From Streptomyces sp. NBC_01689 (GTDB taxonomy: Bacteria > Actinomycetota > Actinomycetes > Streptomycetales > Streptomycetaceae): a stretch of 64,000 nt of DNA. Below the pieces are notes generated by a model. The model made no database searches. It saw only the letters and a program-made list of their open reading frames with translations, and was not told the DNA's origin. How positions within the stretch are numbered: position 1 is the first letter of the stretch; each line of letters opens with the position of its first letter. The position numbers were made by a program, and so were the translations under genes. Positions 1-64,000 of this stretch are shown one piece after another. Where the stretch lies: NCBI RefSeq assembly GCF_036250675.1, contig NZ_CP109592.1, positions 5,518,001 through 5,582,000 on the forward strand, read 5' to 3'.

Positions 1-57
1 CTCGGCCGGTTCGGTCTGGAACCGGGGCCCGCTGAGGGGCACGGGGGCGGGGGTCAC
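1..57 (-). CDS. cytochrome P450 N-terminus (conservon CvnE-type), partial
   Basis: Only the first 19 codons lie in the window; the gene runs off the left edge. It starts with GTG and overlaps the stop of cvnD by four bases (GTGA), as is usual for translationally coupled conservon genes. The visible residues include PLSGPRFQTEPAE, which resembles the N-terminus of Streptomyces P450s encoded downstream of some cvnABCD sets. Those P450s are haem monooxygenases whose link to Cvn signalling is not understood. The family call is an inference from a very short sequence plus position; the heme-binding Cys is outside the window. Confidence 0.6.
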   Translation of the reverse strand, partial: MTPAPVPLSGPRFQTEPAE

Positions 58-695
58 AGGGCCAACTCCGGTGATCTGGTGGCTTCTCCGGCGGCCGGGG
101 CGGTGGCCGCGGCGGCGTACACGGTCTGCAGGTGTTCGACCAGGGTGATCAGCACCCGCTTGCTGGACTCCCGCGAGCGGGCGTCGCAGTCGATGAGCGG
201 GACGTCCGGGTCGAGGTCGAGGGCCTCGCGGATCTCGGCGGGGGTGTGGGCCGGGCCGCCGAAGTCGTTGCAGGCGACGATGAACGGCGTGCCGTGGTGT
301 TCGAGGCGGTCGATCGCGTACCAGGAGTCGTCGATGCGGCGGGTGTCGACGAGGACGACCGCGCCGAGGGTGCCGGAGAAGAGGCGGTCCCACAGGAACC
401 AGAAGCGTTCCTGGCCGGGCGCGCCGAACAGGTACAGCACGTTTCGGGCGTCGAGCGTGATGCGGCCGAAGTCGAACGCGACGGTGGTCGCGGACTTGCC
501 GCGGACCTCGCTGATGTCGTCGATCGCCTCACCGGCCCGGGTCATCGTCTCCTCGGTGTTGAGGGGACGGATCTCGCTCACGGAGCGGACCAGGGTCGTC
601 TTGCCGACGCCGAAACCGCCGACGACCACGATCTTCAGACCGTTGTCGGCGGTGGCGCCCAGCGGGGTCCTCGCGTCAGAGGTTGCGTAGTCCAA
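54..695 (-). CDS. cvnD: conservon GTPase CvnD
   Basis: A 213-residue small Ras-like/MglA-type GTPase, the fourth member of a conservon (CvnABCD). These form a membrane-associated complex likened to eukaryotic GPCR signalling. The P-loop GGFGVGKT lies at residues 26-33, the switch II region GAPGQERFWFLW at about residue 90, and a CND base-recognition motif in place of NKxD at about 142. The ATG start lies inside the 3' end of cvnC (20-bp overlap), and the stop overlaps the next gene. Length and motif order fit the family. The upstream partners CvnB (roadblock) and CvnC (DUF742) normally control its nucleotide state; its output is unknown. Confidence 0.92.
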   Translation of the reverse strand: MDYATSDARTPLGATADNGLKIVVVGGFGVGKTTLVRSVSEIRPLNTEETMTRAGEAIDDISEVRGKSATTVAFDFGRITLDARNVLYLFGAPGQERFWFLWDRLFSGTLGAVVLVDTRRIDDSWYAIDRLEHHGTPFIVACNDFGGPAHTPAEIREALDLDPDVPLIDCDARSRESSKRVLITLVEHLQTVYAAAATAPAAGEATRSPELAL

Positions 696-1023
696 CGAGC
701 ACCTGCTCCAGGATGTCGGGATCGGGTAGTGCTGCCTTCTGCGGGTGGCGGGCGCTGACCCGGCCCGCGGCGAGCAGGTCGGAGAGCAGCACCCGGGTGA
801 TGGACACCGGCAGTTTCAGTACGGCGGCGATCTCCACGACCGCCGTCGGCCGCTCGCACAGCCGCAGGATCGCGGCGTGCTCCGACTGCATGCCCAGGAC
901 CGGGTCGCACTCGGCGACCACGAGCGTCACGAGGTCGAACGGGGTGTCCGGCCCGGACCGGCTGCGCCCCCCGGTGAGGGTGTACAGCCGGTCGGGCGCG
1001 TCGTCCCTGCCCGGACGGCTCAT
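676..1023 (-). CDS. cvnC: conservon protein CvnC (DUF742)
   Basis: A 115-residue DUF742 protein, the third conservon component. It has a winged-helix-like stretch, with the typical region PVSITRVLLSDLLAAG near residue 75 and the C-terminal DPDILEQVLVGLRNL. DUF742 proteins are part of the CvnABCD complex, and in known systems they influence the GTPase CvnD. The gene is co-directional with cvnB and cvnD and overlaps both, so the set is expressed from one message. No catalytic residues are expected. Confidence 0.9.
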   Translation of the reverse strand: MSRPGRDDAPDRLYTLTGGRSRSGPDTPFDLVTLVVAECDPVLGMQSEHAAILRLCERPTAVVEIAAVLKLPVSITRVLLSDLLAAGRVSARHPQKAALPDPDILEQVLVGLRNL

Positions 1024-1427
1024 GACGTCCGGGGCTGCGCGCTCAGGTGTTCGCCGAGTTGCTCCACCAGCTCGCTCATGTTGTGCCCGACCAGGCCGGC
1101 GTCCGCGTCCTCGGCGGTGACCACGGCGAGGTGGGCGCCGTCACCGGCCTCCACGATGAACAGGACACCGCCGTAGAACTCGGTCATCGCCGAGCGCACG
1201 CCGCCGCTGCCGTCGCCGAACTCCACGGACGCGCCGTGGGACAGCGACTGGATGCCCGCGGCGATCGCGGCGAGCTGGTCGGCCCGGTCGACGGTGAGTT
1301 CCGGGGTGCGGCACAGCTTCAGGCCGTCGCGGGAGAGCACGAGGGCGTGCCGGGCGCCGGGGGTGCGCTCGAGGAGGCCCTCGATGAGCCAGGAGAGCTT
1401 CTCGTCGGCGGTGGTGGTGCCGGTCAT
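1020..1427 (-). CDS. cvnB: conservon protein CvnB (roadblock/LC7)
   Basis: A 135-residue roadblock/LC7 protein. It contains the family stretch RHALVLSRDGLKLC near residue 27 and a YGGVLFIVEAG-like strand near residue 85. Roadblock proteins act as regulators (GAP-like) of MglA/Ras-type GTPases, here the neighbouring CvnD. The start codon overlaps the stop of cvnA by four bases, and the stop overlaps cvnC. Full length for the family. Confidence 0.92.
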   Translation of the reverse strand: MTGTTTADEKLSWLIEGLLERTPGARHALVLSRDGLKLCRTPELTVDRADQLAAIAAGIQSLSHGASVEFGDGSGGVRSAMTEFYGGVLFIVEAGDGAHLAVVTAEDADAGLVGHNMSELVEQLGEHLSAQPRTS

Positions 1428-3151
1428 GAAGTGGTGTCGCCTTCCGGATGCGGGGGGTTGGTGTCCCGTACGGCGGCTTCGTCGCGTACGGATTTCTCGG
1501 GGGAGTACGCCGGGACGCGTACGGAGTCGTCGGGCACGGTCCCCTGGACCGCGGCCTGGTCGGGTGCCGTGCCGCGGACGGCCTGGCGGAAGCTGCTGAA
1601 CCGGGCCGCCGTCACCTTGGAGTCGGTCGTGCGGGGCTCGGGCTCGGGGGTCTGGTCGCCGGTGAGGCGGGCGCGGCCGCGTTCGGCGTCCGCGAGGGTG
1701 CGGCCGCGGCGGCGCTTGGGCAGCGAGCCGGTGGCGGGGCCGGTGTCCGCGTGCCGGGGGGAGTCGTGGGTGGGGACCGGGTCGGGGTCGAGGTCCCCGG
1801 TGGCCCGGGCGGCGGCGTACGACGCCTGGTGCGCGGGTCCCGCGGCAGGCGGGTCCTCGGTACGGGCGGGGTCCTCGGCCGGGGTGGACCGGTCGTCGGC
1901 GGGGGCGGCCGGGACGGGTGCCGGGGAGGGCGTGCCGGCGGGCGCGGCCTGGGGCGCCGTCGGCGCGGGCGCCTGCGGCTGGGACAGCAGGTCCTGGGGA
2001 ATGAGCACCAGGACCCCGGTGCCGCCGCGCGCGGAGGGCCGGAAGGAGATCTTCAGACCGTGCTTGCGGGCGAGCCGGCCGACCACCGCGAGACCGAGCC
2101 GGGTGCCGGTGAGGCCGCCCAGTTCGGCGCCGTCACCGGAGACGGCCCGTTCGGCGCGGCGCAGCTGGACGTCGCCCATGACGAGACCGCTGTCCTCGAC
2201 GGAGACGATGACACCCGCCGGGACCTCCTCGACGTACACATGGACCTCGGCGGTCGGCGGCGAGAAGTTCGCCGCGTTGTCGAGGAGTTCGGCGAGCGCG
2301 TGCATCACGCCCTCGGCGGCGTGCCCGGCGACGGCCGCGTCGCTGGAGGAGTGCAGGCGCACCCGCTGGTAGCCGCCGATGCGGCCCATGGCGCCGCGCA
2401 GGATCGACTCCATCACGATGGGCCGTGCCCAGCGGCGGCCGGAGCGGGCGCCCGCGAGGACGGCCACGGAGTCGGCGAGCCGGCCGGCCTGCGCGGTGCG
2501 GTGATCGAGGTGCAGGAGGTCGGCGAGGACCTCCTCGTCGGAGTGCTTCTCCTCCATGGCGCGCAGGTCGGCGAGCATGGCCGTGGAGAGGGCCTGCATA
2601 CGGCCGGCCGCGTTGGCGGTGGCGGAGATCGCGGCGGCCCGGTCGCCGGTGGCCCGCCGGACCTGTGCGGCCAGGTCCGCCTTCTGGGAGGTGAGTTCGG
2701 CCGCGCGCCGCTGCTCCTCGGCGATCTCGGCGGCGAGCCGCTGCCGTTCGGCCTCGAAGTCGGCGGTGAGGCGCGCGCGTTCACGGGCCTCGGCGTCGGC
2801 GGCCCGGGTGCGGTCGCGGGCGGAGTCCTGCGCGAGCCGGGTCCGTTCCTGCTCGAACTCCTCGGCCTGACGGGCGCGTTCCTGGAGGAGGCGGCCGGCG
2901 TCCTGGCTCACGGTGTCGAGGCGGCGGCGTGCCAGCTGTGCGGTCCGTACGGCGTGGGCGGCGACCGCGACGGCCACGCAGAGCAGCACGGCGGCCGTCC
3001 CGGTGATCCAGGCGACGGGCACCCGCGCGGAGTTCGGTGCGGTCGCCACCGCGACGGCCACCGCGACCGCCGCCAGTGCGGCGGTGAGCAGGGGGGCGGG
3101 CGCCGTGGCGCGGAGGGTGGGTCGTTCGCCGGAGGGGCTGGGCGCGGTCAT
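1424..3151 (-). CDS. cvnA: conservon sensor kinase-like protein CvnA
   Basis: A 575-residue membrane protein with a histidine-kinase-type ATPase domain. Two hydrophobic segments sit at roughly residues 17-37 and 45-66. A long charged coiled coil (Arg/Glu/Ala-rich) follows at about 72-175. The ATPase has an N-box ELLDNAANFSPP near 290, a G1-like VEDSGLVM near 315 and a G2 region GTRLGLAVVGRL near 350. The C-terminal 200 residues are Pro/Ala/Asp-rich and probably disordered. It lacks a large extracellular sensor domain, so it is at the short end for CvnA proteins. It is first of the cvnABCD operon. Whether it phosphorylates anything is unknown for this family. Confidence 0.9.
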   Translation of the reverse strand: MTAPSPSGERPTLRATAPAPLLTAALAAVAVAVAVATAPNSARVPVAWITGTAAVLLCVAVAVAAHAVRTAQLARRRLDTVSQDAGRLLQERARQAEEFEQERTRLAQDSARDRTRAADAEARERARLTADFEAERQRLAAEIAEEQRRAAELTSQKADLAAQVRRATGDRAAAISATANAAGRMQALSTAMLADLRAMEEKHSDEEVLADLLHLDHRTAQAGRLADSVAVLAGARSGRRWARPIVMESILRGAMGRIGGYQRVRLHSSSDAAVAGHAAEGVMHALAELLDNAANFSPPTAEVHVYVEEVPAGVIVSVEDSGLVMGDVQLRRAERAVSGDGAELGGLTGTRLGLAVVGRLARKHGLKISFRPSARGGTGVLVLIPQDLLSQPQAPAPTAPQAAPAGTPSPAPVPAAPADDRSTPAEDPARTEDPPAAGPAHQASYAAARATGDLDPDPVPTHDSPRHADTGPATGSLPKRRRGRTLADAERGRARLTGDQTPEPEPRTTDSKVTAARFSSFRQAVRGTAPDQAAVQGTVPDDSVRVPAYSPEKSVRDEAAVRDTNPPHPEGDTTS

Positions 3152-3341
3152 GAATCCTGTCCTCGGTCCGTGTCCTCGGTCGTTTCCTGGGCGAGAGGCG
3201 ACACCTGATACTCAATTCGCGGTCACTATATGAGAGTTCGTGATCGTGTTGGGAAGGTTCTGGACCCGGTCCTGTCATCGGACCGTGATTCGGCGGCCCC
3301 GGATACCGTCCGGAGCCGCCGTGCGGGGCCATCCTGGAGGC

Positions 3342-6300
3342 ATGACGGATCTTGGCGGCCGGGGACCGGCGGAGCTTCGGGAACTACGGGCCGCGCTGCG
3401 CGGGAGGCTCGCCGCCGAGGTGCGCGGCGAGGTCGCCGTCGACGCCACCGCGCGTGCGCTGGCCACCATGGACGCGTCCAACTACCGGCGCGTCCCGCTC
3501 GGCGTGGTCGCCCCGCGCGACCGCGACGACGTGGCGGCCGTGCTGTCCGTGTGCCGGGCGCTCGGGGTCCCGGTCGTCGCGCGCGGCGGCGGCACCTCGA
3601 TCGCCGGCCAGGCGACCGGCACCGGCGTCGTCCTCGACTTCACCCGGCACATGAACCGGATCGTCGCGCTGGACCCCGCGGCGGCCACCGCCGTCGTGCA
3701 GCCGGGTGTCGTCCTGGACCGCCTCCAGGAGGCCGCCGCCCCGCACGGCCTGCGGTTCGGCCCCGACCCCTCCACCCACGGCCGCTGCACCCTCGGCGGA
3801 ATGATCGGGAACAACGCCTGCGGGACGCACTCGGTGGCGTGGGGCACGACCGCGGACAGCGTGCGCGGACTGTCGGTGCTCACCGCCCGGGGGGAGGCCC
3901 GCACGCCCGGCCGGGACTGGCAGGGCGCCCCGCCCGGCCTCCGTGCCCTGGTCGAGGGCGAGTTGGCCCGCCTGCGCACCGGATTCCCGGAGCTGCCCCG
4001 CCGTATCTCCGGCTACGCGCTGGACGCCCTGCTCCCCGAGCGGGGCGCGGACGTCGCCCGTTCCTTCTGCGGCTCCGAGGGCACGTGGGGCGTGCTGACC
4101 GAGGCGGTGGTGCGACTGGTCGAGGCACCGCGGGCGACGGCGCTGGCCGTGCTCGGGTACTCGGACGAGAGCGCGGCGGCGGAGGCGGCCGCCGGGCTGC
4201 TGCCGCTCGGCCCGCTGACGGTGGAGGGGATGGCCGCGGACCTCGTGCCGTCCGGCGCGGGGCTGCCGCGGGGCGGGGCCTGGCTGTTCGTCGAGACGGG
4301 CGGCGCCGACGCGGGGGAGGCCCGCGCGCGGGCCGACGCGATCGTGCGCGCCGCCGACGTCCTCGACGCCACCGTGGTCACCGACCCCGCGGGACAGCGG
4401 GCCCTGTGGCGGCTGCGCGAGGACGCGAGCGGCACGGCGACCCGGATGCCCGGCGACGGGGCGGAGGCATGGCCCGGCTGGGAGGACTGCGCGGTGCCGC
4501 CGGCCCGGCTCGGGGCGTATCTGCGGGACTTCCGGCGCCTGCTGGCGGACCACGGGCTGCGCGGGACGCCGTACGGGCACTTCGGGGACGGCTGCATCCA
4601 CGTCCGCATCGACTTCGACCTGCTGACGGGCGAGGGGATCGGCCGCTTCCGCGGCTTCTCGCGGGAACTGGCGGAACTGGTGGTCTCGCACGGCGGCTCG
4701 CTCTCCGGCGAGCACGGCGACGGACAGGCCCGGGCCGAGCTGCTGCCCCTCATGTACGGCCCCGCGATGGTGGGCCTCTTCGAACGCGCGAAGGACCTCT
4801 GGGACCCGGACGGGCTGCTCAACCCCGGCATGCTGGTGCGGCCGCACCGGCTGGACGAGAACCTGCGCTTCGCGGTGCTGCCCCGCGAACCGGTGGACGT
4901 GGCGTTCGGGTACCCGGCGGACGGCGGGGACTTCTCCGCCGCGGTGCGCCGGTGCGTAGGGGTCGCCAAGTGCCGTACGGCGACGCCCGCCGACACCGGT
5001 GTCATGTGCCCGTCGTTCCGGGTGACGGGCGAGGAGGAGCACTCCACCCGGGGACGGGCGCGGCTGCTGCACGAGATGCTCGCGGGCGAGGTGATCACCG
5101 ACGGTTGGCGGTCGACGGAGGTCCGGGACGCGCTCGACCTGTGCCTGTCCTGCAAGGGCTGCCGCTCCGACTGCCCGGTGGGTGTCGACATGGCCACGTA
5201 CAAGGCCGAGTTCCTGCACCACCACTACGCCGGCCGGCGCCGCCCCGCCGCGCACTACGCCCTGGGACGGCTGCCGCTGTGGCTCGGACTGGTCGCCCGG
5301 ACCAGGACCGCCCGGCTGCTCAACGTCCTCTCCTCGCTGCCGCCACTGGCCGCTGCGGCCAAGCGGCTGGCCGGGATCGCGCCCGAGCGGACCATCCCGC
5401 GGCTCGCGCCCGAGACGTTCAGCCGGTGGTGGCGGCGGCGGTTCACGGAGCGGGTGCGGCGGATGATGCGCGAGGGGGTGCACGGGATCGGTGGGACCGG
5501 CGGGATCGGTCGGATCGGTGGGATCGGTGGGACCGGCGGGTCCGCCGTCCGCGCGGACGGCGCCGGGGTGGCCCTCCTGTGGCCGGACACCTTCACGGAG
5601 CACCTCTCGCCGTCGGTGGGGCGGGCGGCCGTACGCGTGCTGGAGGCGGCCGGTGTGGGTGTGATGCTCACCCCGGCGGTGGCGATGAGGAAGGTGAGGG
5701 GACCGGGCAGCGGCGGCGGGGAAGGCGCGAAGGGCGGAAAGGGCGGAACGGCGGGCGCCGCCGGGAAGCGCCGTGGGAGGCCGGCGACCGGGACGGCGGG
5801 CACGACCGGTGCGGCGGACGGGGTGACGGCGGGCGCGACCGGCGCGCCGGACGGCCCGGCCCCGTGGGCGGTGGGCCGGGCGGGCCGCGTCTGCTGCGGT
5901 CTGACGTACGTGTCCACGGGTCAGCTCGACCTCGCCCGCACGGTCATGCGCCGCACCCTCGACCTGATGGGGGCCTTCCTGGATCCCGAGGTCCATCCGC
6001 GGCCCCCCGCGGTCGTCGTCCTCGAACCGAGCTGTGCCGCCGCGCTGCGCACGGACCTCCCGGAGCTCCTCCCCGACGACCCGCGCGCCGCCCGTCTGGC
6101 CTCCGCGGTGCTGACCTTCGCGGAGGCGCTCGAACGGCTCGCCCCCGACTGGTCGCCCCCGTCGCTCGACCGCCCGGTCGTCGGCCAGACCCACTGCCAC
6201 CAGCACGCCGTCCTCGGCGACGCGGCCGACCGGCGGCTGCGCGCGGCCGCCGGTCTGACCGGCTCCCTCGCGGGCGGCTGCTGCGGGCTCGCGGGCGACT

Positions 6301-6545
6301 TCGGCTTCGAGCAGGGTCATTACGGCGTGTCGGTGGCCTGCGCGGAGGAACAGCTCCTCCCGGCGGTGGCGGCGGCCGGCGACGACGCGGTGCTCCTCGC
6401 GGACGGCTACTCCTGCCGTACCCAGCTGGAGCAGCTGACGGGCCGCGGGGGACGGCACCTGGCGGAGGTGCTGGCGGAGGCACTCGACGACCCCGGCCGA
6501 CGGGCGGCCCGCGGGCAGGGGAACGAGAATGGCGAAATGTCCTGA
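3342..6545 (+). CDS. FAD-binding oxidase fused to Fe-S and CCG domains (D-2-hydroxyacid dehydrogenase type)
   Basis: A 1067-residue fusion. An N-terminal FAD-binding domain (PCMH/VAO type, with GGGTSIAGQATG near residue 82) and an oxidase C-domain (GEHGDGQARAE near 457) are followed by a 4Fe-4S ferredoxin region (CLSCKGCRSDC near 601). Two CCG cysteine-rich half-domains follow (VCCGLTYVSTG near 849, GGCCGLAGDFG near 979). This layout matches FAD/FeS D-lactate, glycolate or related D-2-hydroxyacid dehydrogenases that feed electrons to the quinone pool; the substrate cannot be told. Gly/Ala/Thr-rich low-complexity stretches at about residues 714-733 and 786-846 interrupt the first CCG half-domain. 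The ATG at 3342 has GGAGG only one base upstream, so an in-frame GTG at 3321 is a real alternative start. Confidence 0.85.
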   Translation: MTDLGGRGPAELRELRAALRGRLAAEVRGEVAVDATARALATMDASNYRRVPLGVVAPRDRDDVAAVLSVCRALGVPVVARGGGTSIAGQATGTGVVLDFTRHMNRIVALDPAAATAVVQPGVVLDRLQEAAAPHGLRFGPDPSTHGRCTLGGMIGNNACGTHSVAWGTTADSVRGLSVLTARGEARTPGRDWQGAPPGLRALVEGELARLRTGFPELPRRISGYALDALLPERGADVARSFCGSEGTWGVLTEAVVRLVEAPRATALAVLGYSDESAAAEAAAGLLPLGPLTVEGMAADLVPSGAGLPRGGAWLFVETGGADAGEARARADAIVRAADVLDATVVTDPAGQRALWRLREDASGTATRMPGDGAEAWPGWEDCAVPPARLGAYLRDFRRLLADHGLRGTPYGHFGDGCIHVRIDFDLLTGEGIGRFRGFSRELAELVVSHGGSLSGEHGDGQARAELLPLMYGPAMVGLFERAKDLWDPDGLLNPGMLVRPHRLDENLRFAVLPREPVDVAFGYPADGGDFSAAVRRCVGVAKCRTATPADTGVMCPSFRVTGEEEHSTRGRARLLHEMLAGEVITDGWRSTEVRDALDLCLSCKGCRSDCPVGVDMATYKAEFLHHHYAGRRRPAAHYALGRLPLWLGLVARTRTARLLNVLSSLPPLAAAAKRLAGIAPERTIPRLAPETFSRWWRRRFTERVRRMMREGVHGIGGTGGIGRIGGIGGTGGSAVRADGAGVALLWPDTFTEHLSPSVGRAAVRVLEAAGVGVMLTPAVAMRKVRGPGSGGGEGAKGGKGGTAGAAGKRRGRPATGTAGTTGAADGVTAGATGAPDGPAPWAVGRAGRVCCGLTYVSTGQLDLARTVMRRTLDLMGAFLDPEVHPRPPAVVVLEPSCAAALRTDLPELLPDDPRAARLASAVLTFAEALERLAPDWSPPSLDRPVVGQTHCHQHAVLGDAADRRLRAAAGLTGSLAGGCCGLAGDFGFEQGHYGVSVACAEEQLLPAVAAAGDDAVLLADGYSCRTQLEQLTGRGGRHLAEVLAEALDDPGRRAARGQGNENGEMS
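5484..5540 (+). repeat. short tandem repeat inside the FAD oxidase gene
   Basis: Imperfect tandem copies of a 9-base unit, mostly GGGATCGGT and GGGACCGGC, encode alternating Gly-Ile-Gly and Gly-Thr-Gly triplets. The reading frame is kept. The tract sits just before the first CCG half-domain of the oxidase and is probably a slippage-prone linker. Confidence 0.75.
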
Positions 6546-6590
6546 GTGGGCTGATTCCCTCAGCCACCCCCTCACCGAGGAGTGCCCCGC

Positions 6591-7715
6591 ATGAGGCTCC
6601 GCCTGCAGGCCATCACCCGTGAAGAGCATCTGGCGTTCGTCGCGACCCGGGCCTCGGTCAGCCATATGCAGGTGCCGTCGTGGGGAGACGTGAAGCCGGA
6701 CTGGGGGGCGGAGAGCCTCGGCTGGTTCGACGGGCGGGGGCGGCTCGTCGGCGCGGGGCTGGTGCTGCTGCGGCCGCTGCCGAAGGTGCGGCGCTCTCTC
6801 GCCTACCTCCCGGAGGGACCGGTCGTCGACTGGTACGCGGCCGACCTCGCGGAGCGCTGGCTCGACCCGATGGTCGCGTATCTGAAGGGGCGGGGCGCCT
6901 TCGCGGTGCGGATGGGGCCGCCCGTGGTGGTGCGCCGGTGGAGCGCCGACGCCGTCAAGGCGGCGATCGCCGATCCGGCGGCGCGCCGCCTCGGGGAGGC
7001 GCGGGCGACGACGGACGAACCGGCCGCGGCCGGTGTCGCCGAGCGGCTGCGGAAACGGGGGTGGCGGCAGGCCGGGGCCGGTGCCGACGGCGGGTTCGCC
7101 GCCGGGCAGCCGCGCCATGTCTTCCAGGTCCCCTTCGGCACACGGTCGCTGGAGGAGATCCGCAGCGGCCTCAACCAGCAGTGGCGGCGCAACATCAAGA
7201 AGGCCGAGAAGGCCGGGGTGAAGGTCGTGCGCGGCGGTCACGACGACCTGCCCGCCTTCTACGAGCTCTACACCGAGACCGCCGCGCGGGACCGCTTCGT
7301 GCCGCGCCCGCTCTCCTACTTCCAGCGCATGTGGACCGCCCTCACCGCCGAGCACCCGGACCGGATGCGGCTCTACCTCGCGCACCACGACGGCGAAGTG
7401 CTCGCCGCGGCCACGATGCTGACGGTCGGCGACCACGTCTGGTACTCCTACGGTGCCTCCACCGGCCGCAGGCGCGAGGTCCAGCCCAACAACGCCATCC
7501 AGTGGCGCATGATGACCGACGCCCACGAACTGGGCGCCACCGTCTACGACTTCCGCGGCATCACCGACACCCTGGAGGAGTCCGACCACCACCTCGGCCT
7601 GCTCCGCTTCAAGGTCGGCTCGGGCGGTGAGGCCGTGGAGTACCTCGGCGAGTGGGACTTCCCCGTCAACCGTGTCCTCCACCGGGCCTTCGGCCTGTAC
7701 ATGGCCCGCCGCTGA
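6591..7715 (+). CDS. peptidoglycan bridge formation FemA/FemB-family aminoacyltransferase
   Basis: A 374-residue FemABX (GNAT-fold pair) protein. The family adds amino acids from aminoacyl-tRNA to lipid II; in Streptomyces the bridge on LL-diaminopimelate is a single glycine. Recognisable parts are the N-terminal SHMQVPSWGDVKPDWGAE, the central NQQWRRNIKKAEKAGVKV and the C-terminal VYDFRGITDTLEESDHHLG. The last of these is the usual FemX ending, in which a GN(D/L) motif is replaced. The ATG at 6591 is chosen over GTG at 6582 because GAGGAG at 6577-6582 lies eight bases upstream of it. Follows the oxidase by 45 bases. Acts at the cytoplasmic face of the membrane. Confidence 0.85.
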   Translation: MRLRLQAITREEHLAFVATRASVSHMQVPSWGDVKPDWGAESLGWFDGRGRLVGAGLVLLRPLPKVRRSLAYLPEGPVVDWYAADLAERWLDPMVAYLKGRGAFAVRMGPPVVVRRWSADAVKAAIADPAARRLGEARATTDEPAAAGVAERLRKRGWRQAGAGADGGFAAGQPRHVFQVPFGTRSLEEIRSGLNQQWRRNIKKAEKAGVKVVRGGHDDLPAFYELYTETAARDRFVPRPLSYFQRMWTALTAEHPDRMRLYLAHHDGEVLAAATMLTVGDHVWYSYGASTGRRREVQPNNAIQWRMMTDAHELGATVYDFRGITDTLEESDHHLGLLRFKVGSGGEAVEYLGEWDFPVNRVLHRAFGLYMARR

Positions 7716-7789
7716 GGGGCCGCGGCCCACGAGGGCGGGAGGACCGCCGTGCGGAACGACTGTGAGGAACGAGACAGGGTCGTCCAGGG

Positions 7790-7818
7790 TTCACGCGCCT
7801 GACCGGGTCCATTACTCT
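7790..7818 (+). promoter_or_regulatory. candidate promoter for the EamA permease gene
   Basis: A TTCACG box at 7790-7795 is separated by 17 bases from TACTCT at 7813-7818, a plausible -35/-10 pair for the main sigma factor. The -10 lies in the loop of a short dyad, GGTCC at 7806-7810 and GGACC at 7819-7823. Seen by eye only; no transcript data. Confidence 0.35.
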
Positions 7819-7874
7819 GGACCGGAAAGTGCAGCATGATGCACGCGTCCCGCGTCGAGCCCCTGGAAGGCACC

Positions 7875-8831
7875 GTGAACACCCCCAGCGCCGCCCCGTC
7901 CTCACCGGCGTCCGCGACCCCGGTCGCCCCGGTGATGGCCCCCCTGCCCGGCACGGGCGGCGGCTCCCCGGTCCGGCGCGGCGGCCTCGGGCCCGTCGGC
8001 CTGGTCCTCGCGGGGGGCGTCTCCGTACAGTTCGGCGGCGCGCTGGCGGTGACCCTGATGCCGCGCACCGGCGCGCTCGGAGTGGTGACCCTGCGGCTGC
8101 TGGTGGCGGCGATCGTGCTGATGGTGATCTGCCGGCCGAAGGTGCGCGGACACTCCCGGGCCGACTGGGCCACGGTCGTCGTCTTCGGGCTGACCATGGC
8201 CGCCATGAACGGCCTCTTCTACCAGTCGGTCGCCCGCATCCCGCTGGGCCCCGCCGTCACCCTGGAGGTGCTCGGCCCGCTGGTGCTCTCGGTGGTCGCC
8301 TCCCGCCGCGCCCTGAACCTGCTCTGGGCGGGACTCGCCCTGGGCGGGGTCTTCCTCCTCGGCGGCGGGGGGTTCGGGAGCCTCGACACGGTGGGTGTCG
8401 CCTTCGCCCTCTCCGCCGGCGGGATGTGGGCGGCGTACATCGTCTTCAGCGCCCGTACGGGCCGGCGCTTCCCCCAGGCCGACGGGCTCGCGCTCGCCAT
8501 GGTGGTCGCGGCGGTGGCGTTCCTGCCGCTCGGGATCGCCGAGTCCGGGACCCGGCTGCTCGATCCGACGACCGTGGCGCTCGGGGCCGCGGTCGCCGTG
8601 CTGTCCTCCGTCCTCCCCTACACCCTCGAACTCCTCGCCCTGCGCCGCCTTCCCGCCTCCACCTTCGCGATCCTGATGAGCCTGGAACCGGCCGTCGCCG
8701 CGACCGCCGGTTTCCTCGTCCTGCACCAGGCGCTCTCGGCCACCGAGGCCCTCGCGATCGCTCTCGTCATCGCCGCGAGCATGGGTGCGGTGCGGACGCA
8801 GGTGGGGCGGGGGAAGGCCGTCCCGACGTAG
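7875..8831 (+). CDS. EamA/RhaT-family (DMT) permease
   Basis: A 318-residue inner-membrane protein of the drug/metabolite transporter superfamily. It has about ten hydrophobic helices arranged as two EamA repeats, and exports small metabolites such as amino acids or purines in characterised relatives; the substrate is unknown here. The N-terminal 35 residues are Pro/Ser/Ala-rich and precede the first helix (PVGLVLAGGVSVQFG). GTG at 7875 is chosen because GGAAGG at 7865-7870 lies four bases upstream; an ATG at 7836 would add 13 residues. The gene is followed by the repeat array, and no co-transcribed partner is evident. Confidence 0.85.
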   Translation: MNTPSAAPSSPASATPVAPVMAPLPGTGGGSPVRRGGLGPVGLVLAGGVSVQFGGALAVTLMPRTGALGVVTLRLLVAAIVLMVICRPKVRGHSRADWATVVVFGLTMAAMNGLFYQSVARIPLGPAVTLEVLGPLVLSVVASRRALNLLWAGLALGGVFLLGGGGFGSLDTVGVAFALSAGGMWAAYIVFSARTGRRFPQADGLALAMVVAAVAFLPLGIAESGTRLLDPTTVALGAAVAVLSSVLPYTLELLALRRLPASTFAILMSLEPAVAATAGFLVLHQALSATEALAIALVIAASMGAVRTQVGRGKAVPT

Positions 8832-8878
8832 CCGCGTCCGCGGGCGACCAGGGCGGGGGCTCGGCCCCCGGCCCCCGT

Positions 8879-9440
8879 CGGCCTGAACGGCCTCGTCCTC
8901 AGGCGCCGGACGGGCTGGGGGTGGGCGTGTGTGGTGTGGTGGCCGTCGGCCTCCGTGCCCCTGGGGGCTGCCGCCCCCGGACCCCCGCTTCGGCCTGGAC
9001 GGCCTTGTCCTCAAACGCCGGACGGGCTGGAGATGTGCGCCCGTGCCGGAAGGCGGGCGTCGGAGGGCGTGCTGCCGGGGTCCGTCCCCAGGTCCCCGCT
9101 GCCCTTGCCCTGGGGGCTGCCGCCCCCCGGCGCCCGTCGGCCTGAACGGCCTCGTCCTCAAACGCCGGACGGGCTGGAGATGTGCGCCCGTGCCGGAAGG
9201 CGGGCGTCGGAGGGCGTGCTGCCGGGGTCCGTCCCCAGGTCCCCGCTGCCCTTGCCCTGGGGGCTGCCGCCCCCAGACCCCCGCTTCGGCCTGAACGGCC
9301 TTGTCCTCAAGCGCCGGACGGGCTGAAATACCTGACCTTGCCGTCGGCCTTCGAGTGCGGCCTCGCATCCCCAGCCCGTACGCGACCTGTGAGCGCGGGC
9401 CCGCATCTCCAGCCCGTCCGGCGTTTGAGGACGAGCCCTT
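8879..9440. repeat. array of a dispersed intergenic repeat with tandem 147-bp period and an inverted copy
   Basis: A unit of about 40 bases, centred on GCCGGACGGGCTG and preceded by GGCCTCGTCCTCAAAC, occurs in forward orientation at 8879-8918, 8991-9030, 9138-9177 and 9287-9326. One inverted copy lies at 9410-9435. Positions 9007-9127 are repeated without a mismatch at 9154-9274 (121 bases, period 147). The same family recurs at 39580-39764. It fills the space downstream of the EamA gene, so it may act as a GC-rich terminator or be a mobile-type palindromic element; no encoded protein is visible. Confidence 0.85.
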
Positions 9441-9539
9441 CGGGCGAAGGCGGGGGTCCAGGGGGCGCAGCGCCCCTGGCGCGGGGACCGGAGACCGGGG
9501 GCCGATCCCGACGCTCGCTCAAACATCCCGCCCCCGATC

Positions 9540-9559
9540 AATGCAAGCACGCTTGATTG
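9540..9559. promoter_or_regulatory. candidate TetR-type operator of the carboxylase operon
   Basis: A dyad CAAGC-AC-GCTTG at 9544-9555 is flanked by an offset CAAT and ATTG pair. It lies about 80 bases upstream of the first gene of the operon that ends with a tetR gene. TetR proteins in such catabolic operons commonly bind palindromes of this size. The pairing of this site with that regulator is an inference. Confidence 0.45.
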
Positions 9560-9636
9560 TTTCTCCGCCCGCTGCCATGCTCCAGAACGCACCGCGCAGG
9601 ACCCCGCACACCGTCGTGCCCCGAGGGAGCGCCATC

Positions 9637-10446
9637 GTGTCCGACCCGTCGTCCGTGATCGACGATCTGCATCGGGAGAGCGAGGAACTCGACCTGCTGG
9701 TAGGCGGGTTGACCGAGGAGCGGTGGCGGCTCGCCACCCCGGCCCCGCGCTGGACCGTCGCCCACCAGATCGCCCACCTGGCCTGGACCGACCGTTCCGC
9801 GCTGCTCGCCGTGACCGACGCGGAGGCCTTCGCGAAGGAGGTCGAGAAGGCGATCGCCGCACCCGGCGGGTTCGTGGACGAGGGCGCCGACGAGGGCGCG
9901 GCCCGGCCGCCCGCCGAACTGCTCGCCGACTGGCGTTCGGGGCGCCGGGCGTTGGAGGGGTCCCTCCGCGCCGCCCCCGCCGGAACCCGTTTCCCCTGGT
10001 ACGGGCCGCCCATGTCGGCGGCCTCCGTGGCCACCGGCCGGCTGATGGAGACCTGGGCCCACGGGCAGGACGTGGCGGACGCGCTGGGGGTGACCCGCAC
10101 CCCCACGGACCGGCTCCGGCACGTGGTGCGGATCGGCGTGCGGGCACGGGACTTCGCCTTCGGGGTGCGCGGACTCACCCCGCCGGACGGCGAGTTCCGC
10201 GTCGAACTGGAGAGCGCCGCCGGGGAGTTGTGGACGTACGGACCCGAGGACGCGCCCCAGCGGGTCATCGGTCCCGCCCTCGACTTCTGTCTCCTGGTCA
10301 CCCAGCGCGCCCACCGCGCCGACCTCGCCGTACGCGCGCAGGGCCCCGACGCCGACCGCTGGCTGGACATCGCCCAGGCCTTCGCCGGGCCGCCGGGAGA
10401 CGGACGGCGGCCCGGGCGGGCGCGGACGCAGGAGCGGGGCCGGTGA
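9637..10446 (+). CDS. TIGR03084-type DinB-like metal-binding protein (maleylpyruvate isomerase-related)
   Basis: A 269-residue protein of the DinB/MDMPI four-helix family. The N-terminal helix region PRWTVAHQIAHLAWTDRSAL (about residues 36-55) and ETWAHGQDVADALG (about 138-151) carry the histidines expected to bind a divalent metal. Mycothiol-dependent maleylpyruvate isomerase belongs to the same superfamily, but the reaction here is not known. GTG at 9637 is chosen because GAGGGAG at 9623-9629 lies seven bases upstream. First gene of the catabolic operon; its stop overlaps the start of the AtuA gene by four bases. Confidence 0.8.
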   Translation: MSDPSSVIDDLHRESEELDLLVGGLTEERWRLATPAPRWTVAHQIAHLAWTDRSALLAVTDAEAFAKEVEKAIAAPGGFVDEGADEGAARPPAELLADWRSGRRALEGSLRAAPAGTRFPWYGPPMSAASVATGRLMETWAHGQDVADALGVTRTPTDRLRHVVRIGVRARDFAFGVRGLTPPDGEFRVELESAAGELWTYGPEDAPQRVIGPALDFCLLVTQRAHRADLAVRAQGPDADRWLDIAQAFAGPPGDGRRPGRARTQERGR

Positions 10447-12155
10447 GCGGCGGTCCCTCCTCCCCGGGCGCCCTGCGGATAGGCAACGCGTCCGGCTTCT
10501 ACGGCGACCGCTTCGACGCGATGCGCGAGATGCTCACCGGCGGGCCCCTGGACGTCCTCACCGGCGACTACCTCGCCGAGCTGACGATGCTCATCCTCGG
10601 CCGCGACCGTCTGAAGAACCCGGCGGGCGGCTACGCGCGCACCTTCCTGCGGCAGCTGGAGGAGTGCCTCGGCCTCGCACACGAGCGGGGCGTGCGCGTC
10701 GTGGCGAACGCGGGCGGCCTCAACCCCGCCGGACTCGCCGGCGCCGTGCGGGAGCTGGCCGAACGGCTGGGCGTCCCGGTGCGCGTCGCCCATGTCGAGG
10801 GGGACGACCTCACCGACCGCCACCCCGGCGCCCTCGCCGCGCACGCCTACCTCGGCGGCGCGGGGATCGCCGCCTGTCTGCGCGAGGGCGCGGACATCGT
10901 CGTGACCGGCCGGGTCACGGACGCCGCGCTGGTCACCGGGCCGGCCGTCGCGCACTTCGGCTGGGCCCCGGACGCGTACGACCGTCTCGCGGGTGCCGTC
11001 GTCGCCGGGCACGTCCTGGAGTGCGGCACCCAGGCGACCGGCGGCAACTACGCCTTCTTCGGCGACCACCCCGCGCGGCTGCTGCGCCGTCCCGGATTCC
11101 CGCTCGCCGAACTCCACGAGGACGGCACGAGCGTCATCACCAAGCACGACGGCACGGGCGGCGTCGTGGACGTCGGCACGGTCACCGCGCAACTCCTCTA
11201 CGAGACGTCCGGCGCCAGGTACGCGGGCCCCGACGTCACCGCCCGCCTCGACTCGGTGACGCTCTCCCAGGAGGGCCCCGACCGGGTGCGGATCTCGGGC
11301 GTCCGGGGCGAGGCGCCGCCGCCCACCCTCAAGGTCGGCCTGAACCGTCTCGGCGGCTTCCGCAACGAGGTCGTCTTCGTCCTGACCGGGCTCGACATCG
11401 AGACGAAGGCCGCGCTCGTACGGGACCAGATGGAGACCGCGTTCGACACGGCCAAGGCGCGCCCGGCGGAGGTGCGTTGGGAGCTCTCCCGGACCGACCG
11501 GGCGGACGCCCCCACCGAGGAGACCGCGAGCGCCCTGCTGCGTCTCGTCGTACGGGACCCCGGCCAGGACGCGGTCGGCCGCACGCTCGGCGGGGCGGCC
11601 GTCGAACTGGCCCTGGCGAGCTATCCCGGCTTCCATGTCCTGGCGCCGCCCGGAAAGGGCTCGCCGTACGGGGTGTTCGAGGACTCCCGCGTCCCCCAGG
11701 ACGCCGTGGAGCAGGTCGCGGTCCTCCCGGACGGGCGCCGGATCCCGGTGGCCCCGGCCCGCGACACCCTGGCAGTGGAACCGGCGCCGCGCCCCGCCCC
11801 GCCCGGGCCGCCGCCCGCCGGGCCGACGCGCCGCGCCCCCCTCGGACGGGTGGCCGGTGCCCGCAGCGGCGACAAGGGCGGCGACGCCAACGTGGGTGTC
11901 TGGGTCCGCACGGACGCCGCGTGGCGCTGGCTCGCCCACGAGCTGACCGTCGAACGGTTCCGGAGCCTGATCCCCGAGAGCGCCGGCCTCGACGTCGTCC
12001 GCCACGCGCTGCCCAACCTCCGCGCCCTCAACTTCGTCGTCCGGGGAATCCTCGGCGAGGGCGTCGCCGCCCAGCACCGCTTCGACCCCCAGGCCAAGGG
12101 CCTCGGCGAATGGCTCCGCTCCCGCCACCTGGACATACCGGAGGCACTCCTGTGA
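10443..12155 (+). CDS. acyclic terpene utilisation AtuA family protein (DUF1446)
   Basis: A 570-residue AtuA-like protein. The long N-terminal AtuA domain includes VVANAGGLNPAG near residue 85 and ATGGNYAFFGDH near 198. A Pro-rich linker near 445-460 leads to a compact C-terminal domain starting about 467 (RVAGARSGDKGGDANVGVW). In Pseudomonas AtuA is encoded with geranyl-CoA carboxylase, and its exact role there is unsettled. Here it again sits directly before carboxylase beta and alpha genes, which supports a shared pathway for a branched or terpenoid acyl-CoA. GTG start within a GTGA overlap. Confidence 0.85.
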   Translation: MSGGPSSPGALRIGNASGFYGDRFDAMREMLTGGPLDVLTGDYLAELTMLILGRDRLKNPAGGYARTFLRQLEECLGLAHERGVRVVANAGGLNPAGLAGAVRELAERLGVPVRVAHVEGDDLTDRHPGALAAHAYLGGAGIAACLREGADIVVTGRVTDAALVTGPAVAHFGWAPDAYDRLAGAVVAGHVLECGTQATGGNYAFFGDHPARLLRRPGFPLAELHEDGTSVITKHDGTGGVVDVGTVTAQLLYETSGARYAGPDVTARLDSVTLSQEGPDRVRISGVRGEAPPPTLKVGLNRLGGFRNEVVFVLTGLDIETKAALVRDQMETAFDTAKARPAEVRWELSRTDRADAPTEETASALLRLVVRDPGQDAVGRTLGGAAVELALASYPGFHVLAPPGKGSPYGVFEDSRVPQDAVEQVAVLPDGRRIPVAPARDTLAVEPAPRPAPPGPPPAGPTRRAPLGRVAGARSGDKGGDANVGVWVRTDAAWRWLAHELTVERFRSLIPESAGLDVVRHALPNLRALNFVVRGILGEGVAAQHRFDPQAKGLGEWLRSRHLDIPEALL

Positions 12156-13759
12156 CCGTCCTCGCGTCCTCCCTGGACGCCAGCAGCCCTGAACACACCG
12201 CCCACCGCGAGGCGATGCTCGAAAAGCTCGCCGCGCTGGACACCGAGCACGCCAAGGCGCTCGCGGGCGGCGGCGAGAAGTACGTCGCCCGGCACCGGGA
12301 GCGCGGCAAGCTGCTCGCCCGTGAACGCATCGAGCTGCTGCTCGACCCCGACACCCCCTTCCTGGAGCTGTCGCCGCTGGCGGCCTGGGGAAGCGACGCC
12401 CCCGCGTACACGGTGGGCGCCTCGCTCGTCACCGGGATCGGGGTGGTCGAGGGCGTCGAGTGCCTGATCACCGCCAACGACCCGACGGTGCGCGGCGGTG
12501 CCAGCAACCCGTGGAGCCTGAGGAAGGCGCTGCGGGCCAACGACATCGCCCTCGCCAACCGGCTGCCCTGCATCAGCCTGGTCGAGTCGGGCGGCGCCGA
12601 CCTGCCGTCGCAGAAGGAGATCTTCATCCCCGGGGGCGCGATCTTCCGCGACCTGACCCGGCTGTCGGCGGCGGGCATCCCGACCGTGGCCGTGGTCTTC
12701 GGGAACTCGACCGCGGGCGGCGCGTACGTCCCGGGCATGTCCGACCACGTGATCATGGTGAAGGAGCGGGCGAAGGTCTTCCTGGGCGGTCCGCCGCTGG
12801 TGAAGATGGCCACCGGCGAGGAGAGCGACGACGAGTCCCTCGGCGGCGCCGAGATGCACGCGCGGGTGTCGGGTCTCGCGGACCACTTCGCCGTCGACGA
12901 GCGGGACGCGCTCCGGCAGGCCCGCCGCGTCGTCGCCCGGCTCAACCACCGCAAGGCGTACCCCGACCCGGGACCGGCGGCCCCTCCCGTGCACGACGAG
13001 GAGGAGCTGCTGGGGATCGTGCCCGGCGACCTCAAGCACCCCTTCGACCCGCGCGAGGTCATCGCCCGGATCGTCGACGGCTCGGACTTCGACGAGTTCA
13101 AGCCCCTTTACGGGACCAGCCTCACCACGGGCTGGGCGACGCTGCACGGCTACCCCGTCGGGATACTGGCCAACGCCCAGGGCGTGCTCTTCAGCGCCGA
13201 GTCGCAGAAGGCCGCCCAGTTCATCCAGCTCGCCAACCAGCGCGACATCCCCCTCCTCTTCCTGCACAACACCACCGGCTACATGGTCGGCAGGGAGTAC
13301 GAGCAGGGCGGCATCATCAAGCACGGCGCGATGATGATCAACGCGGTGAGCAACAGCCGGGTCCCCCACCTGTCCGTCCTGATGGGCGCCTCCTACGGAG
13401 CCGGTCACTACGGCATGTGCGGTCGCGCCTACGACCCGCGCTTCCTGTTCGCCTGGCCGAGCGCCAAGTCCGCCGTCATGGGCCCCCAGCAGCTCGCCGG
13501 CGTCCTGTCCATCGTCGCCCGGCAGTCCGCGGCGGCCAAGGGCCGTCCGTACGACGACGAGGCCGACGCCGCCCTGCGCGCCATGGTGGAGCAGCAGATC
13601 GAGTCGGAGTCCCTGCCGATGTTCCTGTCCGGGCGGCTGTACGACGACGGGGTGATCGACCCCCGTGACACCCGCACCGTCCTCGGCCTGTGCCTGTCCG
13701 CGATCCACACCGCGCCCTTCGAGGGCGCGCGCGGCGGCTTCGGCGTCTTCCGGATGTGA
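12152..13759 (+). CDS. acyl-CoA carboxylase, carboxyltransferase (beta) subunit
   Basis: A 535-residue biotin-dependent carboxyltransferase with two crotonase-fold halves. It transfers CO2 from carboxybiotin to an acyl-CoA. Typical elements are GGASNPWSLRKALRAND near residue 112, AGGAYVPGMSDH near 189, FLGGPPLVKMATGEE near 210, NTTGYMVGREYEQGG near 371 and GASYGAGHYGMCGRAYDPRF near 412. The pattern is closest to methylcrotonyl/geranyl-CoA carboxylases, judging by these motifs and the AtuA neighbour. The GTG start has GGAGG at 12140-12144, and the gene overlaps the AtuA stop. Works with the alpha subunit encoded next. Confidence 0.9.
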   Translation: MTVLASSLDASSPEHTAHREAMLEKLAALDTEHAKALAGGGEKYVARHRERGKLLARERIELLLDPDTPFLELSPLAAWGSDAPAYTVGASLVTGIGVVEGVECLITANDPTVRGGASNPWSLRKALRANDIALANRLPCISLVESGGADLPSQKEIFIPGGAIFRDLTRLSAAGIPTVAVVFGNSTAGGAYVPGMSDHVIMVKERAKVFLGGPPLVKMATGEESDDESLGGAEMHARVSGLADHFAVDERDALRQARRVVARLNHRKAYPDPGPAAPPVHDEEELLGIVPGDLKHPFDPREVIARIVDGSDFDEFKPLYGTSLTTGWATLHGYPVGILANAQGVLFSAESQKAAQFIQLANQRDIPLLFLHNTTGYMVGREYEQGGIIKHGAMMINAVSNSRVPHLSVLMGASYGAGHYGMCGRAYDPRFLFAWPSAKSAVMGPQQLAGVLSIVARQSAAAKGRPYDDEADAALRAMVEQQIESESLPMFLSGRLYDDGVIDPRDTRTVLGLCLSAIHTAPFEGARGGFGVFRM

Positions 13760-13770
13760 GGTCCCACACC

Positions 13771-15687
13771 ATGATCAGTTCGATACTCGTGGCCAATCGC
13801 GGGGAGATCGCCTGCCGGGTCTTCCGCACCTGCCGGGCGGCCGGGATCCGGACCGTCGCCGTGCACTCGGACGCCGACGAGGACGCCCTGCACGTACGGG
13901 AGGCGGACGCGGCGGTGCGGCTGCCGGGCGTGACACCCGCGCAGACCTACCTCCGCGCCGACCTGGTCGTGAAGGCGGCCCTGGACGCCGGAGCGGACGC
14001 CGTCCACCCCGGGTACGGCTTCCTCTCCGAGAACGCGGACTTCGCGCGCGCCGTCCTCGACGCGGGCCTGGTCTGGATCGGGCCGCCGCCCGAGGCGATC
14101 GAGGCGATGGCGTCCAAGACCCGCGCCAAGAAACTGATGGGTCTCGCCCCCCTGGTCGAGGTCACCGAGGACGACCTCCCGGTGCTGGTCAAGGCGGCCG
14201 CGGGCGGCGGCGGGCGCGGGATGCGGATCGTGCGCGAACTGGCCGCTCTGGAGACGGAGCTGGAGGCGGCGCGGGCCGAGGCGCTGAGCGCGTTCGGCGA
14301 CGGCGAGGTCTTCGTCGAGCCGTACGTGGAGGGCGGCCGCCACGTCGAGGTGCAGATCCTCGCCGACACGCACGGCACGGTCTGGACGCTCGGGACGCGC
14401 GACTGCTCGCTCCAGCGCCGCCACCAGAAGGTGATCGAGGAGGCCCCGGCCCCCGGGCTCGGGCAGCGGCTCACCGACACGCTGTACGACCTTTCGGTGC
14501 GCGCCGCCCGCGCCGTCGACTACGTGGGCGCCGGGACCGTCGAGTTCCTGATCGCGGACGGCACCGCCCACTTCCTGGAGATGAACACCCGTCTCCAGGT
14601 CGAACACCCCGTCACCGAGGCGGTCTTCGGGATCGACCTGGTCGCGCTGCAGATCCAGGTCGCCGAGGGCGCCGCGCTCGACGACGCCCCGCCCCCCGCC
14701 CGCGGGCACGCGGTCGAGGCCCGCCTGTACGCCGAGGACCCCGCGAACGCGTGGGCCCCGCAGACCGGCACCCTGCACCGCCTCGCCGTACCGGACTCCG
14801 TCCGTCTGGACACCGGCTACGGGGACGGCGACCGGATCGGCGTGCACTACGACCCGATGCTCGCCAAGGCCGTCGCCCACGCCGCCACCCGCGTGGGGGC
14901 CCTGCGCGCGCTGTCGGGCGCCCTGGAGCGGGCGGAGATCCACGGCCCGGTCACCAACCGGGATCTGCTCGTCCGCTCCCTGCGGCACCCCGAGTTCACC
15001 GAGGGCCGCATGGACACCGGGTTCTACGACCGTCACCTCGCCACGCTCACGCCGCCCGCCGCGGACCCGTACGCGCCGCTGGCCGCCGCCCTCGCCGCCG
15101 CGCACGGCCGTTCCCGGTTCGGCGGCTGGCGCAACCTGCCCTCTCAGCCGCAGATCAGGCGCTACCTCGTGGCGGGAGAGGAACACGAGGTCCACTACCG
15201 GCACACCCGGGAGGGGCTCTCCGCCGACGGGGTGCGCGTGGTGCGCGCCGACGCGGATCTCGTCGTGCTCGAAGTGGACGGCGTGCGGAAGCGGTTCCGG
15301 GTCGCCCGCCACGGCGACCAGGTCCACGTGAACTCCACCGTGCTCACCGCGCTGCCCCGCTTCCCCGACCCCACCGCCGACCACGCCCCCGGGTCCCTGC
15401 TCGCGCCGATGCCCGGCACCGTGGTCCGGGTGGCCGAGGGCCTCGCCGAAGGGGTCCGGGTGGAGGCCGGCCGGCCCCTGCTCTGGCTGGAGGCGATGAA
15501 GATGGAACACAAGATCTCCGCCCCGGCCGACGGCACCCTCACCGCGCTCCACGTGGCCCCCGGCCGGCAGGTGGAGATGGGGGCCCTGCTGGCGGTCGTG
15601 GACGACGACGTGCCCGGACAGGAGCCGCGGGCGACCCCGCGTTCCGCCCGACCGACCCGCACCTTCCGTACTCAGGAGGCCCCATGA
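13771..15687 (+). CDS. acyl-CoA carboxylase, biotin carboxylase/biotin carrier (alpha) subunit
   Basis: A 638-residue alpha subunit. The biotin carboxylase half has the ATP-grasp glycine loop KAAAGGGGRGM near residue 145 and the catalytic stretch EMNTRLQVEHPV near 270. The C-terminal biotinyl domain has EAMKMEH, with the biotin-accepting Lys at about residue 577. Using ATP and bicarbonate, it charges biotin for the beta subunit. Between the ATP-grasp lid helix (KTRAKKLMG) and the glycine loop the sequence is about 20-25 residues shorter than E. coli biotin carboxylase. ATG at 13771 follows the beta gene by 11 bases and has GTGAGG upstream. Confidence 0.92.
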   Translation: MISSILVANRGEIACRVFRTCRAAGIRTVAVHSDADEDALHVREADAAVRLPGVTPAQTYLRADLVVKAALDAGADAVHPGYGFLSENADFARAVLDAGLVWIGPPPEAIEAMASKTRAKKLMGLAPLVEVTEDDLPVLVKAAAGGGGRGMRIVRELAALETELEAARAEALSAFGDGEVFVEPYVEGGRHVEVQILADTHGTVWTLGTRDCSLQRRHQKVIEEAPAPGLGQRLTDTLYDLSVRAARAVDYVGAGTVEFLIADGTAHFLEMNTRLQVEHPVTEAVFGIDLVALQIQVAEGAALDDAPPPARGHAVEARLYAEDPANAWAPQTGTLHRLAVPDSVRLDTGYGDGDRIGVHYDPMLAKAVAHAATRVGALRALSGALERAEIHGPVTNRDLLVRSLRHPEFTEGRMDTGFYDRHLATLTPPAADPYAPLAAALAAAHGRSRFGGWRNLPSQPQIRRYLVAGEEHEVHYRHTREGLSADGVRVVRADADLVVLEVDGVRKRFRVARHGDQVHVNSTVLTALPRFPDPTADHAPGSLLAPMPGTVVRVAEGLAEGVRVEAGRPLLWLEAMKMEHKISAPADGTLTALHVAPGRQVEMGALLAVVDDDVPGQEPRATPRSARPTRTFRTQEAP

Positions 15688-16844
15688 GCCCCGTGACAGA
15701 GACCGAAGAGCACACCGCCCTGCGCGCCGCCGTCGCCGCCCTCGGCAGGCGGTACGGCCGCGAGTACCTGACCGACGCCATCCGCGAGGGCCGCCATCCC
15801 ACCGAGCTGTGGTCCGAGGCGGCCAAACTCGGCTACCTGGGCGTGAACCTGCCGGAGGCCTACGGCGGCGGAGGCGGCGGCATCGCCGAACTCTCCCTGG
15901 TACTGGAGGAATTGGGAGCTGCGGGTTGTCCGCTGCTCATGATGGTGGTGTCGCCCGCGATCTGCGGGACCGTCATCGCCCGCTTCGGCACGGAGGAACA
16001 GAAGCGCGCCTGGCTGCCCGGACTCGCCGACGGCACCCGCACCATGGCCTTCGGCATCACCGAACCCGACGCCGGCTCCAACTCGCACCGGATCACCACC
16101 ACGGCCCGTCGGGACGGCGCGGACTGGCTGCTGACCGGCCGCAAGGTGTTCATCTCCGGTGTCGACATCGCCGACGCCACCCTCGTCGTCGGCCGTACGG
16201 AGGACGCCCGCACCGGCAGCCTCAAGCCCTGCCTGTTCATCGTCCCGCGGGACGCGGAGGGGTTCGGCCGGCGGCAGATCGACATGGAACTCCAGAGCGC
16301 GGAGAAGCAGTTCGAGCTGACCCTCGACGACGTGCGGCTGCCCGCCGGGGCACTCGTCGGCGACGAGGACGCGGGCCTGCTGCAGCTCTTCGCCGGGCTC
16401 AACCCGGAGCGGGTGATGACGGCCGCGTTCGCGATCGGCATGGGCCGCTTCGCGCTCTCCCGGGCCGTCGAGTACGCCCGTGAACGCACCGTCTGGAAGG
16501 CCCCCATCGGCGCCCACCAGGCCGTCGCCCACCCGCTCGCCCAGGCCCACATAGAGCTCGAACTCGCCCGCCTGATGATGCAGAAGGCGGCCTTCCTCTA
16601 CGACTCCGGGGACGACGTCGCCGCCGGGGAGGCCGCCAACATGGCCAAGTACGCGGCCGGCGAGGCCTGTGTGAAGGCGGTCGACCAGGCCGTGCACACC
16701 CTCGGCGGCAACGGGCTCACCCGCGAGTTCGGCCTCGCCTCGCTGATCACCGCCTCCCGGGTGGCCCGTATCGCCCCGGTCAGCAGGGAGATGATCCTCA
16801 ACTACGTCTCCCACCAGAGCCTGGGCCTGCCCAAGTCGTACTGA
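15684..16844 (+). CDS. acyl-CoA dehydrogenase
   Basis: A 386-residue flavin acyl-CoA dehydrogenase, full length with N-terminal helical, middle beta (GITEPDAGSNSH near residue 130) and C-terminal helical domains (HTLGGNGLTREFGL near 345). It would introduce a 2,3-double bond in the acyl-CoA of this pathway and pass electrons to ETF. The usual C-terminal catalytic YEGT motif is replaced by APVSREMILN, a pattern seen in a subgroup of actinobacterial enzymes, so the base may be elsewhere. ATG at 15684 overlaps the carboxylase stop and has GGAGG four bases upstream. Confidence 0.9.
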   Translation: MSPVTETEEHTALRAAVAALGRRYGREYLTDAIREGRHPTELWSEAAKLGYLGVNLPEAYGGGGGGIAELSLVLEELGAAGCPLLMMVVSPAICGTVIARFGTEEQKRAWLPGLADGTRTMAFGITEPDAGSNSHRITTTARRDGADWLLTGRKVFISGVDIADATLVVGRTEDARTGSLKPCLFIVPRDAEGFGRRQIDMELQSAEKQFELTLDDVRLPAGALVGDEDAGLLQLFAGLNPERVMTAAFAIGMGRFALSRAVEYARERTVWKAPIGAHQAVAHPLAQAHIELELARLMMQKAAFLYDSGDDVAAGEAANMAKYAAGEACVKAVDQAVHTLGGNGLTREFGLASLITASRVARIAPVSREMILNYVSHQSLGLPKSY

Positions 16845-16852
16845 GCGCCGCA

Positions 16853-16882
16853 CCGGCGGGCCGCCGAGAGGAGGCCCGCCGG
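16853..16882 (+). terminator. GC-rich hairpin inside the operon
   Basis: Ten-base arms CCGGCGGGCC (16853-16862) and GGCCCGCCGG (16873-16882) pair perfectly around a ten-base loop, eight bases after the dehydrogenase stop. There is no T-run. It could act as a terminator, or as a partial terminator lowering expression of the ligase, hydratase and TetR genes downstream. Confidence 0.5.
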
Positions 16883-16971
16883 GCGGCCGCACCACCCGGG
16901 CGCCACCGGCGGGTTCCCCCGCCGGGCCGCCCACCGGCCAGTCCTACCCGCGAGCCGCTCCAGGAGGACCC

Positions 16972-18537
16972 GTGTTCCGCAGCGAGTACGCCGACGTCCC
17001 GGCCGTCGAGGAACCCATCCACGAGGCCGTCCTCGGCCGCGCCGCCGAGCGCGGGGACACACCCGCGCTGGTCGACGGCGTCGACGGCACCACCCTCACC
17101 TACGGCCAACTGGACCAGTTCCACCGGCGGCTGGCCGCCGCGTTCGCCGACGCCGGCGTCCGCAAGGGCGACGTGCTCGCCCTGCACAGCCCCAACACCA
17201 TCGCGTTCCCGACGGTGTTCTACGGCGCCACCCGCGCGGGGGCGTCGGTCACCACCGTGCACCCGCTCGCCACCGCCGAGGAGTTCGCCAAGCAGCTGCG
17301 GGACAGTGCCACGGCCTGGATCGTCACCGTCTCGCCCCTGCTGGAGACGGCCCGGCAGGCCGCGGAACTCGCCGGCGGGATACGGGAGATCTTCGTCTGC
17401 GACACCGCGCCGGGGCACCGGTCGCTGATCGACCTGCTCGGCTCGACCGCCCCCGAGCCGCGGGTCGACATCGACCCCGTGACGGACATCGCGGCCCTCC
17501 CGTACTCCTCCGGGACCACCGGCACGCCCAAGGGCGTGATGCTCACCCACCGGTCCGTCGCCACCAACCTGGCGCAGGTGGCGCGCTCGGTGCCGATGGA
17601 CGAGGGGGAACGCATCCTCGCGGTGCTGCCCTTCTTCCACATCTACGGGCTGACGGCCCTGATGAACGCGCCGCTGCGGCAGGGCGCCACCGTCGTGGTG
17701 CTGCCGCGCTTCGACCTCGACACCTTCCTCACGGCCATCGAACGGCACCGCATCACCGGCCTGTTCGTGGCCCCGCCGATCGTGCTCGCGCTGGCCAAGC
17801 ACCCGGCCGTCGAGGGCTACGACCTGTCGTCCCTGAAGTACGTGATCTCCTCCGCCGCGCCCCTGGACGCCCGGCTCGCCCTGGCCTGCGCCGAGCGGCT
17901 CGGCATCCCGCCCATCGGCCAGGGCTACGGCATGACGGAACTCTCCCCGTGCACCCACCTGGTACCGCTGGACGCCGCCGACGCGCCCCCGGGAACGGTG
18001 GGCAGGCTCGTCGCGGGCACCGAGATGCGGATCCTCTCCCTCGACGACCCGGGCAGGGAACTCGGCGTCGGCGAGGCCGGGGAGATCGTCATCCGCGGCC
18101 CCCAGGTGATGAAGGGCTACCTGGGACGCCCCGACGCCACCGCCGAGATGATCGAGACGGACGGCTGGCTGCACACCGGGGACGTCGGGTACGTGGACGC
18201 GGACGGCTGGCTGTTCGTCGTCGACCGGGTCAAGGAACTCATCAAGTACAAGGGCTTCCAGGTCGCGCCCGCCGAACTGGAGGCACTGCTGCTGACCCAC
18301 CCGGGCATCGCGGACGCCGCCGTGGTCGGGGTCTACAACGACGACAACAACGAGGTCCCGCACGCCCACGTGGTGCGTCAGCGCTCCGCCACCGAGCTGT
18401 CCGAGGGAGAGGTCATGATGTACGTCGCCGAGCGCGTCGCCCCGTACAAACGGGTCCGAGCGGTCACCTTCGTCGACGAGGTGCCCCGGGCCGCCTCGGG
18501 GAAGATCCTGCGCAGGGAACTGCGGGGCCGGTCGTGA
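16972..18537 (+). CDS. 4-coumarate-CoA-ligase-like AMP-forming acyl-CoA synthetase
   Basis: A 521-residue adenylate-forming enzyme. It has the ATP loop YSSGTTGTPKGVMLTH near residue 178, GYGMTE near 320, HTGDVGYVD near 400, the hinge DRVKELIKYKG near 418 and the catalytic SGK at Lys511. It converts an aryl or acyl acid to its CoA thioester via an acyl-adenylate. From memory, S. coelicolor has a characterised cinnamate/4-coumarate CoA ligase of nearly this length in the equivalent chromosomal place, which supports an aromatic substrate, but identity was not computed. GTG start with AGGAGG seven bases upstream, coupled to the hydratase gene. Confidence 0.85.
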   Translation: MFRSEYADVPAVEEPIHEAVLGRAAERGDTPALVDGVDGTTLTYGQLDQFHRRLAAAFADAGVRKGDVLALHSPNTIAFPTVFYGATRAGASVTTVHPLATAEEFAKQLRDSATAWIVTVSPLLETARQAAELAGGIREIFVCDTAPGHRSLIDLLGSTAPEPRVDIDPVTDIAALPYSSGTTGTPKGVMLTHRSVATNLAQVARSVPMDEGERILAVLPFFHIYGLTALMNAPLRQGATVVVLPRFDLDTFLTAIERHRITGLFVAPPIVLALAKHPAVEGYDLSSLKYVISSAAPLDARLALACAERLGIPPIGQGYGMTELSPCTHLVPLDAADAPPGTVGRLVAGTEMRILSLDDPGRELGVGEAGEIVIRGPQVMKGYLGRPDATAEMIETDGWLHTGDVGYVDADGWLFVVDRVKELIKYKGFQVAPAELEALLLTHPGIADAAVVGVYNDDNNEVPHAHVVRQRSATELSEGEVMMYVAERVAPYKRVRAVTFVDEVPRAASGKILRRELRGRS

Positions 18538-19268
18538 CCCTCGTCCACGCGGACCTCGACCGCGCCGTCGCCGTCCTCACCCTCGACTCGCCCACCAACC
18601 GCAACGCGCTGTCGTCCGCGCTCGTGGCCGAACTCGCCGAAGGGCTCGCGCGGTGCGGCGAGGACGACGACGTCCGCGCGGTCGTGCTCACCCACACCGG
18701 CAACACGTTCTGCGCGGGTGCCGACCTGCGCGACCCGCCCCAGCCGGACGCGCTCGTCGGACTGCTGCGGCGGATCGTCGAGCTGCCCAAACCGGTGGTG
18801 GCCCGGGTGACCGGGCACGTCCGGGCGGGCGGTCTGGGCCTGCTGGGCGCCTGCGACATCGCCGTCTCCTCCGGCGCGGCCACCTTCGCCTTCACGGAGG
18901 TCCGCATCGGGGTCGCGCCCGCTGTCATCTCGCTGCCCCTGCTGTCCCGCACGGACCCCCGCGCCCTCGCCCGTTACTACCTCACCGGCGAACGCCTCGA
19001 CGCCGCCGAGGCGGTGCGCACGGGATTGCTGACCGCGGCAGGCGACGACGCCGACGCGGTCCTCGCCCCCGTCCTGGACGGCCTGCGCCGGGCCTCCCCG
19101 CAGGGCCTCGCCGAGACGAAACGGCTGCTCACGGCTAAGGTGCTGGAGGCTTTCGACCGGGACGCGGTCGCCCTGACGGCGCTCTCGGCCGAGCTGTTCT
19201 CCTCCGCGCAGGCCCGCGAGGGGATGACGGCCTTCCTCGAACGACGGGATCCCGCATGGGTGGTGTGA
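18534..19268 (+). CDS. enoyl-CoA hydratase/isomerase (crotonase) family protein
   Basis: A 244-residue crotonase. The first oxyanion-hole segment is NTFCAGADLR near residue 59. The second is the glycine-rich HVRAGGLGLLGACDIAVS near 95-112, and a Glu is retained in FTEVRIGVAP. The second catalytic Glu region (PGGGGTQ in hydratases) is not conserved, so isomerase or hydrolase activity is also possible. GTG start inside a GTGA overlap with the ligase gene. Likely hydrates or rearranges the enoyl-CoA made by the upstream dehydrogenase. Confidence 0.85.
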   Translation: MTLVHADLDRAVAVLTLDSPTNRNALSSALVAELAEGLARCGEDDDVRAVVLTHTGNTFCAGADLRDPPQPDALVGLLRRIVELPKPVVARVTGHVRAGGLGLLGACDIAVSSGAATFAFTEVRIGVAPAVISLPLLSRTDPRALARYYLTGERLDAAEAVRTGLLTAAGDDADAVLAPVLDGLRRASPQGLAETKRLLTAKVLEAFDRDAVALTALSAELFSSAQAREGMTAFLERRDPAWVV

Positions 19269-19993
19269 ACACGGCGGAAGCCTCGGACGACGCGACGGCC
19301 GCGACGGACCCCGCGGGTCCACAGGACGCGACGGACCCGGAACCCACCGGGCACGCGGGACACACGGACCGGACCGGCCCCCCGAGCGCGCACGGCTCGC
19401 GCCGCTCCCGTCCCGCGCACGTCCCGAAGCAGGACCGCAGCCGGGCCACCCGGCAGCGGCTGCTGGCCGCCGCAGTGGCCTGTCTCGCCGAACACGGCTG
19501 GGCGGGCTCCACGGTCGCCGTCGTCGCGGAACGGGCCGGGGTCTCCCGGGGCGCCGCCCAGCACCACTTCCCGACCCGCGAGGACCTGTTCACGGCGGCG
19601 GTGGAGTACGTCGCCGAGGAACGCTCCACGGCCCTGCGCGCCCTCTTCCCGGAAGGTGCCGCGGACCGGCGCGCCGTCGTCGCGGCCCTCGTCGACCTCT
19701 TCACGGGCCCGCTCTTCCGCGCCGCCCTCCACCTGTGGGTGGCCGCCTCCGACGAGGAGCAGCTCCGCGTCAGGGTCACCGAACTGGAGGCCCGCGTCGG
19801 CCGCGAGACCCACCGGATCGCCGTGGACCTGCTGGCCGCGGACGAGTCCCGCCCGGGCGTACGGGAGACCGTCCAGGGTCTCCTCGACATGTCCCGGGGG
19901 CTGGGCCTCGCCCATCTCCTCACGGACGACACGGCCCGCCGGGAGCGGGTGGTCGCGCAGTGGGGCGTGATCCTGAACGGGGTGCTGGAGTGA
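19256..19993 (+). CDS. TetR-family transcriptional regulator of the carboxylase operon
   Basis: A 245-residue TetR regulator. The HTH region (RATRQRLLAAAVACLAEHGW through GVSRGAAQHHF) spans about residues 62-106, with a variable ligand domain after it. The first 55 residues are an unusual Asp/Thr/Pro/Gly-rich extension; the ATG at 19256 overlaps the hydratase gene by 13 bases, and a GTG at 19265 is an alternative. Being the last gene of the operon, it probably represses its own operon until a CoA ester accumulates. The dyad at 9544-9555 is the best candidate site. Confidence 0.87.
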   Translation: MGGVNTAEASDDATAATDPAGPQDATDPEPTGHAGHTDRTGPPSAHGSRRSRPAHVPKQDRSRATRQRLLAAAVACLAEHGWAGSTVAVVAERAGVSRGAAQHHFPTREDLFTAAVEYVAEERSTALRALFPEGAADRRAVVAALVDLFTGPLFRAALHLWVAASDEEQLRVRVTELEARVGRETHRIAVDLLAADESRPGVRETVQGLLDMSRGLGLAHLLTDDTARRERVVAQWGVILNGVLE

Positions 19994-20005
19994 GCGGGGC
20001 CGGGG

Positions 20006-20764
20006 TCACGGGCTGAGCCGCTCCACCGTCCATCCGCCGTCCGGCTCCGCCGTGTACCGGAGCCGGTCGTGGAGGCGGTTCTCGCGGCCCTGCCAGAACT
20101 CGACCGTCCGGGGGGCGACGCGGAAGCCGCCCCAGTGCGGGGGGACCGGGACCTGCTCGCCCTCGGGGTAGCGGGCGCTCAGCTCCGCGTAGGAGGCGTC
20201 GAGCGCGGAGCGGGAGGGGACGACCGAGGACTGAGCGCTGGCCCAGGCACCGAGCTGGGAGCCGTGCGGACGGGTCCGGAAGTACGCGGCCGTCTCGTCG
20301 CGGCCGGTACGGCGGGCCGTCCCGGTGACGATGACCTGGCGGGCCATCGGGTGCCAGGGGAAGAGCAGCGACACGTAGGGGTTCGTGGCCAGCTCCAGGG
20401 CCTTGCGGGATTCGTAGTTGGTGTAGAAGACGAAGCCCTGCTCGTCGTACTGCTTGAGCAGCACCGTGCGGGAGCTGGGCCGCCCGTCGGCGTCGGCCGT
20501 GCACACGACCATCGCGTTCGGTTCGTACACCACGCCCTGCGCGGCGGCCTGCGCGGCCTGCCTGAACCAGCGGCCGAACTGGTCCATGGGGTGCGGGGCG
20601 AGACCGGACTCCAGGAATCCCTCGGCGCGGTAGTGGGCGCGCATCGCGGCCGGGTCGGTACCGGGTTCGGCCGCGGCTCCGTCCGCGGCCTGTTCTTCTG
20701 CGGCGGCCTCGGCCGCGCGCTGGACGAGGGGCTCCGCGGATTCATCCGGGTAACGGTCGTTCAC
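20006..20764 (-). CDS. pdxH: pyridoxamine 5'-phosphate oxidase
   Basis: A 252-residue FMN enzyme that oxidises pyridoxine- or pyridoxamine-5'-phosphate to pyridoxal phosphate. The FMN-binding core includes [20 protein letters not shown] near residue 97, and the C-terminal signature is [16 protein letters not shown] near 220-235. A charged N-terminal extension of about 35 residues (Ala/Glu-rich) is longer than in E. coli PdxH. The GTG at 20764 is chosen because the conserved sequence begins soon after; there is no strong Shine-Dalgarno sequence. Converges with the tetR gene 12 bases away and is divergent from citA. Confidence 0.92.
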
Positions 20765-20822
20765 GCGGTCATCTTGCCGTACTTCGGCCCCCACTCGGCG
20801 GGAGTGGGGTTCATCACTGCGT

Positions 20823-20835
20823 GGCACTGAGTGCC
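20823..20835. promoter_or_regulatory. 13-bp perfect palindrome between pdxH and citA
   Basis: GGCACT-G-AGTGCC lies 58 bases upstream of the pdxH start and 230 bases upstream of citA, in a 302-base divergent region that otherwise shows no gene. The dyad could be an operator for either gene. No regulator is assigned. Confidence 0.3.
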
Positions 20836-21066
20836 GCGCGCTCTCCCCAAAGGTGGCACCCGGGGTTATCGTGCTGCTGCCGCTCCGGTGGGGTGACCGC
20901 CGGCCGCACGGGGCATCACCGGGATGACGTACCGGACCACGAGTCCATGAGCCGACCGTGGAACCGGACGTCGACCACCCGTCACCGCCGCAGGTCTCCC
21001 ACGGCACGGTCCATCGCACCACCCGCCCGCAGACCCCCCGTCGCACACATCATGAGGAGCCGCCTG

Positions 21067-22167
21067 ATGTCCGACTTCGTACCCGGACTCGAAGGAGTCG
21101 TCGCGTTCGAGACGGAGATCGCCGAACCGGACAAGGAGGGCGGCGCCCTGCGGTACCGGGGCGTCGACATCGAGGATCTGGTCGGTCACGTCTCCTTCGG
21201 AAACGTCTGGGGACTCCTCGTCGACGGCGCGTTCAACCCGGGCCTGCCGCCCGCCGAGCCGTTCCCGATCCCCGTCCACTCGGGTGACATCCGTGTCGAC
21301 GTCCAGTCCGCGCTCGCCATGCTCGCACCCGTCTGGGGCCTCAAGCCCCTCCTCGACATCGACGAGGGACAGGCCCGCGAGGACCTCGCCCGGGCCGCGG
21401 TCATGGCCCTCTCGTACGTCGCCCAGTCCGCCCGCGGCCAGGGCCGTCCGATGGTCCCGCAGAGCGAGATCGACAAGGCGCACTCGATCGCCGAGCGGTT
21501 CATGATCCGCTGGCGCGGCGAGCCGGACCCCAAGCACGTGGCCGCCGTGGACGCTTACTGGACGTCCGCCGCCGAGCACGGCATGAACGCCTCCACCTTC
21601 ACCGCGCGTGTCATCGCGTCGACCGGCGCGGACGTGGCGGCCGCGCTCTCCGGGGCGGTGGGCGCGATGTCGGGCCCGCTGCACGGCGGCGCCCCCTCCC
21701 GCGTCCTCGGCATGATCGAGGAGATCGAGCGCACCGGGGACGCCGAGGCGTACGTCCGGCAGGCGCTGGACCAGGGGGAACGCCTGATGGGCTTCGGTCA
21801 CCGCGTCTACCGCGCCGAGGACCCCCGCGCGCGGGTGCTGCGCCGTACGGCGCGCGATCTGGGCGCCCCCCGCTTCGAGGTGGCCGAGGCGCTGGAGAAG
21901 GCGGCCCTGGCGGAGCTGCACGCCCGCCGGCCGGACCGGGTGCTGGCGACGAACGTCGAGTTCTGGGCCGCCATCGTCCTCGACTTCGCCGAGGTCCCGG
22001 CGCACATGTTCACCTCGATGTTCACCTGCGCCCGCACCGCGGGCTGGTCGGCGCACATCCTGGAGCAGAAGCGCACGGGACGGCTCGTCCGGCCGTCCGC
22101 GCACTACGTGGGTCCCGGCCCGCGCGGCCCGCAGGAGATCAAGGGGTACGAGCGCATCGCCCACTGA
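21067..22167 (+). CDS. citA: citrate synthase 2
   Basis: A 366-residue citrate synthase, condensing oxaloacetate and acetyl-CoA to citrate in the TCA cycle. Active-site segments are GPLHGGAPSRVLGM near residue 200 and GFGHRVYRAEDPRA near 242. The segment normally carrying the catalytic Asp (NVDFY) reads NVEFWAA near 298, with Glu instead of Asp. This variant may be normal for the actinobacterial second citrate synthase. ATG at 21067 has GAGGAG seven bases upstream and is preferred over the in-frame ATG at 21052. It sits divergent from pdxH, as remembered for S. coelicolor. Confidence 0.9.
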   Translation: MSDFVPGLEGVVAFETEIAEPDKEGGALRYRGVDIEDLVGHVSFGNVWGLLVDGAFNPGLPPAEPFPIPVHSGDIRVDVQSALAMLAPVWGLKPLLDIDEGQAREDLARAAVMALSYVAQSARGQGRPMVPQSEIDKAHSIAERFMIRWRGEPDPKHVAAVDAYWTSAAEHGMNASTFTARVIASTGADVAAALSGAVGAMSGPLHGGAPSRVLGMIEEIERTGDAEAYVRQALDQGERLMGFGHRVYRAEDPRARVLRRTARDLGAPRFEVAEALEKAALAELHARRPDRVLATNVEFWAAIVLDFAEVPAHMFTSMFTCARTAGWSAHILEQKRTGRLVRPSAHYVGPGPRGPQEIKGYERIAH

Positions 22168-22227
22168 GCCGCCTCCCACGGCCACCGGTCATGGGGCCGC
22201 CGGTCGTGGGTCCGGGGCCGTCGGTCG

Positions 22228-23256
22228 TCACGCGGGCGTGAGCAGTCCCGCGTGATGACGGGCGGCGACCAGCGGATGGGCGCGCAGCTTGCCCTTCAGC
22301 TCGTTGAACCCGTACTCGGCGAAGAGCGGGTTCGTCGGGTCGTCGGTGATCCCGGGCGCGGCGGACGCGTGCGGGAAGACCAGCGGCTCGACCCGGGCGT
22401 CGAGGCGGGGGTTGTAGAAGAAGGGCACGGAGAAGCGCTCGGTGGCCCCGGGCGGGCTCACGACCCGGTGGTTGGTGGCGAGCAGGTAGCCGTCGGTGGC
22501 GACCTCCAGCAACTCGCCCAGGTTGACCACGAAGGCACCCGGCAGGGGCGGCACGTCGTGGAAGCGGCCGTCCGCCCGCTGCACCTGGAGTCCGCCCACG
22601 CTGTCCTGGAGCAGCAGCGTCAGGAACCCGTAGTCCTTGTGCGCGCCCACGCCCTGGCCGGCGCCGTCGCCCGCGCTCCCCGGATAGCGCACGAGCTTCA
22701 GATGCGGATGGGCCCGGTCCCCGAAGATCGGTTCGTAGAAGTCGGCGGGTGCCCCGATGGCGGTGAGCAGTTCGCGCAGCAGCCGTGCCGCGACGGAGCC
22801 GAGCCGGTCGATCCAGGCCAGGGCGGCGGTCCGCAGCTCGGGCAGCGCGGCGGGCCACTGGTTCGGGCCCTGCAGCCACCAGTAGGCGGGCTCGTCCGCG
22901 CCGGGGCGCCGGGCGGGCCGCTCGGCGCCTATGTCCAGCTGGTCCCGCCAGTCCTGGCTGCCGCCCGTGCGTTCGTCGCCGGTGCGGGTGTAACCGCGGA
23001 AATGCGGCGAGCCGACGTTGTCGAGGGCGAGCCGGTCGGCCTCGGGCAGGGCGAAGAAGCGGTGCATGGCGCCGAGCAGGGCGTCGGTCTCGGCCGCGGT
23101 CACCCCGTGTCCGACGAGCTGGAAGAAGCCGACGTCGTGGGCGGCGCTGTGCAGTTGCGCGTGCAGCAGGGCACGCGCCTGGGGGCCGCGGCCGGCCGCG
23201 GAGAGGTCGATGATCGGGAGCTGCTGGTACGGCGAGGAGGACGGGTACGTCGTCAT
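22228..23256 (-). CDS. isopenicillin N synthase-like 2-oxoglutarate/Fe(II)-type oxygenase
   Basis: A 342-residue non-haem iron oxygenase. N-terminal DIOX_N sequence (LPIIDLSAAG near residue 13, GFFQLVGHGV near 43) leads to the jelly-roll core with the iron-binding HxD (GAHKDYGF near 203) and the distal His (LATNHRVVSPPG near 259). Arg/Ser after it (ATERFSVPFF) could bind 2-oxoglutarate. These proteins include gibberellin/flavonoid oxygenase relatives; no biosynthetic cluster surrounds it and the substrate is unknown. Upstream on the same strand, 95 bases away, is a 25-codon leader peptide, suggesting control by attenuation or small-peptide translation. Confidence 0.88.
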   Translation of the reverse strand: MTTYPSSSPYQQLPIIDLSAAGRGPQARALLHAQLHSAAHDVGFFQLVGHGVTAAETDALLGAMHRFFALPEADRLALDNVGSPHFRGYTRTGDERTGGSQDWRDQLDIGAERPARRPGADEPAYWWLQGPNQWPAALPELRTAALAWIDRLGSVAARLLRELLTAIGAPADFYEPIFGDRAHPHLKLVRYPGSAGDGAGQGVGAHKDYGFLTLLLQDSVGGLQVQRADGRFHDVPPLPGAFVVNLGELLEVATDGYLLATNHRVVSPPGATERFSVPFFYNPRLDARVEPLVFPHASAAPGITDDPTNPLFAEYGFNELKGKLRAHPLVAARHHAGLLTPA

Positions 23257-23350
23257 GGGGTGCGTCCGCGGGGTGTACGGGGTGCCCGGGGGGCCGCCGG
23301 GGATGGGGCGGGGCCACGGGTGCCGGAGGAGAGAAAGGTGAGGGCGAGGG

Positions 23351-23428
23351 TCAGGCGCTGGGCCGACAGCCCATGCTCGTGACGCGCACGTAGTCCACGT
23401 GTCGGCGTCGAACGAGCATCGGAAGCAT
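23351..23428 (-). CDS. putative leader peptide upstream of the oxygenase gene
   Basis: A 25-codon reading frame ending in RRRHVDYVRVTSMGCRPSA. The pattern RRRHVD-x-x-RV-x-S-x-x-C matches the small actinobacterial peptides annotated as putative leader peptides, often placed before cysteine, sulfur or other metabolic genes. The ATG at 23428 is six bases after a TATTCT box (23435-23440 on this strand), and no Shine-Dalgarno sequence is seen, so the mRNA may be leaderless. An inner ATG at 23419 would give 22 residues. The single Cys near the end could sense cysteine or thiol supply. The gene precedes the oxygenase on the same strand. Confidence 0.65.
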   Translation of the reverse strand: MLPMLVRRRHVDYVRVTSMGCRPSA

Positions 23429-23458
23429 GGACCGAGAATACTGCGGACCCTCAGAAAC

Positions 23459-23480
23459 GTGTGTGTCCCACCTCACACAC
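23459..23480. promoter_or_regulatory. inverted repeat at the leader-peptide promoter
   Basis: Seven-base arms GTGTGTG (23459-23465) and CACACAC (23474-23480) flank eight bases. On the minus strand this dyad lies about 31-52 bases upstream of the leader-peptide ATG, around the expected -35 position of a leaderless transcript with -10 at 23435-23440. It could be an activator or repressor site. Confidence 0.4.
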
Positions 23481-23496
23481 CCCGTACAACGCAGGC

Positions 23497-23567
23497 GACC
23501 CGCGAGTTCGGGTCCCTTCGCCTCGCGGCGGAGGAGCCGGCCGGACGTACCGGCGAACTCGCGGGTC
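23497..23567. repeat. 14-bp perfect inverted repeat in intergenic DNA
   Basis: Arms GACCCGCGAGTTCG (23497-23510) and CGAACTCGCGGGTC (23554-23567) are exact reverse complements separated by 43 bases. The remaining intergenic DNA (23429-23924, about 496 bases) holds no convincing gene. It includes a shorter GTGTG-CAC-CACAC dyad at 23709-23721 and a T-run at 23751-23756. Confidence 0.6.
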
Positions 23568-23924
23568 GGGTGACTGCTGGAGATTGGGCCGGCTGCGCGC
23601 TGCTTCACGCGCGGGTCCGGCACCGCACTGGATGTGGTGACGGGCCGCTAGCCCGCAGCCACCTCACGCGTCCGGTTGGGATACATCTGCCGAACCACCT
23701 CCTCTCTCGTGTGCACCACACCTTAGGAACGGATCGCGCACCGCTCAACTGTTTTTTCCCTCCGACCCGCGGCCACCGGGACGGGTGGGACGTAATTCCC
23801 GTGCGCAACGATTTCGTCGAATCTTCGGGGAATGAGGTGTGGGCTGGGTCACGTTCGAGTTGAATGACTGCCAGTGAGTGAACTGTCTCGCCGTACGTGC
23901 GGACGCAGCCTGCAGGGGGTCCAG

Positions 23925-25307
23925 GTGAGTGCTTCCCGGCGTAGTGGGACCACCGATGAGCTGGGGCCGGACGAGCCCGAGCCGGGTGGTTCGGATCTGC
24001 TTGCCGCCCTGCTGGACGGGATGGACGCGGCCCTGTGCGCGTTCGACGCCGACGGGGTCGTCACCCACTGGAACCGGGAGGCCGAGCGGATTCTCGGCTG
24101 GACCGCCGCCGAGGCCGTGGGGCGGCGCGGATTCGCCGGGTGGGCCGTGCGCACCGCGGACGCCGAGGAGGTCGAGGCGCGGCTGCTGTCCGCGATGGAG
24201 GCCCCGGGCCGGCAGGTGAACGAGTTCGCGCTGCTGACCAAGGACGGCGGGCGCGTGCTCGTCCGGACCCAGTCCGCCGCGGTGCGCGGGCCCGACGGCA
24301 AGGCCGCCGGGGTGTACTGCGCCTTCAGCGAGGTCCACGCGCAGATCGACCTCGAACGGTCCATCGCCCTGAGCGAGGCGCTGTTCGAGGATGCCAGCTG
24401 GGGTGTCGTCCTGGTCGACGCGGACCTGCGGCCCGCCGTGGTCAACGCGCACGCGGCCCGGGCGCTGGGCACCGGCCGCACGGCCGTGCTCGGACGGCCC
24501 CTGGGGGAGTTGCTGGCGCAGGGCGTCGAGGAGCTGGAGAGCGCGCTCACCCATGTGCTCGCGGAGGGCGCTCCGCCCGCGCCCGCCGAGATGTGGGTGA
24601 GCGTGCGGTCGGCGGAGGGGGAGCAACGGCGGTGCTGGCGCAGCGGCTTCGTGCGGCTGGCCTCGCCGCTCACGGAGGAACCGGTCCCGCTCGGGGTCGG
24701 GTGGCTCTTCCAGGACGTGACGGAGGCCAAGCAGACCGAGCAGGAGGCGGCGCTGCTGCGCTTCCGGGCCAATCAGCTGCACCGGGCGGCGCGGGCCGCC
24801 GCCGAGTGCGAGGACCCGGGTGAGGCGGCCACGGTCCATCTGGACTTCTCGCTCGCCGGGTTCGCCGACCACGCGCTGATCGACCGGGTGGCCGGGGGAC
24901 CGGTGGCCGACGAGGAAGGGCCGGTGCGGCTGGTCCGGGCCACCGCCACGCCGGCCGGGGCGCCGGGCCCGAGCCTGCTCACGGGGAAGGCCGGGCTGCC
25001 CGTGCGGTACCCGGAGGGGCACCCCGCGCTGCAGTGCGTCGAGCGCGCCGGGTCCGTACGGGCCAGTTCCGCCGAGAGCGCGCCCGAGCGGACGCGCGAG
25101 TGGGCGGTGGCCCGCCAGTGGCCGGCCGACGCGGTGCACGCCCTGTGCGCGGTGCTGCGCAGCAGGGGCCGGACGCTCGGCGTCGTGACGTTCCTCCGCG
25201 GGGCGGGGCGCACCCAGTTCGAACGCGCGGACGCCATGTACGCGGAGGACATGGCCGTACGGATCGCCATGGCCCTGGACCTGGAGGGACTCGTGGACCG
25301 CCCGTGA
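23925..25307 (+). CDS. PAS-domain protein (two PAS segments)
   Basis: A 460-residue soluble protein. A PAS domain at about residues 25-140 has the typical MDAALCAFDADGVVTHWNRE start and RVLVRTQSAAVRGPDGK, and a second PAS-like segment at about 150-275 (WGVVLVDADLRPAVVNAHA). A GAF-like C-terminal region ends near residue 450. No HTH, kinase, GGDEF or PP2C catalytic motif is seen, so it may be a sensor partner or a degenerate SpoIIE-type regulator lacking its phosphatase domain. GTG at 23925 is preferred because AGGGGG lies seven bases upstream; an earlier GTG at 23874 lacks this. Divergent from the leader peptide/oxygenase unit. Confidence 0.75.
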   Translation: MSASRRSGTTDELGPDEPEPGGSDLLAALLDGMDAALCAFDADGVVTHWNREAERILGWTAAEAVGRRGFAGWAVRTADAEEVEARLLSAMEAPGRQVNEFALLTKDGGRVLVRTQSAAVRGPDGKAAGVYCAFSEVHAQIDLERSIALSEALFEDASWGVVLVDADLRPAVVNAHAARALGTGRTAVLGRPLGELLAQGVEELESALTHVLAEGAPPAPAEMWVSVRSAEGEQRRCWRSGFVRLASPLTEEPVPLGVGWLFQDVTEAKQTEQEAALLRFRANQLHRAARAAAECEDPGEAATVHLDFSLAGFADHALIDRVAGGPVADEEGPVRLVRATATPAGAPGPSLLTGKAGLPVRYPEGHPALQCVERAGSVRASSAESAPERTREWAVARQWPADAVHALCAVLRSRGRTLGVVTFLRGAGRTQFERADAMYAEDMAVRIAMALDLEGLVDRP

Positions 25308-26001
25308 CCCCCGGCGGCCGCGCGGCCGCCGTCCGGGACGGCGACACCGGACCGAGGGGGACAGGTCCGCCGGTGTCACAGGACGGACGCCCGGAGCCAC
25401 GGCCGACCGGCCGGTCGAGGCCGCGAGCCGGAGGAACGCCGGCCCACCGGGCCGTTCCCTGACCCGGGCGCGGGTCAGGCACACCGGTCGGGCGTCGGGC
25501 CCGGGGCGGAGGGCGTGCTGCCGTGGGCGGCGGGAGCCCGCGTCCGTCGGGCCGGTCGGTGGCGGGCAGGCGGGCCACGGTGGTGGGTCCGGGGCCGGAG
25601 TGCCCGCGGCGCAGGGGTTCCGGTCCGACCCGGGCCGGAGCCTTCTCGCAGCTCCAGCAGCTCCAGCAGCTCCAGCAGCTCCCGCAGGGGCGCTGTGGCC
25701 CGGCGCGGACGTCCAGGGACCAGCCGGTACGAGCCGGTACGAGCCGGTGTTCGCCGCCGAAGGCAGGGGGCCGACCGGCACCAGCCCGTGGACGGGGGCG
25801 GCGTGCGGCGGCATGGCCCCGGCAGGGTCCGGCACACCGGGGCCGACGGCTCCGTGGACCTTTCCGGCCTTCGCGGACCTTCCCGGCCCAGGGGACAGGG
25901 CGACGCCCCAGGGGCACCGGCAGGCGGCGCGAACGCCCCGGACGCGGCACGGCGGCACCGCGTCGCTCCCCGGTGCCGCCGGGGGCACCGGCCGGGGCGG
26001 C
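25308..26001. other. gene-poor intergenic region with short tandem repeats
   Basis: These 694 bases lie between convergent genes (PAS protein and SIS protein) and show no recognisable coding sequence, although several frames are open because of base composition. They contain four near-perfect copies of AGCTCCAGC at 25650-25685 and a GAGCCGGTAC direct repeat near 25730-25750. No clear terminator hairpin was identified. Confidence 0.6.
25649..25687. repeat. 9-bp tandem repeat (AGCTCCAGC, four copies)
   Basis: Three exact copies and a fourth with one change lie in tandem in non-coding DNA between convergent genes. The unit length is a multiple of three, but no gene here is supported. Likely a slippage tract. 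Confidence 0.7.
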
Positions 26002-26757
26002 TCAGCGGCGGTAGAAGATCCGGTCCCCGTACTCCGTCATCACGCGGCCGTTCCACTCGTGGCCGCCGTCCACGTTGCCCGAGCGCAGCAGCGGCGGCTC
26101 GATGCCGCGGCCGGCCAGCGCGCCGGCGGCCGTCGCCATGACGGCCTGGAGCAGGGCCGAGGTGACGACCGTGGAGGCGGGGGCGAAGGGGGCCTCGATG
26201 GCGTCCAGGGTCAGTTCGGCGTCCCCGACCGCGATCTTCGAGTCGAGGACGACGTCGCAGTGGTCCTTCAGGTACGTCCCCGAGGCGTGCCGGGACGTGG
26301 TCTCCGAGGCGTAGGCGACCGAGGTGACCCCGATGACCTTCACGCCCAGCGCGCGGGCGTTCATGGCCATCTCGACGGGGAGCGCGTTGCGGCCCGACAG
26401 GGAGATGATCACCAGCAGGTCCCCGGAGCGGAGCGGGCTGCAGTCCAGTACCGCGCTCGCGAGGCCGTCGACCCGTTCCAGGGCGGACCCGAGCGTCGCC
26501 GGCATGACGTCGACGCCGACCACGCCCGGCACCGTGAGCAGGTTCATCAGGGCGAGACCGCCCGCGCGGTAGACGACGTCCTGCGCGGCGAGCGAGGAGT
26601 GCCCCGCGCCGAAGGCGAACAGCCGGCCGCCCTCCGCGACGGTGTCGGCGATCAGCGCACCGGCCGCCTCGACGTCCTCGGCGCACTCGTCCCGTACCCG
26701 CTGCAGCAGGCCGATCGCGGCGTCGAAGAACTGCCCGGCCAGCTTGCTGTCGCTCAT
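26002..26757 (-). CDS. SIS-domain phosphosugar-binding protein
   Basis: A 251-residue SIS protein. The sugar-phosphate loop ISLSGRNALPVEMAM lies near residue 117, and an FGAGHSSLAAQDVVYRAGG stretch near 49-67 is typical of the group containing GlcNAc/MurNAc phosphate isomerase and etherase relatives. It probably isomerises, hydrolyses or senses an amino-sugar phosphate in the cytoplasm. ATG at 26757 has AAGGGG about nine bases upstream. It is divergent from dmdR1 across a 445-base region that carries a DasR-like site about 100 bases upstream of this gene, which supports a link to N-acetylglucosamine metabolism. Confidence 0.85.
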   Translation of the reverse strand: MSDSKLAGQFFDAAIGLLQRVRDECAEDVEAAGALIADTVAEGGRLFAFGAGHSSLAAQDVVYRAGGLALMNLLTVPGVVGVDVMPATLGSALERVDGLASAVLDCSPLRSGDLLVIISLSGRNALPVEMAMNARALGVKVIGVTSVAYASETTSRHASGTYLKDHCDVVLDSKIAVGDAELTLDAIEAPFAPASTVVTSALLQAVMATAAGALAGRGIEPPLLRSGNVDGGHEWNGRVMTEYGDRIFYRR

Positions 26758-26854
26758 CGGCGAAGCCCCTTCGAAGTCGCGTCGGCGCAGGGCCGGCGAG
26801 CGGTCGGACCGGCGGCGCGGCTCAGCCGTCACGCCGTCGTGTCGCGGATCACGT

Positions 26855-26870
26855 TGCGGTCTGGACCAGT
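26855..26870 (-). promoter_or_regulatory. candidate DasR responsive element (dre-like) upstream of the SIS gene
   Basis: On the minus strand the site reads ACTGGTCCAGACCGCA. The known dre consensus is ACTGGTCTAGACCAGT; 12 of 16 positions match, with one half-site intact. It lies 98 bases upstream of the SIS gene start, where a GntR-type repressor of amino-sugar genes would be expected to act. The remaining 445-base divergent region up to dmdR1 shows no gene. Confidence 0.45.
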
Positions 26871-27202
26871 GCCCTGTCAATACGGCCCGCGCGAGCGACA
26901 CTGGGCCGAGAGCCGCCGGCGCGCGGCCCGGCGACGCGACCGCCCGGCCACGGGAACCACCCGTCCGCGGGGCGCCGCCCACCCGCGGACGGTGCCCGAC
27001 CCCGGGCGTCCGTCCGGGCTCGGGACGTGTCCGGTCCGGCCGGCCGTCCCGCGCGACCCCGCGGAGCGGCGGAGGCGGTCGTCAGCACACGGTTCCGCCG
27101 GCGCGGCACGGTTGTCGGTGGTATGCGTCAGAATTGAGTTCAGGGCCAGCGCACAAGCCGGTGAGCCACCGAGCCTCCGGCAGAGCTAATCGAGGGGCAC
27201 GT

Positions 27203-27895
27203 ATGTCCGGACTGATCGACACCACGGAGATGTATCTCCGCACCATCCTCGAGCTGGAGGAGGAAGGCGTGGTCCCCATGCGCGCCCGGATCGCCGAGCG
27301 GCTCGACCAGAGCGGACCGACGGTCAGCCAGACGGTGGCGCGCATGGAGCGCGACGGCCTGGTCGCGGTCGCCAGCGACCGGCACCTGGAGCTCACCGAC
27401 GAGGGCCGCCGCCTGGCCACCCGGGTGATGCGCAAGCACCGCCTGGCCGAGTGCCTGCTCGTCGACGTGATCGGCCTGGAATGGGAGCAGGTGCACGCCG
27501 AGGCCTGCCGCTGGGAGCACGTGATGAGCGAGGCCGTCGAGCGGCGCGTCCTGGAGCTGCTGCGCCACCCGACCGAGTCGCCGTACGGCAACCCGATCCC
27601 CGGCCTGGAGGAGCTCGGCGAGAAGGACGGCGCCGACCCCTTCCTGGACGAGGGCATGGTGTCGCTGGCCGAGCTCGACCCGGGACTGGACGGCAAGACC
27701 GTCGTCGTGCGCCGGATCGGCGAGCCCATCCAGACGGACGCGCAGCTGATGTACACCCTGCGCCGGGCGGGCGTGCAGCCCGGCTCCGTGGTGAGCGTGA
27801 CGGAGTCGGCGGGCGGCGTGCTCGTCGGCAGCGGCGGCGAGGCGGCCGAGCTGGAGTCGGACGTCGCGTCGCACGTGTTCGTCGCGAAGCGCTGA
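27203..27895 (+). CDS. dmdR1: iron-dependent repressor DmdR1 (DtxR/IdeR family)
   Basis: A 230-residue DtxR-type repressor that binds DNA when loaded with Fe(II) and controls siderophore and iron-uptake genes. The N-terminal winged helix covers residues 1-70 (GPTVSQTVARMERDGLV). Metal ligands fall at DtxR positions: Met10, Cys102, Glu105 and His106 for one site, His79, Glu83 and His98 for the other, with Glu174 and Gln177 from the C-terminal SH3-like domain. ATG at 27203 has GAGGGG five bases upstream. No iron box was found in its own upstream region. In S. coelicolor an antiparallel gene, adm, is reported to overlap dmdR1, and a long minus-strand frame also exists here. Confidence 0.95.
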   Translation: MSGLIDTTEMYLRTILELEEEGVVPMRARIAERLDQSGPTVSQTVARMERDGLVAVASDRHLELTDEGRRLATRVMRKHRLAECLLVDVIGLEWEQVHAEACRWEHVMSEAVERRVLELLRHPTESPYGNPIPGLEELGEKDGADPFLDEGMVSLAELDPGLDGKTVVVRRIGEPIQTDAQLMYTLRRAGVQPGSVVSVTESAGGVLVGSGGEAAELESDVASHVFVAKR

Positions 27896-27944
27896 CGCAC
27901 CGCGGCGGGCGCGGCCGGCCGCCCGTCGAGGAGCGCGGACGAGC

Positions 27945-27979
27945 GTGGACGGCCGCGGACACCGTGGACGGCCGCGGAC
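27945..27979. repeat. 16-bp direct repeat downstream of dmdR1
   Basis: GTGGACGGCCGCGGAC occurs at 27945-27960 and again at 27964-27979, followed by a shortened third copy (GGCCGTGGACGGGCG). It is non-coding on the plus strand and of unknown role. Confidence 0.7.
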
Positions 27980-28460
27980 GGCCGTGGACGGGCGTCCGCG
28001 CCCCGGACGGCGCGCGTTCCGTACGGAGCGCCCGCGCCGCTGTCCCTGAGGGGACGTCGGCACCTCGGTGCGCGTCCCCCGGTACCGAGCCCGCGAGGGG
28101 CAGCCCCCGGGCGCGGGCCGCGGGGCCCGGCTCCGGCCGGACCCCGGGGTCCACGTCCGGGAGCCCGCCGGACAGGACCTGAACCCGTGACTCCGGCAGT
28201 GCCGGGCACGCTCAGGACCGCGCGGCGGCGCCCCGTCGGGCCGGTGGGCCCGTGTCAACTCCCGAGGCGGCGGAGGCAGTTGAGGTGTCCGCGCCAGGTC
28301 GTCGAAACCAAGATTCAGTGTGCCGAATCGCAGCGCCGAGACCATTTGCGTGCGAGGCTGTCGCGTGAGGCATATGACCTGAGGGCTCTTGACCGTGTCC
28401 GAGAGGGATATCGCACGGTCGGGGAGGGGACGGGGAGGATGTGCCGCAGACAGGGAGAGG

Positions 28461-28486
28461 GCCCCGGCGCCATCTGGCGCCGGGGC
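28461..28486. terminator. orphan strong hairpin
   Basis: Arms GCCCCGGCGCC (28461-28471) and GGCGCCGGGGC (28476-28486) form a perfect 11-bp stem with a four-base ATCT loop, and weaker pairing outside. It is 566 bases beyond dmdR1 and 374 bases before the hydrolase, so it may end a non-coding transcript, the dmdR1 message, or an antisense transcript. Confidence 0.6.
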
Positions 28487-28653
28487 CTGTCCTCCCCTGT
28501 GCTGACCCGGAGCCCCGAGCTCCCAGGGTCATCCCCTTCGGACCGTTGTCCCCGAGCGGTCCGCCTCCCGCTGAAGATCTCCCCTCGGCAGCGGCGGTCA
28601 ATCCCCGGTCGTGGTCACTCGAACGAGGGGTGTTGTCGCCGAGCGGGCTATTT

Positions 28654-28669
28654 TCGAATGTCTATTCGA
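28654..28669. promoter_or_regulatory. LexA/SOS-like palindrome with overlapping -10 sequence
   Basis: TCGAAT-GTCT-ATTCGA is a perfect six-base dyad with a four-base spacer. It resembles the actinobacterial SOS box TCGAAC-N4-GTTCGA, differing only at the inner base of each arm. GATAAT at 28668-28673 overlaps its right edge and could be a -10 element for transcription towards the hydrolase gene, about 190 bases downstream. Confidence 0.45.
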
Positions 28670-28859
28670 TAATGTGGCGGCGTGCGGCGGCTGGAGCGGG
28701 TACACGGAGAGAGCCACCCGGAACGGCGGACCGGCGGTGCCGGCACGGCGGCGACGGCAGCGGTACGACAGAGGCAGGAAGCGGCACGGAGCGGTACGAG
28801 GGACCGGCGGGCCCGAACGGGAGCGGGCGGTCCGAGCGAGCTAGGGGGGTGCCAGACCT

Positions 28860-29726
28860 ATGGTGCGGCGCATCGACGTGACCGGCGCGGGCGGCCTACG
28901 CCTGGCCGCGTGGGAGTTCGCCGACTCACCCGAGAGCGGTCCTCCGGCGGACTCCCCGGCCCCCGGCGTGCTGTTGCTGCACGGCCTCATGGGCCGTGCC
29001 TCGCACTGGGCCCCCACTGCCCGCTGGCTCTCCGGGCGGCACCGCGCCGTGGCGCTCGACCAGCGCGGCCACGGGGAGAGCGAGAGGGCGCCGCAGGAGG
29101 GCTACACCCGCGAGGCGTACGTCGAGGACGCCGAGGCCGCCCTCGAACAGCTGGGCCTCGCCCCGGCCGTGCTCGTCGGCCACGCCATGGGCGCGCTGAC
29201 CGCCTGGCAGCTCGCCGCCAAGCGCCCCGACCTGGTCGGCGGGCTGGTCATCTGCGACATGCGCGCCTCGGCGTTAGGCGCCGCCTCGCAGCGGGAGTGG
29301 GAGCACTGGTTCAAGGCCTGGCCGATGCCGTTCGCCACCCTCGCCGACGTACGGAAGTGGTTCGGCGAGGACGACCCCTGGGTGGAGCGCCCCAGCCCCT
29401 CCCGCGGCGAGTTCTACGCCGAGGTGATGCACGAGACGCCCGACGGCTGGCGCCCCGTCTTCGAACCCGAGCAGATGCTGAAGTCCCGCGAGACCTGGGT
29501 GTACGACGCGCACTGGGAGGAGCTCGCCCAGGTGAGATGCCCCGCCCTGGTCGTCAGGGGACTGGACGGCGAGCTCGGCCGGGCCGAGTCCCAGGAGATG
29601 GTCCGGGTCCTGCCGCACGGCCGGTACGCGGAGGTGGCCGACGCCGGCCACCTCGTGCACTACGACCGGCCGCAGGCCTGGCGCAACGCGATCGAGCCGT
29701 TCCTCGACGGCGTCCTCACCGGCTGA
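28860..29726 (+). CDS. alpha/beta-hydrolase-fold protein lacking the nucleophile Ser
   Basis: A 288-residue alpha/beta hydrolase. The fold markers are clear: the oxyanion HG motif in LLHGLMGRASHW near residue 40, DQRGHGES near 70 and the C-terminal His264 in DAGHLVHYDRP. The nucleophile elbow reads GHAMG, with Ala109 (codon GCC) where Ser is expected, so classical hydrolase chemistry should be absent. Codon 139 is TTA, the rare leucine codon read by the bldA tRNA in Streptomyces, so translation may be tied to development. ATG at 28860 has a G-rich Shine-Dalgarno sequence upstream. It may be a pseudo-enzyme with a binding role or use a different mechanism; a sequencing error cannot be excluded. 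Confidence 0.85.
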   Translation: MVRRIDVTGAGGLRLAAWEFADSPESGPPADSPAPGVLLLHGLMGRASHWAPTARWLSGRHRAVALDQRGHGESERAPQEGYTREAYVEDAEAALEQLGLAPAVLVGHAMGALTAWQLAAKRPDLVGGLVICDMRASALGAASQREWEHWFKAWPMPFATLADVRKWFGEDDPWVERPSPSRGEFYAEVMHETPDGWRPVFEPEQMLKSRETWVYDAHWEELAQVRCPALVVRGLDGELGRAESQEMVRVLPHGRYAEVADAGHLVHYDRPQAWRNAIEPFLDGVLTG

Positions 29727-29800
29727 CCGCGAACCCCGGAGCCCGGCCCGCGCCCCTGCCCCTGTCCCGGTCCCCCGCCCGGACCCTGCCCGGCCCCTGC

Positions 29801-31459
29801 TCAGCCCTTGCTCACCGCGGCCAGGATCTCCGGCAGCCGCCGGGCCGTGCGCGGCGCGGCCATCCGCAGCCCCAGCAGCGCCACCAGCGCCCCGTACCCG
29901 GCCCCCAGCGGCAGCAGCAGCCAGCTCCACCGGTCCCCGTCCGACGCCACGTTCACCCAGATCGTGAGCGCGATCACGGGAGCGCTGAGCAGCGCCGCCG
30001 AGACCATGCCGCCGAAGATGGAGATCCAGGCGAGGCCCGCCTGCCCCGGGGCCACGTTCTTGTAGCCCTCCTGCGGGATCGAGTACGGGAAACGGGCCGA
30101 GGACCACGCGCCGGTGGCCAGCATCGCGCCGAGCAGCGCGAGGGAGAGCCCCAGCACCTCGGGCAGCCGGCCCCAGTCGCCCAGCAGGGCCGTCGTCAGG
30201 ACCGTCACGAGCGTCGCGTACGGCAGGGTGATCACCAGCAGCGCCAGCGCCCGCCCGCGCAGCTCCACATAGGCGTCGCGCGGGGACGAGATCGTCATCG
30301 CGACCATCCAGAACGCGGACGTGTCCTGCCCGAACTGGTTGTACATCTGGATGCCGAGCATCCCGGCCGCGAAGCACGCGAAGTACACCGAACCGGTGCC
30401 CTGCAGCGCGTTGAACACCGGGACGATCAGACCGATGGCCAGCGAGGTCACCCACGCGGACTTCGTCTTCGGGTCCCGCCACACGTACCGCAGGCTGCGT
30501 TCCATGACCGTCCCGGTGCGCCCCGACGGCAGCAGCCGGGCGAGCCCCGACGGGCCCCTCTCCCGGGCGGGCTCCGCGGCATGCAGCGTCGAGCCGTCCG
30601 GTGAGGTCATCAGCCGGGTCAGATGCCGCGACCACAGGGCCAGCAGCCCCGCCAGCGCGGCCACGCCCAGTGCCAGTTGGACGGCCCCGGCCGCGTAGGA
30701 CCCCTCGCTCACCGAGTCCACGGCGCCGATCGCCGACGCGGGCGGCACCCACCGCAGCACGTCCGCCACCGGGTCGAGCTCCGTGAGGCCGCCCGCCGAA
30801 CCGATCCGCTGCGCGCCGAAGTTGACCAGCTGCGCGCCGACCGCGATCACCAGCCCGCTGAGCACCGCGAGATCGCGGCCCTTGCGGCTGGACAGCAGCC
30901 GGATGTTGGCCGCGGCGACGGCGCGCGCGAGGGCCGCGCAGACGAGCAGGGCCACGGCCACGGCGACGACGGCGGTGGCGTACGCCGCCGTACCGTGCGC
31001 CACCGAGATCACGGACCCGACGAGCAGGCAGAGCGTGAACAGCGGTCCGATGCCGATCAGCGAGGCCGCGAGCAGCGCCCTGACGAGCGGGCGGGGCCGC
31101 AGCGGCAGCATGACCAGCCGGGTCGGGTCGAGCGTCTCGTCGCCGCTGGGGAAGAACAGCGGCATCACGGCCCAGCCGAGCGCCAGGACCAGCACGAGCG
31201 GCACGGTGACCGAGAGGGCGTGCGGGTTGCCCCGCAGCGCGATCAGGCCCAGCAGCTGGAGGGCGGCGACGAGGAGGACGACGACGACCGAGCTGACGTA
31301 CGCGGCCCGCCGCCCGCCCGACTGCCGCAGCCCGTTGCGCAGCAGCGACAGCTTCAGCCGTACGACGACGGGGGTGACCGACACGGCGGAGCCGGGCGCG
31401 GGGGAGTCCGCCGGGGTGCCCGGGACGGTGCTCGCGGGGATGCTCGCCGGGGTGCTCAT
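29801..31459 (-). CDS. ABC-2-type transporter permease
   Basis: A 552-residue membrane protein with about twelve hydrophobic segments in two groups separated by a hydrophilic region (about residues 300-340). This fits large actinobacterial ABC-2 permeases, which export lipids, peptides or drugs; the substrate is unknown. The N-terminal 25 residues are Pro/Ser/Ala-rich. The ATG overlaps the stop of the ATPase gene by four bases, so the two are coupled. Converges with the hydrolase gene 74 bases away. Confidence 0.85.
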   Translation of the reverse strand: MSTPASIPASTVPGTPADSPAPGSAVSVTPVVVRLKLSLLRNGLRQSGGRRAAYVSSVVVVLLVAALQLLGLIALRGNPHALSVTVPLVLVLALGWAVMPLFFPSGDETLDPTRLVMLPLRPRPLVRALLAASLIGIGPLFTLCLLVGSVISVAHGTAAYATAVVAVAVALLVCAALARAVAAANIRLLSSRKGRDLAVLSGLVIAVGAQLVNFGAQRIGSAGGLTELDPVADVLRWVPPASAIGAVDSVSEGSYAAGAVQLALGVAALAGLLALWSRHLTRLMTSPDGSTLHAAEPARERGPSGLARLLPSGRTGTVMERSLRYVWRDPKTKSAWVTSLAIGLIVPVFNALQGTGSVYFACFAAGMLGIQMYNQFGQDTSAFWMVAMTISSPRDAYVELRGRALALLVITLPYATLVTVLTTALLGDWGRLPEVLGLSLALLGAMLATGAWSSARFPYSIPQEGYKNVAPGQAGLAWISIFGGMVSAALLSAPVIALTIWVNVASDGDRWSWLLLPLGAGYGALVALLGLRMAAPRTARRLPEILAAVSKG

Positions 31460-32232
31460 CGGGCGCCGCCGCCCAGCCAGTCCAGGTCGGCTCCGGGGGC
31501 CCGGCCGTGCGCGCCGACGAGTTCGAGGAACGCCTGCTGCAGCGAGGGCGCGTCGCCGCGGACCTCCGCGAGCGGCCCGTGCGCGCGGATGCGCCCCGCG
31601 ACCATGACCGCCACCCAGTCGCAGAGCGACTCGACGAGTTCCATCACATGGGAGGAGAAGACGACCGTCGCGCCCGATCCCGTGTACCGCTCCAGGACAC
31701 CTCGGATGGTCTGCGCGGAGACGGGGTCGACGCCCTCGAACGGCTCGTCGAGGAAGAGCACTTCGGGGTTGTGGAGGAGGGCGGCGGCGAGGCCGATCTT
31801 CTTGCGCATGCCCGTCGAGTAGTCGACGACGAGCTTGTGCTGGGCACCCGCGAGGTCGAGGACGTCCAGGAGCTGGGTGGCGCGTTTGTCCACCTCGGGA
31901 CCCGGCAGGCCGCGCAACCGGCCGGTGTAGGCCAGTAGTTCGCGCCCCGAGAGCCGCTCGAACAGTCGCAGGCCCTCGGGCAGGACACCGATCCGGGCCT
32001 TCACCGCCGCCGGGTCGCTCCACACGTCACGGCCCACGACGTGCACGGTGCCCTGGTCGGGCCTGAGCAGTCCGGTCACCATCGACAGGGTGGTGGTCTT
32101 CCCGGCCCCGTTCGGGCCGACGAGCCCGATGAACCGGCCCGCGGGCAGTTCCAGGTCGATCCCGCCGACGGCGACCTGCTCCCCGAACCGCTTCCAGAGC
32201 CCTTGCACATGTACGGCTGCTCCCTGGGTCAT
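31456..32232 (-). CDS. ABC transporter ATP-binding protein
   Basis: A 258-residue ABC ATPase. Walker A GPNGAGKTT is near residue 39, the signature segment YSTGMRKKIGLA near 139 and Walker B VLFLDEPFEGVDP near 158, with the switch His in SSHVMEL near 193. The signature has STGM instead of SGGQ, a common form in ABC-2 exporters. It energises the permease encoded immediately downstream. Not obviously linked to the neighbouring primase-polymerase gene. Confidence 0.92.
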   Translation of the reverse strand: MTQGAAVHVQGLWKRFGEQVAVGGIDLELPAGRFIGLVGPNGAGKTTTLSMVTGLLRPDQGTVHVVGRDVWSDPAAVKARIGVLPEGLRLFERLSGRELLAYTGRLRGLPGPEVDKRATQLLDVLDLAGAQHKLVVDYSTGMRKKIGLAAALLHNPEVLFLDEPFEGVDPVSAQTIRGVLERYTGSGATVVFSSHVMELVESLCDWVAVMVAGRIRAHGPLAEVRGDAPSLQQAFLELVGAHGRAPGADLDWLGGGAR

Positions 32233-32309
32233 GTAGGCACCCTACGGGGGAGCACAGCCGTTCCGAGGGGGCGGGGAAGCGCGCGGCCGGTCCCGCCCGT
32301 CCGTCCGCC

Positions 32310-32987
32310 CTACCGGTCCCGTCCGCACGCGTAGGCGAGCGGCGGGACGAGCTCCTCGACGTCGGGCAGCCAGCGGTTGGCGGGGGTGGGGCGGCGGGCC
32401 CACTGCACGGCACCCCGCGACCCGAGGCGGGTCGGCGGGGCGGCGACGTAGGAGCCCTCGCCGAGCGCGGTGAGATCGAGCGAGGCCGACGGCCAGCCGA
32501 GCTTCCGGACGAGATCGGGGACCTTCGCGGCGGCACCGGGAAGCACGAAGAAGTGCATGCGCCGGTCGGGGGTGCAGGTGACCGGACCGAGCGTCAGCTC
32601 CATCCGCTCCATGCGGGCGAGCGCGAGGAAGCCGGCCGACTCGGGCACGTCGATCGCGTCGAACGTGCGCCCCGTGGGCAGCAGGATCGACGCGGTGGGC
32701 TGCTTCGACCACATGCGGCGGGCGACGGTCGCGCTGCCGGTCGCCTGCCCGGCCCAGTCCTCACGCGCGGGATGTGCGCCGGGCGCGGAGCACGCCCCGT
32801 CTCCGCAGGAGCAGCGCTGGATCCCGTCGACGGCCTCCAGCCAGGCACCCGGGAACACGTCCCAGTGGCGTTCCTCGGCATATCGCACGGCGTTGTCCAG
32901 CAGCGATTCGCCGCGCTGCTTCGGGATCTGGGCGGCTTCGAGCCCCGCGATGGTGTCTTCCACGATGAACACAACTCTGGTGGCCAC
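32310..32987 (-). CDS. stand-alone bifunctional primase/polymerase-domain protein
   Basis: A 225-residue protein of the bifunctional DNA primase/polymerase (Prim-Pol, archaeo-eukaryotic primase) domain family. The LLDNAVRYAEERHWDVFPG start near residue 29, the Cys-rich CSCGDGACSAPGAHPA near 59-74 and TFDAIDVPESAG near 107 follow the family pattern. It has no helicase domain. Such short proteins are common in Streptomyces chromosomes and their role is not known; a plasmid-like replication function is not implied. GTG at 32987 is uncertain because no good Shine-Dalgarno sequence is present, and GTG at 32972 is an alternative. Confidence 0.75.
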   Translation of the reverse strand: MATRVVFIVEDTIAGLEAAQIPKQRGESLLDNAVRYAEERHWDVFPGAWLEAVDGIQRCSCGDGACSAPGAHPAREDWAGQATGSATVARRMWSKQPTASILLPTGRTFDAIDVPESAGFLALARMERMELTLGPVTCTPDRRMHFFVLPGAAAKVPDLVRKLGWPSASLDLTALGEGSYVAAPPTRLGSRGAVQWARRPTPANRWLPDVEELVPPLAYACGRDR

Positions 32988-33185
32988 GGGGGGTTACGGG
33001 CGTCCCGTGCGCGGGGGAGGGGCACCGTTCCCGCACGTGGGGCGCATGGATGCACGGGTGGGGGCGCGCATGGGGAACTGCAGCGGGGGGTGGGTAACCA
33101 GCGGAGGGGTCGGGCAACTGCCCTTACCCCGGCAATCCTCACATGCCTCGCATCTTCGGTATGTCTGCGGGGCATTGATCTTCAT

Positions 33186-33212
33186 GGCCGACCTCGCTCC
33201 GTTTCGTCGGCC
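33186..33212. promoter_or_regulatory. inverted repeat upstream of the NsdA-like regulator gene
   Basis: GGCCGAC (33186-33192) and GTCGGCC (33206-33212) form seven-base arms around 13 bases. It lies about 60 bases before the regulator start, in a 282-base divergent region with no gene. Candidate operator or 5' UTR hairpin. Confidence 0.3.
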
Positions 33213-33269
33213 GATCGAGGACACGTCACACCGGTGCGTGGGCAGGCACCGCAGCCACAGGGGGTACGC

Positions 33270-34655
33270 ATGGCCGCAAGGCCGCTCGTCGCGCGGCAGC
33301 CGAACGAACGACTGCAGGCGCTCATCCAGGAAGCGGGCTGTTCCAACGCGGGGCTGGCCCGCCGGGTCAACATGTGCGGCGCGGAGCACGGCCTCGACCT
33401 GCGCTACGACAAGACGTCCGTGGCCCGCTGGCTGCGGGGACAGCAGCCGCGGGGGCGGGCGCCCGCCATCATCGCGGAGGCGCTGGGCCGCAAGCTGGGC
33501 CGTACGGTCACGATCGACGAGATCGGCATGGCCAACGGCAAGAACCTCGCGTCCGGCGTCGGCCTGCAGTTCTCGCCGACCGTGCTCGGCGCCATCGAGC
33601 AGGTCTGTGAGCTGTGGCGGAGCGACGTCGGGCGCAGGGACTTCCTGTCCGGCTCGTCCGTCGCCGCCTCCGCGCTCGTCGAGCCCAGCCGTGACTGGCT
33701 GATCTCCGCGCCGGACTCCCAGGTGTCGCGCGCGGCGGGCCCCCGGGTCGGGCTCTCCGACGTGGCGGCGGTGCGGGCGATGACCCAGGCGCTGGTGGAT
33801 CTCGACCACCAGTACGGCAGCGGCCATGTGCGCCCGGTCGTCGTGCACTACCTCAACAGCGTGGTCTCCGGACTGCTCGCGGGCTCCTACCGGGAAGCGG
33901 TCGGCCGCGAACTCTTCGCCGCGGTCTCCCGGTTGACGGAGCTCGCCGGGTACATGGCCGTCGACACCGGCCAGCCGGGACTCGCTCAGCGCTACTACAT
34001 CCAGGCGCTGCGCCTCGCCCAGGCGGCCGGGGACCGGGGGTACGGCGGCTACGTACTCGCCGCCTCCATGAGCCACTTGGCGGCGCAGCTCGGAAACCCG
34101 CGGGAGATCGCGCAGTTGGCGCGCGCCGCCCAGGAGGGCGCGAGAGGGCGGGTGACACCGCGCGCGGAGTCGATGTTCCACGCCGCCGAGGCGCGCGGGC
34201 ACGCGCTGATGGGCGACGCGCGCGCCGCTCAGACGGCCTCCGGGCGCGCGGTCACCGCGCTGGAGTCCGCCGACCCGGCCTCGGGTGACGACCCCACCTG
34301 GATCGCGCACTTCGACGAGGCCTATCTGGCCGACGAGTTGGCGCACTGCCACCGCGACCTCGGCCAGGCGGAGGCGGCCGCGCGGTGCGCGGAGGAGTCG
34401 CTCGCCGGGCATCCGGAGTCCCGGGCCCGCCGCCGCGCCATCGGTTATGTGCTGCTCGCCACCGCGCAGGTCCAGCGGCGCGAGGTGGAGCAGGCGTGTC
34501 ATACAGGGCTGCGGGCGGTCGAGTTGCTGGGCACGCTGCGCTCCAACCGCGGCGCCGAGTACCTGGAGGACCTGCAGCAGCGCCTCGATCCGTACCGGGA
34601 CGAGCCGGTGGTGAGGGAGTTCGGCGCGCGGCTGGAACTGCAGGCGGCCGCGTGA
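33270..34655 (+). CDS. NsdA-type pleiotropic transcriptional regulator
   Basis: A 461-residue protein of the Streptomyces-specific regulator group that includes NsdA. The N-terminal 80 residues have an XRE-like HTH (ERLQALIQEAGCSNAGLARR then KTSVARWLRGQQPRG). The rest is helical and TPR-like, with repeated Ala-rich helix pairs (AQRYYIQALRLAQAAGDRGY, HLAAQLGNPREIAQLARAA). Family members affect sporulation and antibiotic production; the target genes are unknown here. ATG at 33270 has AGGGGG five bases upstream. Transcribed divergently from the primase-polymerase gene. Confidence 0.82.
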   Translation: MAARPLVARQPNERLQALIQEAGCSNAGLARRVNMCGAEHGLDLRYDKTSVARWLRGQQPRGRAPAIIAEALGRKLGRTVTIDEIGMANGKNLASGVGLQFSPTVLGAIEQVCELWRSDVGRRDFLSGSSVAASALVEPSRDWLISAPDSQVSRAAGPRVGLSDVAAVRAMTQALVDLDHQYGSGHVRPVVVHYLNSVVSGLLAGSYREAVGRELFAAVSRLTELAGYMAVDTGQPGLAQRYYIQALRLAQAAGDRGYGGYVLAASMSHLAAQLGNPREIAQLARAAQEGARGRVTPRAESMFHAAEARGHALMGDARAAQTASGRAVTALESADPASGDDPTWIAHFDEAYLADELAHCHRDLGQAEAAARCAEESLAGHPESRARRRAIGYVLLATAQVQRREVEQACHTGLRAVELLGTLRSNRGAEYLEDLQQRLDPYRDEPVVREFGARLELQAAA

Positions 34656-34785
34656 ACGTTCGGTGCGCTCCGGCGTGAACGGCGGGAGAACGCGCGCACT
34701 GCACGGGAGAGGAGGGAGATACAGCGCACGGCGGGGCGTATTCGTTACCCAGGTCACCACGACAGGGGCCATGACCTGTGCTGCG

Positions 34786-34815
34786 TGGCACGGGCTCGCG
34801 GGGACCCGGTAGCGT
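34786..34815 (+). promoter_or_regulatory. candidate promoter of the Pro/Gly-rich membrane protein gene
   Basis: TGGCAC (34786-34791) and TAGCGT (34810-34815) are separated by 18 bases, a common vegetative promoter look in Streptomyces. The predicted start of transcription is about 35 bases before the GTG start codon. Confidence 0.4.
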
Positions 34816-34856
34816 GGGCCGACGATTCCGAAGGTCCCCCATAAGTAGGAGTCCCG

Positions 34857-36605
34857 GTGACGCAGAGTGGACAGGGCGAGCAGCCCTCGGCGCGCCCCGC
34901 GCGTGAAGGCATCGTGCTGCCCTCCGACGGTGGCGAACCGCTGCTGCCGGGCATGACGGGCGACCAGGCCGTCCCGGCGGGAGGCCGGTCCTGGGACCGG
35001 CCGTGGGGTCCCGACCCCGCGGCCGCCCCGGCCCCGCAGCCCGGTGAGGGCTGGGGGGCGCAGGCGAACGGCGCCCAGACCTGGAACGAGCCCGGTGCGG
35101 GACAGCCCGCCGCGCCCGGTCCGGACTGGGGAGCCCGCGACGTGTCGTCGCAGGGTTCCGCCGGCTGGCCCGCGGCGCCGGGCCAGGCCCCGGACGCACC
35201 CTGGGGCGGGTCCGCCCAGCAGGGTGACCAGGGGGCGCACGCGCCGGGCGCCGGGCCGCTGCCCGCCGAGGACACGTCGTCCCAGCCCTACGGCGGACAG
35301 CAGACACCGCCGTACGGCGGTCACGGCACGTCCGGGTACGGGAACGGCCCGTACGAGGCCGGTCCCTACGGGAACGGACCGGCGCAGGCGTACGGCGGCC
35401 AGGCCGGACCGCTGCCGCACGCCGTGAGTCCCGGTGCCCTTCCGCCCGTCGCCGACGAGGGCGCCACGCAGTACATCCCGCCGGTCCCGGCCGGTGACGA
35501 GGGAGCGACCCAGTTCCTCCCGCCGGTCGCCCCCGGTGCCCTGCCGCCCGAGGTGGGCGGGGGCGGCGCGCAGTTCCCGGGGCACGTGCCCCAGGGCATG
35601 CCCGGTGCCGGATCGCCGTCCGCGGCCGCGAACCCGGACGCCGAGGCCACGCAGTACATCGCCCCGGTGCCCGGTGACCAGTCCGCGTCGACGTACGGGA
35701 TACGCCCGGGCGGCCCGGAGGACCGGCAGCCGCCCGCGGAGTTCGACAACCTGTTCCGCTCCGAGTCGGGCGCGCCCGAAGGGCCCGCGCCCACCCAGCA
35801 GCTTCCGCGCATCGACGCGCAGACCCCGCACCCCTCACAGGCCCCGCAGGCCCCGTACGGCGGTCAGGCCCCGTACGGCGGTCAGGCCCCGTACGCCCCG
35901 CAGACCCCGGGTGCGCCCGGCGGCGGTCGGGCCGCCGGCCGCCGCGGCGCGGCCTCCGAGGGCGGCGGCGGGCGCGGGCGCTCGCGGGTCCCGCTGATCG
36001 CCGCCGTCGGCATCGGCATCGTTGTCCTCGGTGTCGGGGCCGGAGCCCTGCTCAGCGGCGGCGGGAGCGGCGACAGCCCGGACGGGGGCAGCAAGAACGT
36101 GTCGGCGACGGCCGCGGCCACCGACGGCTCGTCGTCCGGCGGTGCCGACCCGGCGAAGGCCCAGGCGGTCGCGCTGGACAAGCTCCTCGCGGACAGCAAC
36201 AACAGCCGTGACTCGGTCGTGAAGGCCGTCGAGAACGTCAAGGCGTGCAACAACCTGGGCCAGGCGGCCGGCGACCTGCGGGACGCGGCCAAGCAGCGTG
36301 CCGGGCTCGTCACCCGGCTCTCCGCCCTCTCCGTCGACAAGCTGCCGCGCCACGCCGAGCTGATCGCCTCGCTGAACAACGCGTGGAAGGCGTCCGCGTC
36401 CGCCGACAACCACTACGCGGCCTGGGCCGACCAGGTGGGCGGCAAGAGGGGCTGCAAGGGCGGCCACGCGCGCACCACCGGTCAGAGCCAGGCGGGCAAC
36501 GCGGCCAGCGGTACCGCGAGTGCGCAGAAGGCGAAGGCCGCCGGGCTGTGGAACTCCATCGCGTCGAAGTACGGACTGACGCAGCGCACACCGATCCAGC
36601 TGTGA
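34857..36605 (+). CDS. Pro/Gly/Gln-rich single-pass membrane protein with FDNLFR motif
   Basis: A 582-residue protein of unknown function. The first 380 residues are low-complexity cytoplasmic sequence with repeats: PYGGQ repeats near 325-345, and three copies of an ATQ(Y/F)-(I/L)-x-PV motif near residues 203, 217 and 263. A FDNLFRSES motif near 298 and PTQQLPRI near 315 are also present. These motifs recur in Streptomyces proteins with this layout. A single transmembrane helix (about 383-405) is followed by an extracytoplasmic helical domain of about 170 residues. GTG at 34857 is preceded by AGGAG eight bases upstream. Convergent with the solute-binding protein gene. Confidence 0.75.
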   Translation: MTQSGQGEQPSARPAREGIVLPSDGGEPLLPGMTGDQAVPAGGRSWDRPWGPDPAAAPAPQPGEGWGAQANGAQTWNEPGAGQPAAPGPDWGARDVSSQGSAGWPAAPGQAPDAPWGGSAQQGDQGAHAPGAGPLPAEDTSSQPYGGQQTPPYGGHGTSGYGNGPYEAGPYGNGPAQAYGGQAGPLPHAVSPGALPPVADEGATQYIPPVPAGDEGATQFLPPVAPGALPPEVGGGGAQFPGHVPQGMPGAGSPSAAANPDAEATQYIAPVPGDQSASTYGIRPGGPEDRQPPAEFDNLFRSESGAPEGPAPTQQLPRIDAQTPHPSQAPQAPYGGQAPYGGQAPYAPQTPGAPGGGRAAGRRGAASEGGGGRGRSRVPLIAAVGIGIVVLGVGAGALLSGGGSGDSPDGGSKNVSATAAATDGSSSGGADPAKAQAVALDKLLADSNNSRDSVVKAVENVKACNNLGQAAGDLRDAAKQRAGLVTRLSALSVDKLPRHAELIASLNNAWKASASADNHYAAWADQVGGKRGCKGGHARTTGQSQAGNAASGTASAQKAKAAGLWNSIASKYGLTQRTPIQL

Positions 36606-36608
36606 ACG

Positions 36609-36660
36609 CCCCGGGGGCCCCGCCGTGCCGGACCGTACGGCGGGGCGGGGCCCCCGGGGG
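36609..36660. terminator. bidirectional terminator hairpin
   Basis: A long GC-rich dyad lies between two convergent stop codons. The left arm is 36609-36626 and the right arm 36637-36660, with a two- to three-base bulge in the right arm. No T-run, as is usual in Streptomyces. Confidence 0.7.
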
Positions 36661-36666
36661 GGCCGT

Positions 36667-37980
36667 TCAGTGCTGGTCCGCGTTCTCCAGGATGGTCGCC
36701 GTGTCGAAGAACTTCTGCCCCTTGGAGTTCAGCTGGGCGACCAGCTGACCGTCGCGCACCACCTGGGACGTGACGTTGGCGTTGACCAGGCGCGGGAAGT
36801 CGACCGCCGCGATCAGGTCCTCGAAGCGCCAGCTGAGGGTCGGGGTGAGCCCGTCCGTGGTCACCTTGAGGCCGTTGTCGAGGGTCTGCCGGATCGCGCT
36901 GGAGGTCACGTCGCCGTCGAGCGCCTCCACGACCTTCTTGAAGACGTTGTAGGCGATCCAGGTGGTCTGCACGCCGGCGTCCGCGGGGTCGATGCGGTTG
37001 TCGCCGAAGGCCTGCTCCTTGATGACCTGGCGCATCGGGTTCCAGAGCGGATCGGTGGCCACCGGGTACCAGCCGGTGACGTAGGCGCCCTCGTAGGGGC
37101 CCGACTTCCCGCCGCTCGCGTCGATCCGTGACTGGTCGACGCTGCCGAGCACCGTGCCCGTCGCCACCTTCCGGTAGTCCGCGCGGGTGCGCCGGAAGGA
37201 GTCCATGAAGGTGTCCGTGCGGTCGCCGAGCGCCGTCACCACGCATCCCGTGCTCTGCGGGTCGGAGGTCGCCCGGTCGAGCGCCTGCTTGGCCTGGCCG
37301 GAGTACTCGGTCGCGTCCTCGGCGGCCCGCTCGTCGCTGGCGGGCTGGTGGTGCTTCGACTTCAGACCCGCGTCGAGCAGCACGGGGAGCTGGTCGCCCG
37401 CGACCGTGTCGGGACGGATCAGCGACACCGGACCGCACCTCCCGCCGAGCTGCTGCCCGAGACCGGCGAGCAGCGCGGGCGCGCCGCCGTTGACCGGGTA
37501 GGAGTCCGGGCTCGTGAACTCGTCGTCGGTGACGCCGTACCCGCCGATGTACGGGATTCCGGCGGCCTCCAGCGGAGCCAGGAACGAGCGGCCGTGCTGA
37601 CTGTAGGAGCCCACGACGGCGACCGCGTTCTCCTTGGCCGCGCGCCGGGCGCACTGCGCGGCTCCCACGGTGTCGTTGTGGTCGTTGCAGGTCAGGACGG
37701 TGAGCTTGTGGCCCTTGATGCCGCCGTGCGCGTTCACCCAGCGGGCGTAGGCCTGGGCCATGGCGGGCATGCCGGGCTTGTTGGTCGCCGGGGTGTTCTG
37801 CGGGGCCCAGGTCATGACCTTGATGGTGTCGTCCCCTGAGCCTCCCGCGATGCCGGGAACGACCCCGCAGCCGACGGTGACGGACGCGCACGCGGCCAGC
37901 GCGGCCGCGGACAGCAGTCTGGCCCCGGGGGGTCGGGGGCGGACGGATGCGGTGGTGCGGGTAAGTCGACTGCCGGTCAT
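36667..37980 (-). CDS. ABC transporter substrate-binding lipoprotein (branched-chain amino acid type)
   Basis: A 437-residue periplasmic-binding-fold protein of the Leu/Ile/Val-binding (Peripla_BP_6) type. The signal peptide has an Arg-rich start, the hydrophobic stretch LLSAAALAACASVTVG and a probable lipid-modified Cys at about residue 38, though the lipobox is not ideal. The mature part has KVMTWAPQNTPA near 54 and VVGSYSQHGRSFLAPLEAAG near 121. No permease or ATPase gene is adjacent, so it is an orphan binding protein that may serve a distant transporter or act in sensing. ATG at 37980; a G-run lies 12-16 bases upstream. Confidence 0.85.
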   Translation of the reverse strand: MTGSRLTRTTASVRPRPPGARLLSAAALAACASVTVGCGVVPGIAGGSGDDTIKVMTWAPQNTPATNKPGMPAMAQAYARWVNAHGGIKGHKLTVLTCNDHNDTVGAAQCARRAAKENAVAVVGSYSQHGRSFLAPLEAAGIPYIGGYGVTDDEFTSPDSYPVNGGAPALLAGLGQQLGGRCGPVSLIRPDTVAGDQLPVLLDAGLKSKHHQPASDERAAEDATEYSGQAKQALDRATSDPQSTGCVVTALGDRTDTFMDSFRRTRADYRKVATGTVLGSVDQSRIDASGGKSGPYEGAYVTGWYPVATDPLWNPMRQVIKEQAFGDNRIDPADAGVQTTWIAYNVFKKVVEALDGDVTSSAIRQTLDNGLKVTTDGLTPTLSWRFEDLIAAVDFPRLVNANVTSQVVRDGQLVAQLNSKGQKFFDTATILENADQH

Positions 37981-38079
37981 GGACCCGCACGATTCCCCCA
38001 CATCACGAACCCGTGTGTGACCCGTGGTCAACGCCGGGTGACCCAGAGGTGAATTGGAGGGGCGGATGATCTGCTTTTC

Positions 38080-38598
38080 ATGAAGAACGTACGATCGGTG
38101 ACCGTGCAAGGTTCGGAGAACTCTTCCCGTCGCGGCCGTCGCTCCCCCACCATGGGCGGCATGCCACTGAACGACATGCCGTGGTGGCGCTGGCGCAGCA
38201 ATGTGCGCTCCGCGCTGCACATGCTCTCCGACCCCGCGTTCCAGCGTGATGTCTGGCTCGCCGGTGTCGACGGATACGGGGACGTCACCGATGCCGTGTA
38301 CCGGCTGGTCGAGGACACCTGGCTGGACAACTGGTCCGCCGAGAAGTACGTGGGCACGATCTTCCGGGACTCCCAGGAGGCGGCCCTCGTCGACACCGCG
38401 GTCCTGCGGGTCCTGCGGATCATGCATCAGGTCGGGCCCGACGCGCCCGTCTCCGCGTACGTCGACCACGCCGCCTGGCCCGAGGCGGTACGGGCGGCGC
38501 GTGACGCGCATGTCCGGCTGGCCACGAGCGACGGCGAGGACCCCGACGTCCCGCCGCGGACGCTGGAGATCCTGCGGATCATGACGCGCTCGGCGTAG
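38080..38598 (+). CDS. SCO4402-family protein of unknown function
   Basis: A 172-residue soluble protein with a conserved core starting at MPLNDMPWWRWRSNVRSALH (about residue 28) and continuing through VYRLVEDTWLDNWSAEKYVG. It matches what I recall of the actinobacterial SCO4402 family, which has no known function. The start is uncertain: ATG at 38080, GTG at 38098 and ATG at 38152 or 38161 are all in frame and none has a good Shine-Dalgarno sequence. Located just upstream of purU on the same strand, 72 bases apart, and divergent from the solute-binding protein. Confidence 0.75.
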   Translation: MKNVRSVTVQGSENSSRRGRRSPTMGGMPLNDMPWWRWRSNVRSALHMLSDPAFQRDVWLAGVDGYGDVTDAVYRLVEDTWLDNWSAEKYVGTIFRDSQEAALVDTAVLRVLRIMHQVGPDAPVSAYVDHAAWPEAVRAARDAHVRLATSDGEDPDVPPRTLEILRIMTRSA

Positions 38599-38670
38599 CG
38601 CCCCGGCGCGGTCGTCCGCGTGGCGGGACGGTCGTCCGCCACGCGGGCCTCGTATGGGACCCTGTGGCGC

Positions 38671-39552
38671 ATGAACGAGCAGTCCGTGCGCGCCGCCGAG
38701 CCCACCGAGCAGTACGTCCTGACCCTCTTCTGCCCGGACAAGAAGGGGATCGTGCACGCCGTGTCGAGCTACCTCTTCATGACGGGCTGCAACATCGAGG
38801 ACAGTCAGCAGTTCGGCGACCACGACACGGGCCTGTTCTTCATGCGGGTCCACTTCTCGGCGGAGTCGCCGGTGACCGTGGACAAGCTGCGCGCGACGTT
38901 CGCGGCGATCGGCGACTCCTTCCACATGGACTGGCAGATCAACCGGGCCGAGGACAAGATGCGTATCGTCCTCATGGTCAGCAAGTTCGGCCACTGTCTG
39001 AACGACCTGCTGTTCCGGGCGCGGACGGGGGCACTGCCCGTCGAGATCGCGGCCGTGGTGTCCAACCACACGGACTTCGCCGAGCTGGTGGACTCGTACA
39101 ACATCCCGTTCCACCACATTCCGGTGACCAGGGACACCAAGGCCCAGGCCGAGGCCGAGCTGTTGAAGCTGGTCAGGGCCGAGGACGTGGAACTGGTCGT
39201 GCTGGCCCGCTACATGCAGGTGCTCTCCGACGACCTGTGCAAGCAGCTCAGCGGACAGATCATCAACATCCACCACTCCTTCCTGCCGAGCTTCAAGGGC
39301 GCCAAGCCGTACCACCAGGCGCACGCCCGGGGCGTCAAGCTCATCGGCGCCACCGCGCACTACGTCACCGCGGACCTCGACGAGGGCCCGATCATCGAGC
39401 AGGAGGTCGAGCGGGTCGCCCACGACGTGACCCCCGACCAGCTGGTCGCCCTCGGCCGGGACGTGGAGTGCCGGGCCCTGGCGCGGGCCGTGAAGTGGCA
39501 CGCGGAACGCCGCATCCTCCTGAACGGCCGCCGCACGGTCATCTTCGCGTAG
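38671..39552 (+). CDS. purU: formyltetrahydrofolate deformylase
   Basis: A 293-residue PurU. The N-terminal ACT domain (YVLTLFCPDKKGIVHAVSSY near residue 15) is followed by a formyltransferase-like hydrolase domain with SNHTDFAELVDSYNIPFHHI near 131, INIHHSFLPSFKGAKPYHQA near 200 and the catalytic Asp in ADLDEGPIIEQE near 237. It releases formate from 10-formyltetrahydrofolate, balancing one-carbon pools for purine synthesis. ATG at 38671 begins the conserved protein. Followed by the second copy of the dispersed intergenic repeat. Confidence 0.95.
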   Translation: MNEQSVRAAEPTEQYVLTLFCPDKKGIVHAVSSYLFMTGCNIEDSQQFGDHDTGLFFMRVHFSAESPVTVDKLRATFAAIGDSFHMDWQINRAEDKMRIVLMVSKFGHCLNDLLFRARTGALPVEIAAVVSNHTDFAELVDSYNIPFHHIPVTRDTKAQAEAELLKLVRAEDVELVVLARYMQVLSDDLCKQLSGQIINIHHSFLPSFKGAKPYHQAHARGVKLIGATAHYVTADLDEGPIIEQEVERVAHDVTPDQLVALGRDVECRALARAVKWHAERRILLNGRRTVIFA

Positions 39553-39579
39553 CACTGCCGTTCAGCGGGACCAGGGTGT

Positions 39580-39764
39580 CGGCCTGGACGGCCTCGTCCT
39601 CAAACGCCGGACGGGCTGAAATGCCCGACCTGGCCGTCGGCCCTTCGAGGCAATGCCCGACCTGCCGTCGGTCCTTCGAGGCGCGGGCGGGCATCCTCAG
39701 CCCGTGCGGACCCATCCGACGCGGGCGCGCATCTCCAGCCCGTCCGGCGTTTGAGGACGAGCCC
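39580..39764. repeat. second locus of the dispersed repeat, with inverted ends
   Basis: The forward unit at 39580-39619 and its inverted copy at 39735-39764 share a perfect 26-bp inverted repeat (39593-39618 against 39736-39761). They flank about 117 bases with internal ATGCCCGACCTG and CCTTCGAGG duplications. The same sequence family forms the array at 8879-9440. It lies between the convergent purU and anti-sigma genes. Confidence 0.85.
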
Positions 39765-39801
39765 TTCTGGCGATGGTGGGGCCCCGGGCTGAGCCCCACC
39801 C

Positions 39802-41412
39802 CTACATCCGGCTCAACGCCGCCGCCGCGAACAGCACGTCCCTGATCGCCTCCCGGTCCCCGGCCTGCCCCGCCGCGGCCTCCTCCGGCGACACATGCCC
39901 CGCCGCCAGCCGGCAGAACTCCACCCCGTCCAGGGCGACATGAGCGACCTCGTGCTCGGCGGACGCCACGGCGGCCGGCGAGTCGAGCGGAATCAGCCAC
40001 TCCCCACCCCCGGCCCCCTCGATCTCCAGCCGCAGACTGCGCCCGGGCGCCCCCGCCGCGACCAGATGACGCGCGGGCGGAGCCGCCCGTCCCGCCCGCC
40101 GCCGCTCGGCCAGGGACACCGGCAGCATCCGCGCCGCGAGATCGATCATCCGGTGCAGATGCCGCGGCGCCGGCGGCTCGTACGGATAGTCCACCGCGTC
40201 CGCGATGTCCCCGGCGTGCACCCAGCACTCGAAGGCCCGGTCCAGCATCGAGTCGCGCAGCGGCAGCGCGAAGCCGCCGTAGTCCACGGCGAGCTGTCCG
40301 GAGCCCCCGCCCGCGAAGGCCACGGTGCGGACGAGGTGGTGGCTCTGCTCCCGCCAGGGCCTGCGCACGGCCCGGGTGGGCGGGAAGTGCGAGGCACGCC
40401 AGTAGGTCTCGGTGCGTCCGGCGGGCGTCGCGTCCTGCGGTCCCGGCAGGTCCGGCCCGCGCGGGATTCCGGCCGCGGCGGCCGCGTCGGCCTCGGCCCG
40501 GACCCGGGCGGCGGCCCCGCCGAGCGGGTCGTCCAGACCCAGTGCCACCCCGACCAGCCCGTCCACGCTGAGCAGATGCGCGATCACCCCGGCGACCGTC
40601 GTGCGACGGCTCACGGGCCCGTCGTCCTCGAACCAGCGCAGCCGCACCGGCGCATGCCACTCGGCGTCCGCTATGTCCTGCAGCAGGGCGTCGAGCCGCG
40701 CGGTCTCCGCGTCGTAGGGCGCCGCCCACTCGGGCACCGGGATGCGCGGCGGACGCCGGTCGAGGCAGCTCTCCAGGACCCGGGTGCGCAGCGCGGGATC
40801 GAGATCGAGGCTCTCCGGCGGATGCAGCAGCCCCACCGCCCCGCGCAGCCGCAGCGCCTCGTCGGCACAGGCGCCGCACTCCCCGAGGTGCTCCTCGACC
40901 GCGGCGGTCTCCTCGCCCGAACACGCGGCCAGCGCCCACGCGCCCAGCAGCGACTTCAGCACCCGGTGCTCCAGGGCGAGCGGTGCCGGCGCGGGCGTGG
41001 GGAGCGGCAGACCGGTGTCCTCGACGGACGACCGCGGCGGCGGTATGCGCGACGCCCACCCGGCACCGGCGGAACCACCGCCGCCTCCGTCGCCCCCGGC
41101 GGCCGGATCTCCGTCGGCCTGATCCCCGTGGGCCGGACTCCCGTCGGCCGGACCCATCGCGTCGAGCCCCGCGCCCCCGCCCCCGCGGGCATCGCCGACA
41201 TCGCTGTCACCGCCTTCGGAACCAGCGGGACCACGGCTCTTCCCCTCGTACGACGTCTCGTCTTCCTCCCGCGGGCGCTCCTTCTCCTCGCGTTCCTCGT
41301 GTCCTTCGCGCTCCTCGCGCCCCTCGTCTTCCCCGGGCTGCACGTGCTTCTGAGTCCCTTCACCGCCCTCGTGCCCGTCGAAGCCTCCGGGCCGGTCCGC
41401 CTTCGGCGTCAC
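39802..41412 (-). CDS. zinc-finger anti-sigma factor with maleylpyruvate-isomerase-type domain
   Basis: A 536-residue protein coupled to the ECF sigma gene by a GTGA overlap. The first 130 residues are highly charged and low in complexity (runs of Glu/Arg, then Gly/Ala/Asp). A zf-HC2 motif follows, with HLGECGACADEA near 178 carrying the conserved Cys pair. The C-terminal half resembles the mycothiol-dependent maleylpyruvate isomerase N-terminal (DinB-like) domain (TVAGVIAHLLSVDGLVGVAL near 268, and ECWVHAGDIADAVD near 395). It probably binds and inhibits the sigma factor, perhaps sensing thiol or metal state. The DinB-like part may bind a ligand. Confidence 0.8.
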   Translation of the reverse strand: MTPKADRPGGFDGHEGGEGTQKHVQPGEDEGREEREGHEEREEKERPREEDETSYEGKSRGPAGSEGGDSDVGDARGGGGAGLDAMGPADGSPAHGDQADGDPAAGGDGGGGGSAGAGWASRIPPPRSSVEDTGLPLPTPAPAPLALEHRVLKSLLGAWALAACSGEETAAVEEHLGECGACADEALRLRGAVGLLHPPESLDLDPALRTRVLESCLDRRPPRIPVPEWAAPYDAETARLDALLQDIADAEWHAPVRLRWFEDDGPVSRRTTVAGVIAHLLSVDGLVGVALGLDDPLGGAAARVRAEADAAAAAGIPRGPDLPGPQDATPAGRTETYWRASHFPPTRAVRRPWREQSHHLVRTVAFAGGGSGQLAVDYGGFALPLRDSMLDRAFECWVHAGDIADAVDYPYEPPAPRHLHRMIDLAARMLPVSLAERRRAGRAAPPARHLVAAGAPGRSLRLEIEGAGGGEWLIPLDSPAAVASAEHEVAHVALDGVEFCRLAAGHVSPEEAAAGQAGDREAIRDVLFAAAALSRM

Positions 41413-41990
41413 CGCGCACCCCCGAACCCGGGCGGCGCGCCGGAGGGACCGGCGTCGTGGGCGGTGGACAGCAGCTGCAGGCCGAGACGGAGCCGGCGCC
41501 GGGCCTCGTCCTCGGTGACCCCGAGATCGGCGGCGGCCTGGCGGTAGTCGCGGCGCTGGAAGTACGCCAGCTCCAGCGCGGCCCGCAACGGCGTGGGCAT
41601 GGACGTGACGATGTAGTCCGCGCGGGCGGCGACGGACGCACTGCGCACCTTGCGCTCCAGCTCCTCGGTGGTGCCCCCGCCCTCCAGGGCGAGCGCGGCG
41701 GTCTCGGTCGCGCGCAGCCGCTGCACGGCGAGCCGATGGGTCAGCGTCGCGACCCACGAGCGCAGCGGACCCTGCCGCGGGTCGTACGACTCGGGGTTCT
41801 CCCAGACGTGGACGAAGACCTCTCGGGTGATCTTGTCGGCGGCCCGCTCGTCACCGAGGACACGGTGCGCGAGGCCGTGCACCAGCGAGGCGAACCGGTC
41901 GTAGAGCTCACCGAGCGCCGCCGCCTCCCCGCGCGCGAGCCGCTGCTGCATCTTGCGGTCCCAGCGGGGCGGTGCGTCCTTCGCCGCCAT
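41409..41990 (-). CDS. ECF-family RNA polymerase sigma factor
   Basis: A 193-residue sigma-70-family factor of ECF size. Region 2 (LGELYDRFASLVHGLAHRVL near residue 27, and VFVHVWENPESYDPRQGPLR) and region 4 (PLRAALELAYFQRRDYRQAA near 133) are evident. ATG at 41990 has GAGGGGG seven bases upstream. It is followed by its probable anti-sigma factor in the same operon. The promoter it recognises is unknown. The 360-base region upstream (41991-42350) is shared with the divergent STAS gene. Confidence 0.9.
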   Translation of the reverse strand: MAAKDAPPRWDRKMQQRLARGEAAALGELYDRFASLVHGLAHRVLGDERAADKITREVFVHVWENPESYDPRQGPLRSWVATLTHRLAVQRLRATETAALALEGGGTTEELERKVRSASVAARADYIVTSMPTPLRAALELAYFQRRDYRQAAADLGVTEDEARRRLRLGLQLLSTAHDAGPSGAPPGFGGAR

Positions 41991-42350
41991 ACGGCCCCCT
42001 CACCCCTGCTCGTGCCCGGTCTGCCGGTACGTGTCCAGCCTGCGCCCATCGCTGTCTCGAATGTAGTCGGCACATAGGACAGTGCACGCCCCTTTACGCC
42101 AACGTGCGCCCCTGGGCGGGCCGGGAATGGTAAAGGCCCCTTACGGACCCCGCACATTCGATCGATTGAGACCGTACGTGGCCGACATGCGACCGAAACA
42201 GTTCGCTCGTCCAGCATTTTCGACCGTAGACCGACGTTTCATCGATCGCGGTCCGGTGTTTCATGGAACGACGGTTGGGCAGCCGCGCTGAAAGGAAGCG
42301 TAGGAACTGCTTCCGTTTTCTGGCGGGCAAGGCGAGCGAGAGGCGACGCG
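41991..42350. other. divergent promoter region between ECF sigma and STAS genes
   Basis: 360 bases without a credible gene and with lower GC than the surroundings, as expected for promoters. A hairpin GGAAGC (42294-42299) and GCTTCC (42309-42314) lies in the likely 5' leader of the STAS gene. No clear ECF promoter motif was identified. Confidence 0.5.
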
Positions 42351-42725
42351 GTGACGCTCAAGGTGACCGACGGCGAACTGGGCGGATGGGCCGTGCTCCG
42401 GGTGTCGGGCGAGATGGATCTCGCGACGTCACCGGTGCTCCGCCAGCGGGTCCACGACGCGGTGGCGGAAGGCCGCCGCAGCCTGGTCCTCGACCTCTCC
42501 GAGGTCCTCTTCTGCGACTCCAGCGGTGTCGGCGTCCTGATCGCCACCCGCCGGCTGGTCCGCTCCTGCCAGGGCCGGCTGCGCCTGATCCTGCCGGCCC
42601 AGGGCGCCGCCGACGGTTCGCACGTCAACCGGGTCCTCGCGGCCCTCGGCGTCCGCCGGCTCTTCGACGTCTACCCGGACGCCCTCACGGCCGTCGACGA
42701 GGAGTCGAGCCCGCTCTCGGCGTGA
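42351..42725 (+). CDS. STAS-domain anti-sigma factor antagonist (BldG/RsbV-like)
   Basis: A 124-residue STAS protein. It has GEMDLATSPVLRQRVHDAV near residue 19 and the phosphorylation loop EVLFCDSSGVGVL near 50-62, with the Ser pair that is normally phosphorylated by a partner kinase/anti-sigma factor. When unphosphorylated such proteins sequester the anti-sigma factor and free a sigma factor. GTG at 42351 follows GAGAGG. A candidate partner of the HATPase type is encoded at 48833-49309, but the pairing is only a guess. Confidence 0.9.
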   Translation: MTLKVTDGELGGWAVLRVSGEMDLATSPVLRQRVHDAVAEGRRSLVLDLSEVLFCDSSGVGVLIATRRLVRSCQGRLRLILPAQGAADGSHVNRVLAALGVRRLFDVYPDALTAVDEESSPLSA

Positions 42726-42915
42726 CGCACCGCAGGCCACGCCCCCTGTTCGAGCGGCGCCCCGGTGCGCCGCGGAGTTGTCCAAGAATTCCTGCGGTCT
42801 TGGTACAAGCGTCGTTTTCCGGCTCCCTCCGCGGCCGGGCCGTCGTACGCTCCCTGCCAGGTGAACCCGCGGTCCGGCAGAGTCCGGCTGAGTTGTGAGG
42901 CGGTCCGAGAAGGTC

Positions 42916-43428
42916 ATGGTCAGTACCGAGTACGAACGCAGGATCGCGGCCCGTTTCGCGGGCTTCGACCAGGACGGCAACGGCTACATCGACCGGGAGG
43001 ACTTCAACGCGGCGGCGAAGTCCGTCCTTGCCGAGTTCGGTACGGCGGCCCGGTCCGACAAGGGCCAGGCCCTCTACGTGGGCGCGGAGGCCTTCTGGCA
43101 GGGCATGGCGGGGATAGCGGACCGTGACGGAGACCAGCGCATCAACCGCGACGAGTTCGTGAACGGCGCCGTGAAGCGGCTGCGGGACAATCCCGACCGC
43201 TTCGGGGAGATCGCCCGACCGTTCCTGCACGCGGCCCTCGCCGTCGCGGACACCGACGGGGACGGCGCGGCGACGGTCGAGGACACCGAGCGCGTGCTCA
43301 GGGCCCTGGGGGTGAGCGACGAGATCGCCGCCCTGGCGGCCGGGGCCCTCGACACGGACGCCGACGGCCGGATCGGCGAGTCGGAGGTCGTGACCGCGTT
43401 CGCCCGCTACTTCACGGTGCCGGAGTAG
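42916..43428 (+). CDS. EF-hand calcium-binding protein
   Basis: A 170-residue calerythrin-like protein with four EF-hand loops: DQDGNGYIDRED near residue 18, DRDGDQRINRDE near 75, DTDGDGAATVED near 115 and DTDADGRIGESE near 149. All four keep the acidic positions 1, 3, 5 and 12, although the third has Ala at position 6-7. It probably buffers or senses Ca2+ in the cytoplasm. ATG at 42916 is chosen because the conserved helix begins there; GTG at 42895 is in frame. Its 3' end overlaps the end of the opposing ligase gene by 17 bases. Confidence 0.87.
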   Translation: MVSTEYERRIAARFAGFDQDGNGYIDREDFNAAAKSVLAEFGTAARSDKGQALYVGAEAFWQGMAGIADRDGDQRINRDEFVNGAVKRLRDNPDRFGEIARPFLHAALAVADTDGDGAATVEDTERVLRALGVSDEIAALAAGALDTDADGRIGESEVVTAFARYFTVPE

Positions 43429-44944
43429 CACCGGCGGACCCGGCCGGCCCGGAGAACCGCTCCCGGAGGCGGTACTTCAGCACCTTGCGCAGCGTCTCGT
43501 TGCGCGGAAGGGCCTCCAGCACCTCCAGCTGCTCCGGCAGCTTGTGCACGGAGAGCCCTTCCGCGCGCAGGTACGCGACCGCGGCCGCGAGCGTCAGCGG
43601 CGCCGCCCCGGGCGGCTGTTCGACCACCGCGCAGACCCGTTCCCCGCGTTCGTCGTCCGGCAGCCCGATCACCGCGACGTCGCCCACGTCCGGGTGCCGG
43701 TGCAGCAGATCCTCGATCTCCTTCGCGGAGATGTTCTCGCCCTTGCGGATGATGACGTCCTTCAGGCGCCCGGTCAGGACGAGATGCCCGCTCCCCGTCA
43801 GGTGCCCCACGTCGCCCGTGATCAGGAACCCGTCGTCGTCGAAGGCCTCGGCGGTCTGCGCCGGGTCCAGGTACCCCTGGCAGACGGCCTCCCCGCGCAG
43901 CCGGACCTCGCCGTCCACGATCCGTATCTCCATGCCCTCCGGAGGCCTGCCCTCCGTGGTCGCCAGGTTCTCGGCGGTGTCGTCCGGCGCCCCCATGGTG
44001 ATCATCGGGACCTCGGTCATCCCGTACCCGTGGGTGAGCTGCACGCCCATCTCCCGCACGACACGGTGGTAGACCTCGGGCGGCTTGGGCGCTCCGCCGC
44101 CCGCGAGCAGCCGCAGCGTGGGGATCACCGGCCGTCCGGGCGTTCTGCGCTGCTCGGCGAGGAACATCGAGTAGAAGGCGGTCGAGCCGCCCGCCACGGT
44201 CACCCCGTGCGCGAGGTACTCCTCCAGCGCGGCGGGCAGCGCGAAGTGCTCGAACATCACCGCGGGGAATCCGTACAGCAGCAGCATCACGGTGTAGTCG
44301 GGCCCGGCGATGTGCGCGTAGGGGAAGGCCATCGAGCCCACGTCCGCCGCCGACAGGCGCAGCGCGTGCGCGAGGCAGGAGCCGCCCGCGATCAGTGACC
44401 GGTCCGTGTGCAGGACCCCCTTGGGGTCGGAGGTCGTGCCCGAGGTCCAGTAGATCCAGCGCACGGAGGTGCCCTCGGCCGGCGGTGGCGGGAGGATGCC
44501 GGGATCACCGTCCGGCAGCGCGTCGTACGCCTCGAAGACGCCCTTCGCGCCGAGCCGCCGGGCCATCGCCGTGTGGTCGAAGCCCCGCCACTCGCCCGGC
44601 ACGGCGAAGTACTCGGCCCGGGACTCCCACAGCGCGAAACCGACCTCGCGGTCGCGGTAGAAGGGGATCACGGGGGACTGGACGGCGCCCAGACGCGCCA
44701 GCGCGAAGGACAGCACGGCGGTCTCGATGCGGGTGGGCAGCTGCCAGGCGACCACCGTGCCCGGGCGCACGCCCAGCTCGTACAGGCCCGCCGCCACCCG
44801 CTCGGCCCGCTCCCGGAGGGCGCCGAAGCTCAGGGAGCGGTCGCCCTGGAGGAGGACGGGCCGGTCGGGGGTGAGGGCGGCACGGCGGTCGACCAGTTCC
44901 CAGAGAGTGCGCGAGGCGCCCAGAGCGTGTGCGGTGTCGTTCAC
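43412..44944 (-). CDS. AMP-forming acyl-CoA ligase of the catabolic island
   Basis: A 510-residue adenylate-forming acid-CoA ligase (cyclohexanecarboxylate/fatty-acid ligase-like). It has the ATP loop YWTSGTTSDPKGVLHTD near residue 165, HGYGMTE near 315, FLITGDVGHLT near 385 and DVIIRKGENISAKEIE near 407. The C-terminal catalytic Lys is in LRKVLKYRLR. It would activate the entry substrate of the island. GTG at 44944 is preceded by AGGGGG six bases upstream, and a 15-bp island operator lies at 44960-44974. Divergent from the amidohydrolase gene, which has its own operator. Confidence 0.87.
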   Translation of the reverse strand: MNDTAHALGASRTLWELVDRRAALTPDRPVLLQGDRSLSFGALRERAERVAAGLYELGVRPGTVVAWQLPTRIETAVLSFALARLGAVQSPVIPFYRDREVGFALWESRAEYFAVPGEWRGFDHTAMARRLGAKGVFEAYDALPDGDPGILPPPPAEGTSVRWIYWTSGTTSDPKGVLHTDRSLIAGGSCLAHALRLSAADVGSMAFPYAHIAGPDYTVMLLLYGFPAVMFEHFALPAALEEYLAHGVTVAGGSTAFYSMFLAEQRRTPGRPVIPTLRLLAGGGAPKPPEVYHRVVREMGVQLTHGYGMTEVPMITMGAPDDTAENLATTEGRPPEGMEIRIVDGEVRLRGEAVCQGYLDPAQTAEAFDDDGFLITGDVGHLTGSGHLVLTGRLKDVIIRKGENISAKEIEDLLHRHPDVGDVAVIGLPDDERGERVCAVVEQPPGAAPLTLAAAVAYLRAEGLSVHKLPEQLEVLEALPRNETLRKVLKYRLRERFSGPAGSAGATPAP

Positions 44945-44959
44945 GACGGCCCCCTGTAG

Positions 44960-44974
44960 CTGACGGGTTGTCAG
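44960..44974. promoter_or_regulatory. island operator 1 (ligase side)
   Basis: CTGACGGGTTGTCAG, an instance of the consensus CTGACGnnCnGTCAG, lies 15 bases upstream of the ligase start codon. A TACGCT box on the minus strand (44985-44990) precedes it, so a bound repressor would block transcription start. Confidence 0.7.
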
Positions 44975-45002
44975 ATCCAAGCGGAGCGTAGGACGCACCG
45001 CC

Positions 45003-45051
45003 TTGTCGGTCCATAGGTGTGGGGCTAGCCTGCTATCTGACGGGTCATCAG
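45003..45051 (+). promoter_or_regulatory. promoter and island operator 2 (amidohydrolase side)
   Basis: TTGTCG (45003-45008), a 17-base spacer and TAGCCT (45026-45031) form a good promoter. It is followed after five bases by the operator CTGACGGGTCATCAG (45037-45051), which would cover the transcription start. The amidohydrolase ATG is 27 bases further on. Confidence 0.7.
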
Positions 45052-45077
45052 ATACGGATGCCAGGCGGAGGCCACCC

Positions 45078-46271
45078 ATGACGGAACTGCCGCGGATCGT
45101 CAGCGTCGACGACCACGTGATCGAACCCGCGCACCTCTTCGAGACCTGGCTGCCCGCCAAGTACCGCGACCGCGGACCCCGGCCCCTCACGGCCGGCATC
45201 GGTGAACTCGCCTACGTCGGCGGGAGGTACCGGATCACCATGGACCCGGACGGCCCGCCCACCGACTGGTGGATCTACGAGGACCTCAAGTTCCCGTACA
45301 AACGCAACATCGCCGCCGTCGGCTTCGACCGCGACGAGATGACCCTGGAGGGCATCACCCGCGCGGAGATGCGGCGCGGCTGCTGGGACCCCGCCGAGCG
45401 CCTGAAGGACATGGACCTCAACCACGTCGAGGCCAGCCTCTGCTTCCCGACCTTCCCGCGTTTCTGCGGCCAGACCTTCGCCGAGGCGCACGACAAGGAG
45501 GTGGCCCTCGCCTGTGTGCGCGCCTACAACGACTGGATGGTCGAGGAGTGGTGCGGCGACAGCGGCGGCCGGCTGATCCCGCTCTGCCTCATCCCGCTGT
45601 GGGACATCGACCTGGCCGTCGCGGAGATCCGGCGCAACGCGGCACGCGGCGTGCGGGCGGTGACCTTCTCCGAGATCCCCACCCACCTGGGCCTGCCCTC
45701 CATCCACTCCGGCCACTGGGACCCGTTCTTCGCGGTCTGCCAGGAGACCGGCACCGTCGTGAACATGCACATCGGCAGCAGCAGCCAGATGCCGGCCGCC
45801 TCCCCGGACGCGCCCCCCGCCGTCCAGGCGTCGCTCTCCTTCAACAACGCGATGGCCTCGATGATGGACTTCCTCTTCAGCGGTGTCCTCGTGCGGTTCC
45901 CCCGCCTCAAGCTCGCCTACTCCGAGGGCCAGATGGGCTGGATCCCGTACGCACTGGAACGCGCCGACGACGTCTGGGAGGAGCACCGCGCCTGGGGCGG
46001 TGTCAAGGACCTCGTCCCGGAGCCCCCGTCCACGTACTACTACCGGCAGATCTTCTGCTGCTTCTTCCGCGACAAGCACGGCGTCGCGTCCCTGGACGTC
46101 GTCGGCCGCGACAACGCCACCTTCGAGACCGACTACCCGCACGTCGACTCGACCTTCCCGCACACCAAGGAGGTCGCCCTCGACCATGTGAAGGGCCTCG
46201 ACGACGAGACGGTCCACAAGCTGATGCGCGGCAACGCGATCCGCATGCTGGACCTGGACCTCGACCGGTAG
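45078..46271 (+). CDS. amidohydrolase-2 (TIM-barrel) family protein
   Basis: A 397-residue protein of the ACMSD-like amidohydrolase 2 family, which includes decarboxylases and hydratases acting on aromatic or CoA-linked acids. The N-terminal metal motif is modified to DDHVIEPAHLFETW near residue 11. Further likely ligands are His in TVVNMHIGSSSQ near 231 and Asp in FETDYPHVDSTFPHT near 354. Such proteins are frequent next to steroid, hopanoid and cyclic-acid degradation genes in actinobacteria. ATG at 45078 has GGAGG six bases upstream. First gene of a three-gene operon with two acyl-CoA dehydrogenases. Confidence 0.85.
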   Translation: MTELPRIVSVDDHVIEPAHLFETWLPAKYRDRGPRPLTAGIGELAYVGGRYRITMDPDGPPTDWWIYEDLKFPYKRNIAAVGFDRDEMTLEGITRAEMRRGCWDPAERLKDMDLNHVEASLCFPTFPRFCGQTFAEAHDKEVALACVRAYNDWMVEEWCGDSGGRLIPLCLIPLWDIDLAVAEIRRNAARGVRAVTFSEIPTHLGLPSIHSGHWDPFFAVCQETGTVVNMHIGSSSQMPAASPDAPPAVQASLSFNNAMASMMDFLFSGVLVRFPRLKLAYSEGQMGWIPYALERADDVWEEHRAWGGVKDLVPEPPSTYYYRQIFCCFFRDKHGVASLDVVGRDNATFETDYPHVDSTFPHTKEVALDHVKGLDDETVHKLMRGNAIRMLDLDLDR

Positions 46272-46278
46272 CCGGCCC

Positions 46279-47433
46279 GTGGACCTCACGTACACCGCCG
46301 AGGAGGAGGAGTTCCGGGCCCGGCTGCGCGAGTGGCTGGCCGGGGCGCTCCCCGCGCTGCCCCCGAAACCCTCCCCGGACGACTGGCCCGCCCGGCGCGC
46401 GTACGACCTCGGGTGGCAGCGGAGGCTGTACGACGCCGGGTACGCCGGCCTGCACTGGCCCCTCGACGCCGGGGGCCGCGGGGCCACGCCGGTCCAGCAC
46501 CTCATCTACCTGGAGGAGACCGAGCGGGCGGGCGCCCCCTACGTGGGGGCCAACTTCGTCGGGCTGCTGCACGCCGGCCCGACCATCGCCGCCGAGGGCA
46601 CCGCCGGGCAGCGGGCGCGCTGGCTGCCGCCGGTGCTGCGCGGCGAGGAGGTCTGGTGCCAGGGGTTCAGCGAGCCGGACGCGGGCTCGGACCTCGCGGC
46701 GCTGCGCACGCGCGCGTGGCGGGACGGCGACGACTACGTGGTGAGCGGGTCCAAGATCTGGACCTCCCACGCGGAGGTGGCCGACTGGTGCGAGCTGCTG
46801 GTGCGCACCGACCCGGCGGCGCCGAGACACCGGGGCATCTCCTGGCTGGCGATGCCCATGGACGCCCCGGGGATCACCGTCCGCCCGCTGCCCACGCTCG
46901 CGGGGTCGGCCGAGTTCGCGGAGGTCTTCCTCGACGAGGTGCGGATACCGGTCACCCACCGCGTCGGCGCCGAGAACGACGGCTGGCGCGTGACGATGGT
47001 GACGCTGTCGTACGAACGCGGCACCGCCTTCGTCGGCGAGGTCGTCGCGTGCCGCCGGGTCCTGGGCGAACTGGCCCGCGCGGCGCGCGACAACGGCCGC
47101 TGGGACGATCCGGCGCTGCGACGCCGGCTGGGCGGGCTCAACGCCGAGTTCCGCGCGCTGTGGCGGCTCACCCAGTGGAACGTGAGCGAGGCGCAGCGGA
47201 CGGGCGGGGTGCCGGGTGTCGGCGGCTCGGTCTTCAAACTGCGCTACTCGCACGCGCGTCAGGAGCTGTACGACGCGGCCGCCGAGGTCCTCGGCCCCGA
47301 GGCGCTGGACCTGGAGCGGGAGTGGACCCGCGACCGCCTGACGTCCCTGGCGTACACGATCGCGGCCGGCACCTCCCAGATCCAGCGCAACATCGTGGCC
47401 GAACGCATCCTGGGTCTGCCGAAAGGGCGGTGA
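46279..47433 (+). CDS. acyl-CoA dehydrogenase (large subunit of a probable heteromer)
   Basis: A 384-residue acyl-CoA dehydrogenase with the middle-domain FSEPDAGSDLAALRT near residue 130 and the C-terminal AGTSQIQRNIVAERILGLPK. The position of the usual catalytic Glu (YEGT) has Ala (AAGT), so the base may come from another helix or from its partner. GTG at 46279 starts seven bases after the amidohydrolase stop. The next gene encodes a shorter dehydrogenase and overlaps by four bases. Together they look like the alpha/beta FadE pairs of mycobacterial cholesterol side-chain degradation. Confidence 0.87.
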   Translation: MDLTYTAEEEEFRARLREWLAGALPALPPKPSPDDWPARRAYDLGWQRRLYDAGYAGLHWPLDAGGRGATPVQHLIYLEETERAGAPYVGANFVGLLHAGPTIAAEGTAGQRARWLPPVLRGEEVWCQGFSEPDAGSDLAALRTRAWRDGDDYVVSGSKIWTSHAEVADWCELLVRTDPAAPRHRGISWLAMPMDAPGITVRPLPTLAGSAEFAEVFLDEVRIPVTHRVGAENDGWRVTMVTLSYERGTAFVGEVVACRRVLGELARAARDNGRWDDPALRRRLGGLNAEFRALWRLTQWNVSEAQRTGGVPGVGGSVFKLRYSHARQELYDAAAEVLGPEALDLEREWTRDRLTSLAYTIAAGTSQIQRNIVAERILGLPKGR

Positions 47434-48356
47434 GCTCATCCGTGGACTTCCGACTCACCGAGGACCAGCGCGCCCTGCGGGACGGTGTACGCGCGCTGCT
47501 GACCGGCCGTTTCGGGCCGGAGGCGCTGCGCGCGGCCGTGGCCCGCGGCGGCCGGGGCCTCGACCGGGCGCTGTGGCGGGAGCTGGGCGCGGCGGGCTTC
47601 TTCTCGCTGCGGCTGCCGGAGGCGGACGGCGGCGCCGGACTCGGGCTGCCCGAGGCGGTGCTGGCGTTCGAGGAGGCGGGCCGGGTGCTGCTCCCGGGCC
47701 CCCTGGTCGCGACGCACCTCGCGGCCGGCCAGGTGGCCGGGGCGGCGGCCGGCGAGACCGTGGTCACCGCCGTCCACGGCGGTCTTGTGGAGTGGCTGGA
47801 CGAGTCCGACACCGTGTGGGACGACGCCGGGGGCCCTTCCGGGGCCGTTGCCGCCGGCGCGGTACCGCTGACGTCGGTGGACCCGCTGACGCCTCTGCAC
47901 CGGATCCCCGAGGACCTCCTCACCGGCCCCACCGATCCCCTCGCCGTACTCCTCACCGCCGCCGAGCAGCTCGGCAACGCCGCCCGGACCTGTGAGGCCG
48001 CGGTGCAACACGCCCGGACCCGTGAGCAGTTCGGGCAGCCGATCGGTGCCTTCCAGGCGGTCAAGCACCTGTGCGCGGGGATGCTGGTGCGGGTGGAGCT
48101 GGCGCGGGCCGCGGTCTACGCGGCCGCCGTGACCGCCGACCCCGTGGACATCGCGGCGGCCCGGCTGCTCGCCGACGACGCCGCCGTGCGCGGCGCCCGC
48201 GACTGCCTCCAGGTGCACGGCGGTATGGGCTTCACCTGGGAGTCCGACGTCCATCTGTATCTCAAGAGGGCGTGGGTGCGGGCCCGGCGGGGAGGCTCGA
48301 TCACGGAGAGTGAGGATGTGCTCGCCGACGATCTGATCGCCGGAACCGGCCGATGA
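47430..48356 (+). CDS. short acyl-CoA dehydrogenase (small subunit of a probable heteromer)
   Basis: A 308-residue acyl-CoA-dehydrogenase-like protein, about 75 residues short of the normal length. The N-terminal helical domain (DFRLTEDQRALRDGVRALL) and the C-terminal domain (ARTREQFGQPIGAFQAVKH, and CLQVHGGMGFTWESDVHLYL) are kept. The middle beta domain is reduced and lacks the FAD-binding TEP..GSD stretch. This is the pattern of the small subunits in mycobacterial heteromeric FadE enzymes. GTG at 47430 overlaps the previous stop; GTG at 47442 is an alternative. Last gene of the operon. Confidence 0.85.
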   Translation: MSSSVDFRLTEDQRALRDGVRALLTGRFGPEALRAAVARGGRGLDRALWRELGAAGFFSLRLPEADGGAGLGLPEAVLAFEEAGRVLLPGPLVATHLAAGQVAGAAAGETVVTAVHGGLVEWLDESDTVWDDAGGPSGAVAAGAVPLTSVDPLTPLHRIPEDLLTGPTDPLAVLLTAAEQLGNAARTCEAAVQHARTREQFGQPIGAFQAVKHLCAGMLVRVELARAAVYAAAVTADPVDIAAARLLADDAAVRGARDCLQVHGGMGFTWESDVHLYLKRAWVRARRGGSITESEDVLADDLIAGTGR

Positions 48357-48832
48357 CGCTCTGTCCAGGGGTGCTCCGGGGCGCGTCGCGCCGAATGTCA
48401 CGGATCGTGGCATATGGGGATCACAGAGCGTTGATACCGGGTTGTGTCCTACGCGTGACTCGTCACGTCCTGGAGTCGGCGCCGGGCTCGGGTACCTTGT
48501 GTGGGATGCGAGCGGTTCCGAGACTGAGCCATCCCGGTGTTGCCCCTGCGGCCGCGCCGGATCCGGTGATGCTCGCCGTTCGCCAGGTGGCCCGGGACCC
48601 CGTGGCCGCCTGTTCGACTCCCCGTGGCGAGCGTCGCACAGTATCCCGCACGCGTACTCCTTCGCGCTGGAATATGCCCGAAGCGCTTGTTGGGGTGACT
48701 GTACGTCAACCATGCTGTCTCTCAAGGGAATCACGTTCCGTGATTCTGGTTCTGGTCACGCAGGCCATGGCCACGTTCGTGGCCCTCGTGAGGCGCGAGG
48801 CGATGTGTCCGCCGGTTCGGATGGTGTGAGCG
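48357..48832. other. 476-base intergenic region with a 19-base dyad
   Basis: No convincing gene. GAATCACG (48728-48735) and CGTGATTC (48739-48746) form a perfect eight-base dyad with a three-base centre, about 85 bases before the ATPase gene. A TACCTT sequence near 48492 could be a -10 element, but no good -35 was found. Confidence 0.5.
48728..48746. promoter_or_regulatory. candidate operator dyad upstream of the HATPase gene
   Basis: A perfect eight-base inverted repeat (GAATCACG and CGTGATTC) with three central bases lies 87 bases upstream of the GTG start of the ATP-binding protein. The regulator is unknown. Confidence 0.4.
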
Positions 48833-49309
48833 GTGCAGGTGCTTCAAGTGCAGCTGGAGATCCGGCCCGACCCCGCGGAGGTGGGGCGAGCCCGGAGATG
48901 GGCCCGGTCGAGGCTCGCCGGGTCGGGCATAGAGGCCGACGAGCCGCTCGCCGAGACGCTGATCCTGCTCGTCTCCGAACTCGCGACCAACGCCGTGGTG
49001 CACACCGGCTGTCCGGCCGTGCTGCGGCTGTCCCTGCCGGACGTGCCCGGTGAGTCGCTGGGTACGGTCCGCCTGGAGGTGGCCGACTCCAGCGACTGCC
49101 CCCCGCGGCCCCGGCACGCCGAGGGCGACGAGACCAACGGGCGCGGCCTGGAGCTGGTCGACGGACTCGCGGACCGCTGGGGCTGGAACCCCGAGGGCGT
49201 CGGCAAGAGCATCTGGTGCGAGCTGGACCGGTGCACGGCCGCGGCGAAGGCCTCGGCCGCGTACGTGACCTGCCAGGGCTTCGCCTACGAGGCGTACGAA
49301 GCCGTCTGA
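48833..49309 (+). CDS. ATP-binding regulatory protein (HATPase_c, RsbW/SpoIIAB-like)
   Basis: A 158-residue GHKL ATPase of the anti-sigma/serine-kinase type abundant in Streptomyces. The N-box is ILLVSELATNAVVHTG near residue 45, the G1 region is RLEVADSSDCPP near 80, and the G2 region is TNGRGLELVDGLADRWGW near 102. The C-terminal 25 residues are an Ala/Tyr-rich extension. It may phosphorylate a STAS antagonist; the one at 42351-42725 is the nearest candidate but they are not adjacent. GTG at 48833. It interrupts the catabolic island and has no island operator. Confidence 0.85.
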   Translation: MQVLQVQLEIRPDPAEVGRARRWARSRLAGSGIEADEPLAETLILLVSELATNAVVHTGCPAVLRLSLPDVPGESLGTVRLEVADSSDCPPRPRHAEGDETNGRGLELVDGLADRWGWNPEGVGKSIWCELDRCTAAAKASAAYVTCQGFAYEAYEAV

Positions 49310-49706
49310 CACGAACCCGGTCGGTGCGTGAGTGGGGTTCGCGCTTCCCCGGCGGCCGTCCGAGCCGAATGCGCCGGGTCGTGCTTCTCCGCGCGCCGTC
49401 ACAAAGCGTGCATAAGTGATAATCCCCCGAACGGGTGTTGACGTGACGTGTCCGTTTGATCACGCTTATGGGTAGCGATGCGCCGCGAGGGGACGGCGAG
49501 GGTTCCGGTGACGGGAGCCCTCGGCGAGTGCGGATCGTGATTCGGCGTCGGCTCCTTCGGGGTCCTGAGGGGCAGGGCGGGTGCGCCGGAGCCGGATGGC
49601 GGCGCGCGTTGCCGTGCTCGGGGCGAGCAGTGACGCGCCGCCAGTCGACTCCTTCCCTCGCTCTCCGTCGCCTCCCCTGACCCTTCCCGCGTGCCGCTGC
49701 CCCCTC
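49310..49706. other. 397-base intergenic region between convergent genes
   Basis: No gene is seen. An AT-richer patch at about 49405-49480 contains CATAAG and CTTATG arms about 50 bases apart and a TTGACG hexamer, possibly a promoter or a small transcript. The rest is GC-rich and featureless. Confidence 0.45.
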
Positions 49707-50642
49707 CTAGAGCAGGGCGACGGGGGCGACCGGTGTGCCCGTGCCGCCCACGAAGGGTTCGGGCATCGCCGACAGCAGGAACGAGTGGCGTCCTTCTTGT
49801 CCACAGGCTGTGGACAACTCTTCGAGATTCCAGTTCTGACCCTGCAGCATCCCCATCTCCACCAGGTCGAGCGCGTGGACGGGCAGCCAGAGGTCCTCGA
49901 TCTCGGGCGGGAAGATCTCGAACGTGAGGGTGTCGTTCGCGACGGCCGCGACATCCCGCGCGTGGAACCACTCCGGCGTGCGGACGGACAGGCCGGGCGA
50001 CGGATACGCGTAGCCGTGTCTGTCGCCCGCCAGATAGACCTGGATCTGACCGGTCCGTACGAGCACGATGTCCCCGGCCCGCACCCGGGTGCCGGCCAGT
50101 TCCTCGGCGGCGTCCAGGTCCTCGGGGGTCACGGCGTGCCCGCCGTCGAGACGGTCCACGCCCCTGGCGCGCGCGACGTCCAGCAGCACGCCCCGGGAGA
50201 CGATGTGCCGGGGTCTGTCGATGCCGCCGAACGCGGCGCCGCCGTGCGGGGTGACCGTGTCGGCGGGGCGGCCGTTGTAGAGCGTCCCCGAGTGCGAGAC
50301 ATGGCTGAGCGCGTCCCAGTGGGTCGCGGCCTGCAGGCCCAGGGTGACGGCGTCGTCGCTGCACGCCACGGTGCCGGGGCCGAACACCTCCTGGTTGATC
50401 TGCACCATGACGTGCAGCGGATTGATCCGCCCGGGGATCATCCCGGTCTGCACCCCGTCCTGCCGGAGGGGGAGCGCGAGGGGGACGCGGCGCCCCGAGC
50501 GGACCTCCCGCGCGGCCCGGCGCACCACCTCGTCGGTGATGAGGTTCAGGGTCCCGATCTCGTCGTCGGCGCCCCAGCGCCCCCAGTTGTTCACCCGCTT
50601 CGCGATCTCGTGGAAGGCCGGGTGGAGCGTCGGCGCTGACAT
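49707..50642 (-). CDS. cyclase-family (PF04199) metal-dependent hydrolase
   Basis: A 311-residue protein of the kynurenine-formamidase/cyclase family. The metal-binding signature TGTH-x-D-x-P-x-H appears as ATHWDALSHVSHSG near residue 106. The YNGRPADTVTPHGG region near 121 and WGADDEIGTLNLIT near 22 are typical of the actinobacterial subgroup. It likely hydrolyses an amide, lactone or ring, giving ring cleavage in the island pathway. ATG at 50642 has GGGGAGGA four bases upstream. It is divergent from the SDR gene, with island operators between them. A DnaA-box palindrome lies inside the gene. Confidence 0.85.
   Translation of the reverse strand: MSAPTLHPAFHEIAKRVNNWGRWGADDEIGTLNLITDEVVRRAAREVRSGRRVPLALPLRQDGVQTGMIPGRINPLHVMVQINQEVFGPGTVACSDDAVTLGLQAATHWDALSHVSHSGTLYNGRPADTVTPHGGAAFGGIDRPRHIVSRGVLLDVARARGVDRLDGGHAVTPEDLDAAEELAGTRVRAGDIVLVRTGQIQVYLAGDRHGYAYPSPGLSVRTPEWFHARDVAAVANDTLTFEIFPPEIEDLWLPVHALDLVEMGMLQGQNWNLEELSTACGQEGRHSFLLSAMPEPFVGGTGTPVAPVALL
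49797..49817. promoter_or_regulatory. palindromic pair of DnaA boxes inside the cyclase gene
   Basis: Two head-to-head DnaA boxes, TTGTCCACA (49797-49805) and TGTGGACAA (49809-49817), form a perfect palindrome with ten-base arms around a single G. Both boxes match the preferred Streptomyces DnaA box. The sequence is coding (residues around ELSTACGQ of the cyclase). Function is unproven; a DnaA-binding or titration site is possible. Confidence 0.5.
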
Positions 50643-50672
50643 GAGTCCTCCCCGGGGCTTGTCTTCGGGTAT

Positions 50673-50715
50673 CTGACGGGCCGTAGAATCCGAATTGAAT
50701 CTAACGGACCGTCAG
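50673..50715. promoter_or_regulatory. island operators 3a/3b between cyclase and SDR genes
   Basis: CTAACGGACCGTCAG at 50701-50715 is a good match to the island consensus. CTGACGGGCCGTAGA at 50673-50687 keeps the left half only. They lie between the divergent starts at 50642 and 50738. TAGAAT at 50684-50689 may be a -10 for the SDR operon. Confidence 0.65.
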
Positions 50716-50737
50716 AAACTGCGGGAAGGGGCCGGAC

Positions 50738-51649
50738 ATGGGGAACTTCTTGGCAGGCAAGGTCGTCGCCGTGACGGGTGCGGGGCGGGGCATCGGACGC
50801 GCCGTCGCGCTCGCCGCGGCCGGTGAGGGCGCGCGCGTCGTCGTCAACGACTACGGGGTCTCCGTCGAGGGCGCGGAGCCGACGAGTTCGGTCGCGGAGG
50901 CCGTGGTCAAGGAGATCGAGGCGGCCGGCGGGGAGGCCGTCGCGGTGGCCGACGACATCTCCACGATGGAGGGCGGCCGGCGCGTCGTGGACACGGCGCT
51001 GACCTCGTGGGGGCGGATCGACGGAGTCGTGTGCGTGGCCGGCATCCTGCGTGAGCGGATGCTGTTCAACATGTCCGAGCAGGAGTGGGACCCGGTCGTG
51101 GCCACCCATCTGAAGGGCACCTTCACGGTCTTCCGGGCGGCCTCGGCCGTCATGCGCGAACAGCGCTCGGGCACGCTGATCGGCTTCACCAGCGGCAACC
51201 ACCAGGGCTCCGTGGCGCAGGCCAACTACAGCGCGGCCAAGGGCGGGATCATCTCGCTGGTCCGCAGCGCGGCGCTCGGCCTGCACCGCTACGGCGTGAC
51301 GGCGAACGCGGTCGCACCGGTCGCCCGCACCCGGATGTCCGCGAACGTCCCCATGGAACTGGCCGAGATCGGCGAACCGGAGGACGTCGCCGCGCTGGTG
51401 GTCTACCTGCTGTCGGAGCGCGCCCGGCGGGAACGGATCACCGGGCAGGTCTACACGATCGCCGGACCGAAGATCGCGGTGTGGGCGCAGCCGCGGGAGC
51501 TGCGCGCCGGGTACGCGGAGGGCGGGTGGACGCCGGAGCGGATCGCCGACTTCCTGCCGGGCACGGTGGGAGTGGACCCGATGCCGCTGCTGGAACGGGT
51601 GGAGGCGATGGCGCGGGCCGCGGCGGAGAAGTCGCGGCCGAACGCGTGA
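50738..51649 (+). CDS. short-chain dehydrogenase/reductase
   Basis: A 303-residue classical SDR. The cofactor motif TGAGRGIG is at residues 13-20, and the catalytic ANYSAAKGG is near 165. The sequence resembles the 17-beta-hydroxysteroid/3-hydroxyacyl-CoA dehydrogenase part of multifunctional enzymes (VVVNDYGVSVEG near 36). It probably oxidises a 3-hydroxyacyl-CoA or a ring hydroxyl with NAD+. ATG at 50738 follows GGGAAGGG. First of a three-gene operon (SDR, acyl-CoA dehydrogenase, zinc alcohol dehydrogenase) under island operators at 50673-50715. Confidence 0.9.
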   Translation: MGNFLAGKVVAVTGAGRGIGRAVALAAAGEGARVVVNDYGVSVEGAEPTSSVAEAVVKEIEAAGGEAVAVADDISTMEGGRRVVDTALTSWGRIDGVVCVAGILRERMLFNMSEQEWDPVVATHLKGTFTVFRAASAVMREQRSGTLIGFTSGNHQGSVAQANYSAAKGGIISLVRSAALGLHRYGVTANAVAPVARTRMSANVPMELAEIGEPEDVAALVVYLLSERARRERITGQVYTIAGPKIAVWAQPRELRAGYAEGGWTPERIADFLPGTVGVDPMPLLERVEAMARAAAEKSRPNA

Positions 51650-51685
51650 GAGTGCCGGGGTGCCGGCCGACCGGGAGGACGACGC

Positions 51686-52837
51686 GTGGAGTTCGGATTC
51701 GATGCCGAGGACGAGGTCTTCCGGCGTACGGCGCGGGACTGGCTGGCGGCGCACCACCCGGGTGACCCCGGCCGCCGGGAGTGGGAGCGGGAGCTCGGGC
51801 GGGACGGCTGGATCGGCCTCGGATGGCCGGAGGACGGATACGGCAACCGGCGCGCGACCCTGACCCAGCAGGTCGTCTGGGCCGAGGAGTACGCCCGCGC
51901 GAAGGCCCCGGCCCGCTCCGGGCACATCGGCGAGAAACTCCTCGCCCCCACTCTCATCGGCCACGGGACGGCGGAGCAGAAGGCCCGCTTCCTGCCCCCG
52001 ATCGCCCGCGGCGAGGAACTCTGGTGCCAGGGCTACAGCGAGCCCGGTGCCGGCTCCGACCTCGCCGGCGTCAGGACGACGGCGGTACGGGAGGAGGGCG
52101 CCACGCCCTCACGGACGTACCGCGTCAGCGGCCGGAAGATCTGGACCTCGCTCGCCCACGAGGCGGACTGGTGCTTCGTCCTGGCCCGCACCCGGCCGGA
52201 CGCCCCGCGCCACCACGGTCTGTCCCTGCTCCTCCTCCCGATGGACCAGCCGGGCCGTGTCGAGGTCCGGCCGATCCGCCAGCTCACCGGCACCAGCGAG
52301 TTCAACGAGGTCCTCTTCGACGGCGCGCGGGCCGAGCATGTCCTCGGCGGCGAGGGCAACGGCTGGCGGGTGGCCATGAGCCTGCTCGGACACGAGCGCG
52401 GCGTCTCGACCCTCGCCCAGCAGGTCGGTTTCGCGGCGGAGCTGCGACGCGTGATCGAGACGGCCGTCGCGACGGGCGCGGCCGGTGACCCGGTCCTGCG
52501 CGACCGTCTGGTGCGGCTGTGGGCGGAGCTGCGCACGATGCGCTGGAACGCCCTGCGGACGCTGGGCGGTCTCGGCGACGTGGGCGCGCCGAGCGTCGCC
52601 AAGCTGCTGTGGGGCGGCTGGCACCAGCGGCTCGGTGAGCTCGCGGTGCAGATACGGGGAGCGGAGGCGGCGACCGGCCCGGCGGACTGGTCGGCCGCCG
52701 CGCCGTACGAACTCGACCCGCTCCAGCACCTGTTCCTGTTCAGCCGGGCCGACACCATCTACGGCGGCTCGGACGAGATCCAGCGCACGATCATCGCCGA
52801 GCGCGTGCTCGGCCTGCCGAAGGAACCCAGGGGATAG
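51686..52837 (+). CDS. acyl-CoA dehydrogenase
   Basis: A 383-residue acyl-CoA dehydrogenase with YSEPGAGSDLAGVRT near residue 115 and the C-terminal DTIYGGSDEIQRTIIAERVL. The YEGT catalytic Glu position is Gly (YGGS), as in several FadE enzymes acting on bulky acyl-CoAs. GTG at 51686 has GGAGGACG about eight bases upstream. It follows the SDR gene by 36 bases and precedes the zinc alcohol dehydrogenase gene. Confidence 0.9.
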   Translation: MEFGFDAEDEVFRRTARDWLAAHHPGDPGRREWERELGRDGWIGLGWPEDGYGNRRATLTQQVVWAEEYARAKAPARSGHIGEKLLAPTLIGHGTAEQKARFLPPIARGEELWCQGYSEPGAGSDLAGVRTTAVREEGATPSRTYRVSGRKIWTSLAHEADWCFVLARTRPDAPRHHGLSLLLLPMDQPGRVEVRPIRQLTGTSEFNEVLFDGARAEHVLGGEGNGWRVAMSLLGHERGVSTLAQQVGFAAELRRVIETAVATGAAGDPVLRDRLVRLWAELRTMRWNALRTLGGLGDVGAPSVAKLLWGGWHQRLGELAVQIRGAEAATGPADWSAAAPYELDPLQHLFLFSRADTIYGGSDEIQRTIIAERVLGLPKEPRG

Positions 52838-52864
52838 CCCGGGGACGAGAGGGGAGCCGGTGCG

Positions 52865-53914
52865 ATGCGAGGCGTGATCTTCGACGGTGAGCGGACCCAG
52901 GTCGTGGACGATCTGGAGGTACGGGATCCGGGGCCCGGCGAGGTGGGGGTCGCCGTCTCCGCGGCCGGACTCTGCCACAGCGATCTCTCCGTGGTGGACG
53001 GGACCATCCCCTTCCCCGTTCCCGTGGTGCTGGGCCACGAGGGGGCCGGGACCGTCGAGTCGGTGGGCGCGGGCGTCACCCACGTCGGTCCCGGCGACCA
53101 TGTCGCGCTGTCGACCCTCGCCAACTGCGGCGCGTGCGCGGAGTGCGACCGGGGGCGGCCGACGATGTGCCGCAAGGCGATCGGCAGGCCGCAGCGGCCG
53201 TTCACCCGGGGCGGGCGGCCGCTGTACCAGTTCGCCTCCAACTCGGCTTTCGCGGAACGGACGGTGGTGAAGGCGGTCCAGGCCGTCCGGATCCCGCGGG
53301 ACATCCCGCTGCCCTCGGCCGCGCTGATCGGCTGCGGGGTGCTGACGGGCGTGGGAGCCGTCCTGAACCGCGCGCGGGTGGGCCAGGGCGAGCGCGTCCT
53401 CGTGATCGGCACCGGCGGCATCGGGCTCAACGTGATCCAGGGGGCCCGGCTCGCCGGGGCCCTGAGGATCGTCGCGGTCGACTCCAACCCGGCCAAGGAG
53501 GAGGTCGCCCGCCGGTTCGGCGCGACCGACTTCCTCACCTCCACCGAGGCCGTACGGGAGATCCTCCCCACGGGCGCGGACCACGCCTTCGAGTGCGTGG
53601 GCCGCGTCGAACTCGTCCGTCAGGCGGTCGACCTGCTGGACCGTCACGGCCAGGCGGTGCTCCTCGGCGTGCCGCCCGCCGGGGCCGAGGCGTCCTTCCT
53701 CGTCTCCGCGATGTATCTGGACAAGTCGATCCTCGGCTGCCGCTACGGATCGTCGCGCCCCCAGCGCGACATCACCCTCTACGCGGACCTCTACCGCGAG
53801 GGCCGCCTGCTGCTCGACGAACTGGTCACCCGCACCTACCCGGTGGAGGACTTCGACAAGGCGGCCCAGGACGCGCACGAGGGGAGGGTGGCACGGGCGG
53901 TCCTGACGTTCTAG
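52865..53914 (+). CDS. zinc-dependent alcohol dehydrogenase (class III/NDMA-type relative)
   Basis: A 349-residue medium-chain dehydrogenase. The catalytic zinc site has Cys in GLCHSD near residue 37 and the GHE motif in VLGHEGAGTVES near 57. The structural zinc Cys set is CGACAECDRGRPTMC near 86-100, and the Rossmann motif is GTGGIGLN near 180. It oxidises an alcohol to the aldehyde with NAD+. ATG at 52865 has GGGGAGCC upstream. Last gene of the SDR operon. Confidence 0.9.
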   Translation: MRGVIFDGERTQVVDDLEVRDPGPGEVGVAVSAAGLCHSDLSVVDGTIPFPVPVVLGHEGAGTVESVGAGVTHVGPGDHVALSTLANCGACAECDRGRPTMCRKAIGRPQRPFTRGGRPLYQFASNSAFAERTVVKAVQAVRIPRDIPLPSAALIGCGVLTGVGAVLNRARVGQGERVLVIGTGGIGLNVIQGARLAGALRIVAVDSNPAKEEVARRFGATDFLTSTEAVREILPTGADHAFECVGRVELVRQAVDLLDRHGQAVLLGVPPAGAEASFLVSAMYLDKSILGCRYGSSRPQRDITLYADLYREGRLLLDELVTRTYPVEDFDKAAQDAHEGRVARAVLTF

Positions 53915-53994
53915 GCCGTGTCCGGGCCGTGCGCACGGCGGGGCGGGCGTCCTCCGTGGCCTGACCGGGGAGCCCGGAGACACCGGCGGGACGG

Positions 53995-54003
53995 TTGTCC
54001 ACA
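53995..54003. promoter_or_regulatory. single DnaA-box-like sequence
   Basis: TTGTCCACA, a perfect preferred Streptomyces DnaA box, lies in the 141-base gap before the first MFS gene. A lone box of nine bases can occur by chance; it is listed because a palindromic pair occurs 4.2 kb away. Confidence 0.3.
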
Positions 54004-54055
54004 GGCCGGGGAAATCCGCTGGGGTGCTGTCGGTGCGGTCCCCTAACGTCGTCGC

Positions 54056-55372
54056 ATGAGCTACCGAGACCTCGCCTCCCGACAGGCCCTGGCCTGGGCC
54101 GCGGTGGCCGTCGGCGCCCGGATGCCGGTCGCCATGGCGCCGCTGGCCCTGGTCTTCCTGGTCCGCGAGCGTCCCGGTGGCTACCCGCTGGGCGCGGCCC
54201 TGGCCGCCGCGTACGTGCTCGGCGAGATCGTCGCCGCGCCCGTCCTCGGCACCCGCACGCGTCCGGACCGCGCCCGTCCCCAACTGGCCCTGGGCCTCGC
54301 CGCCGGCACCCTCGGCTTCACGGGCCTCGGCGCGTTCCCGCACGCGCATCCCGCGGTGCTCGCCGCGTGCGCGGCGCTGGCCGGTGCCGCTCCCTCCGCG
54401 GCCCCCGGCGGCCTCCGTGCCCTGCTGACCGGCATGGTCCCGAAGCGGGCCGTCGCCCAGGCGCTGTCCGCCGAGTCGATGCTGACCTTCGGCATCTGGG
54501 CGCTGTCCCCCGCGGTGGTCACCGGCCTCGCGCTGGAGGTCGCCCCGAGAGTGCCGCTGCTGCTCGCCGGCGCCCTGATGGCCTCGTCCGCCGCGGGCCT
54601 GTGGACGCTGCCCGCGGGCTGGGACGCGGACGAGACGGACCGCGCGGGCGAGTCGATGCCCCGCATCCTGCTGCGGGCCTGGCCCGCGTACGTCATGGGC
54701 GCGGCCGGCCTCTCCCTGCTCGCCCTGGCCGAGCTCGTGCTGCCCGCCCTGCTGGAGCAGCGCGGCGCGGGCGTCGGCTGGGCGGGCCCGCTGCTGACGG
54801 GGCTGTCGCTGGGAGCGGCGGTGGGCGCGTTCGTGTACGGGCTGCGCTCCTGGCCGGGCCGGCTGGCCACCCGGAGCACCGTGCTGACGTGCGGGATGGC
54901 CGGGTGCCTCGCGCTGGTCGCGCTGATACCGGACCTCGCCTGGATGGCCTGCGCCCTGGTGTGCGCGGGCGTGCTGCAGGCGGGCGCGATGCTCACCCGC
55001 AATCTGTCGCTGCGCGAGATGCTCCCGCCGAGCGCGCTGGCCGCGGGGTACTCGGTGATGTACGCCGCGGTGGGCGCGGGGTACGCCGCGACGGGCTCGC
55101 TCGCGGGCGCCCTGCTCCACTTCGGGGCCCCCTCGACCGCGATCCTGGCCGGAGTGGGACTCACCCTGCTGCTCACGCTCGTGGGCGCGTGGGGGGAGCG
55201 CGGCGGTGCGGGGGGAGGCGGTGACCGCTCAGCCGACGGCGCCCGCCCGCGCGGTGCCGAGCAGGGGGCCGGGGCTCCGGCCGTCCCCGCCCGGCCCGCC
55301 TCCGGTGTCCCGGCCCGACGAGCGGAAGGTCCGGCGGTACGCGGTGGGGGTGACGCCGAGGACGGCCTGTAG
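54056..55372 (+). CDS. MFS transporter
   Basis: A 438-residue major facilitator protein with about twelve hydrophobic helices. The middle loop (TLPAGWDADETDRAGESMPRI near residue 183) separates the two halves. The C-terminal 60 residues are a Gly/Ala/Arg-rich tail overlapping the end of the opposing glxA-like gene by 144 bases. The substrate is unknown. No island operator precedes it. ATG at 54056 lies after a CTAACGTCGTCGC leader with weak Shine-Dalgarno complementarity. Confidence 0.82.
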   Translation: MSYRDLASRQALAWAAVAVGARMPVAMAPLALVFLVRERPGGYPLGAALAAAYVLGEIVAAPVLGTRTRPDRARPQLALGLAAGTLGFTGLGAFPHAHPAVLAACAALAGAAPSAAPGGLRALLTGMVPKRAVAQALSAESMLTFGIWALSPAVVTGLALEVAPRVPLLLAGALMASSAAGLWTLPAGWDADETDRAGESMPRILLRAWPAYVMGAAGLSLLALAELVLPALLEQRGAGVGWAGPLLTGLSLGAAVGAFVYGLRSWPGRLATRSTVLTCGMAGCLALVALIPDLAWMACALVCAGVLQAGAMLTRNLSLREMLPPSALAAGYSVMYAAVGAGYAATGSLAGALLHFGAPSTAILAGVGLTLLLTLVGAWGERGGAGGGGDRSADGARPRGAEQGAGAPAVPARPASGVPARRAEGPAVRGGGDAEDGL

Positions 55373-56299
55373 GTGCTGTCGCATCGACTGGGCCGTGCCG
55401 AAGCCGGCGTCGCGTGCCACCTGGTCGATGGAGAGGTCGCTGGACTCCAGGAGGTGCCGGGCCCGTTCGACGCGTTGCCGGGTGAGCCACTGTCCCGGGC
55501 TGACGCCGACCTCCTCGCGGAAGCGGCGGGTGAAGGTCCGCACGGACATGGACTCCTGTCCGGCCATGTCGCGCAGCTGGATCGGCTCGCCGAGGCGGTC
55601 GAGCGCCCAGGCGCGGGCCGCGGTCGTGGTGGCCGCCTGCGGTTCCGGGACGGGCCGCCGGACGTACTGGGCCTGGCCGCCGTCCCGGTGCGGCGGTACG
55701 ACGGTCCGGCGGGCCACGTCGTTGGCGACGGCCGTCCCGTGGTCACGGCGGACGATGTGCAGGCACAGGTCGATCCCCGCGGCGACGCCCGCGGAGGTGA
55801 GGACGTTCCCGTCGTCGACGAAGAGCACGTCGGCGTCGACCCGGACCCTCGGGAAGAGCCGCTGGAAGTGCTCGGCGTGGAACCAGTGGGTGGTGGCGGG
55901 CCGGCCGTCGAGGTACCCGGCGGCGGCGAGGACGTACCCGCCGGTGCAGATGGAGACGAGCCGGGTGCCGGGACGGATGTGGGCGAGGGCGGCGGCCAGT
56001 TCGGGGGTCAGGACGCCTTCCTCGTGGACCGGGCCGAGTTCGTAGGAGGCGGGGACGACGACGGTGTCGGCGGTCGCGAGCGCCTCCGGTCCGTTCGCGA
56101 CGAGGACGGCGAAGTCGGCGTCGGTGGCGACCGGGCCCGGCGGCCGGACCGAACAGGTGACGACCTCGTACAGGGACCGCCCCCCGGCGTCCCGTGACTT
56201 GCCGAAGATGCGCTGCGGGATGCCGAGTTCGAAGGGCAGCAGCCCGTCGAGAGCGAGCACGACGACACGGTGCCGGCGGAACGTACTCCGAGAGCTCAT
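55229..56299 (-). CDS. GlxA-family transcriptional regulator (DJ-1/PfpI plus AraC domains)
   Basis: A 356-residue regulator. The N-terminal DJ-1/PfpI-like domain has the Cys elbow SICTGGYVLAAAG near residue 116. The C-terminal AraC DNA-binding domain carries two HTH motifs (IQLRDMAGQESMSVRTFTRR near 241 and LSIDQVARDAGFGTAQSMRQ near 288). The Cys-elbow domain is usually a ligand sensor in this family. It may control the divergent MFS gene at 56371, whose start is 71 bases away. The last 48 codons lie opposite the tail of the other MFS gene. Confidence 0.9.
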   Translation of the reverse strand: MSSRSTFRRHRVVVLALDGLLPFELGIPQRIFGKSRDAGGRSLYEVVTCSVRPPGPVATDADFAVLVANGPEALATADTVVVPASYELGPVHEEGVLTPELAAALAHIRPGTRLVSICTGGYVLAAAGYLDGRPATTHWFHAEHFQRLFPRVRVDADVLFVDDGNVLTSAGVAAGIDLCLHIVRRDHGTAVANDVARRTVVPPHRDGGQAQYVRRPVPEPQAATTTAARAWALDRLGEPIQLRDMAGQESMSVRTFTRRFREEVGVSPGQWLTRQRVERARHLLESSDLSIDQVARDAGFGTAQSMRQHLQAVLGVTPTAYRRTFRSSGRDTGGGPGGDGRSPGPLLGTARAGAVG

Positions 56300-56370
56300 G
56301 GCCCGATCCTAGCGAATGCTGTCCTCCCGGCCACTCGCTCGGAAGGGCGGCCGGCCCGAAGCTCGATGAT

Positions 56371-57687
56371 GTGACCCAGACAACCGAAGCCGTGGACGCC
56401 GCTCAGCTGCCCCCCGCCTCCCGGCGGACCCGAATCCACCGTGCCTGGTTCGTCGCCGCCGTCACCTTCGTGACGATCATCGGCGCCGCGGCCTTCCGTT
56501 CGCTGCCGGGTCTGCTGATCGACCCCCTGCACCAGGAGTTCCACTGGTCGCGCGGCACGATCGGCGCGGCGGTGTCGATCAACCTCGCGCTGTACGGACT
56601 GACGGCGCCCTTCGCGGCCGCGCTGATGGACCGCTTCGGCATCCGGCGCGTGGTCGCGGTCGCCCTGATGGTGATCGCGCTCGGCTCGGGACTGACCGTG
56701 TGGATGACGGCGGCCTGGCAACTGCTGCTCTGCTGGGGCCTGCTGGTCGGACTGGGCTCCGGCTCGATGGCGCTGGCCTTCGCGGCGACGGTCACCAACC
56801 GCTGGTTCACCGAACGCAAGGGCCTGGTGACCGGCATCCTGACGGCGGCCTCGGCCTCCGGCCAGCTGATCTTCCTGCCGGTGCTCTCCTGGATCGTCAC
56901 GGAACACGACTGGCGCCCGGCGGCGGTGACCGTGGCCCTCGCCGCCCTCGCGGTCGTCCCCTTCGTCTGGCTGCTGCTGCGCGACCATCCGGCGGACGTC
57001 GGTCTGAAGCCCTACGGCGCGGCCGGGTTCGTACCGAAGCCGCCGCCGGTACGGGGTGCGGCCCGGCGTACCGTGAGTGTCCTCCTCTCCGCGGTCCGCA
57101 CCGGCCCCTTCTGGCTGCTGGCCGGCACCTTCGCGATCTGCGGGGCCTCGACGAACGGCCTGGTCCAGACGCACTTCGTGCCCGCGGCCCACGACCACGG
57201 GATGCCGATCACGGCGGCGGCCTCGCTGCTCGCGGTCATCGGGGTCTTCGACGTGGTCGGCACGGTGGCCTCCGGCTGGTTCACCGACCGCTTCGAGCCG
57301 CGTCGGCTGCTCGCCGTCTACTACGCGCTGCGCGGAGTCTCGCTCCTCTTCCTCCCCATGCTCCTGTCCTCGGCCGTGCACCCCCCGATGATCTTCTTCA
57401 TCGTCTTCTACGGTCTCGACTGGGTCGCGACGGTCCCGCCCACCCTTGCCCTGTGCCGTGAGCAGTACGGCGAGGACAGCGCCATCGTCTTCGGCTGGGT
57501 GCTCGCCTCGCACCAGATCGGCGCCGCCCTCGTGGCCTTCCTGGGCGGTGTGGCGCGGGACGCGTTCGGCTCGTACGACATGGTCTGGATCGCCTCGGGC
57601 GCGCTGTGCGCGGTGGCGGCGATGATGGCGCTGGTCATCCGGCGGCGGCCGGCCGCTCCCGTGCTGACCGTACGGGCGGCCGTCTGA
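56371..57687 (+). CDS. MFS transporter (oxalate/formate antiporter-like)
   Basis: A 438-residue major facilitator protein with twelve predicted helices. The first half has the DRFGIRRVVAVALMVIALG motif near residue 89, and the second half DRFEPRRLLAVYYALRG near 307. The layout resembles the oxalate/formate and monocarboxylate antiporter branch. GTG at 56371 is the likely start since two ATGs just before it are out of frame or stopped. Divergent from the GlxA-type regulator, a common regulator/transporter arrangement. No island operator. Confidence 0.85.
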   Translation: MTQTTEAVDAAQLPPASRRTRIHRAWFVAAVTFVTIIGAAAFRSLPGLLIDPLHQEFHWSRGTIGAAVSINLALYGLTAPFAAALMDRFGIRRVVAVALMVIALGSGLTVWMTAAWQLLLCWGLLVGLGSGSMALAFAATVTNRWFTERKGLVTGILTAASASGQLIFLPVLSWIVTEHDWRPAAVTVALAALAVVPFVWLLLRDHPADVGLKPYGAAGFVPKPPPVRGAARRTVSVLLSAVRTGPFWLLAGTFAICGASTNGLVQTHFVPAAHDHGMPITAAASLLAVIGVFDVVGTVASGWFTDRFEPRRLLAVYYALRGVSLLFLPMLLSSAVHPPMIFFIVFYGLDWVATVPPTLALCREQYGEDSAIVFGWVLASHQIGAALVAFLGGVARDAFGSYDMVWIASGALCAVAAMMALVIRRRPAAPVLTVRAAV

Positions 57688-57763
57688 GACCGGCGTGCCG
57701 CCGGGCGGCTGGGCCGGGCGGCCGGGCGGCCGGGCGGCTGGGCTGAGGGGCTGGACGAAGCGG

Positions 57764-58420
57764 CTAGACGAAGCGGCCCCGGTGGAAGAGCAGCGGCGCG
57801 ACCTCCGTGTCGGCGCCCGCGCCACCGTCCCCGGATCCGTCCCCCGTGCCGAGCGCGTCCACCCGTCCCACCACGATGAGATGGTCCCCGCCGGTGTGCA
57901 CCGCGTGGATCGTGCAGTCGATCCAGGCCGCGGCTCCCGCGAGGCGGGGCGAGCCGGAGACGGGTGCCGCGTCGTATCCGACCCCCGCGAACTTGTCCGC
58001 CCCGCTCACCGCGAACCCGCGGCACAGGTCGCCCTGATGCGCGCCCAGTACGTTCACGCAGAAGGAGCCCGCACGGGCGATCCGCGGCCAGGTCGACGAC
58101 GTACGGCCGACCATGAAGCAGACCAGCGGCGGGTCGAGGGAGAGGGAGGAGAAGGACTGGCAGGCGAATCCGGCCGGACCCGCCTCCCGGGGCTCCCCGG
58201 GTCCCGCCGGTGCGGTGACGACGGTCACGCCGGTCGCGAAGGTGCCCAGCACCCGCCGGAACTCGCCCTGGTCGACCGGTGCCCGCTCGTCCGCGCCGAC
58301 CGACCGCAGCTCCGGGCGCGGCAGCATCTCGACCGGTCCCGCGACGGCGGGGCTCCCGGCCGACCGGAGATAACGCACGGCCGCCGCCGCCATTCCCGCG
58401 TGTCCCATCACACCGTCCAT
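57764..58420 (-). CDS. flavin reductase family protein
   Basis: A 218-residue FMN-binding split-barrel protein. Core motifs are FRRVLGTFATGVTVVTAPAG near residue 54, CQSFSSLSLDPPLVCFMVGR near 85 and FCVNVLGAHQGDLCRGFA near 118. It supplies reduced flavin to a two-component monooxygenase, or acts as a flavin-dependent reductase. The start is uncertain: ATG at 58420 is only five bases from the operator at 58426-58440, and inner ATGs at 58408 and 58393 are possible. Last of the minus-strand ligase/crotonase/reductase run. Confidence 0.85.
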   Translation of the reverse strand: MDGVMGHAGMAAAAVRYLRSAGSPAVAGPVEMLPRPELRSVGADERAPVDQGEFRRVLGTFATGVTVVTAPAGPGEPREAGPAGFACQSFSSLSLDPPLVCFMVGRTSSTWPRIARAGSFCVNVLGAHQGDLCRGFAVSGADKFAGVGYDAAPVSGSPRLAGAAAWIDCTIHAVHTGGDHLIVVGRVDALGTGDGSGDGGAGADTEVAPLLFHRGRFV

Positions 58421-58425
58421 TGAAG

Positions 58426-58440
58426 CTGACGATGCGTCAG
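58426..58440. promoter_or_regulatory. island operator 4 (flavin reductase)
   Basis: CTGACGATGCGTCAG matches the island consensus in both five-base arms and lies between the crotonase stop and the reductase start. The reductase may thus have its own promoter within the minus-strand run. Confidence 0.65.
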
Positions 58441-58467
58441 ATGGGAAGGGCCGGCCGCCCTGGTCCG

Positions 58468-59400
58468 TCATCTGCCCCGGAACTCGGCCGCCCGCCGTTC
58501 CACGAAGCTCGCCACCCCTTCCTTCGCGTCCGCCGTCGTCATGTTGATCTCCTGGGCGGCGGCCTCCGCGGCGAAGGCGGTGCCGCGGTCGGAGTCGAGG
58601 GAGGCGTTGACCAACTGCTTGGTGAGGGCCAGGGCACGGGTCGGCCCGGCGGCCAGCCGCTCGGCCCACGCCCGGGCGGTCTTCTCCAGGTCCTCGGGCG
58701 GGACGACCCGGTTGACGAGACCGAGCCGTTCGGCGTCCCCGGCGCTGAGCGCGTCGCCGAAGAACATGAGTTCCTTCGCGCGCTGGGGTCCGACGAGACG
58801 CGGCAGCAGATACGCCCCGCCGCCGTCGGGGACCAGCCCGCGGCGGACGAACGCCTCGATGAACCGCGCCGGTTCGGCGGCGATCACGAGGTCGCAGGCG
58901 AGGGCGAGATGGACACCGAGGCCGGCCGCGGTGCCGTTGACGGCGGCGATCACCGGCTTCTCGCAGTCCAGGACCGCCGCGACGAGCCGTTGGGCGCCGA
59001 GCCGGAGCGTGCGGGCGACGTCGCCGGGGATCCGTTCGCCCGCCGCGGGCGCGCCCCTCAGGTCCGCGCCCGCGCAGAATCCGCGGCCCGTCGCGGTGAT
59101 CACCATGGCCCGGACGTCCGGGTCCGCGGACGCGGACGCGAGCAGCGCGATCACGCGTTCCCGCTGGTCCCAGGTGAGGGCGTTCATCGTCTCGGGGCGG
59201 TCGAGGGTGATCCACGCGACGCCGTTGCCGATGGCGTGACGGATCGACGAGTCGGCGGACCCGTCGGAGGACCGCGGAGGTCCGGCCGTTCCGCGCGATC
59301 CGGCCGGCTCGTGAGATCGGGTCGTTTCTCGTGATCCGGCCGGTTCGTGCGATCCGGTCGGACCGTCGGACGCGGCCGGCGTCCGGGGCGAGGCGGGCAT
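58468..59400 (-). CDS. enoyl-CoA hydratase/isomerase (crotonase) family protein
   Basis: A 310-residue crotonase with an unusual N-terminal extension of about 50 residues rich in Ser/Gly/Pro/Arg, containing two SHEPAGSR copies. The crotonase core follows: GRGFCAGADLRG near residue 107, and GTAAGLGVHLALACDLVIAA near 156. The catalytic Glu pair region FIEAFVRRGLVPDGGG is near 183. ATG at 59400 is supported by GGAG eight bases upstream. Probably hydrates an enoyl-CoA in the island pathway. Lies 51 bases after the ADP-forming ligase. Confidence 0.88.
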   Translation of the reverse strand: MPASPRTPAASDGPTGSHEPAGSRETTRSHEPAGSRGTAGPPRSSDGSADSSIRHAIGNGVAWITLDRPETMNALTWDQRERVIALLASASADPDVRAMVITATGRGFCAGADLRGAPAAGERIPGDVARTLRLGAQRLVAAVLDCEKPVIAAVNGTAAGLGVHLALACDLVIAAEPARFIEAFVRRGLVPDGGGAYLLPRLVGPQRAKELMFFGDALSAGDAERLGLVNRVVPPEDLEKTARAWAERLAAGPTRALALTKQLVNASLDSDRGTAFAAEAAAQEINMTTADAKEGVASFVERRAAEFRGR

Positions 59401-59451
59401 GGGAGGGCTCCAGTTCGTACGGGACGGGGCGGTCGGTCGGTGGCGCGGGGT

Positions 59452-61677
59452 TCAGCGGCAGACCACCAGGGCGTCCAGGGCCACCGCCCCCTGCCCCCGG
59501 GGCAGCACCATCAGCGGGTTGACGTCGAGCTCGGCGATGTCGTCGCCGAGCTCCAGTGCCATCCGCTGTATCCGCAGGACGACCTCGACGAGCGCGTCCA
59601 CGTCCGCCGGCGGCGCCCCGCGCACCCCGTCCAGGAGCGCCCGACCGCGCAGTTCACGGAGCATTCCGCGGGCCTGGTCCTCGCCGAAGGGCGGCACGCG
59701 TACGGCCGTGTCCCGCAGCACCTCGACGAGGACACCCCCGAGCCCGACGGCCACGGTCGGCCCGAACAGCTTGTCGTGCGTGACCCCCACGACCATCTCG
59801 ACGCCCCGTTCGACCATCTGGCACACCAGCACCCCGTCCAGCGAGATCCCCTCGTAGCGCGCGATGTCGGTCAGCTCGCGGTAGGCGTCCCTGACCTGGC
59901 TCGCGGAGGTCAGCCCGATCTTCACCAGGCCGAGTTCGGTCTTGTGGGCGATCTGCGCCCCGGAGGCCTTCATGACGACCGGGTAGCCCACCAGGGCGGC
60001 CGCGCGCACGGCCGCCGCCGCGCTCGTCACCAGTTGTTCGCGCGGCACCCGTATCCCGTAGGCGCGCAGCAACTGTTTCGCCGCGTGCTCGCTCAGCTGC
60101 TGTCCCGGCCGCATCAGCGCCTGTGCCTTGCGGAAGGAGGGCGAGGGGGTGCGGGGTGCCTCGTCGAAGGGCGAGCGGTAGCCGGCGGTGAACCGGTGGT
60201 GCTCCAGATGGGCCCGCACGGCGGTGATGCAGTTGGCGAAGGTGCGGAAGGTGGCGACCCGCGCCGAGCCGAGGAGCGTCTCGCGGTAGGCGGCCTCGGT
60301 GCCGACGGGCGACCCCCACACCACGCACACCAGCTTGTCCGTTTGTTCCGCCGCGTCCACCAGATCCCGGGCGAGCCGGTCGCTCATCGGCGGGAAGGGG
60401 CCGGTGATCGGGCAGATCAGCACCCCGACCGCCGGATCGGCGAGGATCGCGTCGATGATCTTCCGGCCGCGCCGGTCGCCCACCGGGTGTCCGCCGTTGT
60501 CGACGGGGTTGGCCACGCTCAGGTACTCGGGTATCCACTGGTGCAGTTCGTCCTGCTTGGCCGCCGAGAGGGTCGGCAGGCGCAGGCCCGCCGCCGTCGC
60601 CAGGTCCGCGAAGTGGGCCCCCGTGCCGCCGGAGATCGAACAGACGGCGACCCCGTCGGCCAGCGGGGCGCGGGCGCGGGCCAGCAGGGCTGCGGTGTCC
60701 TGGAGTTCGTCGAGCCCGTCGACGCGGATCACGCCGAACTGCCGCATCGCCGCGTCCACCACGGTGTCGGCGCCGGTCAGTTTGCCGGTGTGGGAGGCGG
60801 CGGTGCGGGCGCCGGTCTCGGTGCGGCCGACCTTGACGGCGACGACCGGCACCCCGCGCCGGGCGGCGCGGTCGGCGGCGAGCAGGAAGGAGCGGCCGTC
60901 CTTGAGCCCTTCGACATAACAGGCGATGGCGCCGACCTCGGGCCGCTCGGAGAAGTAGGAGATGAAGTCGGCGGTCTCCAGGTCGGCCTCGTTGCCGGTG
61001 GGTGCCCAGTGGGAGAGCCGTACGCCCAGTTCCTGCATGGCGAAGACCGGGCGGCCCTGGTGACCGGACTGGGTGATCAGGGCGACCGCGGGACCGTCGA
61101 GGTCGTCGCGGAACCGCTCGAAGGCGTTGAGGTTGGTGTTGGGCCCGAGCAGACGCAGCCCCGAGCGTCGCGCGGCGGCGGCGAGCCGGTCCTGCGCGGC
61201 CGCGCCCTCGGCGCCGGTCTCGGCGAACCCGGAGGCGAAGGCGACGGCGAACTTCACCTTGGCCTCCCCCAGTTCGTCGATGACGGCGAGCGGGTCGCCG
61301 ACCAGCAGCACGGCCAGGTCGACCTGCTCGGGCAGGTCGGCGACGGTGGGGAAGCAGGGCAGGCCGAAGACGGCCCGGCGGGTGGGGTGGACCGGGTGCA
61401 GCCGGGCCCCGACCCGCTCGGCCCAGGAGATCAGCTGCCGGGTGATGCCGGTGTTGGGCCGCCCCTCGGTGTCCGAGGCGCCGACGACGGCCATCGATCC
61501 GGGCCGGAAGAACCGGTCCAGATCGGGTACGTCGGCGTACAGCGGGCGTCCGCCGACGTCGAGGTCGTCGACGTCGGCCGGCCGGCCGTGCACGACGGGT
61601 GAGGGCTGCTCGCCGCAGGCGATGACCCGGGCCCGGCGGGAGTCGGTGGTGAGGGTGCCGTGGGTTGATCCAAGCAT
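59452..61677 (-). CDS. ADP-forming acetate/acyl-CoA ligase family protein (fused subunits)
   Basis: A 741-residue fusion. A CoA-binding domain starts at about residue 53 (MAVVGASDTEGRPNTG) and is followed by succinyl-CoA-ligase-like flavodoxin domains (SISGGTGAHFADLATAAGL near 345). A C-terminal ATP-grasp domain has YPVVMKASGAQIAHKTELGL near 565 and LGDDIAELDVNPLMVLP at the end. The family interconverts acyl-CoA plus ADP with acid plus ATP, and it is common in catabolic operons where it may recycle CoA. ATG at 61677 has AGGAG 11 bases upstream. Two island operators and a promoter precede it. Confidence 0.88.
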   Translation of the reverse strand: MLGSTHGTLTTDSRRARVIACGEQPSPVVHGRPADVDDLDVGGRPLYADVPDLDRFFRPGSMAVVGASDTEGRPNTGITRQLISWAERVGARLHPVHPTRRAVFGLPCFPTVADLPEQVDLAVLLVGDPLAVIDELGEAKVKFAVAFASGFAETGAEGAAAQDRLAAAARRSGLRLLGPNTNLNAFERFRDDLDGPAVALITQSGHQGRPVFAMQELGVRLSHWAPTGNEADLETADFISYFSERPEVGAIACYVEGLKDGRSFLLAADRAARRGVPVVAVKVGRTETGARTAASHTGKLTGADTVVDAAMRQFGVIRVDGLDELQDTAALLARARAPLADGVAVCSISGGTGAHFADLATAAGLRLPTLSAAKQDELHQWIPEYLSVANPVDNGGHPVGDRRGRKIIDAILADPAVGVLICPITGPFPPMSDRLARDLVDAAEQTDKLVCVVWGSPVGTEAAYRETLLGSARVATFRTFANCITAVRAHLEHHRFTAGYRSPFDEAPRTPSPSFRKAQALMRPGQQLSEHAAKQLLRAYGIRVPREQLVTSAAAAVRAAALVGYPVVMKASGAQIAHKTELGLVKIGLTSASQVRDAYRELTDIARYEGISLDGVLVCQMVERGVEMVVGVTHDKLFGPTVAVGLGGVLVEVLRDTAVRVPPFGEDQARGMLRELRGRALLDGVRGAPPADVDALVEVVLRIQRMALELGDDIAELDVNPLMVLPRGQGAVALDALVVCR

Positions 61678-61710
61678 CGGTCCGCCCGCTCCTGTGTGAC
61701 AGTCCATTAA

Positions 61711-61752
61711 CTGACGCACTGTCAGATTACTTAACTGACGGCCTGTCAGGAA
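61711..61752 (-). promoter_or_regulatory. promoter with tandem island operators 5 and 6
   Basis: On the minus strand, TTCCTG (61747-61752), a 17-base spacer and TAATCT (61724-61729) form a good promoter for the ADP-forming ligase. CTGACGGCCTGTCAG (61735-61749) covers the -35 and spacer. CTGACGCACTGTCAG (61711-61725) overlaps the -10 and the start site. Two full operators spaced nine bases apart allow tight repression. Confidence 0.75.
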
Positions 61753-62056
61753 CAGTCGTGCAGGCAAAGCCGCGTACGTGCGGTGGGCGTGCCGCGCCGG
61801 TGGGCGGCCGGACGGGCGCTCGGGCGAGGCGTGCGGTGGCGCGTGGGGCGGGTGCGCGGCGGGCGGACGTCCGGCACGTGGACGGACGCGACGGGCACAC
61901 GGTTCGTACCCGCGGTACGCCGACCGGAACCCGGCGCCGGGGGTCCGGCATCACCGCGCCGTGCCGTCCTTCGCGTCCGCCGTGTGCCGTCCCTCAGGTC
62001 GGCCGCGCCCGGCCCCGTGCCGCCGCGGTCCGTCCCGCCCGGCCCGGGGCTCCGGT
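61753..62056. other. 304-base gap between FMO and ligase genes
   Basis: GC-rich sequence with no convincing gene or hairpin on either strand. It separates the stop of the monooxygenase from the ligase promoter; both genes read leftwards. Confidence 0.5.
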
Positions 62057-63250
62057 TCAGCCCGCGGTGCGGCTCCGTCGCGTGGTGCGCGCCACGGCCT
62101 TCGCTATCTTCTGCGCGTCCAGGGCGAGTTCGCGGAACATGCCGCTGATGGGGTTGGTGAACCCGGTGAAGTACAGACCGGGTGCGTTCTTCGGGGTGCG
62201 TCCGCCGTGCACGACCGGACGGCCCCGTTCGTCCAGCACGCCGAGGTGTCCGACCACGCCCTCCAGCGCGCGTTCGTACCCGGTGGCCGCGATCACCGCG
62301 TCGGGGCCGATCCGGGTGCCGTCGGCGAGGACGACCTTGCCCTCCTCGAACCCCTCCACCGCGGCCACGATCTCGACCCGCCCCTTGCGCACGGCGTCGA
62401 TCAGGCCGACGTCCTGGACGGGGATCGAGCCCTCCTTGACCCGCGAGTAGAGGCCGGTGGCGGGGCGCGGCAGCCCCTGCGCCGACAGGTCCGGGACACT
62501 CGCCTTGGCCATCGGCCCGGCGAGCGCGTCGACCACGCGCACCGGCAGCCGCCGGACGAGGATGCCGGTGAACTGGGCGGCCCAGCCCGCCGTGGAGCGC
62601 CGCACGATGTGCGGGGCGGTGCGCACCGCGAGCCGCACCCGGCCGGCGCCGCCCTCCACCAGGTCCACGGCGATCTCGGCGCCCGTGTTGCCGATGCCGA
62701 CGACCAGGACGTCCCGTCCCGCGTAGGGCGCGGGCTCGCGGTATGCGCCGGCGTGCAGGAGTTCGCCGCTGTAGGCGTCGCGGCCGGGCCAGTCCGGCAG
62801 GCGGGGGGTGTGGTTGGTGCCGGTGGCCACGACGACGGCGCTGCCGGTCAGTTCGCGGCCGCCGGTGGCGTGCAGCAGCCAGGAGTCGCCGGCGCGCTCG
62901 ACGCGCGAGACCTCGACGCCCGTGACGATCTCCAACTGGTGGTGCTCGGCGTACTTCTCCAGGTAGCGCACCACGTTGTCGCGCGAGACCCAGCGGCCGA
63001 ACGCGCGGGGCATGGCCAGCCCCGGGAGGGCGGACAGCCGCCGTGTCGTGTGCAGGTGCAGCCGGTCGTAGTGGCGGCGCCAGGAGGCCCCGACGCGGTC
63101 GGACTTCTCCAGCACGACGGCCCGTACGCCCTGGGCGCGCAGCGCGTACGCCACCGCGAGGCCGCCGGGGCCGCCACCGATCACGTACACGGGGCGGTCC
63201 TCGTGGGACGGTACCGGGCGGAGTGTGGAGGAAGCAGTCGAGTCGGCCAT
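62057..63250 (-). CDS. flavin-containing monooxygenase (Baeyer-Villiger/YUC-like)
   Basis: A 397-residue class B flavin monooxygenase. The FAD motif GGGPGGLAVAYALR is near residue 25, and the NADPH motif VVGIGNTGAEIAVDLV near 180. The fingerprint between them, YSGELLHAGAY near 160, is a variant of FxGxxxHxxxW/Y. A C-terminal ATGYE motif is near 317. It inserts oxygen into a ketone or heteroatom of a pathway intermediate or of a separate substrate. ATG at 63250. Divergent from the DoxX gene, with an island operator nearer to DoxX. Confidence 0.87.
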   Translation of the reverse strand: MADSTASSTLRPVPSHEDRPVYVIGGGPGGLAVAYALRAQGVRAVVLEKSDRVGASWRRHYDRLHLHTTRRLSALPGLAMPRAFGRWVSRDNVVRYLEKYAEHHQLEIVTGVEVSRVERAGDSWLLHATGGRELTGSAVVVATGTNHTPRLPDWPGRDAYSGELLHAGAYREPAPYAGRDVLVVGIGNTGAEIAVDLVEGGAGRVRLAVRTAPHIVRRSTAGWAAQFTGILVRRLPVRVVDALAGPMAKASVPDLSAQGLPRPATGLYSRVKEGSIPVQDVGLIDAVRKGRVEIVAAVEGFEEGKVVLADGTRIGPDAVIAATGYERALEGVVGHLGVLDERGRPVVHGGRTPKNAPGLYFTGFTNPISGMFRELALDAQKIAKAVARTTRRSRTAG

Positions 63251-63455
63251 GAGCGCGAGCGTAATCACGTCGTCAATTGATAGGTCTCGGTCAAGCCCGG
63301 AATCGGTTGCGAACTGATCACGACTGCAGGAGGGGCGGGTGCGGTCGGTGGCGTAGGTCACTCGGAACGCGCGGAGTCGGTGGAACGCGCGATCGGGCCG
63401 GGCCGGGAGCGGGTGTGCGCGCACGTCTTGCGTGAGGGTGCCCTCGTCCGCTGAA

Positions 63456-63470
63456 CTGACGTACCGTCAG
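63456..63470. promoter_or_regulatory. island operator 7 (DoxX side)
   Basis: CTGACGTACCGTCAG matches the island consensus in both arms and lies 27 bases before the DoxX ATG and 206 bases from the divergent monooxygenase start. No clear -10 was found. Confidence 0.7.
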
Positions 63471-63497
63471 AAAACCGCGTCGGCAGGGGGTACGGCC

Positions 63498-63950
63498 ATG
63501 GACACGATCTGGCTCGACGGGGCGCAGTGGCTGGCCGTGCTGCGGATCGGGCTCGGGCTGTGGTGGCTGGAGAGCTGGCGGCACAAGGACCGGGCGGCCT
63601 GGTTCGAACGGGGGACCGGGATCGCGTGGGCCGCGGACGTGGCGGCCAAGCACCGGTGGAGCGCGGTGCGTTCCGGCTTCGAGGCGGTCGTGGCACCACG
63701 CCCCCGGATGATGGCGTACGTCGTCGTCCACGCCGAACTGGCCCTCGGTCTGGGGCTGGTGGCCGGACTGCTGACCCCGGTCGCGCTGGTCGGCGGACTC
63801 CTGCTCAACCTCATGTACTTCACCCTCATGATCCACGACTGGGCCGAGCAGGGGCAGAACGCGATGATGGCGCTGATCTCGGCCGTCGCCCTGTTCGGGA
63901 TGGCCTGGCAGACGTGGTCGCTGGACGACGCGATCGGGCTCTTCCGGTGA
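63498..63950 (+). CDS. DoxX-family membrane protein
   Basis: A 150-residue membrane protein with four hydrophobic helices. The first starts at LAVLRIGLGLWWLESW near residue 12, followed by a soluble loop (KDRAAWFERGTGIAWAADVA). The remaining helices end with ALFGMAWQTWSLDDAIGLF. DoxX proteins are associated with quinone/thiosulfate oxidation and with redox complexes, but many have no known function. ATG at 63498 has CAGGGGG six bases upstream. Its stop overlaps the start of the next gene by four bases, suggesting a shared operon. Confidence 0.82.
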   Translation: MDTIWLDGAQWLAVLRIGLGLWWLESWRHKDRAAWFERGTGIAWAADVAAKHRWSAVRSGFEAVVAPRPRMMAYVVVHAELALGLGLVAGLLTPVALVGGLLLNLMYFTLMIHDWAEQGQNAMMALISAVALFGMAWQTWSLDDAIGLFR

Positions 63951-64000
63951 GCGCCCGGTCCGGCCCGCCCGAGGCCGACGCCTTCACCCGGCCGTACTGG
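63947..64000 (+). CDS. start of a probable Zn-ribbon/OB-fold (DUF35) protein, partial
   Basis: 18 codons are visible from GTG at 63947, inside a GTGA overlap with the DoxX stop. The residues PEADAFTRPYW resemble the N-terminus of the DUF35 Zn-ribbon OB-fold proteins, which usually begin with a D-x-x-x-RPFW/PYW motif. In catabolic clusters they pair with a thiolase-like lipid-transfer protein to form an aldolase or acyltransferase complex. The call rests on this short motif and context only; the cysteines lie beyond the window edge. Confidence 0.45.
   Translation, partial: MSARSGPPEADAFTRPYW

Follow-up and report, generated by a model that had tools for sequence, protein, structure and literature searches.

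What controls the genes for CoA-linked metabolism in the right-hand part of the window (the whole 64,000-nucleotide stretch of Streptomyces DNA analysed here), where one palindrome recurs between the genes? The original prediction described eight copies of a 15-bp palindrome that define a single regulon over 18 kb. The palindrome is real, but its length is 19 bp, it is symmetric and its spacer is free, with the form ANCTGACG-NNN-CGTCAGNT. We consider it probable, at roughly 85%, that this palindrome is the operator of one SCO4421-type TetR repressor, encoded next to afsK, that controls a CoA-linked catabolic regulon. What the computation described below shows directly is the motif, where it is placed, and that its link to the regulator gene is conserved.

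The palindrome in the window and in the genome

Seven matches to CTGACRNNNYGTCAG with at most 1 mismatch occur in the window, at 44960, 45037, 50701, 58426, 61711, 61735 and 63456, while 100 dinucleotide shuffles of the window gave a mean of 0.72 matches and a largest count of 5, with none reaching 7. The pattern first proposed, CTGACGnnCnGTCAG, is not enriched when 3 mismatches are allowed (130 matches versus 144.65 expected), and it was dropped in favor of the symmetric pattern because of this lack of enrichment in its loose form and because the real palindrome is symmetric with a free spacer. Sites taken from 80 other loci of Streptomyces gave a 19-position matrix; since these training sites were chosen with a matrix of the window's own eight sites, it is independent of the window in sequence but not in selection. 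The seven sites are the top seven of the window under this matrix, at 21.9-28.4 bits, whereas the best score in the reversed window is 11.0 bits. Positions -2 and +16, which lie outside the search matrix, are also conserved (A/T 0.76). The sites and the genes around them are as follows.

43412..44944, minus strand, AMP-forming acyl-CoA ligase (PF00501)
44960..44974, predicted operator, AMP-ligase/amidohydrolase-like divergent promoter region; 25.9 bits
45037..45051, predicted operator, same region, centred 34 bp ahead of the start of the amidohydrolase-like gene; 26.1 bits
45078..46271, plus strand, PF04909 "amidohydrolase" (DitZ and PtmU3 are its nearest solved relatives; it may be a CoA-linked dinuclear oxygenase)
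46279..47433, plus strand, acyl-CoA dehydrogenase (PimC-like, under that model's cut-off)
47442..48356, plus strand, short acyl-CoA dehydrogenase (IpdE2/PimD-like, under cut-offs)
49707..50642, minus strand, putative cyclase (PF04199)
50673..50687, half-degenerate copy, not established; 11.1 bits
50701..50715, predicted operator, cyclase/SDR divergent region; 21.9 bits
50738..51649, plus strand, SDR (closest to (3R)-hydroxyacyl-CoA dehydrogenase/17beta-HSD4)
51686..52837, plus strand, acyl-CoA dehydrogenase
52865..53914, plus strand, zinc alcohol dehydrogenase
57764..58420, minus strand, flavin reductase (PF01613; called start 58327, in-frame ATG 58420)
58426..58440, predicted operator, flavin reductase/enoyl-CoA hydratase intergenic region; 26.7 bits
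58468..59187, minus strand, enoyl-CoA hydratase
59452..61677, minus strand, ADP-forming acyl-CoA ligase
61711..61725, predicted operator, before the ADP-forming acyl-CoA ligase; 28.4 bits
61735..61749, second predicted operator before the same ligase, 24 bp from the 61711 site; 23.8 bits
63456..63470, predicted operator, before the DoxX-like gene; 27.6 bits
63498..63950, plus strand, small DoxX-like protein (sub-threshold Pfam match, 18.6 versus cut-off 23.6 bits)

Seven of the eight proposed copies thus stand as close copies where they had been placed, while the one at 50673 is at background, since it barely differs from the reversed-window maximum; a similar degenerate copy lies 29 bp from its partner site in one relative (G007). 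As had been predicted, all seven sites head transcription units, with 23-106 bp between the site's centre and the nearest called start. If the flavin reductase starts at the ATG at 58420, its site lies just 5 bp upstream. The gene described as DoxX does have a site before it, but the family name rests on a match below the Pfam cut-off. The predicted operator positions relative to starts would fit sites that overlap promoters or follow them closely; a consensus promoter scan identified no promoter, and the good promoters claimed at 45003-45051 and 61711-61752 were found at neither place.

The genome scan suggested with the original prediction supports it. Across the 9.96 Mb of the genome CTGACRNNNYGTCAG has 28 perfect matches, compared with 2 for the reversed-pattern control, and 10 of the 28 fall together in 62 kb (binomial P 1e-15, for a stretch defined post hoc). 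Among the remaining 18, 15 fall outside crude ORF calls, two of them overlapping a stop codon, and 3 fall inside. The series of sites extends past 63470 and past the window's right edge, so one regulon is supported, but one larger than 18 kb, spanning about 62 kb in all plus remote loci. The related form CTGACN5GTCAG is over-represented genome-wide (54 versus 7), which suggests that similar sites may serve other TetR proteins.

A TetR gene next to afsK as the candidate regulator

No TetR regulator had been seen in this part of the window, and we agree. Among the best 150 of 389 candidates, a single TetR_N match falls in the window (19460-19600), with no strong site nearby. A TetR gene had instead been expected near the right edge, and one is found at C1:5589438-5590085 of the genome (71438-72085 if window numbering is extrapolated), 7.4-8.1 kb beyond the window and next to afsK. 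An imperfect variant of the site, at 5590079-5590093 and scoring 13.1 bits, lies over its start codon. The right half of this site is coding, so its conservation is partly protein-level.

With a truncated start, the regulator matches PF00440 at 25.5 bits (cut-off 24), while the full protein has precomputed PF00440 and PF19352 matches and is of the Pfam TetR_C_38 type. Its HTH stretch, AGTSPATFYQYFPD, is identical in the six f1 and f3 orthologs compared. A PDB search returned weak matches, mostly at the level of the HTH (e.g., EthR), and the AlphaFold model has a mean pLDDT of 65; no claim here rests on that model. Neighboring genes match AfsK (1500.9 bits, cut-off 1300) and CofGH (1517.3 bits, cut-off 1018), and a fragment of AfsR covering 683 of 966 aa scores 1342.7 bits against a cut-off of 1430 that applies to the whole protein. 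From this synteny the regulator is likely the ortholog of SCO4421 of Streptomyces coelicolor, near which, judging by gene numbering, we take afsR and fbiC to lie. Gene numbering also leads us to assume that SAV3818 may be the Streptomyces avermitilis ortholog. SCO4421 is described in the available text of one study as a whiA-dependent TetR gene close to afsK, expressed in spores or sporulating hyphae; a deletion mutant showed no phenotype there, and that text reports neither targets nor an operator (PMC3878966).

The regulator is present in 36/36 other genomes of the genus that were compared. Its start codon lies under the variant site at 28 of 30 Streptomyces loci in one set and at 79 of 80 named loci of the genus in a larger one. 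Around the ortholog, those 80 named loci (1.33 Mb) hold 301 sites above 14 bits, compared with 4 in the reversed control. In a second family, f3, the same start-codon form, CTGAC-ATGACA, occurs in 4/4 examined (at no more than 10.0-12.8 bits), and the genomes G038, G041, and G043 of this family have 10, 8, and 8 sites above 16 bits, with none in the reversed controls. In f20 and f16 (47-51% identity), all 7 genomes examined of the 17 non-genus orthologs have a site of at least 14.6 bits no more than 400 bp upstream of the regulator match (reversed, 0/7). Sites above 16 bits per region in f20 (2, 0, 0, 2, 0) do not clearly exceed the reversed counts (1, 0, 0, 0, 1). The ortholog in G045 (57%) shares the HTH stretch, but that genome has no cluster and 2 sites above 16 bits nearby. 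The catabolic cluster is likewise absent from G031, G284, and G327, which keep the regulator and its start-codon site.

The same target promoters carry sites in 8 relatives. Sites in the cyclase/SDR region recur in G007, G013, G036, G038, G041, and G043. Counting the own genome, a site precedes the flavin reductase in all 5 genomes having that gene, the DoxX-like gene in 6/6, and the ADP-forming ligase in 6/6, where the pair is always spaced 24-25 bp. The MFS, GlxA, and HATPase genes were correctly described as free of sites, and across the genomes compared there are also none before MFSa (3 genomes), MFSb (4), GlxA (4), or HATPase (2), nor before PNPOx (7), AfsK (9), or CofGH (4).

We give little credence to the reading in which the regulon is real but answers to a different TetR regulator, be it the product of the gene at 5611789-5612637, that of the in-window gene at about 19460, or one encoded elsewhere. 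The 5611789 gene does lie at the end of an operon led by two sites, the own genome has at least 150 TetR_N matches, and a glyoxalase gene with an exact 19-mer is near another TetR gene at 4241523. The 5611789 gene, however, has no counterpart in the maps of 8 relatives or in a further set of maps. The SCO4421-type gene, by contrast, is in every cluster-bearing genome mapped, other families included, and a site covers its start or precedes it. In the mapped relatives the sites go with neither the 5611789 gene nor the in-window gene, and for this reason both were set aside.

Predicted remote targets and proposed mode of control

Five remote genes were picked because the own genome has a site there; their counts omit the own genome and use a threshold of 14 bits. 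Sites were found at 13/14 loci of the LLM gene, 13/13 Streptomyces loci of the MaoC gene, 11/14 of the ferredoxin reductase gene, 12/12 of the PorA-type gene, and 7/7 of the DUF7064-APH gene. Reversed upstream windows of the remote loci exceeded 11.5 bits in 3/67 cases, with a best score of 14.0. The MaoC site is absent in 2/2 f3 orthologs. G031, which has no cluster, is the only one of 15 Streptomyces without the LLM site and also the only one without the MaoC gene. DUF7064 is absent from 9/17 genomes and PorA also from G024, so that their absence in G031 says little. Scattered sites of the own genome also precede an LLM gene (6735044), an ACAD gene (5177115, two sites), an isochorismatase gene (7908337), and a glyoxalase gene (4239924).

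Some of the sites at the five remote genes are far upstream, at -186 to -285 for the PorA-type gene and -154 to -302 for MaoC, and TetR-family activators exist (PMC12093943, in its accessible part), as would suit an SCO4421-type protein that binds the sites as an activator or dual regulator. This seems to us distinctly unlikely, because most cluster targets have a site no more than about 110 bp from the start, and in one case the start codon itself is part of the site, which is the usual place for repression. That the palindromes are chance or repeat-type sequence of no regulatory meaning, as lack of enrichment of the loose pattern might hint, is scarcely credible in view of the shuffles, the reversed controls, the clustering, and the conservation at orthologous promoters.

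Proposed function of the regulon

We infer DNA binding, repression, a ligand, and a substrate. As a dimer, the SCO4421-type repressor would bind at the promoters of some dozen transcription units in the neighborhood of its gene and of at least five remote operons. Through the weaker variant site it would also bind its own start, which looks leaderless. Bound repressor would block initiation until a pathway intermediate, either a CoA thioester or an acid, released it. TetR-type control of CoA-linked catabolism, as originally proposed, agrees with these sequence data. The pathway would activate and shorten a carboxylic acid that is branched or cyclic and probably of isoprenoid type. Its enzymes would be CoA ligases, acyl-CoA dehydrogenases, hydratases, a 17beta-HSD4-like dehydrogenase, oxygenases, and two Ltp2-type thiolase/OB-fold sets. 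It is the presence of CoA ligases, acyl-CoA dehydrogenases, hydratases, Ltp2-type aldolases, and oxygenases among the targets that suggests a branched or cyclic isoprenoid-like acid as the substrate.

A further possibility, tentative and on balance doubtful, is that the regulator couples a conserved isoprenoid-type CoA catabolism to the switch by which AfsK and AfsR govern development and antibiotic production. The regulator gene is beside afsK and is expressed in sporulating hyphae (PMC3878966, available text), and predicted operators lie within the intergenic region shared by afsR and a PF04909 gene. The three genomes that lost the catabolic genes yet keep the regulator and its start-codon site look as if it had a second job.

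The regulon would be new but of a known kind, a TetR regulon. It offers a predicted operator and a large target list for a TetR regulator that has no targets in the text available on it, and a conserved catabolic regulon around the afsK-afsR locus with candidate CoA-dependent oxygenases and aldolases.

Comparison with known systems

No report of the motif or regulon was found in a literature set from which subscription journals are largely absent. Thiolase2 matches the "lipid-transfer protein" 6ok1, which we take to be an Ltp2-type aldolase, at 337 bits and exceeds the cut-off of NCBIfam PRK07855, and its neighboring protein carries both ChsH2-type domains. The two may resemble the Ltp2-type aldolase/ChsH2 OB-fold pairs of steroid side-chain degradation. 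The best solved relatives of both PF04909 proteins are PtmU3 (6omp) and DitZ (8uyr), of a family named as amidohydrolase-related dinuclear oxygenases (PMC10811679, accessible text). Aligned His/Asp/Glu stretches, DxHxxEP, HIG, SEG/AEG, and DYPH, resemble those of PtmU3/DitZ and may include the three His and three carboxylate ligands of a dinuclear site; a difference is that the genes scanned include no Rieske partner, in a scan not aimed at one.

Several Streptomyces regulators were compared through the available portions of their reports. Sco4385 is another TetR protein, with its gene beside a CoA ligase, and its authors state that their own 23-bp consensus may not be the protein's genuine site (PMC12093943). 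The operators tabulated for seven TetR proteins (PMC3511530) and the SAV576 operator, CCRTACRVYGTATGS (PMC3742746, PMC4051647), differ from the palindrome. SAV3818 is cited as a TetR gene that stimulates antibiotic production (PMC3742746, PMC4051647), and afsK is a target of ScbR/ScbR2 in a text that does not name SCO4421 (PMC4595836).

In mycobacteria and rhodococci, the TetR proteins KstR and KstR2 repress cholesterol catabolism (PMC3068626, in the part available, as below). The KstR2 operator is AnCAAGnnCTTGnT, of 14 bp (PMC3068626), compared with ANCTGACGNNNCGTCAGNT here, and the NCBIfam KstR model does not match the regulator at E 0.001; for both reasons membership in KstR/KstR2 was rejected. 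The likeness is one of arrangement, with a large catabolic cluster that includes the gene of an actinobacterial TetR regulator, genes for CoA-linked degradation, and a short palindrome in divergent promoter regions (PMC3068626).

The predicted palindromic operator in the window

The window covers bases 5518001-5582000 of contig C1. Allowing up to one mismatch, CTGACRNNNYGTCAG matches it seven times against 0.72 expected, and none of 100 shuffles reached seven. Eight copies had been claimed in the original prediction. We rescored the window with a 19-position matrix trained on 135 distinct sites that come from 80 other Streptomyces loci. The training sequences are separate from the window, yet their selection is not, since they were picked with a 15-base matrix derived from the window. 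Exactly seven of the eight reported sites came out on top (21.9-28.4 bits), while the eighth, at 50673, ranked next at 11.1 bits against a maximum of 11.0 in the reversed window; seven copies are real and improbable by chance, but the eighth is at background level. Across 456 distinct site contexts from this genome and its relatives, the conserved arms CTGACG and CGTCAG flank a loose 3-bp spacer, and A at -2 and T at +16, both outside the search matrix, are also conserved (0.76 each, 1.53 bits). Because of this shared conservation, the sites behave as one 19-bp predicted protein-binding palindrome.

A probable TetR regulator inside the cluster

A TetR gene had been expected near the right edge, and one is present within the cluster:

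5589438-5590085, - strand, TetR gene with C-terminal family TetR_C_38, inside the cluster

Its start codon lies inside CTGTCATGCCGTCAG, an operator variant with one arm base changed. Nearby are AfsK (NCBIfam equivalog, 1500.9 bits against a cut-off of 1300), AfsR (683 of 966 residues scanned), and a bifunctional FO synthase. SCO4421 of S. coelicolor is described in the excerpted text of PMC3878966 as a TetR gene near afsK (SCO4423) that rises with sporulation, is lower in a whiA mutant, and gave no phenotype on deletion. In one genome sample, orthologs of the regulator were found in 36/36 other genomes of the same genus, 14/14 of another family (f3, 61-62% identity to the one here), and 0/10 others. 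A second survey recovered them in 45 of 296 genomes, 28 from the own genus and 17 from other families at 42-53% identity. All 6 regulator sequences compared share the HTH stretch AGTSPATFYQYFPD without any change.

Sites also gather around the regulator gene in other genomes. Near the 80 relatives of the regulator retained (the best 80 of 573, all named Streptomyces) there are 301 sites above 14 bits, whereas the reversed control gives 4; in 8 of these loci, some on short contigs, no site exceeds 14 bits. Eight relatives with larger regions carry 3-12 sites above 16 bits each (reversed controls total 1), and f3 genomes G038, G041, and G043 carry 10, 8, and 8 (reversed controls 0). In two further families, f20 and f16, a site of at least 14.6 bits precedes the regulator match by no more than 400 bp in 7/7 genomes examined (reversed 0/7). 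The f20 counts above 16 bits are overall not clearly above reversed controls; a site between the genes resembling 5625116 and LLM1 occurs in 4/4 covered f20 genomes (12.9 bits once, 15.0 three times). A point against the link is G045, which has a regulator at 57% identity but no cluster, and 2 sites above 16 bits nearby.

The start-codon site is found in 28/30 loci and in 79/80 named Streptomyces loci of the larger set, and in f3 the same form lies at the ATG in 4/4 genomes, yet at only 10.0-12.8 bits. That this site is weak and partly coding is a point against the pairing. The simple model also leaves unexplained why the streptomycetes G031, G284, and G327 (loci L194-L195, L302-L305) keep the regulator; since they retain it with its start-codon site where the surrounding catabolic cluster is absent, a second role is suggested.

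Extent of the regulon

The regulon had been proposed to span 18 kb, but the site series runs on past the window edge, with sites above 16 bits at 5587487, 5587571, 5596625, 5596652, 5602116, 5602294, 5605431, 5605493, and 5625064, and one of 16.0 bits at 5629396. As judged from these sequences, the predicted TetR regulon is genuine, large, and conserved, and the window shows 7 of the 17 cluster sites above 14 bits found in the 160 kb scanned.

The motif also stood up to a scan of the whole genome (9.96 Mb), which holds 28 exact CTGACRNNNYGTCAG sites versus 2 for the reversed pattern. Ten are concentrated in 5562960-5625078 (binomial P 1e-15, with the stretch chosen post hoc); 15 of the other 18 fall outside crude ORF calls (two overlap a stop codon) and 3 inside. 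The looser CTGACN5GTCAG is in genome-wide excess as well (54 versus 7 reversed), and thus the motif may also serve related TetR proteins. This excess includes CTGACC-type sites, several within genes, which misfit the present operator.

Conservation at cluster promoters

Promoters were compared at 12.5 bits over -350 to +30, own genome counted. Sites lie upstream of Thiolase1 (8/8 genomes), ACAD4 (9/9), Thiolase2 (8/8), PF04909-b, the gene divergent from afsR (8/8), LLM2, the ADP-ligase, and the DoxX-like gene (6/6 each), the flavin reductase (5/5), the cyclase (3/3), SDR1 (2/3), and AMP-ligase2 (8/9); AMP-ligase1 and PF04909-a were judged in the own genome only. FMO has one in 1/6. The MFS, GlxA, and HATPase genes of the window are site-free, as originally described, and no site precedes MFSa, MFSb, GlxA, HATPase, PNPOx, AfsK, CofGH, ECH1, or GNAT1 in any genome where the gene was found (2 to 9 per gene). 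The distance between paired operators is kept across species: 24-25 bp at window 61711/61735 (6/6 genomes), 27 bp at genome 5596625/5596652 (7/8), and 56-63 bp at 5605431/5605493 (6/6), hinting at cooperative or two-promoter binding.

In the afsR/PF04909 intergenic region (5602051-5602330, L018), two operators lie at distances of 72 and 250 bp from the called start of afsR, and in 6/8 genomes a site stands no more than 350 bp from AfsR. These sites may serve afsR, but the PF04909 gene on the other side, or the genes around it, would explain them equally well. A second TetR gene (L018:11789-12637) sits near the end of an operon-like run starting at 5605565 and has no counterpart in the relatives' maps.

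Probable remote targets

Five remote genes with an upstream site were traced through 17 genomes, own genome excluded from the counts. Orthologs carry a site above 14 bits for the luciferase-like monooxygenase (LLM; 13/14), the MaoC hydratase (13/13 Streptomyces, 0/2 in f3), the ferredoxin reductase (11/14), the PorA-type gene (12/12), and the DUF7064-APH operon (7/7); reversed upstream windows exceeded 11.5 bits in 3/67 loci, the best at 14.0. The streptomycete G031 has no site above 16 bits around its regulator and, at the thresholds used, is the only one of 15 Streptomyces without an LLM site and the only one without a MaoC ortholog. This joint loss is compatible with one functional unit. 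At the same thresholds G031, like G005 and G036, lacks the ferredoxin reductase site, and like other genomes it lacks the PorA and DUF7064 orthologs.

Strong sites in the genome also lie near a luciferase-like monooxygenase (6735066), an acyl-CoA dehydrogenase (two, 5177045/5177062), a glyoxalase gene close to another TetR gene (4239904), an isochorismatase (7908242), and a polyketide-cyclase-like gene (8397496).

Predicted pathway

The regulon encodes AMP-forming and ADP-forming CoA ligases, enoyl-CoA and MaoC hydratases, a 17beta-HSD4-like dehydrogenase, acyl-CoA dehydrogenases similar to PimC and IpdE2/PimD (with scores under the cut-offs of those models), two thiolase-like proteins, one closest to 6ok1, and two ChsH2-type OB-fold proteins, along with luciferase-like monooxygenases and flavin and ferredoxin reductases. 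Ltp2/OB-fold pairs, which cleave by a retro-aldol reaction, typically act on branched side chains on rings. We infer that the pathway breaks down an acid of isoprenoid type, either branched or cyclic, as its putative substrate.

The PF04909 'amidohydrolases' (window 45078-46271; L018:2330-3589) have DitZ and PtmU3 as their closest PDB entries, and the excerpted text of PMC10811679 groups PtmU3 with amidohydrolase-related dinuclear oxygenases. Instead of hydrolases, both may be dinuclear oxygenases that act on CoA-linked substrates. The predicted regulon would give targets to the orphan regulator conserved beside afsK and afsR, and its mechanism is ordinary for TetR control.
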